Source of the DNA: Anaerolineae bacterium
GTDB lineage: Bacteria; Chloroflexota; Anaerolineae; Anaerolineales; Villigracilaceae
DNA: 51,244 nt
Assembly (NCBI GenBank): GCA_017303655.1
Contig: JAFLCE010000020.1
Location: 1-51,244, forward strand
Direction: 5' to 3'
Shown here: piece after piece, positions 1 to 51,244 of the stretch
How positions within the stretch are numbered: position 1 is the stretch's first letter
Layout of the letters: each line of letters begins with the position of its first letter
The notes under the pieces: generated by a model
Databases searched by the model: none
What the model saw: only the letters and a program-made list of their open reading frames with translations
What the model was told of the DNA's origin: nothing
Translations under genes and position numbers: made by a program

Positions 1-979
1 CGCCAGCAAAGAACTCCATGAACGCGCTGCCCGCGCCCATCAACTCGGCGGGCCACTGTGACGTGTGGAAGAAGATATTGTCTTTGCCAATAAAGTGGAA
101 TTGCTTCGCGGCGGGGTTGATCCACCAATTGCGCCACGCCTCTTTATCACCCGATAACTGCGCCCACTCAATTGGAGCGGAGAGATAGCCGATAACGGCT
201 TCGAACCACACGTAGAGCTTCTTCGTCTCCCATTCGGGTTCATTGACGGGAACCGGAATGCCCCAATCAATGTCGCGGGTGATGGAGCGGGCTTTGAGTC
301 CTTCGCTTTCGATCTTGCGCAGAGACTCGCCAAGCACCGTATCGCGCATGTGATCAGAACGAGCCTGCAAGAACTTCTTAACCTCAGGCTCAAGCTTGGA
401 GAGGTCGAGATAAAAATGTTCGGTGTCGCGCAATTCGAGCGCACCATCGCCGGTCTTCGCGCGCGGATTCTTCAACTTCTCGGGCTCAAGCACGTTGCCG
501 CAGTTATCGCATTGATCCGAGCGCGCACCTTCGAAGCCGCAGATGTAACACGTCCCTTCGACGTAGCGATCCGGCAGGAACTTGCCCGCGCTGGGGGAGT
601 ACCACTGCTTGCTGAATTCCTTGAACAGGAATCCATTCTTCTGCAAGGCAAGGAACATCGCCTGCGAAACCTTGAAGTGATTGTCGCTGTGGGTGGTGGT
701 GTACAGGTCGTAGGTGATGCCGATTTGCTGGAACAGCTCAATAAAACCTTCATGGAAGGACTTGTACACTTCCTCAACCGGCTTGCCGAGTTTGTCCGCG
801 CTCATGGTGACGGGCGTGCCGTGCGAGTCGGTGCCAGTGATCATCAACACCTTGTTACCCTTCAGGCGGTTGTAACGGGCAAAGATATCCCCGGGTAAAT
901 GGGAACCCGTAATATTCCCAACATGGATTTCGGCATTGGCATAGGGCCAGGCGACGGCTACTAAAATGTTTTCGGTCAT
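1..979 (-). CDS. metG: Methionyl-tRNA synthetase, C-terminus cut by window edge
   Basis: Charges tRNA-Met in the cytoplasm. The visible 326 residues start with an ATG preceded by GGAG eight bases upstream and read [17 protein letters not shown], followed by HVGN, the class I HIGH-type nucleotide site, and [11 protein letters not shown], which is typical of MetRS. Further on the CP domain has a zinc knuckle, CYICG then CDNCG. The KMSKS loop, anticodon domain and stop lie beyond position 1. The gene runs leftward, alone as far as can be seen; the sequence just upstream of its start holds an inverted repeat of 9-nt units. Identification is firm; the type is the zinc-containing bacterial MetRS. 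Confidence 0.96.
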
Positions 980-999
980 GAGGTTGCTCCAGTTTTTTT

Positions 1000-1068
1000 A
1001 CCGCTAAGTGCGCGAAGAACGCGAAGAAAACCTTTATTTTTTTCTTGGCGACCTTAGCGGTCTTTGCG
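1000..1068. repeat. Inverted pair of three 9-nt units (CGCNAAGNN)
   Basis: Left arm units are CGCTAAGTG, CGCGAAGAA and CGCGAAGAA at 1002-1028. The right arm, read on the minus strand, is CGCAAAGAC, CGCTAAGGT and CGCCAAGAA at 1068-1042. The arms can pair imperfectly around an A/T-rich loop. The element lies 20 bases upstream of the metG start. A second element of the same build (CACNAAGNN) lies at 22774-22847. Confidence 0.75.
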
Positions 1069-1084
1069 GTTAATTGCTTTTCAA

Positions 1085-1122
1085 ACAAAAAGGCTGTCCG
1101 CGAAATGGACAGCCCGTTTTTT
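1085..1122. terminator. Bidirectional hairpin terminator
   Basis: Stem GGCTGTCC (1092-1099) pairs with GGACAGCC (1107-1114) over a 7-nt loop, with A-runs on the left and T-runs on the right so that either strand ends in a U tract. It would end leftward transcripts from the gene ending at 1237. Confidence 0.75.
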
Positions 1123-1135
1123 CAGGTATGAAAAA

Positions 1136-1231
1136 CTATGCTTTCCACTTGGCGCAGGGGGACATTTCCATTCGCATTGGGCGCATGGCCATGGTCATTG
1201 GCACCATCGGGAAAGCGGAAGTGAATTTCAT
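1136..1231 (-). CDS. Possible 31-residue Met-rich small ORF
   Basis: An ATG five bases after the stop of the upstream membrane protein opens a 31-codon frame with nine methionines (FPMVPMTMAMRPMRMEM), ending 14 bases before a strong terminator. No Shine-Dalgarno is visible, so it would need coupled reinitiation. The stretch is low complexity (repeated ATGG/CCAT) and is open in other frames too, including a His-rich frame on the plus strand and a minus frame without a start codon, so it may be non-coding 3' sequence or the relic of a gene. Confidence 0.2.
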   Translation of the reverse strand: MKFTSAFPMVPMTMAMRPMRMEMSPCAKWKA

Positions 1232-1236
1232 GGTCG

Positions 1237-2445
1237 TTATTTTATGGCAGAGGCGGGCGCTTTGTCAATGGCAGGTTTCGGTTTCATACGGTAAGCGATA
1301 ACAAGAAAGACCAGCACTAAAAGCGTAGACCCAAGACTCCACAAGTCCTTTTCGGTAAAGGCTTGCTGAACGAGCGCAAAGATCGAAGCCAGATCCAGCA
1401 AGATCAAAAAGAAGAACGCCAGCAAAATACTGCGCTGTTTGTGCACCAACGTGCCCACGATCCAAACGATCGGGATGACATACGGAAGCTGGTCATACGC
1501 CCAAAGATAGATCGTGCTCACAAAACCCACTGGGATGATTAAGTTCATCGCCTCCCACGCCGACCATTGGGCTTGATTCTTCCAAAGGAGCAGACTCGCC
1601 CCCCCGAGCAGACTCGCACTCATCACCCCGCCGAGAATGTTCGCGCACGGAGAAGCCCCGTCACAGCCGAGATACGCAAACGCCCAAACGTTAGAATGAA
1701 CCCCAAGAGTCCGATCCATGACGGCGTCGCCTGCGCCGAGGAATTTTTGTATCCACTGCGGGTCTTGGATCAAGCCGACGATGAGAATCAGCAGTCCACC
1801 ACTAGCGACACCTGTAATGGCTTTCCAATCACGCCGTGCCAGAAACCAGACTCCGGCAAGTAGAAGGATTGTGAGTCCCTGCGGCGGCTTGAGCATTGTG
1901 AATGCGAGGACGATGCCAGCAAGCATGGATTTATCTTTTTCAAGCAGGAGGATTGCTCCAAGCAAAATAATCAAGGAGAACGCACTGAACGTCCCTGCAT
2001 GGGTAGTGAGATAAAGCGGACCCCAAAATAGCAGGAAGAAAAATATTGGCAGGAGTAAATTTTGTTGTGCTTTCTCTTGCCATTGATTCAAAAGAAGATA
2101 GATCGTCAACGCGACGATAAGTAACGTGACGACCTGCCAAATGATATAGGCGGTTTTCATCGAAAAGAAGCCCAACGGAATGCAGAACAATGTCAGCGGA
2201 AGGGGATAGGGGAAGATGCGGTTTGGACGCCAATCCATGCTGTTGGCATCGTGCCCGGCAAGGTATTGGGTTTCGTCGTATGGATTCTCGCCGTCGAGGA
2301 TCATGCGACCTGCCAGCCAGAAGAAGGAGAAGTTGGAGTTAGGCACGTCGAACCCGAGGCTGATCTGAACGCGGGTGAAGATCAAGACTCCAAGGATGGT
2401 GAGGGTAATAAGGATGCCAAGCGGTTTGGGAATGGAAATTTTCAT
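1237..2445 (-). CDS. Polytopic membrane protein, GT87/DUF2029-like glycosyltransferase
   Basis: A 402-residue membrane protein with about ten hydrophobic segments. After a first membrane helix near residues 8-27 it has an outer loop with DFWLAG-like FFWLAGRMILDGENPYD, which resembles the conserved loop of GT-C fold enzymes of the GT87 (DUF2029) type that use polyprenyl-phosphate sugars. I chose the ATG at 2445 rather than one 36 bases earlier because the earlier start would put a terminator hairpin inside the gene. No good ribosome-binding site is visible. The substrate cannot be told; envelope glycan or glycolipid synthesis is likely. Neighbouring polyprenyl diphosphate synthase could supply a lipid carrier, but this is inference. 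Confidence 0.6.
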   Translation of the reverse strand: MKISIPKPLGILITLTILGVLIFTRVQISLGFDVPNSNFSFFWLAGRMILDGENPYDETQYLAGHDANSMDWRPNRIFPYPLPLTLFCIPLGFFSMKTAYIIWQVVTLLIVALTIYLLLNQWQEKAQQNLLLPIFFFLLFWGPLYLTTHAGTFSAFSLIILLGAILLLEKDKSMLAGIVLAFTMLKPPQGLTILLLAGVWFLARRDWKAITGVASGGLLILIVGLIQDPQWIQKFLGAGDAVMDRTLGVHSNVWAFAYLGCDGASPCANILGGVMSASLLGGASLLLWKNQAQWSAWEAMNLIIPVGFVSTIYLWAYDQLPYVIPIVWIVGTLVHKQRSILLAFFFLILLDLASIFALVQQAFTEKDLWSLGSTLLVLVFLVIAYRMKPKPAIDKAPASAIK

Positions 2446-2458
2446 AATGGTATGAAAA

Positions 2459-2478
2459 CCACCCGCGTGAGCAGGTGG
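2459..2478 (-). terminator. Hairpin terminator after the DUF177 gene
   Basis: On the minus strand CCACCTGC pairs with GCGGGTGG around TCAC (one G-U pair) and is followed by TTTTC. It starts 11 bases after the stop of the DUF177 gene. Confidence 0.6.
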
Positions 2479-2488
2479 CATTGAGGTT

Positions 2489-2998
2489 TTACTTCAACAA
2501 ATCCTTCAACTTTGCAAAGGGCGAATCGGGTTCGTCTGGGCGGTGACCGCAGTCCTTCTCATTGAGGTTTTGTCCGCACTCAATGCACAAACCCTCGCAA
2601 TCGGGTTTACAGATGGGGTTGATGGGAATTTCCAGCACAGCAAATTCGCGCAGGAGTTCTTCCATATCGAGGTGGGCATCTTCGGGCAGCAATAAACCAG
2701 ACTCGGTAATGGAGCGTTGGTCAAAGGCGTACAGCTCGGTAAATTCCCAATCGAGTTCCTGGATGAAATCAGTGAGACAACGTACACAGTTAACCGTGGT
2801 TTCAGCGGAAAAATTCCCTTGGACGATCAGTCCCTGCGGAGTCTTGCCAACGTTGATATTGCCATGAAGGTTGCGAAGTTCAAGCTCACCATCAAGGATG
2901 ACTTTTTCTAGATCAAACGGAAAGTCGTGTTTATAGCCGACCTCTTCATGGATGATGAAGCCGACGTTAAAGCGGAAGGGTTTTCTTGGATTAGGCAT
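2489..2998 (-). CDS. DUF177/YceD family protein
   Basis: A 169-residue protein matching the YceD/DUF177 family, which is usually coded just upstream of rpmF (ribosomal protein L32) and is linked to 23S rRNA processing or translation in other bacteria. Visible marks are VNCVRCL in the middle and a C-terminal cysteine cluster, CKPDCEGLCIECGQNLNEKDC, typical of the longer DUF177 proteins and probably metal binding. Unlike most relatives it is not followed by rpmF: a terminator and then a membrane protein come next. Upstream of its ATG there is no Shine-Dalgarno, but a five-copy 7-nt tandem repeat. Family assignment is good; role is inferred from relatives. Confidence 0.82.
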   Translation of the reverse strand: MPNPRKPFRFNVGFIIHEEVGYKHDFPFDLEKVILDGELELRNLHGNINVGKTPQGLIVQGNFSAETTVNCVRCLTDFIQELDWEFTELYAFDQRSITESGLLLPEDAHLDMEELLREFAVLEIPINPICKPDCEGLCIECGQNLNEKDCGHRPDEPDSPFAKLKDLLK

Positions 2999-3003
2999 AT
3001 TGG

Positions 3004-3038
3004 GAATGATGAAGGATGAATGCAGAATGATGAATGAA
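3004..3038. repeat. Heptamer tandem array, five units
   Basis: Five consecutive 7-nt units: GAATGAT, GAAGGAT, GAATGCA, GAATGAT, GAATGAA. The array fills the space directly upstream of the DUF177 start (2998), which lacks a Shine-Dalgarno. It belongs to a set of period-7 arrays at junctions in this window. Confidence 0.8.
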
Positions 3039-3069
3039 AAACTAATTCACCTATCTGCAAATATACCGA

Positions 3070-4035
3070 CTAGACTTTTCTATCGACAATATATTTCGCC
3101 AGATTTTCCAGCGCGTCGCGTTCGGCAGAGGCTTCAAAAGATTCGAGTCTGGCGAGGGCGCGGTCTACGTGTTGTTCGGCTTCGACCATGGCTTTCTTGG
3201 TGCAATTGCTCGAGCGAATCTTCTCCACAAGGCGGGTCATGTTCTCGTTATTGGTCCAGCCGCCGTTGGGCAGGGAAAGGACATCCACGTCGTCGGGATT
3301 GATCTCAGCGAAGTAAATGGCTGGGAGGGTGACCAAGCCATTCAGTAGGTCTGAGCCGAGCGGTTTGCCCACGGCATTTTGGTCGCCATTGAAGTCGAGG
3401 ATGTCATCCACGATCTGGAATGCCATACCGATCTGATAGCCGAAATCGCGCATGGCTTCATTCGTCTCTTCGCCCGCCGGGCTGACCATGGAGGAGGCGC
3501 GGGCGGTCATTTCGAAAAGGGAGGCGGTCTTGGCGTAAATTCGTTTGTAGTAATTCTCGCGGCTGATGAGACCGCGCGAGGTGAACATTTGGGTCAGTTC
3601 GCCATTGACGATGGTTGCCAGGGTTTCAGAGAATAGTTTCATCAGCGCCAGGTGGTCGGTGTCGGCGGCGAGTTTGGCGGCACGTGCAAACAAGAAGTCG
3701 CCAGTGAGGACTGTGGCGGGCGGTGACCAGCGTGCGTTGAGGGTGGGGGTACCGCGCCGAAGTAGGGAACCGTCGATCAGGTCATCATGCACCAGGGTGG
3801 CAGTGTGGAGTAATTCCACAGCGGCGCCAAGGGTAACGAGCTTTTCCAGCGGCGCATCCAGCATGTTTCCGATGAGCAAGCCAAGGGTCGGTCGGACGCG
3901 CTTCCCTCCGGCGGCGAGGAGGTGTTCGAGGGCAGCACGCAGGTCGGGGTGGTGCTCATCTGCCTGGGCGCGCATCCGCTCTTCAACGAGTTTGATTTCT
4001 TCTGTTACGGGTGAAAGGAAAGTTACCGTGCTCAA
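3070..4035 (-). CDS. Trans-type polyprenyl diphosphate synthase
   Basis: Condenses isopentenyl diphosphate with allylic diphosphates to make a prenyl chain, probably for menaquinone or a lipid carrier. The 321-residue protein has GGKRVRP near the N-terminus, the first Asp-rich motif LVHDDLID, the TGDFLFARA block, and the second Asp-rich motif VDDILDF, so it should be active. Product length cannot be read by eye; the residues before the first motif (ELLHTATLVHDD) are small and suit a medium to long chain enzyme. I start it at TTG 4035, which has GGGGAG six bases upstream and comes one base after the tatD stop, implying translational coupling; a TTG 18 bases earlier is in frame but has no site. 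Confidence 0.9.
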   Translation of the reverse strand: MSTVTFLSPVTEEIKLVEERMRAQADEHHPDLRAALEHLLAAGGKRVRPTLGLLIGNMLDAPLEKLVTLGAAVELLHTATLVHDDLIDGSLLRRGTPTLNARWSPPATVLTGDFLFARAAKLAADTDHLALMKLFSETLATIVNGELTQMFTSRGLISRENYYKRIYAKTASLFEMTARASSMVSPAGEETNEAMRDFGYQIGMAFQIVDDILDFNGDQNAVGKPLGSDLLNGLVTLPAIYFAEINPDDVDVLSLPNGGWTNNENMTRLVEKIRSSNCTKKAMVEAEQHVDRALARLESFEASAERDALENLAKYIVDRKV

Positions 4036-4036
4036 A

Positions 4037-4867
4037 TTAGTCTCCCCATGCAAAGAGCCGTGCCGCGTTGGCAGTGGTAATTTGGGCGATCTCTGCAGGG
4101 CTTTTGGAATGGATTTCTGCTATTTTATCAGCAATGTGATGAACAAAGGCAGGTTCGTTACGTTTGCCACGAAACGGTACGGGGGCGAGGAAGGGAGAGT
4201 CGGTTTCGATCAGCAAAAGGTTTAGCGAGATATTTTTTATCATGTTGCGGTGGCTTTCGTTCTTCGGGTAGGTGACTGGACCCGTAACGCCAAGGAGAAA
4301 GCCAGCTTTTATGGCTTTGGCTGCGAGGCTGCTTTCTCCGTTAAAGGAATGTAACACGCCGGGCGTCAGCCCAAGCGGGTGGTTGAGATAGAGCCATTTA
4401 TTGAACCAATAGTCCATCATCTCGAAAAGGTCATTGAAGACGGGACCTTCGGTGGCGTCGTTTAATTCACGCAGGTGGATGATCAGCGGCTTGTTCAAAG
4501 CATCTGCGATCTGGACCTGGGAGTTGAATACGATTTTCTGATGCTTTTGCTTCTCTGGTTCTTTCACCCAGTAATAATCCAAGCCAATCTCGCCAATGGC
4601 AACGACCTTTTCATGTTCGGCGAGTTTGAAAAGCTCATCAAAATTATCCTGAGAAAGGGTTTCTGCATCCGTCGGGTGGACGCCGACCGCGGCGTAGACT
4701 TGCTCATATTTCTCGGCGAGTTCAATGGCTTGTTTACTAGTCTCAATCGTCGTGCCAGGCACGAGCATTTTCGTTACGCCTGCTTCAATGGCGCGTTGAA
4801 TGACAGCTTCGCGGTCTTCGTCGAATTTATTCCAATAAAGGTGACAGTGCGTGTCGGTTAATTGCAT
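4037..4867 (-). CDS. tatD: TatD family metal-dependent DNase
   Basis: A 276-residue TIM-barrel hydrolase of the TatD/YcfH family, cytoplasmic 3'-5' DNA exonucleases that also act in quality control. Metal and active-site motifs are all present: TDTHCHL at the start, GEIGLDYY, LIIHLRE, VLHSFNG and ETDSPFLAP. The start at 4867 puts TDTHCHL at residue 4 as usual; a longer in-frame extension has no support. A somewhat long insertion (about residues 155-175, rich in Trp/Tyr) lies before LTPGVLHSF. First gene of a leftward group with the prenyl synthase, one base apart. Confidence 0.92.
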   Translation of the reverse strand: MQLTDTHCHLYWNKFDEDREAVIQRAIEAGVTKMLVPGTTIETSKQAIELAEKYEQVYAAVGVHPTDAETLSQDNFDELFKLAEHEKVVAIGEIGLDYYWVKEPEKQKHQKIVFNSQVQIADALNKPLIIHLRELNDATEGPVFNDLFEMMDYWFNKWLYLNHPLGLTPGVLHSFNGESSLAAKAIKAGFLLGVTGPVTYPKNESHRNMIKNISLNLLLIETDSPFLAPVPFRGKRNEPAFVHHIADKIAEIHSKSPAEIAQITTANAARLFAWGD

Positions 4868-5003
4868 GACTTCGCGATTATAACAGTCTGCTTTTGTAGG
4901 GTTCTGTAAACGGACCAATTTTACAAAGAAAGTGAGAAATTCATGACATTCATCTATTCGTCCTCTTTGTGTTTGTCGTGTTTATTTGGTACTTTTGCCT
5001 GAA

Positions 5004-5032
5004 TTGACCAAAGGTTTTTATGCCAGTATAGT
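5004..5032 (+). promoter_or_regulatory. Sigma-70-type promoter
   Basis: TTGACC (5004-5009), a 17-base spacer and TATAGT (5027-5032). It lies 30 bases upstream of the secreted protein gene starting at 5062. Confidence 0.75.
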
Positions 5033-5061
5033 TATAGATACTTATTACCCAGGAAAACATT

Positions 5062-6462
5062 ATGAAAAAAATAATTAACCTTGTATTGATTTTCTTATTT
5101 TTAGCAGCCATTCCCATTCATCCCGCCCATGCCGACGTCGCGCCGCCAGAGACTGTGCCTGGCTCGAACATCAACCCGGAGTCCGAGTCTACCCAAGTCC
5201 GCATGATGGCAGAGACTGTTACGTTGACCATCTCTGAAGATTCTGCCGATGAAAATGATGCCGTCGCTGAAACACGAGCCGTCTTCACCATGCGCAATCT
5301 CGGCACCGTTGAAGAGACGATGAATGTCCGTTTTCCACTTTCATTCTTCAATGGCAATTCGGATGGCTTCGGCGATTTCCCCGAAATCGATGCCATCGCA
5401 GTGACAGTGAACGGCAAGTCCGTTTCTACTCGGCGTGAGTCTCAGCCCTTCTTGAACAGTACATCCTCTTTTCAAGAACGAGATGAGCTTCCGTGGGCGG
5501 TCTTCGAAGTGACCTTCCCTCTAGACCAAGACGTCATCATTGAAGTCGTGTATAACGTGCAAGGCTTTGGGTATTATCCTTACGAAGTTTTCAAGTACGT
5601 CCTTGAAACCGGCGCGGGTTGGAATGGCACTATCGGCAGCGCCGAAGTGATTTTGCGCTTGCCTTATGAAGCAAACTCCTATAATGTTTGGACTCAAGGT
5701 GTAGAAGGCTATGGCGATGCAACTCCCGGCGGCGTGTTTAGCGCAAATGAAGTCCGCTGGAGGTTCGAAGACCTTGAACCCACCTTTGAGAACAATTTTC
5801 AATTTGTGATTGTGACTCCGTCACTGTGGCAAAAGGTGCTGACCGAAGACGCGAACGTCACCAAAGATCGCAATGACGGAGAAGCCTGGGGTAGGCTTGC
5901 CAAAGCCTATAAAGAGATTATTAGGATGCCCAAAGGATATCTTCGCAGTGACATTGCCGGGCAAGGCATGTTCGAGCTAAGCCGCAGCGCCTATGAAACC
6001 TGTCTTGGCATTTTGCCCCAAGACCCGCTTTGGTTATATGGGTCTGCTGAATTATTGTGGGCTCATTATTACTACGACCTCTATTTCATGGGGCAGCCCG
6101 ATACTCAAAACCTTTTGCCAACCACGTTGGCTCGGCTTCAAACTGCGCTAAAAATTGACCCAAATCTTCAACTGGCAAAAGATCTATTGCTTCAGATCAG
6201 TTACTCTCTACCAAGTGCCGTTCAACAAAATGAAGATGGAAGTTTTACCTTGCTCGGGCTGACGGCTACGCCGGTTCCTCCCACGCGGATAGCTGAGCAA
6301 GCTACCTCAACCTCTACCCCCGCTGTGACCATTCCAACCCCCACATACTCCATGGGAGTGAATACTCCGGAACCTGTTTCTGCCCCCACTCCGCTGTGTG
6401 GAAGTGCCTTCCTCCTGCCAGCATTGTTTGGAATGTACATCTTTACAAAACATCAGCGATAG
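5062..6462 (+). CDS. Secreted protein with DUF4424-like N-domain, TPR-like helices and C-terminal anchor
   Basis: A 466-residue exported protein. Residues 1-24 form a Sec signal peptide ending HPAHA-DVAPP. Residues about 45-260 are beta-rich with phrases such as VFTMRNLGTVEETMNVRFPL that recall DUF4424-type ectodomains. Residues about 270-390 look helical and repeat-like (AWGRLAKAYKEII, AYETCLGILPQDPLW, LQTALKIDPNLQLAKDLL), resembling TPR. Then comes a Thr/Pro linker and the tail PLCGSAFLLPALFGMYIFTKHQR-like end: a Cys, one hydrophobic helix and basic residues, as in C-terminal sorting or anchor signals. Ribosome site is CAGGA-like, promoter at 5004-5032. The function is unknown; a cell-surface role is the safe reading. 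Confidence 0.6.
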   Translation: MKKIINLVLIFLFLAAIPIHPAHADVAPPETVPGSNINPESESTQVRMMAETVTLTISEDSADENDAVAETRAVFTMRNLGTVEETMNVRFPLSFFNGNSDGFGDFPEIDAIAVTVNGKSVSTRRESQPFLNSTSSFQERDELPWAVFEVTFPLDQDVIIEVVYNVQGFGYYPYEVFKYVLETGAGWNGTIGSAEVILRLPYEANSYNVWTQGVEGYGDATPGGVFSANEVRWRFEDLEPTFENNFQFVIVTPSLWQKVLTEDANVTKDRNDGEAWGRLAKAYKEIIRMPKGYLRSDIAGQGMFELSRSAYETCLGILPQDPLWLYGSAELLWAHYYYDLYFMGQPDTQNLLPTTLARLQTALKIDPNLQLAKDLLLQISYSLPSAVQQNEDGSFTLLGLTATPVPPTRIAEQATSTSTPAVTIPTPTYSMGVNTPEPVSAPTPLCGSAFLLPALFGMYIFTKHQR

Positions 6463-6802
6463 TAAAATAAACATGACTCCCTTAGAATTTTAGTTTTGTA
6501 GAAGGGTTATGTCTTAGAGTGGAAGGGCGCTGAAAACGCGGATGTTTATATTTATTCCATGTTCGTAAATGCTTTGGAAAATAAAGGTACTTCCTCGAAA
6601 CATTGAACGGGAAAGTATCCCATAGCTTCTATTTACTGTTTTGTCTGATAAACAGTTTATCCTTCTCTGCGCGTAAAGCCTCGATATCTGTCCACAGGAG
6701 GAATTTTCGCTAATGGCTTAAGCTGGATTGCTCGATCCAATTCCATGGATTGAGACCTATTATAATATTAACAATATTTGTGTTTTTCTGGTTGGAGTTA
6801 CT
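6463..6802. other. Gene-poor stretch with a perfect -10 box
   Basis: This 340-base gap holds no convincing gene. At 6696-6701 a strong AGGAGG is followed, 11 bases on, by ATG-GCT-TAA (6713-6721), a two-codon frame that may be the stub of a lost gene or a minimal leader. A TATAAT lies at 6761-6766 upstream of the next gene but has no good -35 partner. Composition is AT-rich compared with the neighbours. I see no tRNA fold. Confidence 0.5.
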
Positions 6803-7222
6803 ATGAATGGCTTTTCAGAGAAAGACGATGATCTGGAAGTTACATCTCGGAATAATAACGATGAAGATGTTTCTAAAAAGAGGCATCAGTTCCAAAATAT
6901 AAAAGCAGTTATCTACATTGCTTTTGTGGGTTTGGCTATCCTTTGCTTAATGCTATCAATTACTTCAAAATCTGGGGATTCGTTTTTTGCTTTGTATACT
7001 AGTGGCTTAGCTTTTATTTACTTTGGCAGTATTCCATGTTTGGTTTCAATAGGAGTTTTATTGATTTTATTGTATTTAAATCGTTTACTATCGAATAATT
7101 CAGAAGAACCAAGTGGCTCAAGGCGTCACGATAGTATAGAAGATAGATTTGAACTAGCGCCGCTCCTAGCTGTCATTGGTGTGAGTTTGGTAATTTTCCT
7201 TATTTTAATTTTATTTAATTGA
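6803..7222 (+). CDS. Small AT-rich membrane protein, unknown
   Basis: A 139-residue protein with a charged acidic N-terminal third (EKDDDLEVTSRNNNDEDVSKK) and three hydrophobic segments, the last right at the C-terminus. I chose the ATG at 6803 because GGAG lies seven bases upstream; an earlier in-frame start has no site. Codon use is AT-rich (many AAT, TTA, ATT) compared with the flanking genes, which suggests recent acquisition or weak selection. No family recognised. It ends before a 40-base perfect palindrome that should terminate it. Confidence 0.6.
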   Translation: MNGFSEKDDDLEVTSRNNNDEDVSKKRHQFQNIKAVIYIAFVGLAILCLMLSITSKSGDSFFALYTSGLAFIYFGSIPCLVSIGVLLILLYLNRLLSNNSEEPSGSRRHDSIEDRFELAPLLAVIGVSLVIFLILILFN

Positions 7223-7268
7223 TCTCGCAAGAGATCTAACATCTAACCTCTATTGGTATTTATATAGT

Positions 7269-7308
7269 AATGAGGAGATGGTCACTTTAAAGTGACCATC
7301 TCCTCATT
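7269..7308. terminator. Perfect 40-base palindrome, bidirectional terminator
   Basis: The left arm 7269-7288 (starting AATGAGGAGATGGTC) and right arm 7289-7308 are exact reverse complements with no spacer. A T-rich run follows on the plus strand. It sits between convergent genes ending at 7222 and 7336. Confidence 0.85.
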
Positions 7309-7335
7309 CTTTCTTCTTAACTTCTTTCTTTTCCC

Positions 7336-8766
7336 TTACTTAATCCCCGCCACTTTCAACCCATCCTGCAAAATCGCCTGCACCTTATCGGCATGTCTTG
7401 TTTCGGTATACACGCGCAAGATTGGTTCCGTGCCCGAGAAGCGGATCAACATCCAGCCGCCATCTTCCATTTTGAATTGGAAACCATCTACAGTGATGAC
7501 TTCGGTCACTTTCAAACCGCCAAGTGTGGCAGGATAGTTATCGCGGATGATCTTCTTGCGTGATTCATGGTCACCACTAAACGGACTGTCCACGCGGTCG
7601 TAGAAGTATTCACCGCCGACCTTGGCAAACAAGTCTTTCAACAACTCAGTTGGTTTCTTGCCAGTCTTGACCATGAAATCGAGCATGTACAAGCCGGCCA
7701 AAATGCCATCGCGTTCTGGCACGTTGCCGCGGAAGGCGTAGCCGCCAGATTCCTCGCCGCCGATGAGTGCGTTGGTTTCAGTCATCTTTGGGGCAACGAA
7801 TTTGAAACCTACACCCGTCTCATGGACAGGCACGCCGTAAATTTCGCCGAGCTTGTTCAACATGCCGGTGGTCGAAAGTGTCTTGACGATGTCACCACGG
7901 TCACCGCGCACTTCGAGCATGTAATACGCCAGCAAGGCATACACCCGCAACTGATTGATGAATTCGCCGTTCTCGTCGCCGATACCACAGCGATCCGCAT
8001 CACCGTCGGTGATGAGCAATACATCGGCTTTATTGGTGACAGTCGCCTTCAAGCCCACATCAATGTTCGGACGGATGGGTTCCGGGCGTTTCATCTCAGG
8101 GAAGGATGGATTGCGCTCATTATGGATTTCAATAACTTTGGTCTTGCCGCCGCCAAGCAGACGGGTAAACCAGCCAGCCCCGTTACCCCACATCGCATCG
8201 ACCACCACGGTCAGACCAGCATCCTTGATGGGCTGCAAGTCAATGAGACCATCGCGGGTGAGATGCTCAATGTAGGGAGTCGCCGCATCGAACTTGACGA
8301 TCTCGCCAGCCGCTTCGGCTTCTTTATAGTTCTTGATCTTGACATCCTTCACATCATCGGGGATGCCCGCTTCGATCTGATTCAAACCTTCCGGGTCGAT
8401 TGCGCCGCCGGTCTCATTGCGGACCTTGAAGCCGTTGTCGGTGGGGGGATTGTGACTCGCCGTGATATTGACAGCCCCCGCCGCTTTCTTCTCCACCACC
8501 GCATACGCGATGACCGGTGTAGGAGTCGCTTCCTGGGTTAAATAAACTTTCAAACCATTCCCCGCCAACACTTCGGCGACGGCTGCCGCGAAATTCTCCG
8601 AGTGGAAGCGCTTGTCGTACCCGACCACGACCCACTGTCCCTTTTTGCCCTGTGAAAGCATATAAGACGCAAAGCCTTGCGCACAGCGGCGCAGGTTATC
8701 GAAGGTGTAATCTTCTGCAATGACGCCGCGCCAGCCATCCGTGCCGAATTTAATTTTTTGTACCAT
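7336..8766 (-). CDS. Phosphoglucomutase/phosphomannomutase
   Basis: Alpha-D-phosphohexomutase family enzyme, interconverting hexose 1- and 6-phosphates for sugar-nucleotide and envelope glycan supply. All four signature sites are present in the 476 residues: phospho-serine loop TASHNPP (Ser104), metal loop DGDADR near residue 255, sugar-specificity loop GGEESGG, and the phosphate-binding loop RFSGTEP near the C-terminus. The GEESGG form leaves glucose versus mannose open. The ATG has GAGGAG eight bases upstream, and a TATAAT at 8805-8800 on the minus strand may be its -10. Ends at the large palindromic terminator. Confidence 0.92.
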
Positions 8767-8850
8767 GAGTTATCTCCTCAAAGAATAATTACTTATGCGA
8801 TTATACCCGTCGCAAGTGCAAATCTTGTCATATGGCAGAGTTTTCCACTT

Positions 8851-9879
8851 TTATGGGGTTGGGGTAACCGGCGACAATGGAGTTGGTGTAGAAGTTTGTT
8901 CCAAAGCAGGCAATGTGGCAGTCGCCGTCTCAAATGGAGCCGGTGTGGGCGTAAAAGTAGCTGTAGCCGCAGGCGCATTGCCAGAGATCAAAATCTGCCA
9001 GGCAATTTCTAGGTCACCTGAAGCAACGACAGGAAAATCGGGCAAGTTGCTGAGCGCGAGATCCAAACGCTCAATAGCCTTCGCCAAAACCACATCTTCT
9101 TTTTCGGCTTGCAACTCTGCCAGCAGGTCACGTGCGGTTTGCACATCTATCTTTGCCAGACCAAAATTACTTTGTGCGAGATACAGCCGTCCACGTGCAA
9201 GAATATCGAGCGCGCGTGTGAACATCACTTCATGTTTCAACTCAAGCAAGACCGCATCGTTATTTTCCTGCAATTGCGTTTCGAGTGTAGTTTGCAGCTC
9301 TTCCAGTTTTTCAATCGAAGCCGTGTGCGCCTCAACAGAATCTTCCAACACGGAAACCCGTGAATTCATTTCATCCAATTGAGCTTGCAGTGATTCAATT
9401 TCAGTTTCAAGCTCCTGAATTTGCGCCGTGTTTTCTTCCACGGGCGCAATGAAGTTCCTTTGAATATATGGCAGACCGTAATAGAGCATCGCGCCAACCG
9501 CCGCAAACAGAATGACAAGCATGATCAAGCGGATCAAGGCTCTAAAGAAAACACCAAATGCCCGCCCCAAACGCGTGAGGAAGGAATCTTGTTCCTGAGC
9601 TTCATCCTGTGCAGGTGGAGTCTTCTCCACAAGCGCGGGCATCGCCTCTTGCTCCACCGGGACCAGGGCACTGTTTTCTGATTCATTTCCCTGCGCCTCG
9701 GCAAAAGATTGCAAGCGGGCGAAGGTGGCTTTGCCCATGCCTTTTACATTCAATGCATCTTCTTCCACATCGAACGGACGCGCGGCAATGAGATTACCCG
9801 CCAGTTGACGGTTAACGCCTGACACCTGGGTCAGGGTATTGAGGTCGGCGGTGTTGAGAAAATCTAGAAAATTGCTCAT
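8851..9879 (-). CDS. Membrane protein: N-terminal helix-hairpin-helix, coiled coil, Thr/Pro tail
   Basis: A 342-residue protein with an unusual order. Residues about 1-65 read as a helix-hairpin-helix-type fold (LNTLTQVSGVNRQLAGNLIAARP, then VKGMGKATFARL) that would face the cytoplasm. A Pro/Glu linker leads to a membrane helix near 112-132 (LIRLIMLVILFAAVGAML), then a coiled coil of about 70 residues with heptads (IQELETEIESLQAQLDEM), a helical domain rich in Ala/Leu, and a Thr/Pro tail. Topology would place HhH inside and the coiled coil outside. Start ATG 9879 has AGGAGA upstream. HhH commonly binds DNA, so a link between DNA and envelope is possible, but no function is known to me. Confidence 0.65.
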   Translation of the reverse strand: MSNFLDFLNTADLNTLTQVSGVNRQLAGNLIAARPFDVEEDALNVKGMGKATFARLQSFAEAQGNESENSALVPVEQEAMPALVEKTPPAQDEAQEQDSFLTRLGRAFGVFFRALIRLIMLVILFAAVGAMLYYGLPYIQRNFIAPVEENTAQIQELETEIESLQAQLDEMNSRVSVLEDSVEAHTASIEKLEELQTTLETQLQENNDAVLLELKHEVMFTRALDILARGRLYLAQSNFGLAKIDVQTARDLLAELQAEKEDVVLAKAIERLDLALSNLPDFPVVASGDLEIAWQILISGNAPAATATFTPTPAPFETATATLPALEQTSTPTPLSPVTPTP

Positions 9880-9984
9880 ACGGAATCTCCTGTGGTCATT
9901 GTACAACAAAAGGCATCGGGCGAGAATCAGGTTCGAGGAAACTGAAGCAGGCTCAAGTTCCAGAACGAAGCGGACGAACGTTTA

Positions 9985-11613
9985 TTATTTGAAAATGCTG
10001 TTTAATGTCCATGTCATCTGTTGGACGAGTTCATTATTGTGAATCTTGAACAATTCTATATTGCCAGAAAATGAAATCAACATACTAAGAGCGAGGGTGT
10101 AGCTTAGGAAAAAGATGGCGATGATCGTATATGCTTTTTTATTTTTGAACGCGTCGAAGCCGTGCCAGAAGCCAATGATAGCGAGTAGACTCAAAGTTGG
10201 GATGATATCGAGCAGATAGCGCATAGCGATGAAGAAGTAGGTTTGCAGCGTGATGAAGATTCCCAAAACCGTACAGGCAAGTGCCAGCAGAATCCAACGA
10301 AGGGCGGGTCTTGGTTTGAAGAGCGCGATCAGACCGAACAAAATGAAAGGACTGCCGATCAGAATGCCGGTGATGTTTTCGGTGAAGGTCAAATACATGC
10401 CGGGCTGATAACTTGTAAGCCATTCGGGACCCGCCCAGCGATTGGGGAAGATATATGGGAAGGCATCGCGTTTTTCAAGTGGGTTGAATAAAGTCTTATA
10501 AAGATTGGGCGGCGCATATTCAAGCGATAGGGTCTTATCAAGATTTTTGTACAGGTTATAACTGGTAAATTGATAGCGAAACCCAAATTCGGTGAACGAG
10601 TCGAAGCGGGCATAATTGTAAGATGCATACGCAACCGCGCCGAGCACGAGTGGAATGGCAAAAGCCGCCAATACAGAGATCAAGCGTTGGCGTTGGGTTT
10701 GGATTGCCCAAACGAGCATGACAATAGATAGCAAGCCGATGCCCGGCGCAAGCGGAGTGCGTGCGCCGATTGCCAATGTGAAAAATAAACCCGCCAGTGA
10801 GAGACCGGTAAGACTTGGCTGTTCCAATGCAGAGAGCAGAAAATAGAAGCCGCCAACGAGGAAGAATTGTGCGGCAATGATGGCGGCTTCGTAGATGCGT
10901 CCTTCGACCATCACATAGGGCATCGGGTTGACCAGCCCGGCAAAAGCAATTGCAGCCAGCACAGCCCAGCGCGGGATGTGACTGAAACATTTTCGCCACA
11001 GATCGAGGATGATCAGGTTGAGAAAAAATAGTGTGCCTGTCAGGAAGAACAGTGAAAGCAGTTTATCGCCTAGGTCTTCTTTATAGAAAAATTTGAGCGG
11101 TGTTAGCAGTAGAGCCGGTGTTGGACCCCAATATAGATAGTATTTTCCTTTATAGAAAGTGGCGTCCCATAAAACGGGAATACCCTCACGGTTTTCTGGC
11201 TCGTATAAACTTACATCCGTAAAGGCGAGTAGGGCGGGGGCGGGTTCAACCTCTAATTCAAGTTGACCCTTTGCGAAGGCATTGGCTTGCAGGTCGTAGT
11301 AGTTGGTCTCATTGTGCATAGACTTCCACAAGCCGTCTGAGCCGAACCAGACATAAATGAGGAAGATACCTGCGTTCAAGACTAGCAGGGCGATATAAAA
11401 GCGCCCGTCTGCGGAGTGCAGAGTCTTGCCGATGAAATTATCTTTTTGATAAAAAATGGAAATGGCGAGCAGGAGAATTCCAGCAATGAGTATTGCTGAA
11501 CGGCGCACGCCCCAAGTGGGGAAGCTTTCTAACCCCAGTTGATTTGCAAAGATCATTAGAAAAATGGTAGCAGCTCCCAGGAGCCCGCCCGTGATTCTTA
11601 GCCAGATACGCAT
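9985..11613 (-). CDS. Polytopic GT-C-like membrane protein
   Basis: A 542-residue integral membrane protein with about twelve hydrophobic segments. After the second or third helix is a periplasmic-side loop with SMHNETNYYDLQANAFAKGQ, in the place where GT-C glycosyltransferases (GT39/ArnT/PMT type) carry their acidic catalytic loop. No sequence-level family was clear to me. A TAAAAT box only six bases from the ATG suggests a leaderless transcript, divergent from the cysteine desulfurase gene. Likely transfers a sugar from a lipid carrier to an envelope acceptor; this is inferred from fold type only. Confidence 0.5.
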   Translation of the reverse strand: MRIWLRITGGLLGAATIFLMIFANQLGLESFPTWGVRRSAILIAGILLLAISIFYQKDNFIGKTLHSADGRFYIALLVLNAGIFLIYVWFGSDGLWKSMHNETNYYDLQANAFAKGQLELEVEPAPALLAFTDVSLYEPENREGIPVLWDATFYKGKYYLYWGPTPALLLTPLKFFYKEDLGDKLLSLFFLTGTLFFLNLIILDLWRKCFSHIPRWAVLAAIAFAGLVNPMPYVMVEGRIYEAAIIAAQFFLVGGFYFLLSALEQPSLTGLSLAGLFFTLAIGARTPLAPGIGLLSIVMLVWAIQTQRQRLISVLAAFAIPLVLGAVAYASYNYARFDSFTEFGFRYQFTSYNLYKNLDKTLSLEYAPPNLYKTLFNPLEKRDAFPYIFPNRWAGPEWLTSYQPGMYLTFTENITGILIGSPFILFGLIALFKPRPALRWILLALACTVLGIFITLQTYFFIAMRYLLDIIPTLSLLAIIGFWHGFDAFKNKKAYTIIAIFFLSYTLALSMLISFSGNIELFKIHNNELVQQMTWTLNSIFK

Positions 11614-11619
11614 GCCATG

Positions 11620-11668
11620 ATTTTATCATCCTCATTTGAACAGGTTGATATATCCATGCGAGTATAAT
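11620..11668. promoter_or_regulatory. Divergent -10 boxes, both leaderless-like
   Basis: On the plus strand TATAAT (11663-11668) ends seven bases before the desulfurase ATG (11676). On the minus strand TAAAAT (11625-11620) ends six bases before the ATG at 11613. Both starts lack a Shine-Dalgarno, so both mRNAs may begin at or next to the start codon. The -35 boxes are poor. Confidence 0.45.
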
Positions 11669-11675
11669 CTTGGCT

Positions 11676-12821
11676 ATGATTTACCTCGATTATGCCGCCA
11701 CCACCCCCGTTGACGAGCGCGTGCTCGCCAAAATGATGCCGTATTTCCGTGAGAATTACGGGAATCCGTCGTCCATTCACCGGCTAGGGCAAAAAGCCGA
11801 AGCTGCAGTGGATGAAGCGCGGGAGAAGGTCGCCTCTGTTTTAGGCTGCCGCGCGGATGAGATCGTCTTCACCTCTGGTGGCTCCGAAGCGGACAACCTC
11901 GCTTTGCGCGGCGCGATGCTGGCAAATAAAGAATCAACTAAATGGATTCTGACCGCCAAGACAGAACATCCTGCCGTGAGCAAGACCGCTATTCAACTTG
12001 AAAAGGAATATGGCTTTCTGCTCGAGTGGTTGGATGTGGACGAACATGGCGCTGTCATAGTCGAGTCATTGGCGAAGGCGGTTTGCAATAACACGACCAT
12101 GGCTTCGGTGATGTATGCTAATAATGAGATTGGCACGATCAACCCCATCGCTGAATTGGCGGAAGTCGCGAAGGCGAACAACATCCTTTTCCACACCGAC
12201 GCTGTACAAGCCGCGGCATACCTCGATGTGAATGTTTCAAAACTCGGCGTGGATTTAATGTCGCTCGGTGGACATAAATTCTACGGACCGAAAGGAGTGG
12301 GGGCGTTATACGTCCGCAAGGGGACGAAGCTCGTGCCACATCTCACCGGTGGAAGTCAGGAATTCAGTCTGCGCGCCGGGACACATAACGTTCCATACAT
12401 CGTTGGCTTTGCTGAAGCGTTGTATCTTGCCGCACAGGAACGTGAAGCACGCACGGCTCACGTCAAGCCGATGCGAGATTACATCATTGGAACTGTCCTT
12501 GAAACCATCTCTGATTCAAAACTCACAGGTCATCCTGAACAGCGTCTGCCCAACCATGCCTCTTTTGTCTTCAAAGATGTGGATGGCAATTTGCTTTTGC
12601 AATTGCTCGATGCAGCGGGCTTCGCTTGTTCTTCCGGTTCCGCCTGCAAGACCGGCAACCCCGAACCAAGCGAAGTCGTCACTGCACTAGGTTATTCACG
12701 CGAGTGGGCATTGGGCTCTTTGCGTATCACCCTTGGTGCAGGCACAACATCGGAGCATATTGATTCATTCTTGAAAACATTACCTGCTCTCATTGATAAA
12801 ACCCGAAGTCTAAATAAATAA
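11676..12821 (+). CDS. Cysteine desulfurase (IscS/NifS type)
   Basis: PLP enzyme of the class V aminotransferase fold that takes sulfur from cysteine for Fe-S clusters and thiolated tRNA. In 381 residues it shows the N-terminal MIYLDYAATTPVD, the TSGGSEADN loop, NNEIGTINP, the PLP lysine in SLGGHKFYGPKG, RAGTHNVP, and the active cysteine in FACSSGSACKTG. The short C-terminus lacks the IscU-binding tail of E. coli IscS, closer to NifS-like forms. I start at ATG 11676; a TTG two codons earlier overlaps the -10 region. It leads a rightward set of five tightly spaced genes. No iscU or mnmA is next to it. Confidence 0.93.
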   Translation: MIYLDYAATTPVDERVLAKMMPYFRENYGNPSSIHRLGQKAEAAVDEAREKVASVLGCRADEIVFTSGGSEADNLALRGAMLANKESTKWILTAKTEHPAVSKTAIQLEKEYGFLLEWLDVDEHGAVIVESLAKAVCNNTTMASVMYANNEIGTINPIAELAEVAKANNILFHTDAVQAAAYLDVNVSKLGVDLMSLGGHKFYGPKGVGALYVRKGTKLVPHLTGGSQEFSLRAGTHNVPYIVGFAEALYLAAQEREARTAHVKPMRDYIIGTVLETISDSKLTGHPEQRLPNHASFVFKDVDGNLLLQLLDAAGFACSSGSACKTGNPEPSEVVTALGYSREWALGSLRITLGAGTTSEHIDSFLKTLPALIDKTRSLNK

Positions 12822-12851
12822 CTATTCAACTATCTAACTACTCAACTACCC
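12820..12851. repeat. Octamer tandem array filling a gene junction
   Basis: Four consecutive 8-nt units: AACTATTC, AACTATCT, AACTACTC, AACTACCC. It begins inside the desulfurase stop codon and ends one base before the TTG start of the next gene, so it makes up the whole intergenic space and leaves no Shine-Dalgarno. Confidence 0.85.
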
Positions 12852-12852
12852 A

Positions 12853-14337
12853 TTGAAAACCAAGATCATCACCCTCGAATCCCACGACGACCTCATCTCT
12901 GTCCGCGATAAATTCTCGTGGGCGAAGACGCCACGCATTTTGTTGGTGTGGCCCAAGTATGAAAAGGTCACCTTGCGTTTGCTCGATCTTAAAGTCCTGC
13001 AACGTCACGCGGATTCGCTTGGGGCACAACTAGGACTCGTCACACGCAGGATGAACGTCAGACGGGATGGCGAGTCGCTGGGCATTCCTGTTTTCAAAAC
13101 AACAAGCGCGGCTCAAAAAGACGTTTGGGCTGAGTCTGCTCCCAGAACACAGCGCACGCCTAAACCTCCGCGCCGCGACCTGCGCGAGCTACGTGAAACG
13201 GTTTATGTAAAAGAACCCGGCTGGCGCACATCGCTTTTAGGAAGGGTGGTCACATTCACAGCGGGGGTCATGGCTGTTTTAGTTGTGGCAGGCTTGTTCG
13301 TCCCGCGTGCGGCGGTGACGTTGAATCCCGAGACTCAAACCGCATCCATCGTCATCCCAGTTCGGGCAAGCCCGGCGAATACATCCGTAGCGTTGAGCGG
13401 CGAGATCCCTGCAAAGACCATCTCCATGATCGTGAGCGATGAACAGACTGTACCGGTTACGAGCCAGGTTTCGATTCCACAGTCGCGGGCGCAGGGCGTG
13501 GCACAATTTACTAACCTCGGTGCTGAAAATCTCACCATCCCAGCGGGGACGGTGGTCTTGACCGATACCTTGATCCGCTTTGCGACGCTGACCGAAACTC
13601 GTTTGCTGACGGGCACGAATGGCATTGTGGAAGTCCGCATCGAAGCACTGGATGCGGGCGAGCAAGGCAATGTAGATGCGAGTACCATTCGAGTCATTGA
13701 AGGCACGTTGGGGCTTTCTGCCACGGTCAACAATCCTGAGCCGACCATCGGTGGGACGAATGCCAATATGCTAGGCGCTACAGAAGAAGATCGTGCCAAG
13801 CTGCGTGATGATGTGTTGAACTCTCTGTATCTGCAAGCCGAAGAACAGATCCGCGCTAGCCTAGGTGACGGAGATTTGTTGATCGAAGATACGCTTGATA
13901 TTCAGGAAATACAACGCGAAGAGTTCACACCGCCCCCAGGGAAAACCGCCGCCACATTGACCTTTTCTGTGCAAGCCGAGTTTGTGGCACGTTATATTTT
14001 GGCAGAGGATCTAAAAGGACTCGCATCTTCTTCTGTCATGGCGTCTATTTCGCAAGGGTTTTCTCCTTCGGGTGAGATGATCTTCAATTTGCTCGATGTC
14101 CCTATAACCGATACCGCCGGTGTGACGAGCTTTCGTTTGCAAGCGTCACAAACTGCCTTGCGCGATATTGACTTGATGCAAGTCTATAACCTTATGCGCG
14201 GACGTGATCCACAAACTGCTGCCACCACTGTGCAAGAAGCTTTATCCTTACAAAACGAGCCGCAAGTTATGGTCACACCCTCGTGGTGGCCCTGGCTGCC
14301 GTTAATTCCTTTCAATATTTCGATAGAGATAAAGTAG
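12853..14337 (+). CDS. Baseplate J/gp47-like domain membrane protein
   Basis: A 494-residue protein. Residues 1-90 form a small alpha/beta domain (KTPRILLVWPK, LRLLDLKVLQRHADSLGAQLGLVTR) on the cytoplasmic side, followed by a basic Arg/Pro linker, one membrane helix near 128-150 (VVTFTAGVMAVLVVAGLFV) and an external beta-rich region. The latter has the baseplate-J-like pattern AQGVAQFTNLGAENLTIPAGTVVLTDTLIRFAT followed by AGEQGNVDASTIRVIEG, as in phage baseplate wedge proteins, but there are no phage genes near. The only available start is TTG 12853, without a ribosome site. Its place between a desulfurase and yqgF-mltG suggests an envelope role. Function unknown. Confidence 0.6.
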   Translation: MKTKIITLESHDDLISVRDKFSWAKTPRILLVWPKYEKVTLRLLDLKVLQRHADSLGAQLGLVTRRMNVRRDGESLGIPVFKTTSAAQKDVWAESAPRTQRTPKPPRRDLRELRETVYVKEPGWRTSLLGRVVTFTAGVMAVLVVAGLFVPRAAVTLNPETQTASIVIPVRASPANTSVALSGEIPAKTISMIVSDEQTVPVTSQVSIPQSRAQGVAQFTNLGAENLTIPAGTVVLTDTLIRFATLTETRLLTGTNGIVEVRIEALDAGEQGNVDASTIRVIEGTLGLSATVNNPEPTIGGTNANMLGATEEDRAKLRDDVLNSLYLQAEEQIRASLGDGDLLIEDTLDIQEIQREEFTPPPGKTAATLTFSVQAEFVARYILAEDLKGLASSSVMASISQGFSPSGEMIFNLLDVPITDTAGVTSFRLQASQTALRDIDLMQVYNLMRGRDPQTAATTVQEALSLQNEPQVMVTPSWWPWLPLIPFNISIEIK

Positions 14338-14362
14338 ACGATTGTCCATCGTCGCGAAGCCT

Positions 14363-14779
14363 ATGAGAATCCTCGCAGTTGACCACGGTGAAAAACGAAT
14401 CGGGCTCGCCCTCAGCGACCCGACCGCTACGATTGCCAGCCCATTGAAAGTTGTGCAACATGTTTCGCGCGTTATTGACGCTGCCCAAGTGGCGGATATC
14501 GCCGTGCAAAATGATGTTGTTCTTATTGTCGTGGGGCAGTCCTACGATGAAGACGGCAACCCCAACCCAGCCGGTCGTCGCGCTGGTCGCTTTGCTGACG
14601 AACTTCGCAACCAGACGAATATCCCCATTGAACTATGGGACGAATCACATAGCACTCAGATCGCCCGTGCCGCCCGCATCGAGCTTGGCGTCTCCCGCAA
14701 AAAACGCGCTGGGCATCAAGATGAATTCGCCGCCGTGATTATCTTGCAATCGTATCTTGAAGCGAAGCGTAATGCGTAA
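14363..14779 (+). CDS. ruvX: YqgF/RuvX family nuclease
   Basis: Small RNase H-fold nuclease of the YqgF family (putative Holliday junction resolvase, shown in E. coli to be needed for pre-16S rRNA 5' processing). The 138 residues begin RILAVDHGEKRIGLALSD with the first catalytic Asp, contain the conserved VVGQSYDEDGN region (usually VVGLP), WDESHSTQIA with the Glu, and end near KKRAGHQDEFAAVIILQSYL with the last Asp before the C-terminus. ATG 14363 gives the usual start; a TTG 21 bases upstream lies in a GACGATT/ATCGTC repeat. It comes before mltG, a pairing seen widely in bacteria. Confidence 0.9.
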   Translation: MRILAVDHGEKRIGLALSDPTATIASPLKVVQHVSRVIDAAQVADIAVQNDVVLIVVGQSYDEDGNPNPAGRRAGRFADELRNQTNIPIELWDESHSTQIARAARIELGVSRKKRAGHQDEFAAVIILQSYLEAKRNA

Positions 14780-14793
14780 ATCGTATATCAACC

Positions 14794-15918
14794 ATGTCTA
14801 AATTCTTTCATCGCAATCAATACTATTTTATTCTTGCATTTATTGTCATGCTGTTCTTCGCATGTATTTTTGCATTTATTTATTACGTCCCCGCGCGCGC
14901 ATCACTTTTATATGGTCCGCCTGCGCGTACCCTTTCCATCTCCGACCGCATTGAATATTCAACCCGCCTGCTTTCTCATGGACATGTCCTCACCACGCCA
15001 GTGGACGTTAATGGCATTGCACAACCTTTCCGCGTTGAGCCAGGTGAGTCGGTTGCATCCATCGCAGACCGACTTCAAAGCTTTGGCTTCATCTCCGATG
15101 CGCAAGCCTTTTTTGACTACGCTGTTTACACCGGCATCGACCTCACCATTCAATCAGGTGACTTCACGCTCAGCCCTTCACAATCCATTATTGACATTGC
15201 CCAGGCATTGCAAAAGTTTGCTCCCACCGATGCGACTCTTGTGATCTTACCCGGTTGGCGGATGGAAGAGATCGCCGCCTCACTCCCAACCTCGGGCTTG
15301 TCCATTGACCCCGATACCTTTCTCGCCGCTGCGAACAATCCGCCGCAAGTCCTTGCCTTTGCTTCTCCAATTTCAATGGAAGGCTTCTTCTTTCCCGATA
15401 CCTATACTCTTCCGCGTGAAACCACCCTCGACCAATTATTAGATGCTATTGGGCGCAACTTCACCTCCAAACTCACAAACGACATTCAAAATGGATTCGC
15501 CGCCCAGAACCTGAGTATCTATCAAGCTGTCACACTGGCTTCCATCGTCGAACGAGAAGCCATTCATAGCGAAGAAGCCTCGTTGATCGCATCGGTATAT
15601 CTCAACCGCATCGCCATCGGCATGAAATTAGATGCTGACCCTACTATCCAATATGCGCTCGGCTATCAGTTCGATACTGGCTCATGGTGGAAGAGTCCGC
15701 TTGCATTGAGAGACTTGGAAGTCATCTCGCCATATAACACCTACTTGAATAACGGCTTGCCTCCCACGCCCATATCCAGCCCGGGCATCGAGGCATTGAT
15801 GGCGGTCGCTTACCCGCAAACCTCAACCTATTATTTCTTCCGAGCTGCCTGTGATGGCTCGGGCTATCATGCCTTTGCTGAAACCTTCGAAGAGCAAATT
15901 GCGAATGCCTGCCCTTAA
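14794..15918 (+). CDS. mltG: Endolytic murein transglycosylase
   Basis: Cleaves nascent peptidoglycan strands at the outer face of the membrane, setting glycan length. The 374 residues have a short cytoplasmic tail, one membrane helix near 12-32, a LysM-like subdomain (EPGESVASIADRLQSFGFI) and the YceG catalytic domain. The catalytic glutamate is in LASIVEREA, with GFFFPDTY before it and SPYNTYLNNGLPPTPISSPG after it, the defining MltG signature. Spacing to yqgF is 14 bases and includes CGTA repeats with a 7-base period. Presence of MltG fits a peptidoglycan-bearing cell. Confidence 0.95.
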   Translation: MSKFFHRNQYYFILAFIVMLFFACIFAFIYYVPARASLLYGPPARTLSISDRIEYSTRLLSHGHVLTTPVDVNGIAQPFRVEPGESVASIADRLQSFGFISDAQAFFDYAVYTGIDLTIQSGDFTLSPSQSIIDIAQALQKFAPTDATLVILPGWRMEEIAASLPTSGLSIDPDTFLAAANNPPQVLAFASPISMEGFFFPDTYTLPRETTLDQLLDAIGRNFTSKLTNDIQNGFAAQNLSIYQAVTLASIVEREAIHSEEASLIASVYLNRIAIGMKLDADPTIQYALGYQFDTGSWWKSPLALRDLEVISPYNTYLNNGLPPTPISSPGIEALMAVAYPQTSTYYFFRAACDGSGYHAFAETFEEQIANACP

Positions 15919-15919
15919 A

Positions 15920-16357
15920 ATGGATATCAACGAATTAGAAAAGCGCCTCGAAGAAGAAGCTTGCAGCCGGTCATATTACTCTCTCAGTAAACGCTATCAG
16001 GGCGGCGCCTATTGCCTGATCCATGAAGATGGGATGTGGCGCATTCTTTACAGCGAACGCAATCTCGACGATGAGCCTCTCTTCGAAGGCGAAAGCGAGT
16101 CGGAGGCTTGTGAGTTTTTCTTCGAGTTCATGACCAAGCGCATCTTGCATCGGCATTTGGTGGGCTATTTTATTTCGCTGAAAAATGCCGAAGCGTTGGC
16201 TGAGCAGCTGGCGCAGCGTGGCATTGCTACTCATCGCAACGACGTTCCTTATCATGGCTGGGATGATCCGCGTTTTCGCGTGTTCGTGACCGGCAAGGAT
16301 ATTTTCAAAGCGCAAGAACTACTGGGCGAATTACCCGTCCGCGACCACAGGGATTAA
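15920..16357 (+). CDS. Conserved small acidic protein, function unknown
   Basis: A 145-residue soluble protein with two parts. The first (about 1-75) has YSLSKRYQGGAYCLIHEDGMWRILYSERN and then SEACEFFFEFM, wording I associate with small immunity-like proteins of polymorphic toxin systems, though none is near. The second (about 80-140) has ISLKNAEALAEQLAQRGIATHRNDVP and VTGKDIFKAQELLGEL, an alpha/beta fold with a SPOR-like flavour. It begins one base after the mltG stop and is surely cotranscribed. Its stop overlaps by four bases (TTAA) that of the convergent lipoprotein gene. No firm family. Confidence 0.6.
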   Translation: MDINELEKRLEEEACSRSYYSLSKRYQGGAYCLIHEDGMWRILYSERNLDDEPLFEGESESEACEFFFEFMTKRILHRHLVGYFISLKNAEALAEQLAQRGIATHRNDVPYHGWDDPRFRVFVTGKDIFKAQELLGELPVRDHRD

Positions 16358-17451
16358 GGATTTCTGAAACTCTCCCACAGTGCGAGTGCTGGTTTGGGCG
16401 TCCCATCGAATTCACGCAAGCCGGTATAGGCAAAGTTACCCAGCATGCTGGCATCCTCGGGGTTATCCATTCCTTTTGCATAGGAATCAATGTTGAAGTC
16501 ACTCAAAATCGTATTGACCCAGAATGCCATGCGTGACCCGAGTTGAGTGTGAATTGCATTGAGATAAGCGACTTGATCTTCGGGCGTGTGAGTGAATTGG
16601 TCGAAGGCAACAGTGGAGAATCCACCTTCAGCAATGGCAACTGGTTTCGAGGTCCGCACGAGAAGCGGGGAATAATAATCTGCGGGGATATCTATGCCGG
16701 TGGGGAAGATAAAGTACGGGTAGGTCGAGATCACCCACACATCCAGATTGGGTTCAAAGGCTTCTACTTGTTCCCAATTGGGTTGAAGTTTTTGACGATT
16801 GCCTTCTTCGGGCTGAGGAAACATATTATTGAGGTCATCCCATTGAAAGCTGACAAAGACCTGCGTCTTCGGTGACTCGGCTTTGACCAATGCGTAAATC
16901 TCGTGATACAAGCTGATGAAGTTTGGCGCATCTTCGGGATGAGCATCCATGTAGGTATTGATCTCAGATGCGAGACCGAGATAGCGCGGCTGGAAATTTT
17001 GCACGACCCAGAGGGCATAATTCTTATATGCTGTGCGGACATCTGGATTGGCAAAACTTGCCTCCCAATTTGCTGGCAAGCCGTCGAACTCGCGGCGGTT
17101 GAGTCCATTTAGTGCATCGAGTACAAAGAGAGTATCCAAACCGTTCTGCTGTGCGAGGATGACTTGATTGATGATGTCAGTGCGTAGTTGAGATTCACCA
17201 TCCACGTCGTTGACGAAGCTTTCCCAATCGGTGTTTTTTTGAATGAGAACAAAATCGCCATATTGCCCCATGTCTTTGAAAGTTTGCAGAACGCTTTCCA
17301 GCGTTATTTCAGGTGGAGATGGAAAGAAGCCGTATGCAGTTTCTTTTGAATCAAATATAGACGTTTCCGGTACGGGCGGGGGAGTGGGTGCTCCGCCGCA
17401 AGCCAGAGATGTGATAAGTAGGATGGTAAGGAAAATAAAAATTCGTCGCAT
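16354..17451 (-). CDS. Lipoprotein, glycoside-hydrolase-like TIM barrel
   Basis: A 365-residue lipoprotein: signal helix and lipobox ITSLAC-GG (Cys18), a Pro-rich spacer, then a domain laid out like a (beta/alpha)8 glycosidase. Candidate acid/base Glu is in YLGLASEINTYMD (Glu163) at the end of a predicted strand, and a candidate nucleophile Glu is in PVAIAEGGFST (Glu275), with VWVISTYPYFIF between them, as in clan A enzymes such as GH5 or GH53. No family could be named. The start at 17451 has GGAGG five bases upstream. It would act on polysaccharide at the outer membrane face. The 4-base overlap with the convergent gene leaves no terminator. Confidence 0.6.
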   Translation of the reverse strand: MRRIFIFLTILLITSLACGGAPTPPPVPETSIFDSKETAYGFFPSPPEITLESVLQTFKDMGQYGDFVLIQKNTDWESFVNDVDGESQLRTDIINQVILAQQNGLDTLFVLDALNGLNRREFDGLPANWEASFANPDVRTAYKNYALWVVQNFQPRYLGLASEINTYMDAHPEDAPNFISLYHEIYALVKAESPKTQVFVSFQWDDLNNMFPQPEEGNRQKLQPNWEQVEAFEPNLDVWVISTYPYFIFPTGIDIPADYYSPLLVRTSKPVAIAEGGFSTVAFDQFTHTPEDQVAYLNAIHTQLGSRMAFWVNTILSDFNIDSYAKGMDNPEDASMLGNFAYTGLREFDGTPKPALALWESFRNP

Positions 17452-17514
17452 GTGCGCCTCCATTACGTATTACATGATAGGAGCGCAAAAAGTTGCGACG
17501 AATTTTTTATCGAG

Positions 17515-18516
17515 CTATTTCTTTATATGTATAAAATAACCAGCGACAAACATTCCGCCGCCGATGACCGCGAGGATCACGCCCTGCCATAAAACCGGGT
17601 TGAGCAATGCCCGCACCATGGCGGCAGAAAAATCACCGGTGAAATCCACAAGGAATACAGGGAGATAGTTCGGTAGCCTCGCCGCGAGGAGTCTTTCCAA
17701 CACAGCTCCCAAAAGGGGCGCACCGAGAAACCCTATCACGGATGCGATAAAGCCGGTGATTCCAAGTGGAATGCCCCACCAGATCAACCAATCCTTTAAT
17801 GAACGGACGGCGAAGATCGTCAGACCGAATAGGAACAATAATGGCAGGAGCGGGCTGAGGCGTAGAAAAAAGCGAATGGTTTGCAGCCGCTGACGCGGAT
17901 CATTTTGAGGCGGTGCAGTGATGAGAGTCAACTGGTCTGGGATGAGCGATGCGGTAACCTGCATCTGTCCTTGAATGATTGGCATCAGCATGGGTAGTAT
18001 ATCCTCAGGCGGATTGCATAATTGGATCTGATCGCCAGAAAACATACCGAACATGATCATCGCAGCTTGGTCGAGAGTGCATGCGGGCAAGGATTTGATT
18101 AGGACCAGCGCGGCTTGTGTGCCAGTTTCGCCTACCATGTTGGCTTTGACCGGGCTAAGGGTAACCTGTATTAAATCGCTTTCCAGGTTTAGATAGGCGA
18201 AGGTTGAGTTGAGCAGGTCGTCACCGATAACTTTCAGTACATCGGGCGGGAGCAGGGTGCGAAAGAAACTATCCCAGGTTTCCTGGTTTAAGCCTTGCAT
18301 CCCAAGTGGTTGTTGAGTGACATCTTCACCGGATGTGATCGACTGCGCCAGGAGGCTGGGAATCTTGTTATAAAAATCTTCGCGGGCAAAGGCTTGTTGA
18401 TATGTTTCTGCGGTGAATGCGCGGCGATCAAAGTTAAAGAACAGTAAAGCCATCACAGCGGTGATGACGAATGAAGTGCCGAAAAATGTTGCGATAGGTT
18501 TTCTAAAAGTATTCAT
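17515..18516 (-). CDS. Membrane protein of unknown function
   Basis: A 333-residue protein with an N-terminal membrane helix (about 10-30), a large extracytoplasmic domain of about 180 residues (TYQQAFAREDFYNKIPSLLAQ onward) with two Cys (ACTLDQ and QLCNPPED) that could form a disulfide, and three C-terminal membrane helices. No motif for catalysis is seen. The layout of one helix, an outer domain and three helices recurs in orphan proteins of this kind of genome, but I recognise no named family. It lies 51 bases downstream of a hairpin that ends the upstream amidohydrolase gene. Confidence 0.55.
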   Translation of the reverse strand: MNTFRKPIATFFGTSFVITAVMALLFFNFDRRAFTAETYQQAFAREDFYNKIPSLLAQSITSGEDVTQQPLGMQGLNQETWDSFFRTLLPPDVLKVIGDDLLNSTFAYLNLESDLIQVTLSPVKANMVGETGTQAALVLIKSLPACTLDQAAMIMFGMFSGDQIQLCNPPEDILPMLMPIIQGQMQVTASLIPDQLTLITAPPQNDPRQRLQTIRFFLRLSPLLPLLFLFGLTIFAVRSLKDWLIWWGIPLGITGFIASVIGFLGAPLLGAVLERLLAARLPNYLPVFLVDFTGDFSAAMVRALLNPVLWQGVILAVIGGGMFVAGYFIHIKK

Positions 18517-18527
18517 AGGGTTTTATG

Positions 18528-18560
18528 AAGTGACAGTCACATTACAGGTGACTGTCACTT
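18528..18560. terminator. Hairpin between amidohydrolase and membrane protein genes
   Basis: AAGTGACAGTCAC (18528-18540) pairs exactly with GTGACTGTCACTT (18548-18560) around a 7-nt loop. It lies eight bases after the stop of the leftward amidohydrolase gene. The U tract is weak, so it may be a processing or stability stem rather than a full terminator. Confidence 0.65.
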
Positions 18561-18567
18561 GGTTGTT

Positions 18568-20541
18568 TTAAGCGGTCAAAATCTCAATATAATCTTGCGT
18601 TACGGGTTCGGCGTGCCCAACACCAAGGAGCTCGAGTAACTCACGTACGAGCACCGCTTTGAGATCGGCATCCTTGCGGCTCCAGGTGCGGCTCTTGACC
18701 TCAAGGAAGGTTCCCATTTGCGGCTGTTTCATTTCATCGAGGTTGATGAAGAACTCGGTGTTCTTGTATTTGATATGCCAGCGCAAACGATTCTTCTCCA
18801 CTGAAATTTCAGTTTTTGGTTTGAAGTATTCGCGATAGAAGCGCAGTGATTGTGTGGCAGGTGCCAGGAAGCGGCTGCGTGAAAGCAGCACTTCGCCCAT
18901 CTCATCTTCACGCTTCACGCCGAGCAGAGTCAAGCGCGAGCGTACGTTTTCAATGTCACCTTTTTCGTTGATGAGGCTGTCCTCACGATAGCGCAGTCGC
19001 CCTTGATTGGGATCTTCGAACAGGAAGTATTCATCGAATTGACGGTAATGCTTGTACGCAGTGATCTCGATCTCTTCGCGCTTCACATTCTTAACAATGA
19101 GGCTGGGTTCTTCGACCTTGACCTTTACCTGCACCTCGAACGATTCCTCTTCCATCGAGCCGCCGAGTGCAATGAGTTTCGAAAGCACCGATTGTTCACG
19201 TTCGGTCAGGAAGGCATCAATCTTGGTGGCAAGTTCGCGGGCTTGAGCGATGAGTTCTTTTTCGTTCAAGGTCAACAAGTTATGATCGCGCATTAACCAT
19301 TTCCCATTAACCATCACATCAGTAACGTCTGTGGACTTGGAAGCATATACAAGTTGAGAGTATGCGTTCAACGGATCACGTTTGAAACGCGGCGTGTTGT
19401 GCAAGGGATTAGTATCTACGAGGATCAGGTCGGCGCGTTTACCAACTTCCAGCGAACCGGTGATGTGACCTAGATGCAATGCCTGTGCGCCGAGGCGCGT
19501 AGCCATGGTCAGTGCAGTGGCAGCGGGGATAACGGTCGGGTCGTTCGAGGCAGCTTTGGCGACGAAAGAAGCGAGACGCACTTCTTCGAACATGTCGAGA
19601 TCGTTGTTCGAGGCGGGTCCATCCGTGCCAATGCCCACGTTGAGTCCATCCGCGAGCATTTTAGCGACCGGGGCAAAGCCCGAAGCGAGTTTGAGGTTTG
19701 AAGAAGGGTTGTGCGCTACGCCTGCATTTGCATGTTGCAAAGTACGAATTTCACCTGTATCAATGTGAACGCAGTGCGCGGCGATGACCTTGGCTTCGAA
19801 TAAGCCAAGTTTCTTGACGTATGGGATAACCGGCATGCCTTGTTCTTTGCGCATGTTCTCCACTTCGAAGGCGGTCTCGGAGATGTGGATGTGCAAGGGT
19901 ACATCAAATTCTTTGGCGAGATCCACACAGGCGCGGATGATCTCGGGATTGGTGGAGTAGGGGGCATGCGGCGCGATAGCGGGGACGATGAGTGGATGTC
20001 CCTTCCATTTTTTGATGAACTCACGTGCATAGGCGAGCGAGTCATCGTAAGAGGGTGCATCGGGTGCGGGGTATTTCATTACCGACTCACCGCACACGGC
20101 ACGCATGCCTGCATCAGCGGTGGCTTGGGCGATGTCGTCTTCGAAGAAATACATGTCGTTGAAGGTGGTCACGCCACTGCGGATCTGTTCGGCGCAGGCA
20201 ATGAGTGTGCCGAGGCGCACGAATTCTGGCGAAACGAATTGACGTTCGACGGGCAGCATGTAGCCCATAAGCCAGACGTCGAGACGCAGGTCGTCGGCTA
20301 GTCCGCGCACGAGGGTCATGGGTACATGTGTGTGCGCGTTGACCAGACCCGGCATGAGCACCTTGCCGCCGCAGTCGATGGTTTCGTTGGCGGAGTATTC
20401 TTTTTTGAGTTCTGCTTCACTTCCGACCGCGACGATGGAATCGCCTTTGACGGCGAGCGCGCCGGGATCGTATTGGGTTAGTTTTTCATCCATCGTCAAG
20501 ACGATGGCATTGATGAATAATGTGTCAACTTTTTGAGTCAT
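18568..20541 (-). CDS. MTA/SAH-deaminase-type amidohydrolase fused to a CYTH-like domain
   Basis: A 657-residue fusion. Residues 1-450 are a complete amidohydrolase of the MtaD/SsnA/TrzN group, which deaminates adenosine-type substrates (5'-methylthioadenosine, S-adenosylhomocysteine) or related rings: metal ligands NAHTH (His70, His72), HIHISET (His219, Glu222), AAHCVH (His256) and GTDGPAS (Asp307). That alone is full family length. Residues about 463-645 add a second domain with CYTH-like features: FEVQVKVKV (variant of the ExExK strand), GRLRYRED, SRLTLLGVK, NRLRWHIKYKN, and INLDEMKQPQMGTFLEVKSRTW. CYTH domains act on triphosphates or polyphosphate. The pairing with a purine deaminase is unfamiliar to me. 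Substrate is inferred only. Confidence 0.8.
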   Translation of the reverse strand: MTQKVDTLFINAIVLTMDEKLTQYDPGALAVKGDSIVAVGSEAELKKEYSANETIDCGGKVLMPGLVNAHTHVPMTLVRGLADDLRLDVWLMGYMLPVERQFVSPEFVRLGTLIACAEQIRSGVTTFNDMYFFEDDIAQATADAGMRAVCGESVMKYPAPDAPSYDDSLAYAREFIKKWKGHPLIVPAIAPHAPYSTNPEIIRACVDLAKEFDVPLHIHISETAFEVENMRKEQGMPVIPYVKKLGLFEAKVIAAHCVHIDTGEIRTLQHANAGVAHNPSSNLKLASGFAPVAKMLADGLNVGIGTDGPASNNDLDMFEEVRLASFVAKAASNDPTVIPAATALTMATRLGAQALHLGHITGSLEVGKRADLILVDTNPLHNTPRFKRDPLNAYSQLVYASKSTDVTDVMVNGKWLMRDHNLLTLNEKELIAQARELATKIDAFLTEREQSVLSKLIALGGSMEEESFEVQVKVKVEEPSLIVKNVKREEIEITAYKHYRQFDEYFLFEDPNQGRLRYREDSLINEKGDIENVRSRLTLLGVKREDEMGEVLLSRSRFLAPATQSLRFYREYFKPKTEISVEKNRLRWHIKYKNTEFFINLDEMKQPQMGTFLEVKSRTWSRKDADLKAVLVRELLELLGVGHAEPVTQDYIEILTA

Positions 20542-20570
20542 TTAATCTCCTTTTTGATATGTTTTTGATT

Positions 20571-20632
20571 GTAGGGGCGACCCGCCCGGCGGTAGCTAGG
20601 TATCTTAATTGTATCTGAAGGGTCGCCCTTAC
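20571..20632. repeat. Intergenic inverted repeat
   Basis: GTAGGGGCGACCC (20571-20583) and GGGTCGCCCTTAC (20620-20632) pair at 12 of 13 positions around a 36-base loop, between the M14 peptidase and the amidohydrolase genes. The arm sequence resembles GTAGGGGCGA-type intergenic repeats common in environmental bacteria; it is not a classic terminator (no U tract). Confidence 0.6.
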
Positions 20633-20640
20633 GAAATTAA

Positions 20641-21633
20641 TTATCTCCAATTCAACAGCACTTCCAACGCTTTTACATTCTGTTCGAAGTCTGTGAACTT
20701 ATGTGTCGAAAGTTCCATATCCACCGCAGTGATGCCGAGTTCAACGGCGTAATCGGCGAGGGTGCCGGTGTAGACGCAGCCCGTATCCAATGGGGGGTAG
20801 GGGTACTTCGTTGCCTTGCCTAATGCCTTGGCAAATTTTATTGAATCTTCCTCCCAGGGCACACCGCCAGGGAAGACTCCCAACGCCGCGCTGTGATAAC
20901 TAATGAGCGTTTCAACATTGTGTGATTGCAGGAAGTACATCACCGCGCGCGTCTCCGGTTCGGAGCCGGGGGTGGGACCGCCAGTAGTGGGGGTCAGGCT
21001 CCAACAGCCATCACGGTCCCAGGTCTTTGCCCAATTGGCGGGGAAGTTACGGTTTAAGTCTACGCCGTGGTCGTTGACGCGCCCATCAATGCCGTGGTCA
21101 CGCGCATCACCGTCGGGATTCATGTTACGCATGATGTAAAGAGTCACATCACTGGGAATGATCTTCGGGTTGTCGTAAATATGACGAATCAGTTCATCTG
21201 CCAGCGCAATCGTGTTCCATTCGTATCCGCCATGAATGCCCGCCACGATCATTTTTTCGCGTTCGCCATTGCCGAATTTATAGACTTCAATGGGTCTGCC
21301 AGAGACGGAATATCCCACCGTGGCAACGCTTGAAAGCCCCAACGTACCTGCATTTTGAATCACGAACGGAGTCGGCGATTGTACGACGATCAGGGTCGAG
21401 CGGGGATTGGGTGTGATGGTCGGCAGGTTAAAGGAGAATACATCTGGTGTAAAGGTGGGCGGCATGGTGGCAGTAAACGATGTATTTACGGTTTGGGGTG
21501 CGGCATGAGCGGGCTTCAATGCAAAATATGCCACTGTCACCAATGCAATGGCGCACAAGCCAAAGATGTTCAAGCCCCAGGCAAGGATGACCCACGGGGT
21601 GTCATTCTTTTTACGCGGCTTGAGCTTTGCCAT
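20641..21633 (-). CDS. Membrane-anchored M14 zinc carboxypeptidase
   Basis: A 330-residue protein with an N-terminal membrane anchor (about 14-38), a Thr/Pro stalk, and an M14 catalytic domain. Zinc ligands are in VAGIHGGYEW (His and Glu, HxxE) and SYHSAALG (His); DLNRNFP supplies the substrate-binding Asn-Arg pair; the catalytic Glu is probably in VDMELSTHKF. YSVSGRPIEVYKFGNG is the usual strand before. The domain faces outward, so peptidoglycan stem peptides or other exogenous peptides are likely substrates. The start ATG overlaps the stop of cinA by one base (TAATG), so the two are translationally coupled. Confidence 0.85.
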   Translation of the reverse strand: MAKLKPRKKNDTPWVILAWGLNIFGLCAIALVTVAYFALKPAHAAPQTVNTSFTATMPPTFTPDVFSFNLPTITPNPRSTLIVVQSPTPFVIQNAGTLGLSSVATVGYSVSGRPIEVYKFGNGEREKMIVAGIHGGYEWNTIALADELIRHIYDNPKIIPSDVTLYIMRNMNPDGDARDHGIDGRVNDHGVDLNRNFPANWAKTWDRDGCWSLTPTTGGPTPGSEPETRAVMYFLQSHNVETLISYHSAALGVFPGGVPWEEDSIKFAKALGKATKYPYPPLDTGCVYTGTLADYAVELGITAVDMELSTHKFTDFEQNVKALEVLLNWR

Positions 21634-22760
21634 TATTTCATTTCCTCAAGGGTGGTCCGCAACCAATTCAGGGCGACGTTCATGCTCCAGCGCGGAAGGC
21701 TTCTTGGCGGACCGCCGTAGGTGATGCGATGGGTCTTCTCGCCGTTGGGAGTGATCATTGCCATTTCTGCAGCGCGTTCTTCCAAATATACGGAGACACC
21801 GAGGGCGATATCTGCTTTTGAGTCGGCTCGGGCGGAACGAAGGGCTTGGGTCAGCGCTTCAGGCGTCAGATTAGGGAGTGAGGCGGTATGCGGAATTTTT
21901 CGCGCAAGCAGTCCGTCGAGTCCGCTTTCGATGGCGGTGAGGGTTACTCCGCGTTTTTCAAGAAGATCCAGCACGACTTCTTCAAGTTTGTCTTCATCTG
22001 CGCCGAAGACAACGGAACCGAGGCGTTCACGCACATCCGCTTCGACCTTGGCGATCAGGGCATTGGCTTCGGCTTCGCTTTTTGCTTTTGCCGTAATGCG
22101 CACATCCACCACACCTGTATGCGCCGCAAGACCTACGGTGGGGTTGCTGAGCGTTTCGAGATCGGCGATCTTTTCGTCGATCATGCCTTCACCGAGACCG
22201 GCACAATGTAGTACGCGGACTTTGATAACTTCATCGAGCCCGAAGCGTTTTTGCAAATACGGGATGACCGATTCATGCAGCACATGTTCCATTTCGGCGG
22301 GTACGCCGGGCAACGAAATGACTGCATTCTTTTCTGTTTCTACAATAAAGCATGGCGCTGTGCCGACCGGGTTTCTTAACCCAATGGCACCCTGCGGAAC
22401 ATATGCCTGCCGCTTTTGATTTTCAGAAGGGGTGCGTCCGTAACGCCCGATGGTCTCAACCACTTGCTGCCAGAGGTCTTCGCGAAATTCTGTTTCTACG
22501 CCGACGGCTTTTGCAACGGCTTCACGGGTGGGGTCATCGATGGTAGGTCCCAGCCCGCCAGTGGTGATGATGATGTTAGCGCGTTCCATTGAGTCGCGGA
22601 TCACTTCCGCAATGCGTTCGACATTGTCACCAATGGTGACAGTGCGATACAGGTCCACACCTAGTCCGCGCAATGTGAGCGCGATGTGACGAGTATTCGT
22701 ATCCACGATCTCGCCGAGTAATATTTCTGTTCCGATTGTGATGATTTCTGCTGAGGTCAT
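21633..22760 (-). CDS. CinA-like protein with degraded NMN deamidase domain
   Basis: Residues 1-255 form the COG1058/MoeA-like domain (EIITIGTEILLGEIVDTN, TTGGLGPTIDDPTREA, SLPGVPAEME), reported in relatives as an ADP-ribose pyrophosphatase-like domain. The C-terminal CinA domain should begin with AESCTGG, the catalytic loop of NMN deamidase (PncC). Here the place reads AIESGLDGLLARK (277-283): Glu-Ser stay but Cys-Thr-Gly are changed, the following block is shortened, and the domain is about 115 rather than 160 residues. Total length 375 is below the usual 410-430. Deamidase activity is therefore doubtful. AAAGG near the ATG; start lies beside a 9-nt-unit inverted repeat. Confidence 0.85.
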   Translation of the reverse strand: MTSAEIITIGTEILLGEIVDTNTRHIALTLRGLGVDLYRTVTIGDNVERIAEVIRDSMERANIIITTGGLGPTIDDPTREAVAKAVGVETEFREDLWQQVVETIGRYGRTPSENQKRQAYVPQGAIGLRNPVGTAPCFIVETEKNAVISLPGVPAEMEHVLHESVIPYLQKRFGLDEVIKVRVLHCAGLGEGMIDEKIADLETLSNPTVGLAAHTGVVDVRITAKAKSEAEANALIAKVEADVRERLGSVVFGADEDKLEEVVLDLLEKRGVTLTAIESGLDGLLARKIPHTASLPNLTPEALTQALRSARADSKADIALGVSVYLEERAAEMAMITPNGEKTHRITYGGPPRSLPRWSMNVALNWLRTTLEEMK

Positions 22761-22773
22761 AAAATCCTTTAAA

Positions 22774-22847
22774 CACGAAGGTCACGAAGTACACAAAGGA
22801 TGAAACTTCTCCTTGGTCTTTCCTTCGTGACCTTGGTGTCCTTTGTG
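22774..22847. repeat. Inverted pair of three 9-nt units (CACNAAGNN)
   Basis: Left units: CACGAAGGT, CACGAAGTA, CACAAAGGA (22774-22800). Right units on the minus strand: CACAAAGGA, CACCAAGGT, CACGAAGGA (22847-22821). It fills the gap between cinA and the DAO-family gene. Same architecture as 1000-1068. Confidence 0.8.
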
Positions 22848-22852
22848 TTTAA

Positions 22853-24010
22853 TTAAACTACATTGTACTCTTTTATCAAGCGACCTTCTTCGAAGCGTTT
22901 CAGATCAAGCATTGAAACATCTACGCTTGAGAATTTTCCGTCCAAAATAAATTCGCTCATCAACTTGCCAGAGATCGGTCCGTGCATAAAGCCATGCCCA
23001 GAAAACCCGGTGCAAAGCGTAAAGCCTTTCACATCGGTCTCACCATAGATCGGGTGCGCATCGGGCGTCACTTCATATAAACCCGCCCAATGTGCGGCGC
23101 GGCTGGCACGTTCAATCAGCGGCATGCGTGCAATGGCGGCTTCCAAATTCACCAATTCAAAATCTTCATCTACATTTTGGTCGAAGTCAGGTTTTTCATT
23201 CTGATTACTCATGCCGATCAACAGACCTTCACCTTCGCGATGAAAATACAAAGACTTTGCAAAATCGATCACGAATGGAAAATCTTCAGACACTTCCTTC
23301 AATGGGTTGGTCGTGAACATTTGTCGGCGTAGGGGCGTGATAGGGATATTTACTCCAGCCATGGTACCGATCAGACCCGACCACGGTCCAGCCGCGTTGA
23401 GGATGTGCCGCGCCTCCACCTCGCCCAGGTTTGTTCTTACACTGCGAACCTCTCCGCTGCTGACGGTGATTCCAATGACTTCCACGCCGGTGAGCGCGGT
23501 GACACCCATCTTTTGCGCCGCATTGACGTAGCCCATCACGATGCTGTTCGGGTCAGCGGTGCCGTCTTTGCGATGGAATGTGCCCGCCAGTGCATCGTCA
23601 AAGCGCATGAGTGGCAAACGCCTGCGGACTTCATCTCCGCTTAAAAGCTCGGTTTGCACACCCAGTCGGTTCTGCATGGCGACGTTCTGCTTGAACTCTT
23701 GCACTTCCTGTTCGTTGGTCGCAACCAGCAAATAACCATATTGATGATAACTGGGGTCTTGTCCAAGCTCTTCTTTGAATCGTTCGATCATTGGCAGGCT
23801 GTGTTTCGATAAAGTCACATTGATCTCAGTTGAGAACTGATAGCGGACTCCGCCCGCACAACGACCCGTGGCGCCTGTACCAAAATGGCTTTCTTTTTCA
23901 AGAAGGAGAATATTCTTCACTCCGCGTTTTGCGAGGTGATAGGCGGCACTGGCACCCATCACGCCGCCACCGATGATGATGACATCTGCTGTTTTAGGTA
24001 AGTTTGTCAT
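22853..24010 (-). CDS. FAD-dependent DAO-family oxidoreductase
   Basis: A 385-residue flavoenzyme of the glycine/sarcosine/D-amino-acid oxidase (DAO) family. The FAD dinucleotide fold is at the start, DVIIIGGGVMGASAAYHLAKRG, then GTGATGRCAGGVRYQFS and, near the C-terminus, CTGFSGHGFMHGPISGKLMSEFI. It resembles SoxB-like subunits and D-proline/hydroxyproline or opine-type dehydrogenases; substrate unknown. It follows livF but with a strong terminator between, and its ATG lies only 16 bases past that hairpin with no Shine-Dalgarno; a TAAAAT nine bases from the ATG could give a leaderless mRNA. Proximity to an amino-acid transporter suggests an amine or amino-acid substrate. Confidence 0.85.
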   Translation of the reverse strand: MTNLPKTADVIIIGGGVMGASAAYHLAKRGVKNILLLEKESHFGTGATGRCAGGVRYQFSTEINVTLSKHSLPMIERFKEELGQDPSYHQYGYLLVATNEQEVQEFKQNVAMQNRLGVQTELLSGDEVRRRLPLMRFDDALAGTFHRKDGTADPNSIVMGYVNAAQKMGVTALTGVEVIGITVSSGEVRSVRTNLGEVEARHILNAAGPWSGLIGTMAGVNIPITPLRRQMFTTNPLKEVSEDFPFVIDFAKSLYFHREGEGLLIGMSNQNEKPDFDQNVDEDFELVNLEAAIARMPLIERASRAAHWAGLYEVTPDAHPIYGETDVKGFTLCTGFSGHGFMHGPISGKLMSEFILDGKFSSVDVSMLDLKRFEEGRLIKEYNVV

Positions 24011-24026
24011 AGTGTGTTTATTTTAC

Positions 24027-24070
24027 AAAAAAACCCGCTTTCACGCCTTCGGCGGAAAACGGGTTTTTTT
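24027..24070 (-). terminator. Strong terminator after livF
   Basis: AAAAAAACCCG pairs with CGGGTTTTTTT, with an inner CGCC-TTC-GGCG stem that gives a C(UUCG)G tetraloop. It follows livF by 17 bases on the minus strand and ends the liv operon. Confidence 0.9.
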
Positions 24071-24087
24071 GTTTCTTGTGCTTCTGC

Positions 24088-24804
24088 CTATTCGATACCC
24101 AGGTAGGTCTTTTGAACCATCTCGTTCTTTTTGAGTTTGGCTGCGTCGTCGGTGAGGACGATCCCGCCGGTCTGGAGAACGTATCCGCGATTGGCGATGG
24201 AGAGTGCCATGAGGGCGTTCTGTTCCACAAGCAGGATGGTGGTTCCTTTTTCATTCAACCTTTTAATGGTGTCAAAGATCAGATCTACTAGCACTGGGGC
24301 AAGACCCATCGAAGGTTCATCCAGCATGAGGATGCGCGGGTTGAGCATCAGTCCGCGCCCAATGGCGAGCATCTGCTGTTCACCGCCGGAGAGCGTGCCG
24401 CCGAATTGAGTGACGCGTTCTTTCAAACGCGGAAAGGTTTCATACACCAATTCCATGCGGTTTTTGATGTCGCTTTGACTGGTAATGGTGTAAGCACCCA
24501 TATCCAGGTTTTCCTGCACGGTCAATTTTGGAAAAATGCCGCGTCCTTCAGGAACATGCCCCAACCCCATGTTTACGATATTGTGCGGCTCAATGTGAGT
24601 GATATCTTTTCCGTCAAAGTTCACACTGCCTTCGCGGGCGTGAATGATACCGGAGATGGTTCGCAGGGTGGTGCTTTTGCCTGCACCGTTCGACCCGATC
24701 AGCGTTACGATCTCGCCTTCGTTAACATGCAGGGAGATACCTTTCAGAGCGTGGATATGTCCGTAATAGGAATGGACATTGGTGAGTTCGAGTAGTTTTC
24801 CCAT
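24088..24804 (-). CDS. livF: Branched-chain amino-acid-type ABC transporter ATPase LivF
   Basis: One of two cytoplasmic ATPases of a HAAT-family importer. In 238 residues: Walker A GSNGAGKST, Q-loop region, signature LSGGEQQM, Walker B ILMLDEPSMGL, and switch His replaced in the usual LivF way by EQNA (LLVEQNALMAL). The short length with no C-terminal extension and the phrase HVPEGRGIFPKLTVQENL mark it as LivF rather than LivG. It is ten bases downstream of livG and last before the terminator. Substrate is shared with LivK; branched-chain amino acids are the default, but related systems carry amides, urea or other amino acids. Confidence 0.93.
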   Translation of the reverse strand: MGKLLELTNVHSYYGHIHALKGISLHVNEGEIVTLIGSNGAGKSTTLRTISGIIHAREGSVNFDGKDITHIEPHNIVNMGLGHVPEGRGIFPKLTVQENLDMGAYTITSQSDIKNRMELVYETFPRLKERVTQFGGTLSGGEQQMLAIGRGLMLNPRILMLDEPSMGLAPVLVDLIFDTIKRLNEKGTTILLVEQNALMALSIANRGYVLQTGGIVLTDDAAKLKKNEMVQKTYLGIE

Positions 24805-24814
24805 TCAGATTCTC

Positions 24815-25603
24815 CTAGTGCTTCTGCTCATGTGCCACAGCTGCGCCGCGACCGAGGTAGGCTTCGATCACACGTTGGTTCGAGCGGATCTCTTGTGGTG
24901 AACCTTCTGCGATCTTTTCGCCATAGTCCATTACGGTGATGTGTTCAGAAATACCCATCACCACACGCATGTCATGTTCGATCATCAGAATGGTGATGCC
25001 CTTTTCGTCGCGGATGCGGCGGAAGAGTTTGATGGCATCTTCAGATTCGTTTGGGTTCATGCCTGCGGTCGGTTCGTCCAATAGGAGCAGGGTGGGGCTG
25101 GCGGCGAGGGCGCGGGCGATCTCGATGCGGCGCTGACCACCATAAGGTAGGTTGCGGGCAAGTTCATTCCCAACGTTCTTCAAGCCGACATATTCCATTA
25201 ATTCACTGGCTCGTTGTTCAGCATCCTTTTCCTCTGTGTTGAATTTTCTGGATCTGAAAAGGGTATCAAAAGCATTCTGCTTTAGCTGGATGTGCATGCC
25301 AACCAGGATGTTCTCGATCACGGTCATGCTTCCAAACAGACGGATATTCTGGAAGGTGCGGGCAATGCCTGTGGCGGCGACCTGATCCGGGCGCAAGCCA
25401 ATCAGGGATTTATCTTTGAAAAGAATCTGACCTTCTTCAGGTGTGTAAATGCCGGTCAGCGTGTTAAAGAAGGTGGTCTTACCGGCTCCGTTCGGACCGA
25501 TGATGCTGACGATACGACCCTGTTCGACGGAGAAGGTCATTTTGTTGACGGCAATCAGACCGCCAAAGCGTTTGACGACGTTTGTTGTTTGCAGTAAAGA
25601 CAT
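24815..25603 (-). CDS. livG: Branched-chain amino-acid-type ABC transporter ATPase LivG
   Basis: Second ATPase subunit, 262 residues. Walker A GPNGAGKTTFFN, LivG-type LIGLRPDQVAATGIARTFQNIRLF, signature LPYGGQRRIEIARAL (the LSGGQ place reads LPYGGQ as in LivG), Walker B LLLLDEPTAGMNP, and switch His in LMIEHDMRVVM. I start at ATG 25603, seven bases after GGCGGA; a GTG two codons earlier is also open. The livM stop is 12 bases upstream, so coupling is likely. Confidence 0.93.
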   Translation of the reverse strand: MSLLQTTNVVKRFGGLIAVNKMTFSVEQGRIVSIIGPNGAGKTTFFNTLTGIYTPEEGQILFKDKSLIGLRPDQVAATGIARTFQNIRLFGSMTVIENILVGMHIQLKQNAFDTLFRSRKFNTEEKDAEQRASELMEYVGLKNVGNELARNLPYGGQRRIEIARALAASPTLLLLDEPTAGMNPNESEDAIKLFRRIRDEKGITILMIEHDMRVVMGISEHITVMDYGEKIAEGSPQEIRSNQRVIEAYLGRGAAVAHEQKH

Positions 25604-25615
25604 GGTCACATCCGC

Positions 25616-26953
25616 CTATTCTTTGGTTTCAACAAGTTCGCGTTTGCGTCGTTCTGCCGGGATGAGACCGGATGGACGGAAGATCATCATTAATATCAAG
25701 ATGAGCCCAAAGACTAGTTTCTGATATTTTGCCGGGTCTAATTGATTGGAGAGGTCTTTCCAGGCAAAGTTGATGATCGGGATGACTGCATCGCTCTGGC
25801 GCAGTTCGCTTAAGTACAGCGAGAAGTTTTGCAGCACCTGAATGTTGAGGAGCACCACCGCAGCAGCGCCGAAGATCACACCGGGAATGCTGCCGAGCCC
25901 GCCAAGGATGACCATGGTCAACACGCCGATGGACTGGAGGAATGAAAATGTCTCCGGACTGACGAAGGTACGGTTGGCGGCGTAAAGCGCGCCCATGGCG
26001 CCAGCGAATGAGGCTCCAGCGGCGAAAGCGGCGAGTTTCATCTTCACGAGTGGAATGCCCATGGCGATGGCAGCCGTTTCATCCTCGCGGATAGCTGTCC
26101 ACGCGCGCCCGATGCGGGAGTCTTCGAGGCGGGTTGCAACGACAATCGCAATCGCAATGATGACAAGCGCAAGGAAGTAGAACATCACATTATAGAAATT
26201 GGCATCGCTGACTTCATGCCCTACCAAGGGTTCAAGGATGCTTCGCAGAAATTGAAGCACTCCCTCGGGTGGAAGCGGCGGGCGTTGAATGGGGGTGATG
26301 CCCTGTGGGCCATTGGTCAGGTTGATGGGTTTATCGAGGTTGAGCGCCAGTACACGGATCACTTCACCGAACCCGAGCGTTACGATGGCGAGGTAATCGC
26401 CTTTTACACGAAGAACTGGGAGGCCCAGCATGATACCCGTCAAGGCAGCCAAGCCGACTCCCAAAAAGATGAAAAGCCAGAACCATTTTGGGTCAAGGAA
26501 GAATTGCGCATCTGCAGGTGCTGCACCGGGAACTGAATACAGAAGCGACATTTGTTTTGAACCGAAGATCGCCCAAGCATAAGCGCCCACGGCATAAAAT
26601 GCCACGTAGCCCAAGTCGAGCAGCCCGGCCATACCGATCACGATATTCAACCCGAGGGCAAGCGCGGCGAATACTGCCATTTGGAAGATGACTTCAAGGT
26701 AAAAGATATTGCGAATACCCAGCACAGGCAGGATCAAAATGATCAGGAGTAAGCCAATGAAAATCTTTACTTTCATGTTAATTTTCATGAAGTAGAGGAT
26801 CAGGGGCGTGGTCATTAAGATGAGGAAGGCACTGAGCGATCTGGGGCTCAAATATACGCTGACGGTTCCAATGATCAGGAACGCAAGCGCAATGACGATC
26901 GGCCAGGAGCCCGTATTTAATTTTTTGTACAGTTCACTGAAAAATGTTTTCAT
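25616..26953 (-). CDS. livM: ABC transporter permease LivM
   Basis: Membrane permease, 445 residues, longer than many LivM because of an N-terminal block of three hydrophobic segments (about 18-95) before the family core. The core has GLNIVIGMAGLLDLGYVAFYAVGAY, TLGFGEVIRVLALNLD, the EAA-like cytoplasmic loop GRAWTAIREDETAAIAMGI, and AANRTFVSPETFSFLQSI with GGLGSIPGVIFGA. ATG has AAAGG eight bases upstream; livH ends 24 bases before. Forms the channel with LivH. Confidence 0.93.
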   Translation of the reverse strand: MKTFFSELYKKLNTGSWPIVIALAFLIIGTVSVYLSPRSLSAFLILMTTPLILYFMKINMKVKIFIGLLLIILILPVLGIRNIFYLEVIFQMAVFAALALGLNIVIGMAGLLDLGYVAFYAVGAYAWAIFGSKQMSLLYSVPGAAPADAQFFLDPKWFWLFIFLGVGLAALTGIMLGLPVLRVKGDYLAIVTLGFGEVIRVLALNLDKPINLTNGPQGITPIQRPPLPPEGVLQFLRSILEPLVGHEVSDANFYNVMFYFLALVIIAIAIVVATRLEDSRIGRAWTAIREDETAAIAMGIPLVKMKLAAFAAGASFAGAMGALYAANRTFVSPETFSFLQSIGVLTMVILGGLGSIPGVIFGAAAVVLLNIQVLQNFSLYLSELRQSDAVIPIINFAWKDLSNQLDPAKYQKLVFGLILILMMIFRPSGLIPAERRKRELVETKE

Positions 26954-26977
26954 GGGTGTACCTTTCCTGAATACGGA

Positions 26978-28111
26978 CTACGCCTTCTGCCCGACGGTTT
27001 GCCCAAGCAGACCGGAAGGACGGAAGATCAGAACAAGAATGAGTACTGCGAAGGCGAAAATATCCTTGTACTCGGCACCGAACGCCCCATTTGTAAAAAT
27101 GCCAAGATAAGAAGCGGAGAACGACTCAAGCAGCCCAAGTACCAATCCGCCAAGCAGGGCGCCGGTGAGATTTCCGATGCCTCCTAGAACGGCGGAGGTG
27201 AACGCCTTCAAGCCGGGGAAGAAGCCGGAGAAGGGGTCTAGTTTTGTCGCTTTCAAGGCGAATAATACGCCTGCCGCACCGCCTAGAGCGCCACCGACTA
27301 AGAATGTGATCGAAATGATCTGATTGACATTGATACCCATCAGGCTGGCAGAGGGTCGGTCTTGCGCAACGGCGCGAATGGCTTTACCGACTTTCGTTCC
27401 GTTGACCAGAAAATTCAAACCCACTAACATGAGAATGGCGATGCCCACCATGATGGCTGATTTGATCTGAATTCGCAGAGGATCTTCCATGCCCGGGATG
27501 GCTATTTTCCAAAACTCGTCGAAGGTGCCGAATTTAGGGAGAATGACGTTGAATTCACCGGTGGTCAGACTGAGGATGAGGCGGACAATATCCTGCAGAA
27601 AAAAGGACATACCAATTGCGGAAATAAGGGGAACCAGTTTTGGGGCATTACGAAGCGGTTTGTAGGCAACCCGTTCCACGGTCACGGCGAGGGTGCCGGA
27701 AATGACCATGGCGAGGAGGATGGCGAGGGCGATCACCAGGTACTGGTTCATGGTAGCCAGTACACCGATATGTTCAAAATAAGCCATGAGTTGAATGCCC
27801 ACAATGCCACCCACCATGAAGATCTCGCTGTGGGAAAAATTGATGAATTCCAAAACACCATACACCATGGTGTAACCAAGGGCAATGGTGGAATAGACAA
27901 AGCCAATCGTCAACCCGTTGATCACTACCTGCGGCAGGATCAATAGGGTTCGTTCGATAAGGTCGAAATCTGTAACATTGAATTTGAAAATAAATGCGAG
28001 CAGTACGGTAAGTAGCGACAGGACTACACTCGCTCCGAAGGCAAATATAAGGATCTGCCCGATCGGGAAAAGAACAAATTTATAAACGGGATTTGCAGTG
28101 AATTGCTTCAT
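26978..28111 (-). CDS. livH: ABC transporter permease LivH
   Basis: Second permease, 377 residues from ATG 28111 (AGGA nine bases upstream; a TTG three codons earlier is less likely). Family marks: NGLTIGFVYSTIALGYTMVYGVLEFINFSHSEIFMVGG, the EAA-like loop GKAIRAVAQDRPSASLMGINVN, and GGIGNLTGALLGGLVLG. It has an N-terminal extension with an extra hydrophobic segment (about 10-40) and an insertion with ILSLTTGEFNVILPKFG. A perfect hairpin separates it from livK and may lower its expression relative to the binding protein. Confidence 0.93.
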   Translation of the reverse strand: MKQFTANPVYKFVLFPIGQILIFAFGASVVLSLLTVLLAFIFKFNVTDFDLIERTLLILPQVVINGLTIGFVYSTIALGYTMVYGVLEFINFSHSEIFMVGGIVGIQLMAYFEHIGVLATMNQYLVIALAILLAMVISGTLAVTVERVAYKPLRNAPKLVPLISAIGMSFFLQDIVRLILSLTTGEFNVILPKFGTFDEFWKIAIPGMEDPLRIQIKSAIMVGIAILMLVGLNFLVNGTKVGKAIRAVAQDRPSASLMGINVNQIISITFLVGGALGGAAGVLFALKATKLDPFSGFFPGLKAFTSAVLGGIGNLTGALLGGLVLGLLESFSASYLGIFTNGAFGAEYKDIFAFAVLILVLIFRPSGLLGQTVGQKA

Positions 28112-28139
28112 TTGGTTCAATCCTGTCTTTTTGAAAAGT

Positions 28140-28167
28140 AGCCTCTCTCCCGTACGGGAGAGAGGCT
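28140..28167. terminator. Perfect palindrome between livK and livH
   Basis: A 28-base exact palindrome beginning AGCCTCTCTCCCG, 18 bases after the livK stop. No U tract follows on the minus strand (ACTTTTC), so partial termination or 3'-end protection of livK mRNA is more likely than a full stop. Such stems commonly make binding protein exceed permease. Confidence 0.7.
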
Positions 28168-28184
28168 TTTGGTGCTAGGAAGAA

Positions 28185-29462
28185 CTACTTGCCAGGGGAG
28201 GCGAGATCGAAGGAATCGATGATCTCGTTGGTGCCCCATGCATCCTTGGTGGAAGCATTCACCTTGATGATGAAGTACTTGGCGAGGGGAAGATCGCCGA
28301 TTTCATCGAAGGTGATGGTGCTGGTCAAACCTTCGTAGTTGACAGCGCGGACGGCTTCAGCAACCTGAAGGCGGGTGGGGGTGCCACCAGCGGCTTCAGC
28401 AGCGGCCTTGATCGCGGTCAAACAAACGCCAGCGGCATCGTAAGCCTGAGCAGCGTAAGCTTCAGGAGCGGCGCCGAACTTGGCGGTATAGTCTTCAGCG
28501 AACTTGGCAGCGGCAGGGTAGGCGCTGACAGGTCCAGCAACGGTGGTGTAAGCCATACCGCCGCCGGTGGTCAGAGCATCGCCAGCGATGTCAGCCAGGT
28601 CGGAAGAATCCATACCGTCGGTGCCGAGGAAGGTGCCTTCGTAGCCAGCATCACGAGCCTGCTTGAAGAACACACCCGCCTGGTTGTAGATACCAGCGAA
28701 GAACACAACATCGGGCTGGGTGGCGATGAGAGGGGTCACGATCGCATCGAAGTTGGCGGTCTCTTCGGTGCCTTCAAAGCCGAGGATTTCAATGCCATCT
28801 TCTTCAGCAGCGATGCGGAAGAATTCAGCCACACCCTGACCGTAAGCGGTCTTGTCGTGGATGATGTAGACGGACTTGGCGCCGAGAGTAGTGAAAGCAT
28901 ATTCTTCAGCGGCAGGAGCCTGGACATCATCGCGACCCACAACACGGTTAACTTCGAGGTAACCACGGGTGGTCACAACGGGGTTGGTGTTGGCGGGGGA
29001 GACGAAGGCGAGGTTGGCGGTGTGATATTCCTCGGAAGAGGGGATCATAACGCCGGAGTTCAAGTGACCAACACCGCACAGGATCTCGGAGTCAGCAACG
29101 ATGTTCTTGGCATTCGCAACGCCGACATCAGGGGTAGCCTGATCATCATACGGGGCGAGCTGGACATCATAGCCCATGGCAATCAAATCGCCAGCGAGCT
29201 GTTCGAGAGCGAGTTCAGCGCCCTGCTTGATGGCAACACCGAGCAAGGACTGACCACCGGAGAGCGGGCTCTGGGTGGCGATCTTAATGGTGCCCATGGA
29301 AGCAGCAGCTTCTTCGGTCGCGGCGGCTTCTTCGGTTGCAGCCGCTTCTTCAGTTGCGGCAGGTTCTTCGGCAGGGGCTTCGGTCGCCGTAGGGGCGCAG
29401 GCGGCGAGTGCCATGCTGGCAATTACCAACAGGGACAGTAAAGCGAGTAAACGCTTGTTCAT
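28185..29462 (-). CDS. livK: Periplasmic-type substrate-binding lipoprotein LivK
   Basis: Type I solute-binding protein of the HAAT importer, 425 residues. Signal and lipobox LLVIASMALAAC-AP, then a low-complexity linker of AATEEA repeats (about 28-55) that tethers the domain, then TIKIATQSPLSGGQSLLGVAIKQGAELALEQ, the Leu/Ile/Val-binding fold. Also VVGRDDVQAPAAEEYAF, VYIIHDKTAYGQGVAEFFR and LGTDGMDSSDL. Ligand class cannot be fixed by eye. Strong GGAGGAG seven bases before the ATG; promoter at 29712-29684 and a 215-base leader with a small ORF, hairpin and operator-like boxes. Confidence 0.93.
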   Translation of the reverse strand: MNKRLLALLSLLVIASMALAACAPTATEAPAEEPAATEEAAATEEAAATEEAAASMGTIKIATQSPLSGGQSLLGVAIKQGAELALEQLAGDLIAMGYDVQLAPYDDQATPDVGVANAKNIVADSEILCGVGHLNSGVMIPSSEEYHTANLAFVSPANTNPVVTTRGYLEVNRVVGRDDVQAPAAEEYAFTTLGAKSVYIIHDKTAYGQGVAEFFRIAAEEDGIEILGFEGTEETANFDAIVTPLIATQPDVVFFAGIYNQAGVFFKQARDAGYEGTFLGTDGMDSSDLADIAGDALTTGGGMAYTTVAGPVSAYPAAAKFAEDYTAKFGAAPEAYAAQAYDAAGVCLTAIKAAAEAAGGTPTRLQVAEAVRAVNYEGLTSTITFDEIGDLPLAKYFIIKVNASTKDAWGTNEIIDSFDLASPGK

Positions 29463-29484
29463 TATCTTACTCCTCCAAAATATA

Positions 29485-29582
29485 TATCAAAATTTGATTC
29501 CCGCAAATTGAGATTGCGGGTGGCGAAAAACAAAGCTGACCATGCGCGGGTGGGTCGGCATCACCTCCTTTATCAAAATTTG
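29485..29582 (-). promoter_or_regulatory. Duplicated operator-like box in livK leader
   Basis: The 12-mer CAAATTTTGATA (minus strand) occurs twice, at 29582-29571 and 29496-29485, each just before a GGAGG. The copy nearer livK is part of a 13-base palindrome ATCAAA-A-TTTGAT (29486-29498). Between the copies is a 7-bp stem, CCCGCAA/TTGCGGG (29500-29506 with 29514-29520). Could be a duplicated translation-initiation region or a repressor site. Confidence 0.45.
29487..29561 (-). CDS. 24-codon leader ORF upstream of livK
   Basis: An ATG overlapping an extended anti-SD match (AAAGGAGGTGATG, minus strand from 29571) opens 24 codons, beginning MPTHPRMVSF and ending GIKF, and stops 24 bases before livK. 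The distance from GGAGG to this ATG is only two bases, shorter than normal, so initiation efficiency is uncertain. The peptide has two Val, one Ile and no Leu, so it does not look like a classic branched-chain attenuator. Confidence 0.35.
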   Translation of the reverse strand: MPTHPRMVSFVFRHPQSQFAGIKF

Positions 29583-29683
29583 TCTTTATATACAAAGAAA
29601 GCCTAAAAACCCTGTTCGATGGATTTTTATGGCTTGGTTGATGTAACCTAAATGAATACCAATATTCTCAACGCGAATACTTA

Positions 29684-29712
29684 ATAATACGTCGAATTCT
29701 ATCTTCGGTCAA
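29684..29712 (-). promoter_or_regulatory. Sigma-70-type promoter of the liv operon
   Basis: On the minus strand TTGACC (29712-29707), a 17-base spacer and TATTAT (29689-29684). Predicted transcript start near 29677, giving a livK leader of about 215 bases. Same -35 and spacing as the promoter at 5004-5032. The rest of the 316-base gap 29463-29778 holds the leader ORF and boxes described separately. Confidence 0.7.
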
Positions 29713-29778
29713 GCGTTTGTGTCTATACGTTTACGGGGAAAATTAGAGGTAAATTATCTGTATTATTAGAGTCCGTTT

Positions 29779-30267
29779 TTATTTTTCAGTCGGTCTATAC
29801 AGCAATTGTTCGCGGATGCGCAGATCGGTACTGCGAATTTTCATAGCAAGGTCTGCCGCCAGGTTATACATCAAGCGATAACCCAACTGTGGATAGGTCT
29901 CACACAGCATCACGATCTTGTCACGTGGAATGACCAGTAGGCGGGTATCGTTCTGAGCCGCCCGAGCCGAGGCAGAGCGCAGCCCTTCATCCACCAATGC
30001 CACTTCTCCGAACGATTGACCCCTTCTCAAGCGAGCCACAGCTGTCTCGGTTTTTGCCAGGGAACCGGTGTTACCGCGGTTGATCAAAATATCCACCTCA
30101 CCCTGTACGATCACATACAATTCTTTGCTGCTGCTGTTTTCCTGGAAGATCACCTGCCCGTCGTTAAAAACAACCTCCTGGCACAGGTTACCGACCAGCT
30201 CCAACTGAGTGGGTGTGAATTGATAAAAGATATCGCTTTGTTTTAAGAAGTTGACAACGTTACTCAT
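29779..30267 (-). CDS. Stand-alone cyclic-nucleotide-binding domain protein
   Basis: A 162-residue protein that is almost only a cNMP-binding beta barrel: FLKQSDIFYQFTPTQLELVGNLCQEVVFNDGQVIFQENSSSKELYVIVQGEVDI is the N-terminal half in pieces typical of CRP-like proteins, and FGEVALVDEGLRSASARA is the phosphate-binding cassette with its Glu and Arg. No DNA-binding HTH follows; only a helical C-terminus (YNLAADLAMKIRSTDLRIREQL). It may sense cAMP/c-di-GMP-like ligands and act by protein contact. It lies 62 bases after the LysM/M23 gene and just upstream of the liv promoter. Confidence 0.85.
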   Translation of the reverse strand: MSNVVNFLKQSDIFYQFTPTQLELVGNLCQEVVFNDGQVIFQENSSSKELYVIVQGEVDILINRGNTGSLAKTETAVARLRRGQSFGEVALVDEGLRSASARAAQNDTRLLVIPRDKIVMLCETYPQLGYRLMYNLAADLAMKIRSTDLRIREQLLYRPTEK

Positions 30268-30329
30268 AGGGAAAATTGACCTTTCACGAGTGTAGCATAT
30301 TCATAGGAGATGCGCAACGCGCCTCATCC

Positions 30330-31736
30330 TTAAGGGTAGGTCTGGTTCAACCAGTCAAGCGGATCCACCTGGACGCCGTTTACCCACAACTCCCAGTGCA
30401 AATGTGCCCCGGTAACACGACCTGTTCCGCCGACCAACCCAATTACATCCCCTATCTTAACGGTCTGCCCAACTTGCACCTGTGTCGCAGACTGATGCCA
30501 GAAACCGCTATACACCCCCCAACCATGGTCGATCACTGTTGCATTGCCGCGCACCGTCCACGGACCGGTGAAGACGACTACACCCGAGGCAGGTGCCGTA
30601 ATTGGCAACCCATCTCCGCCGCCAAAATCCAAGCCGGTATGGAACCCATTGATCGTAAGATTCGTGCCCTGCCCAATATAAGTGCGGCGACTGCCATAAC
30701 GCGAAGTGAAATATGTAGATTCAGCGTACGCAATGGCAGGGGATATGAAATCTCCTACCCAAAATTTAACAGGCGATGCTGGAGTAGTAATACTTATCAG
30801 TTGTTGAGACTCTGGTTCTGTTGATGCCGGATCGATGGTAGCAGGGTCTACATATAGAAGCGGGTCTTCGGGGTAATTGCCAGAGACGATCAATATCAAT
30901 TGTTCATAGGATTGAGTAGTGCCATCTGGCAGGGTTGCATCCAACCGCAGCGGATACACCCCCGGCTCAAGCAAAGCATGCACGCCTTGCAAAGCGATCT
31001 GCACACCATTTTCGCTCGGGAAAAAATTCAGTGAATGATCGACCAATATGCCGCCCAACTTAACACCGGGTTGTGCTACGACTGTGATCACACCCGTGCC
31101 ACCTTGCTTGATGGGCAGGTCGCGAATTTCGGCACTGATAAATGCCGACGGTAAACCGCTTACATTCGTGCCGCTAGATTCGCCAGGGGCATACATCGTA
31201 TCGTTTGGCAGGCTTGCCCATGAACCCTTGATCTGATTGATCGAGACGAGTGACCAGACATCGGTATTGTTCTTGACCGCCATCTCCAGCAAGGATTCAC
31301 CAGCAGCAGGCGAAATACGCTTGGCATATTGTGGCTGGTCTTGCAGAGGGACGATCATATTAACGCCCACATAAAATTCACTTGGGCTGACGACATGATT
31401 TAATCGTCGAAAGAGTGCATCCGGGACTTGGGTCTGGCGCATGAGGCTGCGATATGAATCGCCAAAGTTGATGAACTTCGTGTTGAGAATACCGGTCACG
31501 CCATCCAACCCGGGGATGGTCAGTTGTTGCCCCACTTGAAGATTATTCGGGTCAACACTGTTATTCGCGGTTAAGAGTTGATCAAGGGTGATTCCAAAGC
31601 GTAGCGCAATGGAATACAGACTATCACCCGATTGAACAATATATACGGGTCCTGTCGTTCCATCTTGCGCACGGGCAGGTTGGAACGGGAAAATTAAGAT
31701 GAACAGAAGGATGAAATAGAATGCGTACTTACGCAT
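30330..31736 (-). CDS. Secreted LysM-M23 endopeptidase
   Basis: Cell-wall hydrolase of 468 residues. Signal peptide FILLFILIFPFQPARA, one clear LysM (VYIVQSGDSLYSIALRFGITLDQLLTANN in pieces, residues about 30-75), a second degenerate LysM-like region (SPAAGESLLEMAVKNNTDVWSLVSIN), a central beta domain, and a C-terminal M23 LytM domain. Zinc ligands are in GFHTGLDFGGG (His, Asp) and GAHLHWELW (HxH). It should cut peptidoglycan cross-bridges. Start ATG 31736 overlaps the end of the DUF192 gene by eight bases, implying coupling. Confidence 0.92.
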   Translation of the reverse strand: MRKYAFYFILLFILIFPFQPARAQDGTTGPVYIVQSGDSLYSIALRFGITLDQLLTANNSVDPNNLQVGQQLTIPGLDGVTGILNTKFINFGDSYRSLMRQTQVPDALFRRLNHVVSPSEFYVGVNMIVPLQDQPQYAKRISPAAGESLLEMAVKNNTDVWSLVSINQIKGSWASLPNDTMYAPGESSGTNVSGLPSAFISAEIRDLPIKQGGTGVITVVAQPGVKLGGILVDHSLNFFPSENGVQIALQGVHALLEPGVYPLRLDATLPDGTTQSYEQLILIVSGNYPEDPLLYVDPATIDPASTEPESQQLISITTPASPVKFWVGDFISPAIAYAESTYFTSRYGSRRTYIGQGTNLTINGFHTGLDFGGGDGLPITAPASGVVVFTGPWTVRGNATVIDHGWGVYSGFWHQSATQVQVGQTVKIGDVIGLVGGTGRVTGAHLHWELWVNGVQVDPLDWLNQTYP

Positions 31737-32100
31737 CGTTAAATTCGACTTTGTCGCCAATTTCATAATCTCCCCAGCGGTCTGGGTGTATTTCCAGGGT
31801 GTATTTTGCATCTGCTTTTGGGAAGTAGGCAGGCTTCCATGATTTTGCGATCACTTTATCAACAACGGTTTTATCGGATTTGATCCAGAACACGGCTAGG
31901 TCAAATGGTACGAAGAACATGTGGATGGAAGTGTCGAGGCGTGAATCCCGCTTTTCGACCAGAAGCAGCCCCTCGTTAGGGTCGAGGCGCGAGCGGAACA
32001 TCAATCCACGCAGACGGTCGAGGAATGAGTCGGCATAGCCCACACGTGCGGGTTGTTCGATCTTCCGGGATAAGTTGGTAATGGTAATGAAACGGGGCAT
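31729..32100 (-). CDS. DUF192 family protein
   Basis: A 123-residue protein of the COG1430/DUF192 family: RLRGLMFRSRLDPNEGLLLVEK, then SIHMFFVPFDLAVFWIK (family form FWMKNTPIPLDIIFI), then VIAKSWKPAYFPKADAKYTLEI (usual Ala/Gly-X-Tyr-Leu-Glu end). Function is unknown in the family; most members are exported, but this one has no signal peptide from the chosen ATG (MPRFITITNLSR). A 13-codon in-frame extension would not add one. Its stop overlaps the M23 start. Confidence 0.8.
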   Translation of the reverse strand: MPRFITITNLSRKIEQPARVGYADSFLDRLRGLMFRSRLDPNEGLLLVEKRDSRLDTSIHMFFVPFDLAVFWIKSDKTVVDKVIAKSWKPAYFPKADAKYTLEIHPDRWGDYEIGDKVEFNDA

Positions 32101-32153
32101 GGTCTTTGAGTGGGGATGAGGCGTTCTGCGCGCCCCCACGGAAACATCCGATT

Positions 32154-32540
32154 TTATTTTTTCTTGAAAACTTGATCAACGCTGTCCATTAATTCCTGCG
32201 GACTGAACGGTTTGGCAATGTAATCATCCACTTTGGCGATGTGTAAACCGAGGACTTTGTCTATGTTTTGGGCTTTGGCAGTGACAACGATCACTGGAAT
32301 ATCACGCAGAACGGGGTCGGCTTTCATTTGTTGATATACTTCCCAACCATCCATATCGGGCATCATGAGATCCAGCAGGACGAGGTCAGGATGTGTCTCG
32401 CGTATCAAGCGAATTCCTTCTACACCACCTGAAGCTCCTTGCACGTTATACCCGCGCCTTGCAAGGATGAGTCTGATAAGATCGACCATTTCGGGTTCAT
32501 CTTCAACGCACAAGATGTTTTTTGCGTTTGTTTCATCCAT
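32154..32540 (-). CDS. Single-domain response regulator
   Basis: A 128-residue CheY-like receiver with no output domain. Acidic pocket NILCVEDEPE, phospho-acceptor Asp in LVLLDLMMPDMDGWEV, Thr in VIVVTAKAQ, Lys in YIAKPFSP. The ATG at 32540 has AGAAGG eight bases upstream; the longer in-frame extension runs antisense into xth and is not coding. No histidine kinase is adjacent. Divergent from xth. Confidence 0.92.
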   Translation of the reverse strand: MDETNAKNILCVEDEPEMVDLIRLILARRGYNVQGASGGVEGIRLIRETHPDLVLLDLMMPDMDGWEVYQQMKADPVLRDIPVIVVTAKAQNIDKVLGLHIAKVDDYIAKPFSPQELMDSVDQVFKKK

Positions 32541-32591
32541 AAGTTTTGCCTTCTTAAGTAAGTTTACCATAAAGGAATGGGTCAACTTCGT

Positions 32592-33353
32592 ATGAATATC
32601 ATAACCTGGAACGTAAATGGAATCCGTGCAGCGCTTGGAAAGAATGCCCTGACTTGGGCATTCGAACGTGAACCCGATGCTTTGTGTTTGCAGGAGGTTA
32701 AAGCCCGCCCCGAGCAATTGGATGAAGAACAAGTGGCTCAATTGAAACTTCCATACAGTTGGAACGCTGCCGAACGCCCAGGCTACAGCGGGGTAATGAC
32801 GTTATACAAGAATCAACCGGATGAAATTCAACTGGGCATGCAAGACCTTGAATTTGATGTGGAGGGACGCATCATTCAAACCCGTTGGGGAAATTTACGA
32901 CTCTTCAATATTTACTTCCCGAATGGGCAGCGTGGACATGACCGGGTGGACTATAAGCTCCGTTTTTATGCCCGCTTGTTGGAGCTTTGCCAGTCTCTTC
33001 ATGCCAAAGGCGAATTGATTGTTATCACTGGTGATTTCAATACCTCACACATGCCGATCGACTTGAAGAATCCTAAAGCTAATGAAAAAACTTCCGGGTT
33101 CATGCCGGAGGAACGCGAGTGGGTTCAAAAATATTTGGACAATGGTTTTATCGACGCCTACCGCCGACTGTACCCTGAACGTGTTCAATATACCTGGTGG
33201 ACGTATCGCCTCAATGCCCGCGCGCGTGGAATTGGCTGGCGGCTCGACTATTTTCTTGTTTCTGAAGCGTTGATGCCAAAGGTCAAAGATGTCATCATCC
33301 ACGATGATGTAATGGGCTCAGATCATTGTCCGGTGGAATTGATCTTGGTCTGA
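32592..33353 (+). CDS. xth: Exodeoxyribonuclease III
   Basis: AP endonuclease/3'-5' exonuclease of base-excision repair, EEP fold. In 253 residues: MNIITWNVNGIRAAL (catalytic Asn), CLQEVKARPEQL (metal Glu), VITGDFNTSH (Asp-Asn), RLDYFLVSEAL (Asp), and DHCPVELIL (terminal Asp-His). The start at 32592 fits the family; an ATG 15 bases earlier is preceded by AAAGG but only one base away. It ends five bases before the convergent gene at 33359, with no terminator between. Confidence 0.93.
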   Translation: MNIITWNVNGIRAALGKNALTWAFEREPDALCLQEVKARPEQLDEEQVAQLKLPYSWNAAERPGYSGVMTLYKNQPDEIQLGMQDLEFDVEGRIIQTRWGNLRLFNIYFPNGQRGHDRVDYKLRFYARLLELCQSLHAKGELIVITGDFNTSHMPIDLKNPKANEKTSGFMPEEREWVQKYLDNGFIDAYRRLYPERVQYTWWTYRLNARARGIGWRLDYFLVSEALMPKVKDVIIHDDVMGSDHCPVELILV

Positions 33354-33358
33354 AACAA

Positions 33359-33739
33359 TTAATCGGCAGCTTCAAACCCGTATCCTAGCAACTCTTCAAA
33401 GGATAAGTCAAAAATCGTATTGTCATCCAGATGAGTAACGACGAAAGATAGTCGGTGTAGCTCTTGTTCGATCTCAAATATCCTTTGGCAAAGTTGGTCG
33501 ATTTCCTGTCGCTCTTCGCTCGAAATATCATCCTTGCCATAAAGCACATAACCCATTCGCCCATGATGACTATAATCAGGCTTTGTGTTTCTGGTTAAGT
33601 AGGATCTGACTTTCTCGGGGTTTTGAATAAATTCATTCAATGTTTTATTCCGGCTATTTAAGCGAGACTCAAGCTGGGTTCTTCGGTTTGAAATTGCAGA
33701 CTTGATCTCCTTGCCTGTCTTTTTGAAAACGATGTTCAT
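33359..33739 (-). CDS. Small helical protein coupled to DUF1152 gene, unknown
   Basis: A 126-residue, mostly charged and helical protein (KKTGKEIKSAISNRRTQLESRL, then EERQEIDQLCQRIFEIEQELHRL, likely coiled coil) ending in an acidic segment. No family recognised. Its ATG overlaps the DUF1152 stop by four bases (ATGA), so the two are made together and may interact. Codon use is more AT-rich than in the flanking housekeeping genes. Confidence 0.65.
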   Translation of the reverse strand: MNIVFKKTGKEIKSAISNRRTQLESRLNSRNKTLNEFIQNPEKVRSYLTRNTKPDYSHHGRMGYVLYGKDDISSEERQEIDQLCQRIFEIEQELHRLSFVVTHLDDNTIFDLSFEELLGYGFEAAD

Positions 33740-34692
33740 ACAGGGATTTCCTTTCTAGGGCGGATGGTTTTGCAAGACTCACGAAATCTTTTTATCACTC
33801 CCATTACATCGGTTATATCATGGGTAGTCTTCATATCTTCACCATAAAGAATTCGTTCTGCGATCTGCGACACATGGAAACACCAGTAGGCCGCCATTAA
33901 TGGATTGATCCAAAGCTCACTATTTTGTGTTCGTGGAGTGGTGTGATGGTTGCCGTAATTTCCGGCGATGGCAGAAAGAATGGAACTTGTAACGATGCTA
34001 ATGTCTTGCGGCATGGCTTTGAATACATACTCGCTTGCTTCTCGGTACTTATTTACCTCAGGCATGTCATTTGTCAGTGAAAGCATACCTAGGTAGGCAT
34101 TACTTTTGATCAGATCCGATACGGCTTCCAGAAAATGCGCATGCGAAACTCCATGATAGTGATCGACTCCAAATCCGAGGTTAATTAATAGCTTCCTTTC
34201 AACGCTAGTTTGAGCAACGGCTATGATGGAACTGACATCTTCATAGGGTGTTCCTAACCCGCTTTCGTCTCCACGCATCAGACTGTCTGTGCCACCATCT
34301 ACAAGGATGATGGTATCCAGGGATAGAGATGTTATGAGCGCTTTATAGCTTTCAAGCAAAGGGATAACTCCCGTCTTTTCAAAGCAATAGATGGGTACAT
34401 CCTCTCCTTGACCCTGAAACCACTTAGAGAGAAAATGTTCAGGAAAATACCTGGTAAACGCGGGGGTATTTGCTGTTACCCGTAACATAGATGGAGACAA
34501 TCTGCCTTCTCCGGTCACTTGTGGGGGAGGCAGAAAAGAGAAGGAAAGGTTTGCTAAATGGACATTTTTCCCAGACGCTTTAAGCCCAAAATAAAGAGGC
34601 AGCCCGCTAAAAATGTCAAAACCACCACCTGCTCCAGCGATTAGGATATTTTGGGCGTTTTCTAATTCTGTGTAAATAGGAAGCTTTAGCAC
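33736..34692 (-). CDS. DUF1152 family protein
   Basis: A 318-residue protein recognised as DUF1152 from ILIAGAGGGFDIFSGLPLYFGL near the start and IILVDGGTDSLMRGDESGLGTPYED in the middle, with LGFGVDHYHGVSHAHFLEAV after it. The Gly-rich first motif looks nucleotide binding. Family function is unknown. I start it at GTG 34692 because AGGAGG lies six bases upstream; the ATG-less extension upstream has no site. It leads a two-gene coupled unit with the 126-residue protein. No mobile or defence gene is seen next to it. Confidence 0.78.
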   Translation of the reverse strand: MLKLPIYTELENAQNILIAGAGGGFDIFSGLPLYFGLKASGKNVHLANLSFSFLPPPQVTGEGRLSPSMLRVTANTPAFTRYFPEHFLSKWFQGQGEDVPIYCFEKTGVIPLLESYKALITSLSLDTIILVDGGTDSLMRGDESGLGTPYEDVSSIIAVAQTSVERKLLINLGFGVDHYHGVSHAHFLEAVSDLIKSNAYLGMLSLTNDMPEVNKYREASEYVFKAMPQDISIVTSSILSAIAGNYGNHHTTPRTQNSELWINPLMAAYWCFHVSQIAERILYGEDMKTTHDITDVMGVIKRFRESCKTIRPRKEIPV

Positions 34693-34897
34693 CGGTTTCC
34701 TCCTGTTGTTATTTGGTAGCACACCGAATCAGCTTTCCAAAAGTCGATTCGGTTAATTTTCTATGAGAAGATTATAGCTGATTAGGGTAATTTGGAGAAT
34801 TGATTGGTTTTGCGAGCAGTCTCCGGCTAGACTTTGAGCCGTGTTAGAAAATCGTAATAATAAAACCCCAATCTGCCGCGTCTAATAAACGGCTTGG

Positions 34898-34903
34898 TAT
34901 AAT
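34898..34903 (+). promoter_or_regulatory. Extended -10 of ftsH
   Basis: TGG-TATAAT, an extended -10 match, with start point expected near 34910, about 23 bases before the ftsH GTG. No good -35. The other sequence between 34693 and 34897 has a CCGAATC/GATTCGG stem near 34726-34753 and otherwise nothing I can name. Confidence 0.55.
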
Positions 34904-34932
34904 GCCACTGTTCGTCAAATCTGGAGGATTCC

Positions 34933-36792
34933 GTGAATTCCCGTAGTCAATCGTTTTTTGTGTACTTACTATTGCTCGTAGCCATCGGTGCCATGATCGT
35001 CATCGGTTTGCGAGACAGTTCCAACGCCACCGAGCCGCTCACGATTAGTGAAGTGGCGCGGATGATCCAAAGTGGTCAGGTTGCGCGCATCGTTATTGAA
35101 AGCGACAACACCATTCGCGTGGTAAAGGTCAATGGGTCTGAAGAGACCGCACTTGAATCACGTAAAGAGTCGGATACTTCTCTCATTGAACAGCTCCGCG
35201 ATTATGGCGTCACCCCTGAGCAGCTTACTGAAATGAACGTTGAAGTCAGTGCGCCCTCTGTGTGGGGCGGCGTCTTGAATGGTGCGTTGTATCTATTGCC
35301 TGTTCTCTTTATGGGTGGTTTGTTGTGGTTCATCTTCCGTCAGGCGCAGGGCAGCAACAATGCCGCCATGTCGTTTGGCAAGAGCCGTGCACGCATGTTC
35401 AGTGGGGAACATCCTACTGTGACCTTTGCTGATGTTGCCGGTGCGGATGAAGCCAAGCAGGAACTCGCGGAAATCGTCGAATTCCTCAAAGAGCCTCAGA
35501 AATTCATCCAACTTGGTGCTCGTATTCCCAAGGGTGTTTTATTGGTAGGTCCTCCCGGAACTGGTAAGACCCTGCTTTCAAAGGCAGTGTCTGGTGAAGC
35601 GGGTGTACCCTTCTTCTCCATCTCTGGTTCAGAATTCGTGGAAATGTTCGTGGGCGTGGGTGCAAGCCGCGTGCGCGATCTGTTCGACCAAGCCAAGCGC
35701 CATTCGCCTTGTATTATTTTTGTAGATGAAATTGATGCTGTGGGTCGTCAGCGTGGTGCGGGTCTCGGTGGTTCACACGATGAACGTGAGCAGACTCTCA
35801 ACCAAATGCTTGTTGAAATGGACGGTTTCGATACCGACACCAACGTCATTATCATTGCCGCCACCAACCGCCCCGACATTCTGGACCCGGCTCTGCTGCG
35901 CCCCGGTCGCTTTGACCGCCGCGTAACCCTCGACCGCCCCGATGTAAAGGGACGCGAAGCCATCCTCAAGGTACACGTCAAAGGCAAGCCCTTGGAACCC
36001 AATGCCGACCTCGCCTCTGTAGCGCGTGGCACACCCGGTTTCGCTGGCGCCGACCTTGAAAACCTCGTCAACGAAGCAGCGATTTTAGCTGCCCGCCGCA
36101 ATAAGAAATCCATCGGTCAGTCCGAATTGGAAGAAGCCATCGAACGCGTCGTGATGGGACCGGAACGCAAGAGCCGCCTCATCTCGGATGAAGAGAAGCG
36201 CATCATTGCCTACCATGAGGCTGGTCATGCCATCGTAGCCAATGCCATCGCTGAAGCCGACCCCGTCCAAAAAGTGACCATCGTCGGTCGCGGACAGGCT
36301 GGTGGCGTAACCTGGTTCCGCCCCGATGAAGACCGCATGCTCATGTCTCGCAAGAAGATGCTTGCCACACTCGCATACGCTTTGGGTGGTCGCGCCGCCG
36401 AAGAATTGATCTTCGACGACATTACCTCCGGCGCTTCGGGTGATATTGAACAAGTGACTCGCATGGCACGCGCCATGGTCACCCGCCTCGGCATGAGTGC
36501 GGAAATGGGCACACTTGCTTACGGACAAAAAGAAGAGATGATCTTCCTCGGGCGTGAGATCTCTGAACAACGCGATTACTCCGAAGCCGTTGCCGAACAG
36601 ATCGACCGCGAAGTTCGCAAGCTCGTGGAGGATGCGTACAAGCAAGCCAAGGCAACCGTAAAGAAATATCGCAAGCAGCTCGAACTGGTTGCCAAGAAAC
36701 TCCTCGAAGTCGAGTCCATCACCCGCGATGAGTTCGAAGCAATCTTCCCGCCCCCGTTCGGCAAGAAGAGCGGCACCCCGCAATTGACGTAA
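34933..36792 (+). CDS. ftsH: ATP-dependent zinc metalloprotease FtsH
   Basis: Membrane AAA protease for quality control. The 619 residues have two membrane helices (about 8-26 and 112-135) around an outer domain, then AAA: Walker A GPPGTGKT (206-213), Walker B FVDEIDA (265-268), SRH with [21 protein letters not shown], the pore motif [10 protein letters not shown], and the M41 protease site HEAGH (428-432) with third ligand Asp in [15 protein letters not shown] start with GGAGG six bases upstream. Ends at a junction with heptamer arrays around a terminator. Monocistronic. Confidence 0.97.
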
Positions 36793-36890
36793 GAATGTAA
36801 ATCGTAATCCGTGATACGTAAAGAGCCTCCCGAAATTCGAGAGGCTCTTTTGATTCTTTTACAAATTACGCATTACGTTTTACGAACTAC
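36789..36890. repeat. Inverted pair of heptamer arrays around a terminator
   Basis: GTAA/GTGA cores recur at 36797, 36804, 36811 and 36818 (period 7, with one more at 36789), starting in the ftsH stop. After the hairpin, TTAC cores recur at 36859, 36866, 36873 and 36880 with CTAC at 36887, running into the stop of the ligase gene. The two arrays are in opposite orientation. Confidence 0.8.
36820..36850. terminator. Bidirectional terminator between ftsH and ligase gene
   Basis: AAAGAGCCTC (36820-36829) pairs with GAGGCTCTTT (36841-36850), extended by an inner CGAA/TTCG. T-run on the right; A-run on the left for the minus strand. Confidence 0.85.
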
Positions 36891-38587
36891 TTCCCGCCTT
36901 CTTTATGCTGCCTCACCAACTCACGGCGCAGGATCTTGCCGACCGTAGTCTTGGGCAATTCCGTGCGGAACTCGATATAACGCGGCACTTTGTAAGGCGC
37001 GAGGATCCCTTTGCAGTATTCCTTGAGTTCCTCTTCGGTGATCGACTCGCCGGGTTTGAGCACCACCCAGGCTTTGACCGTTTCACCGCTCTTCGGGTCA
37101 GGGATGCCGCCCACACCGACCTCCAATACTTTCGGGTTCGACATGATGGCTTCTTCCACTTCACGCGGCCACACCTGGAAACCACCCGGCTTGATCAATT
37201 CCTTCTTGCGGTCAACGATATAGAAGTAACCGTCTTCATCCATGCGGGCAATGTCGCCGGTGAAGAGCCAGGTCTTGCCGTCCTTCAACGTGCGCAGGGA
37301 ATTGGCGGTCTCAGTGGGCATATTGTGATAGCCCTTCATCACCTGCGGACCGTTGACGACGATCTCGCCGATCTCACCCAATTGCATTTCAGTTTCGCCG
37401 TCGTCAAGGCTGATGAGTTTCATGTCCACGTCTGGCAGGGGCATGCCAATCGACCCGGTCTTGTTCGCGCCGTTGAGTGGGTTGCAGGTCACGGCGGTCG
37501 GCGCTTCAGACATGCCGAAGCCTTCGAACACCTTGCCGCCTGTCAAACGCTCGAACTCTTCCTTGGTTTCACGCATCAGAGCCGCTGAACCGGAGATACA
37601 GGCTTTGATCGAAGAAAGATCATATTTACCGGCTTTTACATCCGGATGGTTGTTGAGCGCGTTATAAAGCAAAGGCACGCCGGGGAAGATGGTTGCCTTG
37701 TACTTGCTGATGTTATCGAGCACGTCCTTAAAATCACGTGCATTCGGTATCATCACCATCGTCGCGCCAGATGCCATGGCAAAGCTCATGCCCGCCACCA
37801 TGCCATACACATGGAAGAGCGGAATGCCCATCAGCACCACTTCCTTGCCTTCTTCCAAACCGGTCATCCACAACTTGATCTGCAAGGTGTTTGCCACCAC
37901 ATTGCGATGCATGGCAACTGCACCTTTCGGCACACCGGTCGTACCGCCGGAGTATTGGAAGAGCGCCGTATCGTCAGGCTGAATATCAATGGAGGGCTTG
38001 GGAGAACCGGCATGTTTTTTGAGCAGGTCCTGCATCCAGACATCAGAACTTTCAAGTTCATGCAGGCGGTCGCCGCCCTTCTTTTCTCGAAGCAGGGTGT
38101 ACAACACGCGAGTGACGGGAGGCAGGGCTTCCTTCAAATTTGAAACGATAATTTTCTTAAGGTTCGACTTATTCCGCACTTCCTTGAGCGTGTTATAGAA
38201 GCGAGTCAGAGTGAACATCACTTCGATACCCGCATCGTTCACGGGAGTAAGCACTTCTTCCACTGGGTAGGTAGGGTTCACTGCAACCACCACACCACCT
38301 GCTTTCAAAATGCCGAAAAAGGCGGCTACGAATTGCGGCAAGTTCGGCATAAAAATGCCAACCCGGTCGCCCTTCTTCACACCCATTTCCACCAGTGCCG
38401 CAGCCATTGCGTTCGACTGCTCGTTCATCTCCCGATATGAAATGACCGCACCCTTGAATATTGTACAGGCGCGGTCAGGATATTTGCGCGCAGCTTCTTC
38501 CAAAAAGTGAAACAGCGGCGCTTTCGGGTAATCGATTGTTTGTGGCACACCTTTATCATAATGCGCCAGCCAGGGTTTGTTGCTCAT
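36887..38587 (-). CDS. Long-chain fatty acid-CoA ligase (AMP-binding)
   Basis: Activates fatty acids to acyl-CoA through acyl-AMP. The 566 residues hold the ANL motifs: P-loop QYSGGTTGVPKGAV, EGFGMSEAPTAV, WLFTGDIARMDEDGYFYIVDR with the hinge after it, KKELIKPGGFQVWPREVEEA, and the catalytic lysine near the C-terminus in TVGKILRREL. Resembles FadD; chain length preference is not readable. GGAGGAAGT precedes the ATG. No other beta-oxidation gene is beside it. Confidence 0.92.
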   Translation of the reverse strand: MSNKPWLAHYDKGVPQTIDYPKAPLFHFLEEAARKYPDRACTIFKGAVISYREMNEQSNAMAAALVEMGVKKGDRVGIFMPNLPQFVAAFFGILKAGGVVVAVNPTYPVEEVLTPVNDAGIEVMFTLTRFYNTLKEVRNKSNLKKIIVSNLKEALPPVTRVLYTLLREKKGGDRLHELESSDVWMQDLLKKHAGSPKPSIDIQPDDTALFQYSGGTTGVPKGAVAMHRNVVANTLQIKLWMTGLEEGKEVVLMGIPLFHVYGMVAGMSFAMASGATMVMIPNARDFKDVLDNISKYKATIFPGVPLLYNALNNHPDVKAGKYDLSSIKACISGSAALMRETKEEFERLTGGKVFEGFGMSEAPTAVTCNPLNGANKTGSIGMPLPDVDMKLISLDDGETEMQLGEIGEIVVNGPQVMKGYHNMPTETANSLRTLKDGKTWLFTGDIARMDEDGYFYIVDRKKELIKPGGFQVWPREVEEAIMSNPKVLEVGVGGIPDPKSGETVKAWVVLKPGESITEEELKEYCKGILAPYKVPRYIEFRTELPKTTVGKILRRELVRQHKEGGK

Positions 38588-38664
38588 ACTTCCTCCATTG
38601 GTTTGTTGGACTTTTGAAGCTGAAACTTAAAAAGAAGTATATACGTGAAGATATTAAAAGTCAA

Positions 38665-39600
38665 TTACAACACTCCATTTTTAATTGAGTTACGGATTAG
38701 AGTTTCAATTTCATTGAGTAAATTTTCACTTGCCGGATGGAACCAGTGAATGCTCGGGTCAGACTCCTTGAACCAATTGGACTGTCTTCGCACAAAGATA
38801 CGCGTAATGCGCCTCATCTCCACTTTGGCTTGCTCCACCGTCATTGAGCCTTGTGCCACGCTGACGCATTCTCTGTACCCAATGGCAGACATGCTTGGTA
38901 ATGTGGGGGAGTAACCCCGTGCAAGCAGACCTTTGACTTCATCTACTAAGCCATTTGAGAACATCTTGTCGATGCGTTCATCCACACGTTGATACAACTC
39001 CTCGCGCGGGCGGGTTAAACCAATGGTCATTAACTGATAAGGCGAATCACCCGAACCACGCTGCTCAGAAAACCTTCGTCCTGTTGTGAAGATCACTTCC
39101 AACGCCCGTATCGTCCGGCGGACATTTCGCAAGTCAATGGCTTGTGCCGCTTCAGGGTCGAGTATTTTTAATTTGTCGTGTAGCCACTCTTTCCCTTTTT
39201 CTTGATTTAGCCTTTCTAATTCATCCCTCATCCTTTCGTTTGGCGTCACCCCTGGCGGACTCCACCCCTGCGTCACCGCACGGATGTATTGTCCTGTACC
39301 GCCTACTAGGAAAGGCAAGCGTCCACGGGTGTGAATGCCTGCAATAATGTCTTGTGCCATTTGTTGAAAGACAGCCAGACTTAGTGTTTCATCCGGGTTG
39401 ACGATGTCGATCAAGTGATGAGGGACGTGTGCCAGTTCTTCTTTTGACGGCTTGGCAGTGCCAATATCCATGCCGCGATAGAAGAGGCGCGAGTCAACAG
39501 AGACAATCTCACCCTGCATTTTTTCTGCGAGGCGAATCGCCAACTCCGTTTTGCCAACGGCAGTAGGACCAACGATGAGGACAACAGATAACTTAGGCAT
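38665..39600 (-). CDS. miaA: tRNA dimethylallyltransferase
   Basis: Adds an isopentenyl group to A37 of tRNAs reading UNN codons. 311 residues with P-loop VGPTAVGKTELA, VSVDSRLFYRGMDIGTAKP, HHLIDIVNPDE, LVGGTGQYIRAV, RNVRRTIRALEV and the C-terminal RRQSNWFK. The usual LLVGGT..Y and RQSNWF blocks are intact. It follows the small membrane protein by seven bases and is probably cotranscribed. Confidence 0.95.
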   Translation of the reverse strand: MPKLSVVLIVGPTAVGKTELAIRLAEKMQGEIVSVDSRLFYRGMDIGTAKPSKEELAHVPHHLIDIVNPDETLSLAVFQQMAQDIIAGIHTRGRLPFLVGGTGQYIRAVTQGWSPPGVTPNERMRDELERLNQEKGKEWLHDKLKILDPEAAQAIDLRNVRRTIRALEVIFTTGRRFSEQRGSGDSPYQLMTIGLTRPREELYQRVDERIDKMFSNGLVDEVKGLLARGYSPTLPSMSAIGYRECVSVAQGSMTVEQAKVEMRRITRIFVRRQSNWFKESDPSIHWFHPASENLLNEIETLIRNSIKNGVL

Positions 39601-39607
39601 ATAGAAT

Positions 39608-39898
39608 TTACTTTTTATTCCTGCTCATGTAGAAGCCTGTCATTGTGGCAATGCCAAATCCAATAACCAGATCAAGGATGAAGATGGGAAAGTTGAAATT
39701 ACTACGGTATGCGAAACCGCCTTGTTCAAAGAACACGAATGGGAAACCGGCACGGGAGATGGCGTCAGAGCAGCCACCAAGCCCAAAGAGGGCTGGCAAG
39801 CCACAGTCAGAGAAAAGAGCCGCGGCAAGGATATTGAGCAGGATAAAGCTTGAGAGTCCGATCAGGAATCCTTTGAGAAAATTTTTTCGTGGGGTCAT
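39608..39898 (-). CDS. Small two-helix membrane protein, unknown
   Basis: A 96-residue protein with a basic N-terminus (TPRKNFLKG), a membrane helix (about 10-28), a loop with two Cys (SDCGLPALFGLGGCSDAIS), and a second helix near 72-90. The paired Cys may form a disulfide outside the membrane. No family recognised. It sits seven bases upstream of miaA. Confidence 0.55.
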   Translation of the reverse strand: MTPRKNFLKGFLIGLSSFILLNILAAALFSDCGLPALFGLGGCSDAISRAGFPFVFFEQGGFAYRSNFNFPIFILDLVIGFGIATMTGFYMSRNKK

Positions 39899-39985
39899 AT
39901 CAATTTGGTTTCCATGTGACTTGATTTTAGATGTTTCTGGTAAACTTTTGCCACGATCTAATTTTACACCTCAGAGGATGCCCCA

Positions 39986-40834
39986 ATGATCAACTGGCAG
40001 GAACTTACCATTGATATGTTCGTGGAACAATTACGCATTGCCTATCACCGTACCTATGGAGATATTAATCCTGATTATGGGCGCATCGTCTGCTGGGTGG
40101 GTCGCCTTTCCCTTGAAAACATTTCCAATTCTGATGCGTTGTACCATGATATTGACCATACTATTATGGTGTCGCTTGCAGGGCTTTCGATCATTGAAGG
40201 GAAACATTTACGCGAAGGCGGCGTGACCCCTCAGGATTGGATGCGCTATATGATCGCCGTGCTTTGTCATGATATTGGATACGTAAAGGGCGTTTGCCGA
40301 AACGATACAACTGATCGGTTCGCGACTGGGGTTGGGGATGAAATGGTGTATGTGTCACCCGATGGCACGGATGTCGCGCTCACGCCGCATCACGTCAATC
40401 GCAGCAAAATGTTCGTGATGGAACGCTTCGGGTCTGGCTTGCTCGAAAAAATGGACAGGCATGTGGATGCCGAAGTGATCGCTTCTTATATTGAGATGAC
40501 ACGTTTCCCCTCTCCGAAAGGTGAAATGTACAACGACACAAAAGGGTTGGGCGGTTTGGTCCGTGCGGCAGATTTTGTCGGGCAATTGGGTGACCCAGAC
40601 TACCTGCGTAAGACGCCTGCTTTGTTCTATGAGTTTCAAGAGTTGGGTGTAAATGAAAAGATTGGTTATAAATCGCCGAACGATATGCGCAAGAATTACG
40701 CCAGCTTTTATTGGGAACAAGTCTACCCTTATCTTCAGGATGCGCTGGTCTACCTGCGCTTAACTGAGGATGGCAAGCAATGGGTGGCGAACATGCACTC
40801 GCACGTGTTTGACTCGGAACATACATATAAGTAA
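39986..40834 (+). CDS. HD-domain metal-dependent phosphohydrolase-like protein
   Basis: A 282-residue soluble protein with an HD-type metal site: YHDIDHT (His54, His58), AVLCHDIGYVKG (His95-Asp96) and LTPHHVNRSKMFV, followed by YIEMTRFPSP and LVRAADFVGQLGDPDY, which carries a late Asp. HD proteins hydrolyse nucleotides or cyclic nucleotides. The arrangement with H-x3-H before the HD pair suggests the PDE-like branch of the superfamily. Ribosome site is AGAGG about nine bases upstream. Monocistronic, ending in a strong terminator. Confidence 0.75.
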   Translation: MINWQELTIDMFVEQLRIAYHRTYGDINPDYGRIVCWVGRLSLENISNSDALYHDIDHTIMVSLAGLSIIEGKHLREGGVTPQDWMRYMIAVLCHDIGYVKGVCRNDTTDRFATGVGDEMVYVSPDGTDVALTPHHVNRSKMFVMERFGSGLLEKMDRHVDAEVIASYIEMTRFPSPKGEMYNDTKGLGGLVRAADFVGQLGDPDYLRKTPALFYEFQELGVNEKIGYKSPNDMRKNYASFYWEQVYPYLQDALVYLRLTEDGKQWVANMHSHVFDSEHTYK

Positions 40835-40835
40835 A

Positions 40836-40872
40836 AAAAAACTTCCGCAGGCTCAACCTGCGGAAGTTTTTT
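40836..40872. terminator. Bidirectional terminator
   Basis: A 16-bp perfect stem, AAAAAACTTCCGCAGG with CCTGCGGAAGTTTTTT, over a 5-nt loop between convergent genes ending at 40834 and 40895. Confidence 0.92.
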
Positions 40873-40894
40873 ATATACCTTGAGTAAATTTCTT

Positions 40895-41827
40895 TTAATA
40901 GGTGCGGATACGATCCGTGACTTCATCCAGTTTGGCAACTTCGTCATCACTCATGTGCCAGCCTGCGCCACCGGCGTTATCGGTTGCCTGCTTGGCATTC
41001 TTCGCGCCAGGGATGGGCAAAGCGCCTTTGCAGATGATCCAGTTCAAAGCAACTTGGGAAACGGTCTTGCCGTGAGTCTGAGCAACCTCTTGTAAGGTCT
41101 TGATCACAGGCGGCAGTTTCTTCAACAACTCAGCATAGCTTGAGCCGCGCACACCGGGCGGTGGGTTATCGGCTGAGTATTTTCCAGTGAGCAGTCCTTG
41201 CGCGAGAGGGGAGTAGGCAATGAAACGGATGCCTAATTCCTTACAGCGCGCTAACACGCCTTTCTTTTCTGCTTCACGATTGAGCAAGCTATACGGGAGT
41301 TGGTTTGACGCTAGCGGAATTCCCTGCTGTGCCAGCGCCGAATAAGCACGCAGCATGCGGCTCTCCCAAAAGTTCGAGACGCCCACCGTACGAGTCAGCC
41401 CAAGTTTTACGCATTCTGCCATGCCTTCCATCATGCTTTCGGGGCTGAGCAACGGCGAAGGCCAGTGGATCTGATACAGATCGACCGAATCCACACCCAT
41501 GCGCTCGAGGCTGGCTTTCAACGCGCGTGGGATAAAGCCCTTCGTCAGCCGCCAGGGCCAGGGGAAGAATTTTGTCGCGATCAAGACTGGTTGATCGGTT
41601 TCTTTTAAGAATTGACCCAGCAAACGCTCAGAACGCCCACTGCCATATACTTCTGCTGTATCCACAAAGCGGACGCCCATATTAAGGGAGACATCGAACG
41701 ACTCGCGAATGCCTTTGTCTGACTCCCCCGGCTGGTAGCCCCACACTACACGATCGCCCCATTGCCACGCACCCAACCCCATCTCGACCGCGTGTAAAAA
41801 TCTGGTTTCATTGCTGACTTCGTTCAT
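40895..41827 (-). CDS. Aldo/keto reductase
   Basis: NAD(P)H-dependent carbonyl reductase of the AKR fold, 310 residues. Catalytic set: Asp and Tyr in FVDTAEVYGSGRSE, Lys in VLIATKFFPW, His in LYQIHWPSP. C-terminal cofactor region GALPIPGAKNAKQATDNAGG contains the IPG-x-K pattern. Looks close to plant-like or YhdN-like general reductases; substrate unknown. AAGGAGA lies five bases before the ATG. Confidence 0.92.
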   Translation of the reverse strand: MNEVSNETRFLHAVEMGLGAWQWGDRVVWGYQPGESDKGIRESFDVSLNMGVRFVDTAEVYGSGRSERLLGQFLKETDQPVLIATKFFPWPWRLTKGFIPRALKASLERMGVDSVDLYQIHWPSPLLSPESMMEGMAECVKLGLTRTVGVSNFWESRMLRAYSALAQQGIPLASNQLPYSLLNREAEKKGVLARCKELGIRFIAYSPLAQGLLTGKYSADNPPPGVRGSSYAELLKKLPPVIKTLQEVAQTHGKTVSQVALNWIICKGALPIPGAKNAKQATDNAGGAGWHMSDDEVAKLDEVTDRIRTY

Positions 41828-41916
41828 CGTGTCTCCTTGATGTTGCGCCCGATTTTATCTTAAAAAATCACTTCCATCTTGATTTCGGGTTACAATTCGG
41901 CTCGCTAAAATTTCAT

Positions 41917-41994
41917 ATGGAACTCATGGAACGAGATCTCCTCACTTTGGAGGTAAGTGGATATCGCTCCCGGAGTTCCGGGAGGTTCCCGTGA
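41917..41994 (+). CDS. 25-codon leader ORF overlapping rnc
   Basis: ATG 41917 opens 25 codons (MELMERDLLT at the start, SSGRFP at the end) whose TGA (41992-41994) overlaps the rnc GTG (41991-41993). There is no strong Shine-Dalgarno in front, so it might be leaderless or weak. Its reading would melt the hairpin that hides the rnc ribosome site, so it could couple rnc translation. Confidence 0.4.
   Translation: MELMERDLLTLEVSGYRSRSSGRFP
41919..41985 (+). promoter_or_regulatory. SD-masking hairpin with competing pairing before rnc
   Basis: CTCCCGG (41967-41973), loop AGTT, CCGGGAG (41978-41984) is an exact 7-bp GC stem that buries the rnc Shine-Dalgarno GGGAGG (41980-41985). GGAACTC at 41919-41925 is exactly complementary to GAGTTCC at 41973-41979, so pairing there would break the masking stem and free GGGAGG. 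Confidence 0.55.
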
Positions 41995-42692
41995 CACACA
42001 ATTCACAAAAGCGGGAAGTGGAAACCGCCTCCAGCCTCAACGAGAGACTGGGTCTGTCCTTTTCCAACTTTGCCCTGCTGACAAGAGCCCTGACCCACCG
42101 TTCCTATGCCAATGAACATCAGGATGGTTCAGAGGACAACGAACGCCTTGAATACCTCGGTGATGCCGTACTGGATTTCATCGTGGCAGAATGGGCGTAT
42201 CGTCATTTTCTCGAACTGCCCGAAGGTGACCTTACCAAGATCCGCGCACATTTGGTGCGGAACGAAAATCTTGCTCGGTTCGCCCAGCAGATCGATCTGG
42301 GTGGTGCGCTTCGCCTTGGGCGCGGCGAAAAAACGACGGGTGGAAATCACCGTGAGAGCGTTCTAGGTTCAGCCTTCGAAGCTCTGCTCGGTGCCATCTA
42401 CCTGGACTCGAATTTTGAAAAGGTAAGGAAGTTTGTTTTACCCTTTGTTGATCCATCGCTGGAAACCATCTTGGAAGAGATCAACGACCCCAAGAGCCAG
42501 TTGCAGGAAGAAACGCAAGCTGTAAAACTCGGCTCCCCCGTCTATCGTGTGATCAGCACCAGCGGACCCGACCACGCCCGTACCTATGAAGTCGAAGTAG
42601 AAATTGCGGGCGAAGTCAAAGGACGTGGTACAGGCTCGAGCAAAGCCAACGCCGAACGCGAAGCCGCCAGGGATGCGTTGAAGAAAATGTAA
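41991..42692 (+). CDS. rnc: Ribonuclease III
   Basis: Cuts double-stranded RNA, notably rRNA precursors. 233 residues: RNase III signature NERLEYLGDAVLDFIV with catalytic Glu/Asp, second acidic site in GSAFEALLGAIYLDS, then a double-stranded RNA-binding domain (KSQLQEETQAVKLGSPVYRV in part, ending KANAEREAARDALKKM). GTG start, five bases after GGGAGG, which lies in a hairpin. RNase III commonly regulates its own 5' leader in other bacteria. Next gene is smc, as in many Gram-positive genomes. Confidence 0.95.
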   Translation: MTHNSQKREVETASSLNERLGLSFSNFALLTRALTHRSYANEHQDGSEDNERLEYLGDAVLDFIVAEWAYRHFLELPEGDLTKIRAHLVRNENLARFAQQIDLGGALRLGRGEKTTGGNHRESVLGSAFEALLGAIYLDSNFEKVRKFVLPFVDPSLETILEEINDPKSQLQEETQAVKLGSPVYRVISTSGPDHARTYEVEVEIAGEVKGRGTGSSKANAEREAARDALKKM

Positions 42693-42789
42693 GTGCCGCG
42701 TGAAAAATAAAACGTGAATTCTCCAAACATCACGTTTCACTTTTCACCCATCAATCCAAACTCGTAAACCGAAAAATTGTAAATCGTCA
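42689..42789. repeat. Heptamer arrays between rnc and smc
   Basis: Right-hand array: TCAC cores at 42730, 42737, 42744 and TCAA at 42751 (period 7). Left array in opposite sense: GTGC/GTGA cores at 42693, 42700 and 42714 (steps of 7 and 14). A third set, GTAA cores at 42764 and 42779, runs up to the smc ATG, which lacks a Shine-Dalgarno. Confidence 0.7.
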
Positions 42790-45700
42790 TGCCTCTTCGT
42801 CTAAAATCACTCGAACTGCAAGGATATAAAACCTTCGCCTCGCGCACAACCTTTGAGTTTGCCGCGGGTGTGACCGCTATTGTCGGACCGAACGGTTCGG
42901 GCAAATCGAACATCGCCGACTCATTACGTTGGGTCTTGGGCGAACAATCCTATGCCCTGTTGCGCGGTAAGAAGACCGAAGACATGATCTTCTCCGGTTC
43001 CGAGCATCGTGCCCGTGCTGGTATGGCGCAAGCCACTATCAACTTCGACAACACCGATCAGTGGCTGCCGCTCGATTTCACCGAAGTTTCGATGGCACGC
43101 GTGGCTCATCGCGACGGTCACAACGAATACATCATCAACAACCAACAAGTCCGCTTGCGCGAGATGAACGAATTGCTCGCCCAGGCAGGCTTGAGCGAAC
43201 GGACGTACACCATTCTCGGTCAGGGCTTGGTGGATGCATCGCTCGCCCTCAAAGCCGATGACCGCCGCCGCTTGTTCGAAGAAGCTGCTGGTGTGGGTCT
43301 TTATCGCGCCCGCCGTGATGATGCGCTCAAACGTCTCAACGATACCGAACATAATCTCGAACGTGTGCTAGACATTATGTCTGAACTTGAGCCGCGCATC
43401 CGCAGTTTGGAGCGGCAGGCGAAACGCGCCATCGAATATGCTCGCTCCCAAGCCGATTTAAAAGTGATCCTGCGCGAGTGGTACGGTTATCACTGGCACC
43501 GCTCTCAACGCGACCTGACCGACGCGCGTGAATCCGTTCGCGCACAGGAAGCACGCGTGAATGAAACGCGTGTGCTGCATGAGAAGTCGCAGGCAGAGTA
43601 CAACTCCTTCCGTGAACGGCTTTCGGGCTTGCGTGCGCATTTAAATGAATGGCATCGCAAAGCCGCCGAGTTGCACACCCAGCGCGAGTCACTCAGCCGC
43701 GACCTCGCCGTGCTTGAAGAACGTCGGCGTTCGCTGACTGCTCAGCAGGCATCGATCCTTTCCGACCAGGAAAGTGCAATGAACGAACTGCATCTCGCGC
43801 GTGAACGTTATCAAGCCGCCGAAGCAGATGTTGCCCGTGTGCAAACTGAGTTCGACGAAGCCAAAGCGCAAAATGAAAATGCGCAGAACGCATTGTCCAC
43901 GCGCCAGTCGGAGCGCTCGGGAATTGAAGAGCAGATTAATTCGATCCGAACTCAGATCGAAACGCTGACTCAACAGCGCGCCGAAAATAATGCCCGCCTC
44001 GACGAACTTAAGTCTCGCATCGAAGCACAGACGCAAAAGATCGCACAAACTCAAAGCGCAATTGCTACTGCCGAATCGCAAACAGAAAAAGCAAAAGCGC
44101 AATACGAATACGCCCGCAAGAATCGCGAAGGCATCGCCGAAACCTTACAACGTGCTGAAGATAAAGCCCTCGCCAAACGCGCCGAAGTGGATCGCCTCGA
44201 TGGCGAACGCCGCGCCGCGCTTGAACGCCGTACAAAAGAAGAATCCGAACATTCACGTTTGAAGGCGCAGCTTGAAGTGCTTGAACAATCTGAGCAGTCG
44301 TTGGCGGGTTATGCCGAAGGTGCGCGCTTCCTGTTGGATGCCGCACGTCAGTCACGCCTCAACGGCGCACGCGGTGCGCTCTCGTCCGCGCTGGATGTGC
44401 CTGCCGAACTCGAAACTGCGATTGCCGCCGCACTTGGCGATACGCTCGATGCGGTCTTGATCGATGCAAGCGAATTAGAAAATGCTTTGCAGTTACTTGA
44501 ATCCGATGATGCTGGTCGTGCTGCTTTATTGCCAGTCGATCAGATTTCCGAAGTCTTAAAGACTTCGGAAATCTCTGATGATATTTTGGGGGTCGCCTCC
44601 GAACTCGTCAACGCGCCGGAAGAACTTCGCAGTGCGGTGCGACTCACGCTTGGTCAGACTCTCATCGTCCGTGACCGAGCAATTGCCCGTAGATTGCAAG
44701 CGGATCTTCCGACTCATGCTCGCGCCGTAACTCTGCGCGGAGAAGTCTTCCGCGGTGACGGGTTGGTCATCGCTGGCAAAACCGCCTCTTCCTCGACCTT
44801 GAGCCGCGGACGCCAAAAACGAGAATTCGACTCTGCCTTGAGCGGACTCGTCTCTCGTCTCGCCGAGTCCAACGACTTGGTGGAGCGCTTGTCGAATGAA
44901 TATTCCATGGCACAACGCGAGCTGATGCAAATCGAATCGGATGCGCGCGAAACCCGCGTCAGGTTGGGTGAAGCTCAGGAGACCGAGCAACAGGCTGGGT
45001 TGGAGTCTGAGGCGATGGCTCGGACGTTGGAATGGCAGAAGAGTCAGTTAAGTCAACTGCAGGGAGAGGCTCAAGAGTCGACATCCCTTCAAGGAAAGAT
45101 CAGTGAGTCGTCGGTGGAGGTTGAGGAACAATCTTCGCAGGCTCATGCGGAGTTGAAAGTGGTTGCGGCGAAACTCGCGGAACTCGAAGCGGGGGAGTTG
45201 CAGGAACAAGTCTCTTACTGGACGATGCGCGCGGCGGTGGCGGAACAAAGCCTGAGCGCGGCGCAAACGAAATTGAAAGAACGCGGCGATGAGATCACGC
45301 GTTTGGATTCGCGCCGTGCCGAATTGGCGAATCGCCTGACGGAATTGGATGGCGGCTTGCACAGTTTGGATGCCGAGAAGGCTTCATTGCGTGAACGTGA
45401 GTCTGCGCTGAACGTGCAGATCGAAGAGATGCGCATTCAGATCGAACCGGCGGAGAAAGAACTTGCTGCGGCGGAACAGGAAGAAGCGCGTTTGCAAGAA
45501 TTGGAAAATAACGCCCAGCGCGGCTTTGCGAATGCCGAGCGCATGTTGGGACAAGTGCAGTTGGAGCAAACCCGCAAGCAGGAAGCGCTCGATAACTTAC
45601 AACAAAAGATTACCGACGATTTTGGTCTGGTGATGTTCGAATACGCGGCGGATATGACGGGACCCGTGCCGCTGCCCATCGAAGGTATGGTGGAGCAGTT

Positions 45701-46394
45701 GCCCATCGTCACCGAACTCGCGCCGGACTTGGAAGAACAGTTGACTCACAACCGCGCACAACTGCGCCGCATGGGCGCGATCAACCCGGATGCGAAAGCG
45801 GAGTTCGAGCAGGAAAAAGAACGTTACGAGTTCATGAAGACACAGGTGGAAGACCTGCACAAAGCCCAGGCAGACTTGAAGCATGTGGTGGCGGAACTCG
45901 ATGAGTTGACCAAGCAGGAATTCGTGAAGACCTTCGACGCCGTCGATAAGCAATTCCGTGAGACCTTCGTGCGTTTGTTCGGCGGCGGCTCGGCAAGACT
46001 TGCATTGACCGACCCCGAAAATTTGGTAGACACGGGTATTGAAATCGAAGCCCGTCTGCCAGGGCGACGTGAGCAAGGCTTGGCATTACTCTCCGGCGGT
46101 GAACGTAGTTTGACCGCCATCGCGTTGGTGTTTGCCTTGTTGAAGGTTTCACCGACACCCGTCTGTGTGATGGACGAAGTGGACGCCATGCTCGACGAAG
46201 CCAACGTGGGGCGCTTCCGCGACCTGCTGGTGGACTTGAGCAAGGACACGCAGTTCATCGTCATTACTCACAACCGTAACACCGTGCAAGCCGCAGACGT
46301 GATCTACGGCGTGACGATGGGACGCGACTCGGCGAGTCAGGTGATCAGTTTGAGACTCGATCAGGTGACGGATGATATGTTGAAGAGGGGATAA
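42789..46394 (+). CDS. smc: Chromosome segregation protein SMC
   Basis: Condensin ATPase of 1201 residues, normal length. N-terminal head with Walker A GPNGSGKSNIADSLRWVLGE and Q-loop region; coiled coil from about 165 to 500; hinge about 515-665 (LAGYAEGARFLL to LGQTLIVRD); second coiled coil; C-terminal head with signature LLSGGERSLTAIALVFALL and Walker B PVCVMDEVDAMLDEANV. It should load at the origin with ScpAB to organise the chromosome. Oddity: residues about 585-596 in the hinge are coded by a near-perfect palindrome. Preceded by heptamer arrays and not by a ribosome site; followed by a heptamer array and a terminator. Confidence 0.97.
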   Translation: MPLRLKSLELQGYKTFASRTTFEFAAGVTAIVGPNGSGKSNIADSLRWVLGEQSYALLRGKKTEDMIFSGSEHRARAGMAQATINFDNTDQWLPLDFTEVSMARVAHRDGHNEYIINNQQVRLREMNELLAQAGLSERTYTILGQGLVDASLALKADDRRRLFEEAAGVGLYRARRDDALKRLNDTEHNLERVLDIMSELEPRIRSLERQAKRAIEYARSQADLKVILREWYGYHWHRSQRDLTDARESVRAQEARVNETRVLHEKSQAEYNSFRERLSGLRAHLNEWHRKAAELHTQRESLSRDLAVLEERRRSLTAQQASILSDQESAMNELHLARERYQAAEADVARVQTEFDEAKAQNENAQNALSTRQSERSGIEEQINSIRTQIETLTQQRAENNARLDELKSRIEAQTQKIAQTQSAIATAESQTEKAKAQYEYARKNREGIAETLQRAEDKALAKRAEVDRLDGERRAALERRTKEESEHSRLKAQLEVLEQSEQSLAGYAEGARFLLDAARQSRLNGARGALSSALDVPAELETAIAAALGDTLDAVLIDASELENALQLLESDDAGRAALLPVDQISEVLKTSEISDDILGVASELVNAPEELRSAVRLTLGQTLIVRDRAIARRLQADLPTHARAVTLRGEVFRGDGLVIAGKTASSSTLSRGRQKREFDSALSGLVSRLAESNDLVERLSNEYSMAQRELMQIESDARETRVRLGEAQETEQQAGLESEAMARTLEWQKSQLSQLQGEAQESTSLQGKISESSVEVEEQSSQAHAELKVVAAKLAELEAGELQEQVSYWTMRAAVAEQSLSAAQTKLKERGDEITRLDSRRAELANRLTELDGGLHSLDAEKASLRERESALNVQIEEMRIQIEPAEKELAAAEQEEARLQELENNAQRGFANAERMLGQVQLEQTRKQEALDNLQQKITDDFGLVMFEYAADMTGPVPLPIEGMVEQLPIVTELAPDLEEQLTHNRAQLRRMGAINPDAKAEFEQEKERYEFMKTQVEDLHKAQADLKHVVAELDELTKQEFVKTFDAVDKQFRETFVRLFGGGSARLALTDPENLVDTGIEIEARLPGRREQGLALLSGGERSLTAIALVFALLKVSPTPVCVMDEVDAMLDEANVGRFRDLLVDLSKDTQFIVITHNRNTVQAADVIYGVTMGRDSASQVISLRLDQVTDDMLKRG
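44542..44574. repeat. In-frame palindrome inside the smc hinge
   Basis: AGATTTCCGAAGTCTT (44542-44557), one base, and its exact reverse complement (44559-44574). It codes ISEVLKTSEIS between LLPVDQ and DDILGVASEL, where SMC hinges have a variable linker. Coding constraint does not explain a 16-bp perfect inverted repeat. Confidence 0.8.
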
Positions 46395-46398
46395 GGGG

Positions 46399-46426
46399 AC
46401 GATTGACCGCGAACGATAGACGATGG
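46399..46426. repeat. Heptamer tandem array after smc
   Basis: GACGATT, GACCGCG, AACGATA, GACGATG: four 7-nt units, starting five bases after the smc stop and running into a terminator. GACGAT/ATCGTC also occurs in the junction at 14337-14353. Confidence 0.65.
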
Positions 46427-46427
46427 A

Positions 46428-46463
46428 AAGCCCTGTCCCAGTTTGTGGGGCGGGGCTTTTTTG
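46428..46463 (+). terminator. Terminator of rnc-smc
   Basis: AAAGCCCTGTCCC (46428-46440) pairs with GGGGCGGGGCTTT (46448-46460) with two G-U pairs, followed by TTT. Similar in sequence to the terminator at 47903-47936. Confidence 0.88.
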
Positions 46464-46518
46464 TTAGAATATATGTCGAAAAATAATAAGGCAAAATAAT
46501 CTTTCAATTTATTCATTT

Positions 46519-46547
46519 TTGGTCTAAAAAATGGAACGGGATATATA
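46519..46547 (+). promoter_or_regulatory. Possible promoter of small membrane protein gene
   Basis: TTGGTC (46519-46524), 17-base spacer, TATATA (46542-46547), 57 bases before the ATG at 46605. AT-rich context raises chance matches. Confidence 0.4.
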
Positions 46548-46604
46548 AAATGTGGTTAGGTAAAAGACCGATTATGATACCTATATAAGCCTAAAGGAGG
46601 AAAT

Positions 46605-46937
46605 ATGCCTAAAAGCGAAAGAAATCTTGAAGAACGCGAAGAAGTAGAGAAAAGGAAAGAGAAGATAAAGCGCACTGCGCGGATCACCAAGTTTTGGTTA
46701 TCTGGCGTAATTACATTTTTATCTAGTATTCTTCTTGTATTAATTTTTAGGATTGGCGAAGCCTATTGGACATTATGGCTGGTCGAACATAGAAAACTGG
46801 GAATAGGAGGTGCATTGTTGCTATTAGTTGTTGTTTCTCTTCTCTCTCCCGCCATCATTGAGGCAAATAGCAATACACGAACTCTTCAAGGTCCAGGGCA
46901 TGATCCCCGTTTTGGTCCGTTTTTCACTAAAAAATAA
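46605..46937 (+). CDS. Small membrane protein, unknown
   Basis: A 110-residue protein: a highly charged helical N-terminus (KSERNLEEREEVEKRKEKIKR), two membrane helices (about 30-50 and 66-86), and a polar tail with GPGHDPRFGPFF. Excellent AAAGGAGG six bases before the ATG. AT-rich like the protein gene at 6803 and, like it, a small orphan with charged N-terminus and membrane helices, but the two share no clear sequence. No family recognised. Confidence 0.65.
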   Translation: MPKSERNLEEREEVEKRKEKIKRTARITKFWLSGVITFLSSILLVLIFRIGEAYWTLWLVEHRKLGIGGALLLLVVVSLLSPAIIEANSNTRTLQGPGHDPRFGPFFTKK

Positions 46938-46980
46938 ATGCTTATTTATATTCTCTTTTTCACTAAAAAGGAAATCGTCA

Positions 46981-47871
46981 ATGGCAATAACTCCCCGTTC
47001 TTTTCAGCACGAACAAGATAAACAATTAATGATCGATCTCGCTTGTCGATTCCAGGCAGACCACTTGCATGCGGTGGATTTGCCGTATCGGCTTAGTTCG
47101 TGGGGGCTGGATGACAAGGAAAATGTCCGCTTGTGGTTTGATGGGGAGAATCTGGTCGCCTGGGCGGTGCTGCAAAGTCCGTTTTGGGGGATCGATTATG
47201 CTTGCCATGCTGACTATCAAGATCTGTTCAAGGAAATCCTTGCATGGGCGGATGGACGCGCTCAAGCCGTGAGCGGTACGCCGTACGAACGTTCGGCTTG
47301 GTTCGTCAACGTATTCTCGGGACAAGAGTCTCGCAAAAAAGACTTGGAGTCTTTCGGATTCGCCTGTCAATCTGACGTGGGTGAGGATTCGTGGTCGAAG
47401 GTGTTCATGAAGCTTTCACCTGAGCCTAAGTTGCATGAGCCGCCTGCTGGGTTTACTGTCCGCCCGTTGGGTGGGGACGTAGAGAAGTATGTGGCGTTGC
47501 ATCAGTCCGTGTTTGAGAGCAAGAACATGACGATCGAATGGCGTGGGCGCACGCTGCAAAGTCCGCTTTACAGACCGGAGCTGGACCTCGTGGTCGAGTC
47601 ACCGACGGGGGAGTTAGCGGCGTTTTGCATCTGCTGGTTCAATGAGAAACTGGCGTCGGGTCAGGTCGAGCCGTTGGGTGTACATGCGGATTATCGTCAA
47701 CTCGGCTTGGGGAAGGTTGCGCTGTCGCATGGCGTGAGTCGACTCCGTACAATGGGGGCGAAGGATATTTATGTCGAAACCGATAATTATCGCAATGAGG
47801 CGTTTAATCTCTATCAGTCTTATGGATTTGAGGTTATTCAGGACGTGCTTGTGTATCGAAAAGACTACTAA
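46981..47871 (+). CDS. GNAT family N-acetyltransferase
   Basis: A 296-residue protein. The C-terminal half (about 150-296) is a GNAT domain with acetyl-CoA loop VHADYRQLGLGKVAL (R-x-x-G-x-G type) and the typical end IYVETDNYRNEAFNLYQSYGF. The N-terminal half, with WLFDGENLVAW-like RLWFDGENLVAWAVLQSPFWGIDY, looks like a degenerate second GNAT copy. Acceptor unknown. ATG 46981 has AAGGA nine bases upstream. It follows the small membrane protein by 43 bases and may be cotranscribed with it. Confidence 0.82.
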   Translation: MAITPRSFQHEQDKQLMIDLACRFQADHLHAVDLPYRLSSWGLDDKENVRLWFDGENLVAWAVLQSPFWGIDYACHADYQDLFKEILAWADGRAQAVSGTPYERSAWFVNVFSGQESRKKDLESFGFACQSDVGEDSWSKVFMKLSPEPKLHEPPAGFTVRPLGGDVEKYVALHQSVFESKNMTIEWRGRTLQSPLYRPELDLVVESPTGELAAFCICWFNEKLASGQVEPLGVHADYRQLGLGKVALSHGVSRLRTMGAKDIYVETDNYRNEAFNLYQSYGFEVIQDVLVYRKDY

Positions 47872-47902
47872 TCCCTTTTATGCGCGATTTATCTGTTGAT
47901 GG

Positions 47903-47936
47903 AAAGTCCTGCCCCGGTTTTTGGGGCAGGACTTTT
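47903..47936 (+). terminator. Terminator after the GNAT gene
   Basis: AAAGTCCTGCCCC pairs exactly with GGGGCAGGACTTT over a 7-nt loop, followed by TG. Near copy of 46428-46463, including the preceding GATGG. Confidence 0.88.
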
Positions 47937-48043
47937 GTATGGAAACGGATATGTTCTTGTGCTGGTATATAATTTGTAATAGTTGATATTGAAATCTTTT
48001 TATGTTCTGAATAATATATTTCCCCTGTGTTTTGAGAATCCTC

Positions 48044-50251
48044 ATGCCTAATAAATTAGAAGTTCTTCTTTCCCAGTTACAAGAACAAATTGAACCGGCG
48101 CAACGCTTGCAGTTGCTCAATGATCTGAGCGAGGAATACTCAGACATTGATTATCTTAAAGCGTTTGAAACCGCAGAAGAGATGTATCACCTTGCATTAA
48201 AACATAATATTGATAATTTTATTGCACAGGCACTTGGTCAACAGGCGTGGCTTCACGCCTGTTTTGGAAATGTACAGGAAAGTCTTACCTTTGCTTCTCA
48301 AGCCCAATTGATCTATACCCGGCTCGGGGATGAAAATGGACTAGCACAAGCTTCTTTGCATGCATCGGCTGCCTTACGGCGTTTGGGAGATTATCCCGGT
48401 GCTTTGGAGGAGGCATTGAGCGCTTTGGATCTGTATCAAACACATGGAGATCGACAGGGTATTGCGGAGACAATGGCAAGGCTGAGTTACTTATATGTTC
48501 ACCTGGGGGATTATGAACAAGCAGAAATTTATGGCTTGAAAGCATATAGTGAGTTTGAGGCAATTAAGGGATCGGGTGGAATTTATAAATTTTCTATTCC
48601 TAATAGTTTGGCGATGGCGTATTTTCACCAAAACAAACGTATCGAAGCAATGAATATCTTTTTTAAAGAAGTTGATTTCCTGCGAAAACAAAACAATAAA
48701 CCAGATTTGGGAATTGCTCTTAACAATCTAGGCACGGTTCTTTTAGAACTTGATAGATTGGTAGAAGCAGAGGAATTAGTTGCTGAGGCACTAAGGTTGG
48801 ATGTGGAAACCAATCATCGTTATGGTGAAATTAATTGTTTGTTTACCCTGGGTGAAATTGAAGAGAAAAAGAAAAATTATGAGGGCGCCATTTCATATTT
48901 CAACCAATCTCTGGAGAAAGCCATCGCGAATCATGTTGAACAGATCGTTTATGAATTGCATGATCGTCTGGCTACTGTGTATGAAAACCTGGGGCAGGTC
49001 GATTTGGCGTTTGCCCACCTCAAGAAATATCGAGAAATAAGAGAGCGACTTTTTAAAACAGAGTCTTTGGATCGAATACGGGGTTTGAGGATTGTCCATG
49101 AGACGAAACAGGCAATAGAAGAAGCCCGCCGTAATGCTGAAGTTGTGTCACAACGAAATCGTGAAATTGAATTATTGCAGAAGACATTGACGACTATGAG
49201 TACATATTCTGAAAGACGTCATATTTTGGATGTTGTCTGCATGGAAATGTCAAGCACACTGAAATCTACTCTGAGCATGGCGATCACTATTGATAGTGAC
49301 CAGCAACACGGAACCATTGAGGCGGGGTTTCATGGAGACAAAAAACTTGATTTACTAGATCTTAAGCTCGGTGAATTAATTGACCGAGATTCTAAATTAG
49401 CTACAAATGTTCTTGATGAAGGACGCATCGAAGTGATTCGCGATGTTGATTCCTTTTTTGGAGGTACAGTCCGCCTGGCAGCTCTTATAAAAAATTTTGG
49501 TGTTTTTAGCTTGATTGCCATGCCGATCATAGTCAATAAATGCACTGTCATGGTTTTGGTTGTTGGCTTTGATAACAAACGAGAATTCACAGACGCGGAT
49601 ATTAACCTCGCCACCACCTTGGCTGCCTCACTTAGTCAAATTTTCGAAAATGCACATCTTTATCAAAGCCTGGTAACGGCTCACGATACCCTATCCAAAG
49701 CATATGACGCCACTATTGAGGGATGGGCAAAAATATTGGAATTACACGATCTGGAGACAGAGGGACATGCGCGTCGTGTTACCGAACAAACTATCAAACT
49801 TGCCCAAGCCTTTGGTGTAAGCAACGACGAGATCATCCATATTCGGCGCGGTGCGCTTTTGCACGATATTGGCAAATTGGGCATCCCTGATCAAATTATT
49901 CTTAAGAATGGAAGTCTAACTGAAGAAGAGTGGGAGATTATGCGTAAGCATCCACAATTTGCTTGTGAAATGCTTGCGGATATTGAATATTTGAAACCTG
50001 CCCTGGATATTCCTTATTGTCATCATGAAAAATGGGACGGAAGCGGCTACCCACAAGGGTTAAGAGGTGAGCAAATCCCGTTGGTGGCTCGTCTTTTTGC
50101 GGTTGTCGATGTGTGGGATGCGCTTCGATCTGATCGCCCCTATAGAAAGGGTTGGAGTGATGAAAAAGTGTATGACTATATTCGATCATTGTCAGGCACA
50201 CACTTTGATCCAAAGGCAGTGGAAGCTTTTTTTGTCATGATGGGACAATGA
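48044..50251 (+). CDS. TPR-GAF-HD-GYP signalling protein
   Basis: A 735-residue cytoplasmic protein. Residues about 1-340 are TPR-like (SLTFASQAQLIYTRLGDENG, AISYFNQSLEKAIANHVEQI), then a coiled-coil helix (about 345-385), a GAF-like sensor domain (about 390-545), and a C-terminal HD-GYP phosphodiesterase (about 560-730). HD-GYP marks are intact: EGHARRV, LLHDIGKLGIPD, HHEKWDGSGYPQGL, VVDVWDALRSDRPYRKG. It should cleave cyclic di-GMP; no GGDEF is seen nearby. I start at ATG 48044; a TTG 12 bases earlier is possible. Ligand for TPR/GAF unknown. Confidence 0.93.
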   Translation: MPNKLEVLLSQLQEQIEPAQRLQLLNDLSEEYSDIDYLKAFETAEEMYHLALKHNIDNFIAQALGQQAWLHACFGNVQESLTFASQAQLIYTRLGDENGLAQASLHASAALRRLGDYPGALEEALSALDLYQTHGDRQGIAETMARLSYLYVHLGDYEQAEIYGLKAYSEFEAIKGSGGIYKFSIPNSLAMAYFHQNKRIEAMNIFFKEVDFLRKQNNKPDLGIALNNLGTVLLELDRLVEAEELVAEALRLDVETNHRYGEINCLFTLGEIEEKKKNYEGAISYFNQSLEKAIANHVEQIVYELHDRLATVYENLGQVDLAFAHLKKYREIRERLFKTESLDRIRGLRIVHETKQAIEEARRNAEVVSQRNREIELLQKTLTTMSTYSERRHILDVVCMEMSSTLKSTLSMAITIDSDQQHGTIEAGFHGDKKLDLLDLKLGELIDRDSKLATNVLDEGRIEVIRDVDSFFGGTVRLAALIKNFGVFSLIAMPIIVNKCTVMVLVVGFDNKREFTDADINLATTLAASLSQIFENAHLYQSLVTAHDTLSKAYDATIEGWAKILELHDLETEGHARRVTEQTIKLAQAFGVSNDEIIHIRRGALLHDIGKLGIPDQIILKNGSLTEEEWEIMRKHPQFACEMLADIEYLKPALDIPYCHHEKWDGSGYPQGLRGEQIPLVARLFAVVDVWDALRSDRPYRKGWSDEKVYDYIRSLSGTHFDPKAVEAFFVMMGQ

Positions 50252-50308
50252 CGCATTAATAAGTATTTATAGTGATATTTGTATTTCAAAACCAAAGGAA
50301 AGAATCTC

Positions 50309-50512
50309 ATGGCAGAGACTACACAGAACCAAGTCAAAGATGGTGATCATTGCGAAGTAATTACCGGAACCCATGCGGGCAAATCAGGAACCGTCCGCGA
50401 TATTAAGATGAGCAAAATGGGTCAAGTCACTATTACGGTAGTGTAGACAGATGGCGATCGCTTCAAGACCCTAGCGAGGAATGTCGTCGTTAAGAAATGC
50501 AGCAACGCTTAA
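50309..50512 (+). pseudogene. KOW-domain protein interrupted by one in-frame TAG
   Basis: ATG 50309 (AAAGGA upstream) opens a KOW-type protein: DGDHCEVITGTHAGKSGTVRD, then QVTITVV, then TAG at 50444-50446. The same frame goes on with TDGDRFKTLARNVVVKK to TAA at 50510-50512, giving a 67-codon gene. The continued part is what I would expect in this family (ITVV-Q-DGDRFKTLARNV), so the amber most likely replaces a glutamine codon by a single C-to-T change. It may be a true recent mutation, a base error, or amber readthrough. Ends at a terminator. Confidence 0.75.
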
Positions 50513-50517
50513 TACAG

Positions 50518-50550
50518 AAAACCCCGCTCCAGATTTCTGGAACGGGGTTC
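50518..50550. terminator. Bidirectional terminator
   Basis: AACCCCG (50520-50526) with CGGGGTT (50543-50549), inner TCCAG/CTGGA around ATTT. Lies between the KOW gene and the convergent PPIase gene. Confidence 0.8.
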
Positions 50551-50553
50551 TTG

Positions 50554-50574
50554 TTACTTATTACTCGTTACATG
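50554..50574. repeat. Short heptamer array
   Basis: TTAC cores at 50554, 50561 and 50568 (TTACTTA, TTACTCG, TTACATG), directly after the terminator and five bases before the PPIase stop. Same core as the right-hand array at 36859-36890. Confidence 0.6.
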
Positions 50575-50578
50575 CTCT

Positions 50579-51244
50579 TTACGGAGCGGCGGTTTGTGTG
50601 GCGTCGTTGGAGGCTTCGAGCGTGGAGAGTTGTTCGGCTTGCGCGGTCTGACCAACGCTGGCTTCTTTGGTCGCAACGGTGATGAAGTTCGGTTCAGTGG
50701 GCACGCGCTGCTTCCAAACATCGAATGTTTCAACGGTGTATTCTTCTTCGCGGGCTGTCGTCAGCCAGGCTTGGAAGGCGGTGTCTTTGGCGGTTTGGAG
50801 TTCTTCTGCATTCAACGGGCGGTCTTGTCTGCCGATCAATTGAATGATGTGGAAACCGAAGTTGGATTGCACCGGTTCGAGTGTGAAATCGCCGGGGTTC
50901 GCGAGTGCGAAAGCGGCGGCTTCAAATTCGGGCACCATGGCATTCTTGCCAAACCAACCGAGGTCACCACCTTGCACGGCAGAGCCGGTGTCAGTGGAAA
51001 GTTCGCGGGCAAGTTCGGCAAAGTCTTCACCGGCTTCGAGACGGGCGATGATGTCCAACGCGGTGGCTTCATCCGCAACGAGGATGTGGCGGGCGCGCAC
51101 CTGTTCTTCGGTGGGCTGAACATCGGCAGTGATGATCTTTTTCAGCTTCTCGGTTAGGATCTGAGGCTCAAAGAAATCGCGATAGTAATCCGCGCCGAAA
51201 ACGAGCTCAGCAAGGTTGTCGTTGGTATCTGTCCACAGTCCTTC
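50579..51244 (-). CDS. Parvulin-type peptidyl-prolyl isomerase, N-terminus cut by window edge
   Basis: Folds exported proteins by proline isomerisation. The visible 221 codons begin inside a SurA/PrsA-like helical domain (LAELVFGADYYRDFF) and continue through VQPTEEQVRARHILV, the standard parvulin opening, then ELSTDTGSAVQGGDLGWFGKNAMVPEFEAAAFAL and FGFHIIQLIG, with all core residues. A 60-residue polar C-terminal tail rich in Thr/Gln follows. Signal or anchor is outside the window. Convergent with the KOW gene. Confidence 0.92.
   Translation of the reverse strand, partial: EGLWTDTNDNLAELVFGADYYRDFFEPQILTEKLKKIITADVQPTEEQVRARHILVADEATALDIIARLEAGEDFAELARELSTDTGSAVQGGDLGWFGKNAMVPEFEAAAFALANPGDFTLEPVQSNFGFHIIQLIGRQDRPLNAEELQTAKDTAFQAWLTTAREEEYTVETFDVWKQRVPTEPNFITVATKEASVGQTAQAEQLSTLEASNDATQTAAP

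Follow-up and report, generated by a model that had tools for sequence, protein, structure and literature searches.

Degenerate tandem arrays of 7-, 8- and 9-nt units, often forming hairpin arms at gene 3' ends, in an Anaerolineales genus

Several gene junctions in a 51,244-nt contig of an Anaerolineae bacterium (the whole of which is referred to here as the window) carry short, degenerate tandem arrays, raising the question of whether these exceed chance, and what would generate them and place them at gene ends. Short tandemly repeated repetitive (STRR) sequences are heptamers of heterocystous cyanobacteria, and a preliminary description of the window had likened its arrays to them, ascribing to the arrays a strict 7-nt step and a separate core at each locus. 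Each junction listed there was compared with 500 dinucleotide shuffles of itself (Table 1). The coordinates given for the seven listed arrays were correct, and five of the seven stood out from the shuffles, while the GTGA/TCAC pair was marginal and the GACGATN repeat was at chance level. GC-rich hairpins with a T run occur at two of these sites, one at 36820 separating the arms and one at 50520 next to the array. Searching the window against Rfam gave no matches at the gathering score.

Table 1. Arrays and hairpins in the window. Fractions give the shuffles of the junction that were as good as the observed sequence.
Position	Strand	Feature	Remarks
1000..1071	.	9-mer hairpin CGCNAAGNN / NNCTTNGCG	Absent from the preliminary list
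3004..3038	+	7-mer array GAATGAT/GATGAAK x5	5/500; between a YceD-like gene and a polyprenyl synthetase gene; without a strong inverted partner
12820..12851	+	8-nt array ACTANNCA x4 (AACTATTC, period 8)	3/500; fills the 31-nt gap separating two genes
14767..14789	+	7-mer array GTAANNC x3 (earlier listed as CGTA, 14768)	2/500; a RuvX-like gene (14363-14779) takes its stop codon from the TAA of the second unit
22772..22850	.	9-mer hairpin CACNAAGNN / NNCTTNGTG	Absent from the preliminary list
36789..36819	+	7-mer array GTAANNC, 5' arm	0/500 for the GTAA/TTAC junction; the GTAA heading the array serves as the stop of the FtsH gene (34933-36792); next GTAA 8 nt on
36820..36850	.	Terminator-like hairpin AAAGAGCC..GGCTCTTT, with an arm on either side	Present in many relatives as well
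36857..36885	-	7-mer array TTACNNN, 3' arm	Reads GTAA on the coding strand of the AMP-ligase gene (36887-38587)
42700..42747	.	Hairpin GTGAAAA.. / ..TTTTCAC, 7-nt step, between rnc and smc	Marginal alone, 35/500
46399..46426	+	GACGATN x4 after the smc stop	Chance level, 97/500
50520..50549	.	Terminator-like hairpin adjoining the TTAC array	GC-rich, with a T run
50554..50571	-	7-mer array TTACNNR	0/500; reads GTAAYRA on the coding strand of the PPIase gene, which ends at 50579

We scanned 736 kb of the 4.6 Mb of this Anaerolineales genome, using genes from our own crude gene caller and an array threshold that we chose (72% over 3 units). Intergenic DNA held 30 lag-7 arrays against 3.45 ± 1.6 in shuffles, an excess of about 9-fold, and against 3.6 in coding DNA scaled to equal length. 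Arrays were also in excess at lag 8 (13 against 2.6), lag 9 (17 against 2.5, with 5.7 in coding DNA) and lag 10 (4 against 0.4). Shorter lags were raised too, but less (lag 4, 244 against 188; lag 5, 40 against 24; lag 6, 34 against 22), which counts against the explanation favored below. The period-7 excess over shuffles, which the preliminary description had set as a check, was confined to such array counts: plain per-base autocorrelation in the same 736 kb had no peak at lag 7 (0.271, with 0.270-0.280 at lags 3-6 and 0.26 in shuffles), and the period signal resides in clustered arrays. In the 33 gaps of the window, 5, 1 and 4 arrays were found at lags 7, 8 and 9, where shuffles gave 0.2, 0.23 and 0.18. 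Pattern counts were well above a reversed control (74 against 10). Most of the arrays described at the outset are real; their step is not strictly 7 nt, as 8- and 9-nt arrays occur too. Genome-level counts of the three kinds correlated pairwise (rho 0.53-0.57, uncorrected for kinship; 7-mer counts from 37 genomes, 8- and 9-mer counts from 57). The sample from one relative, G021 (63 gaps), had zero arrays at lags 7-9, again counting against the favored explanation, and was excluded from the pooled counts. The latter (orientation, inverted partners, frame closure, in-phase stops and stop polarity) come from G000, G015, G031 and 20 FtsH-smc stretches, which are partly orthologous and so non-independent.

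Of 138 arrays, 73 had an inverted partner with a score of at least 9, and 71 of the 138 had one better than all 20 shuffles of each, in a set that omits gaps over about 675 nt. The preliminary reading is partly supported and incomplete, with period 7 one of three periods and about half of the arrays having an inverted partner. The median folding z was -4.6 in gaps with paired arrays (31), compared with -3.0 for unpaired arrays (22) and -3.1 for array-free gaps (60). Arrays occupied 19 of 107 convergent, 76 of 564 tandem and 6 of 116 divergent gaps. In the tandem class, 51 of 107 arrays lay within 15 nt of a stop and 27 within 15 nt of a start, a bias toward gene 3' ends, where arrays are often hairpin arms. 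The two arms share a common word but not every letter, agreeing at 71% in the best register and 57-59% one unit off. Selecting that register by its score biases its excess over the shifted ones, and exact pairing at variable letters was rejected. The difference in letters between arms likewise counts against the favored explanation.

Unit number turns over between relatives; a lack of such turnover was the other refuting outcome named in the preliminary description. In aligned 3-kb stretches (G072/G021, 96.8% and 92.3% identical; G074/G031, 92.8%), all three orthologous arrays differed by exactly one 7-nt unit, the sole gap within each array. The FtsH/AMP-ligase junction was scored by eye in 51 genomes, of which 40 (including G000) had FtsH next to the ligase, with weak cases such as G016, G066 and G073 entered as 'none'. 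Among these 40 species, 18 were array-free, 9 carried 8-mers and 13 carried four kinds of 7-mer. The array state changed at least 19 times on the ligase tree, which was built from one gene, compared with 19.8 times with shuffled labels. The 8-mer state alone changed 7 times, and the word at the junction tracks the genome-wide count of that word, not the tree; both observations count against slippage. Between sister species the terminator is retained while its flanks swap word.

The cores are not private to their loci, contrary to what had been proposed: among locus pairs from G000, G015 and G031, 10.7% have a 7-mer word in common, with at least 6 of 7 letters matching, against 2.6 ± 0.7% expected. 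They form a dictionary shared across loci, which local slippage does not predict and which therefore counts against it. Several unrelated words and all three periods coexist within one genome, and fixed core letters surround a free position, as in CACNAAG and in GTAATNC, the latter occurring with all four N. GTAATNC x3 was found in Nostoc, Anabaena, Calothrix and Planktothrix records and across many phyla, where its hairpin build was weak (17 partners downstream and 9 upstream among 140 arrays; 6, downstream only, for the reversed-word control).

Arrays in contact with a gene's stop carry sense stop codons and often provide that gene with its own stop signal. For the 40 7/8-mer arrays beginning ≤3 nt after a stop, stops occurred at 0.106 per nt in sense and 0.031 in antisense (30 against 6 arrays). 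Arrays with sense and with antisense stops numbered 11 and 5 at a distance of 4-12 nt (n=16), 5 and 4 at 13-25 nt (n=11), and 5 and 13 at 26-60 nt (n=21, second arms). Within 60 nt of a stop, 40 of 88 7/8-mer arrays began at ≤3 nt, against 1 of 18 9-mers, which are without stops and mostly clear of gene ends. GTAR, counted at 30 of the 40 FtsH/AMP-ligase junctions (the rest lacked a perfect stem of 6 or exceeded 260 nt, and the wrong hairpin was picked for G017), was polarized in the same way: FtsH-side copies numbered 45 sense and 6 antisense, and ligase-side copies 32 and 4, with the stops of the two genes included. Sense-stop polarity is partly mechanical, because a frame entering an array with sense stops must end there, and this counts against the favored explanation. 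Of 39 contact arrays, 18 (2.2 expected) read a stop in the same phase as that of the gene; seeding of the word by the gene's stop codon was rejected, as a mere supply of stops fits equally well. Polarity was absent from the 27 start-side arrays (11 against 11). Across phyla, 139 GTAATNC arrays divided into 35 with sense stops, 25 with antisense stops, 11 with both and 49 with neither, the other 19 lying inside a frame; this polarity was not significant, which also counts against the favored explanation.

With confidence slightly above even, we propose that these are STRR-like degenerate tandem arrays of 7, 8 or 9 nt, about half of them hairpin arms, located in the gaps downstream of genes, either by themselves or flanking a terminator, and driven by slippage and filtered at gene ends. 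In this pathway, the nascent strand would slip by one unit during replication, with the hairpin favoring slippage, and gaps downstream of genes would be the places where slippage is tolerated. Selection would retain an array running into a gene only if translation ends there. Because only translation-ending arrays would be kept, contact arrays would tend to a stop-bearing unit with a period of 7 or 8, covering all three frames, and stop-free 9-mers would remain a few bases off gene ends. The outcome in the cell would be a transcribed hairpin and redundant stops at the 3' end. The arrays probably give mild reinforcement to termination or mRNA-end stability, and single arrays are probably mostly close to neutral. 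The proposal does not account for the passage of words from locus to locus.

The comparison with STRRs holds: both are intergenic, degenerate 7-nt tandem units at many loci per genome with turnover in unit number, hairpin pairs occur, and the identical word GTAATNC x3 is shared with Nostoc, Anabaena and Calothrix. The present arrays differ in belonging to Anaerolineales, not to heterocystous cyanobacteria, in including similarly built arrays of 8- and 9-mers, in flanking terminators, and in the sense stops of contact arrays. Inverted pairs had been thought unfamiliar, but have a precedent: in the P6b hairpin of the Nostoc trnL group I intron (PMC4476775), with repeat classes TDNGATT and NNTGAGT, the stem is built of degenerate heptamers, one 7-nt repeat is gained or lost on one side, and one word class is independently replaced by another at the same site. 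That is a single intron locus, whereas here many gene junctions, more words and three periods are involved. The GGGNATC heptamers of Xanthomonas and Nostoc (PMC4692102) also have a free position, are over-represented in non-coding DNA, are preferred between aligned and under-represented between divergent ORFs, and lie near stop codons on the sense strand. They are G-rich, G-quadruplex-forming and prefer four units, whereas the present arrays include many A/T-rich words that form hairpins. TAACTGA of Beggiatoaceae (PMC4679880) likewise forms many short heptamer arrays in gaps, patchily across phyla, but as one exact word, mostly before start codons, with one inverted case in 170 sets; ours have many degenerate words, 3'-end positions, hairpins and unpolarized start-side arrays. 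Archaeal Borg tandem repeats are fast-evolving and partly intergenic, with few intergenic unit lengths divisible by three, and slippage is discussed for them; their units are perfect and longer, and inverted pairs around terminators are not among the features described in the available part of the account (PMC9879509).

An unlikely source is a set of mobile palindromes of REP/BIME or MITE type, dispersed by a RAYT (Y1 transposase) or some other enzyme, with a tandem appearance that is internal to the element. REP/BIME elements are dispersed palindromes at gene 3' ends, with one conserved palindrome per family and a cognate RAYT gene that elements adjoin. The position is alike, but our arrays have internal 7-9 nt periodicity and several words, and no consistent link to a RAYT gene was found. 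The 9-mer hairpin at 22772..22850 speaks for mobility: over 22752-22855 it matches dispersed loci in all four relatives searched, with near-full-length matches among them and one at 82% over about 100 nt, whereas 7-mer arrays vary by one unit. An 8-nt-step hairpin at a G074 junction is missing from the close species G031, where the junctions differ otherwise too. Within the genus, 55 of 57 genomes carry Y1_Tnp, array-poor ones included, and its count follows 9-mer counts weakly (rho 0.36, p=0.005) and 7- and 8-mer counts not significantly (rho 0.22 each, p=0.20 and 0.10). In 20 Y1_Tnp neighborhoods, 6 of 54 gaps were flagged, one being a run of N, and shared-dictionary arrays occurred in one neighborhood (G065). 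A RAYT/Y1 transposase as driver of the 7- and 8-mers is unsupported by these counts and neighborhoods, and the weak 9-mer link stands. The FtsH/AMP-ligase terminator, which stays as its flanks change word, also speaks against mobile palindromes.

A genome-wide process that writes one short word into many gene ends, with words spreading between loci in trans through templated addition of repeats, array-to-array conversion or an uptake-biased drive, would make the word at a site follow the genome's current dictionary and not ancestry; we rate it as improbable. On this reading, one 8-mer appears to have repeatedly entered the same orthologous junction, around a retained terminator. Uptake-signal drive is familiar from Neisseria and Haemophilus, and several words per genome speak against a single receptor word.

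It is distinctly unlikely that the arrays are selected stop-codon nets, retained for closing all reading frames past a gene. The sense stops of contact arrays and their periods of 7 or 8, hardly 9, agree with such nets, as do the 36 of 93 flanks with 7/8-mer arrays in which all three frames close within 45 nt past the stop, against 65 of 588 without. Closure is raised on the antisense strand of these flanks as well (20 of 93 against 66 of 588), start-side arrays have no polarity and GTAATNC arrays across phyla none that is significant, the contact-array polarity is partly mechanical, and 18 of 40 species are array-free at the FtsH/AMP-ligase junction.

A similarly low probability attaches to the arrays being sites for a regulator that binds RNA or DNA and reads a short word at a fixed step, as proposed for TAACTGA (PMC4679880). 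The fixed core letters with free letters between them and the many copies per genome would suit such sites; the occurrence in a single genome of several unrelated words with three periods, the word swaps at one gene pair among sister species, and the rarity of arrays in divergent gaps, unlike TAACTGA's position mostly before start codons, argue otherwise.

That the class is chance or low complexity is hardly credible: two of the seven listed arrays and the raised lags 4-6 would allow it, and the excess at lags 7-9, the reversed control and the orthologous arrays differing by exact units rule it out.

The heptamer repeats known from cyanobacteria thus belong to a broader class whose words are 7, 8 or 9 nt long, a widespread but little-studied bacterial repeat. 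The shared dictionary poses a sharp, testable question on how words spread, and the 57 genomes of the Anaerolineales genus serve as a natural experiment in which the gain, exchange and loss of arrays at fixed sites, and the way they become gene ends, can be followed.

In 736 kb of DNA (22 sequences, 664 called genes, 449 gaps and 64 kb non-coding), degenerate tandem arrays with a 7-nt unit numbered 30 in the non-coding fraction, compared with 3.45 ± 1.6 in dinucleotide shuffles and 3.6 in coding DNA scaled to equal length. The expected period-7 excess is thus borne out at the level of arrays but not in the plain per-base autocorrelation of the non-coding gaps, which has no peak at 7, and the signal therefore sits in clustered arrays. 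A strict 7-nt step, as proposed in the preliminary description, does not hold, since 8-nt arrays (13 versus 2.6 in shuffles and 1.2 in coding DNA) and 9-nt arrays (17 versus 2.5 and 5.7) are in excess too. The excess over shuffles was by a smaller factor at lags 4 (244 versus 188), 5 (40 versus 24) and 6 (34 versus 22), and lag 10 was also raised, in small numbers (4 versus 0.4). Genome-wide, GTAANNNGTAANNNGTAA has 74 copies in the window genome against 10 of the reversed word; the reversed word equals or exceeds it in some relatives, so that this control is not neutral.

The 4.6-Mb draft genome to which the window belongs, as contig C86, is from a genus within Anaerolineales. All seven arrays named earlier lie at the coordinates assigned to them, and five are rare among shuffles of their own junction; the other two fared less well, as detailed in the table. 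Of the seven, just two, GAATGAT and AACTATTC, are picked up by Tandem Repeats Finder.

Features with positions and associated observations
Feature	Position	Observation
GTGA/TCAC array	window 42693	marginal; 35 of 500 junction shuffles as good
GACGATN array	window 46399	indistinguishable from chance; 97 of 500 junction shuffles as good
RuvX-like gene stop	window 14777-14779	TAA of the second unit in its own array
FtsH gene stop	window	GTAA at the head of its own array
18-nt repeats (GCAGCTTCTTCGGTTGCG)	window 29302-29371	within a coding gene; repeat of another kind
Near-perfect palindrome AAGTGACAGTCAC..GTGACTGTCACTT	window 18528-18560	dispersed matches in genomes G064, G025 and G034, often on both strands; a separate dispersed palindrome family
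8-nt-step hairpin CGCAAGG.../...CCTTGCG	about 6430-6640 of L074 (stretch from G074)	in G031, a close species, this junction lacks the hairpin (L075)
Insert starting CGTCATTGCGAGG, with inverted repeats	rnc/smc junction, L088 and L089 (stretches from G080 and G078)	the same junction bears a 7-nt-step hairpin in the window; looks like a MITE
AAATCNT, A-rich 7-nt-step stretch	directly 5' of the smc start codon	several relatives (L083, L084, L087, L089)
Y1_Tnp domain	G000:C129:5651-6007 (L335)	inside an open frame of ~540 codons; many congeneric genomes have similar long frames, unlike the short RAYTs

Inspection of the gaps as printed sequence revealed that many arrays are the paired arms of one hairpin, spanning the gap from stop codon to next start. 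Arm pairs include GTAATNC / GNATTAC, GTGAATA / TATTCAC, ACAAGTAN / NTACTTGT and CACNAAGG / CCTTNGTG. Across four partly orthologous samples, 73 of 138 arrays had an inverted partner scoring at least 9, and 71 of 138 had a better partner than all 20 of their own shuffles. Median folding z was -4.6 for gaps with paired arrays (31 gaps), -3.0 with unpaired arrays (22) and -3.1 without arrays (60 gaps used). Other arrays are one-sided, with the stop codon at one end and a GC-rich terminator-like hairpin at the other. Arrays occurred in 19/107 convergent, 76/564 tandem and 6/116 divergent gaps, and at 10/59 sequence ends.

The nearest described cases are the Nostoc trnL intron, where hairpins are built of heptamers, units are gained or lost and one repeat class independently replaces another (PMC4476775), GGGNATC repeats (PMC4692102) and TAACTGA repeats (PMC4679880); the last cites an earlier survey in which heptanucleotides were the most abundant long-repeat category in most genomes. 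A search of titles and opening lines in open-licence literature yielded no description of the array-hairpin architecture in Chloroflexota, which is weak evidence of absence.

Arrays were previously described as hugging stop or start codons, and the RuvX-like and FtsH genes indeed end inside or at the head of their own arrays. In 7- and 8-mer arrays no more than 3 nt past the stop (n = 40), stops occur at 0.106 per nt on the sense strand versus 0.031 on the antisense (30 sense-stop versus 6 antisense-stop arrays). This bias weakens with distance and is inverted at 26-60 nt, the zone of second arms (5 sense versus 13 antisense, n = 21). In 9-mers stops are scarce near the gene end, and only 1/18 starts within 3 nt of the stop. 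Each of the three frames is closed within 45 nt past the stop at 36/93 array-gap flanks versus 65/588 others, and on the antisense strand at 20/93 versus 66/588. A stop in phase with the gene's own is read in 18/39 contact arrays. The polarity is partly mechanical, because a frame running into a sense-stop array must end there, and for GTAATNC across phyla it is not significant (35 sense versus 25 antisense). We accordingly interpret the pattern as a filter acting on the sequences allowed to adjoin a gene end; it does not prove selection of arrays as stop nets.

Alignment of orthologous junctions supported the anticipated copy-number change. Among 30 AAGGTTG loci examined in four genomes, orthologs from the partner species were available for three distinct arrays (two for G072/G021, one for G074/G031). 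In every pair the length of one arm differs by exactly one 7-nt unit, and the array has no other gap. Counts of GTAA x3 range from 1 (G023) to 165 (G015) in 37 genomes of the genus, and 57 of its genomes have 0 to 150 9-mers and 0 to 159 8-mers; 7-, 8- and 9-mer counts intercorrelate (rho 0.53-0.57, kinship ignored).

Cores had been thought to differ by locus; many units do occur only once, but loci share words beyond the null of random intergenic words. Between different loci of three genomes (G000, G015, G031), 7-mer consensus units matched at 6 or more of 7 letters in 10.7% of 861 pairs versus 2.6 ± 0.7%, with 7.9% versus 0.9% for 8-mers and 7.9% versus 0.4% for 9-mers. Recurrent words include GTAATNC, GATGAAT, TCAACCT, AAACAAGT and CACNAAGG. 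GTAATNC x3 was found in at least 118 stretches across sequence records; the 80 matches listed include Chloroflexota, Cyanobacteria, Bacteroidota, Planctomycetota, Acidobacteria, Patescibacteria and Clostridia.

At the FtsH/AMP-ligase junction, nearly all species carry a hairpin resembling a terminator, whose sequence is in many cases, though not in all, AAAGAGCC..GGCTCTTT; it is flanked by no array, by 8-mers (AAGTANAC) or by 7-mers (GTAATNC, GTAAYRA, GTAATTG and others). On the AMP-ligase tree of 40 species with both genes seen, the states, scored by eye, require at least 19 changes versus a shuffled-label mean of 19.8 (115/300 shuffles at 19 or fewer), the 8-mer state 7 versus 8.2, and presence of any array 15 versus 13.4. 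All 51 scored species, including 11 without FtsH in the stretch, gave 25 versus 26.3. Genome-wide, 8-mers number 5 to 159 in the 9 species with junction 8-mers versus 0 to 52 in the 13 with junction 7-mers (p = 0.005).

That the arrays are regulator binding sites is unlikely, given several words and several periods per genome and the word swaps between sister species. RAYT transposases as the source of the 7- and 8-mers are unsupported by the distribution, counts and neighbourhoods of Y1_Tnp. We propose instead slippage and a gene-end filter, which together do not account for the shared words or for a site tracking its own genome's dictionary. Slippage in hairpins would give rise to unit turnover and the preference for hairpins, and the filter may set array position, stop polarity and the difference between 7-/8-nt and 9-nt periods.
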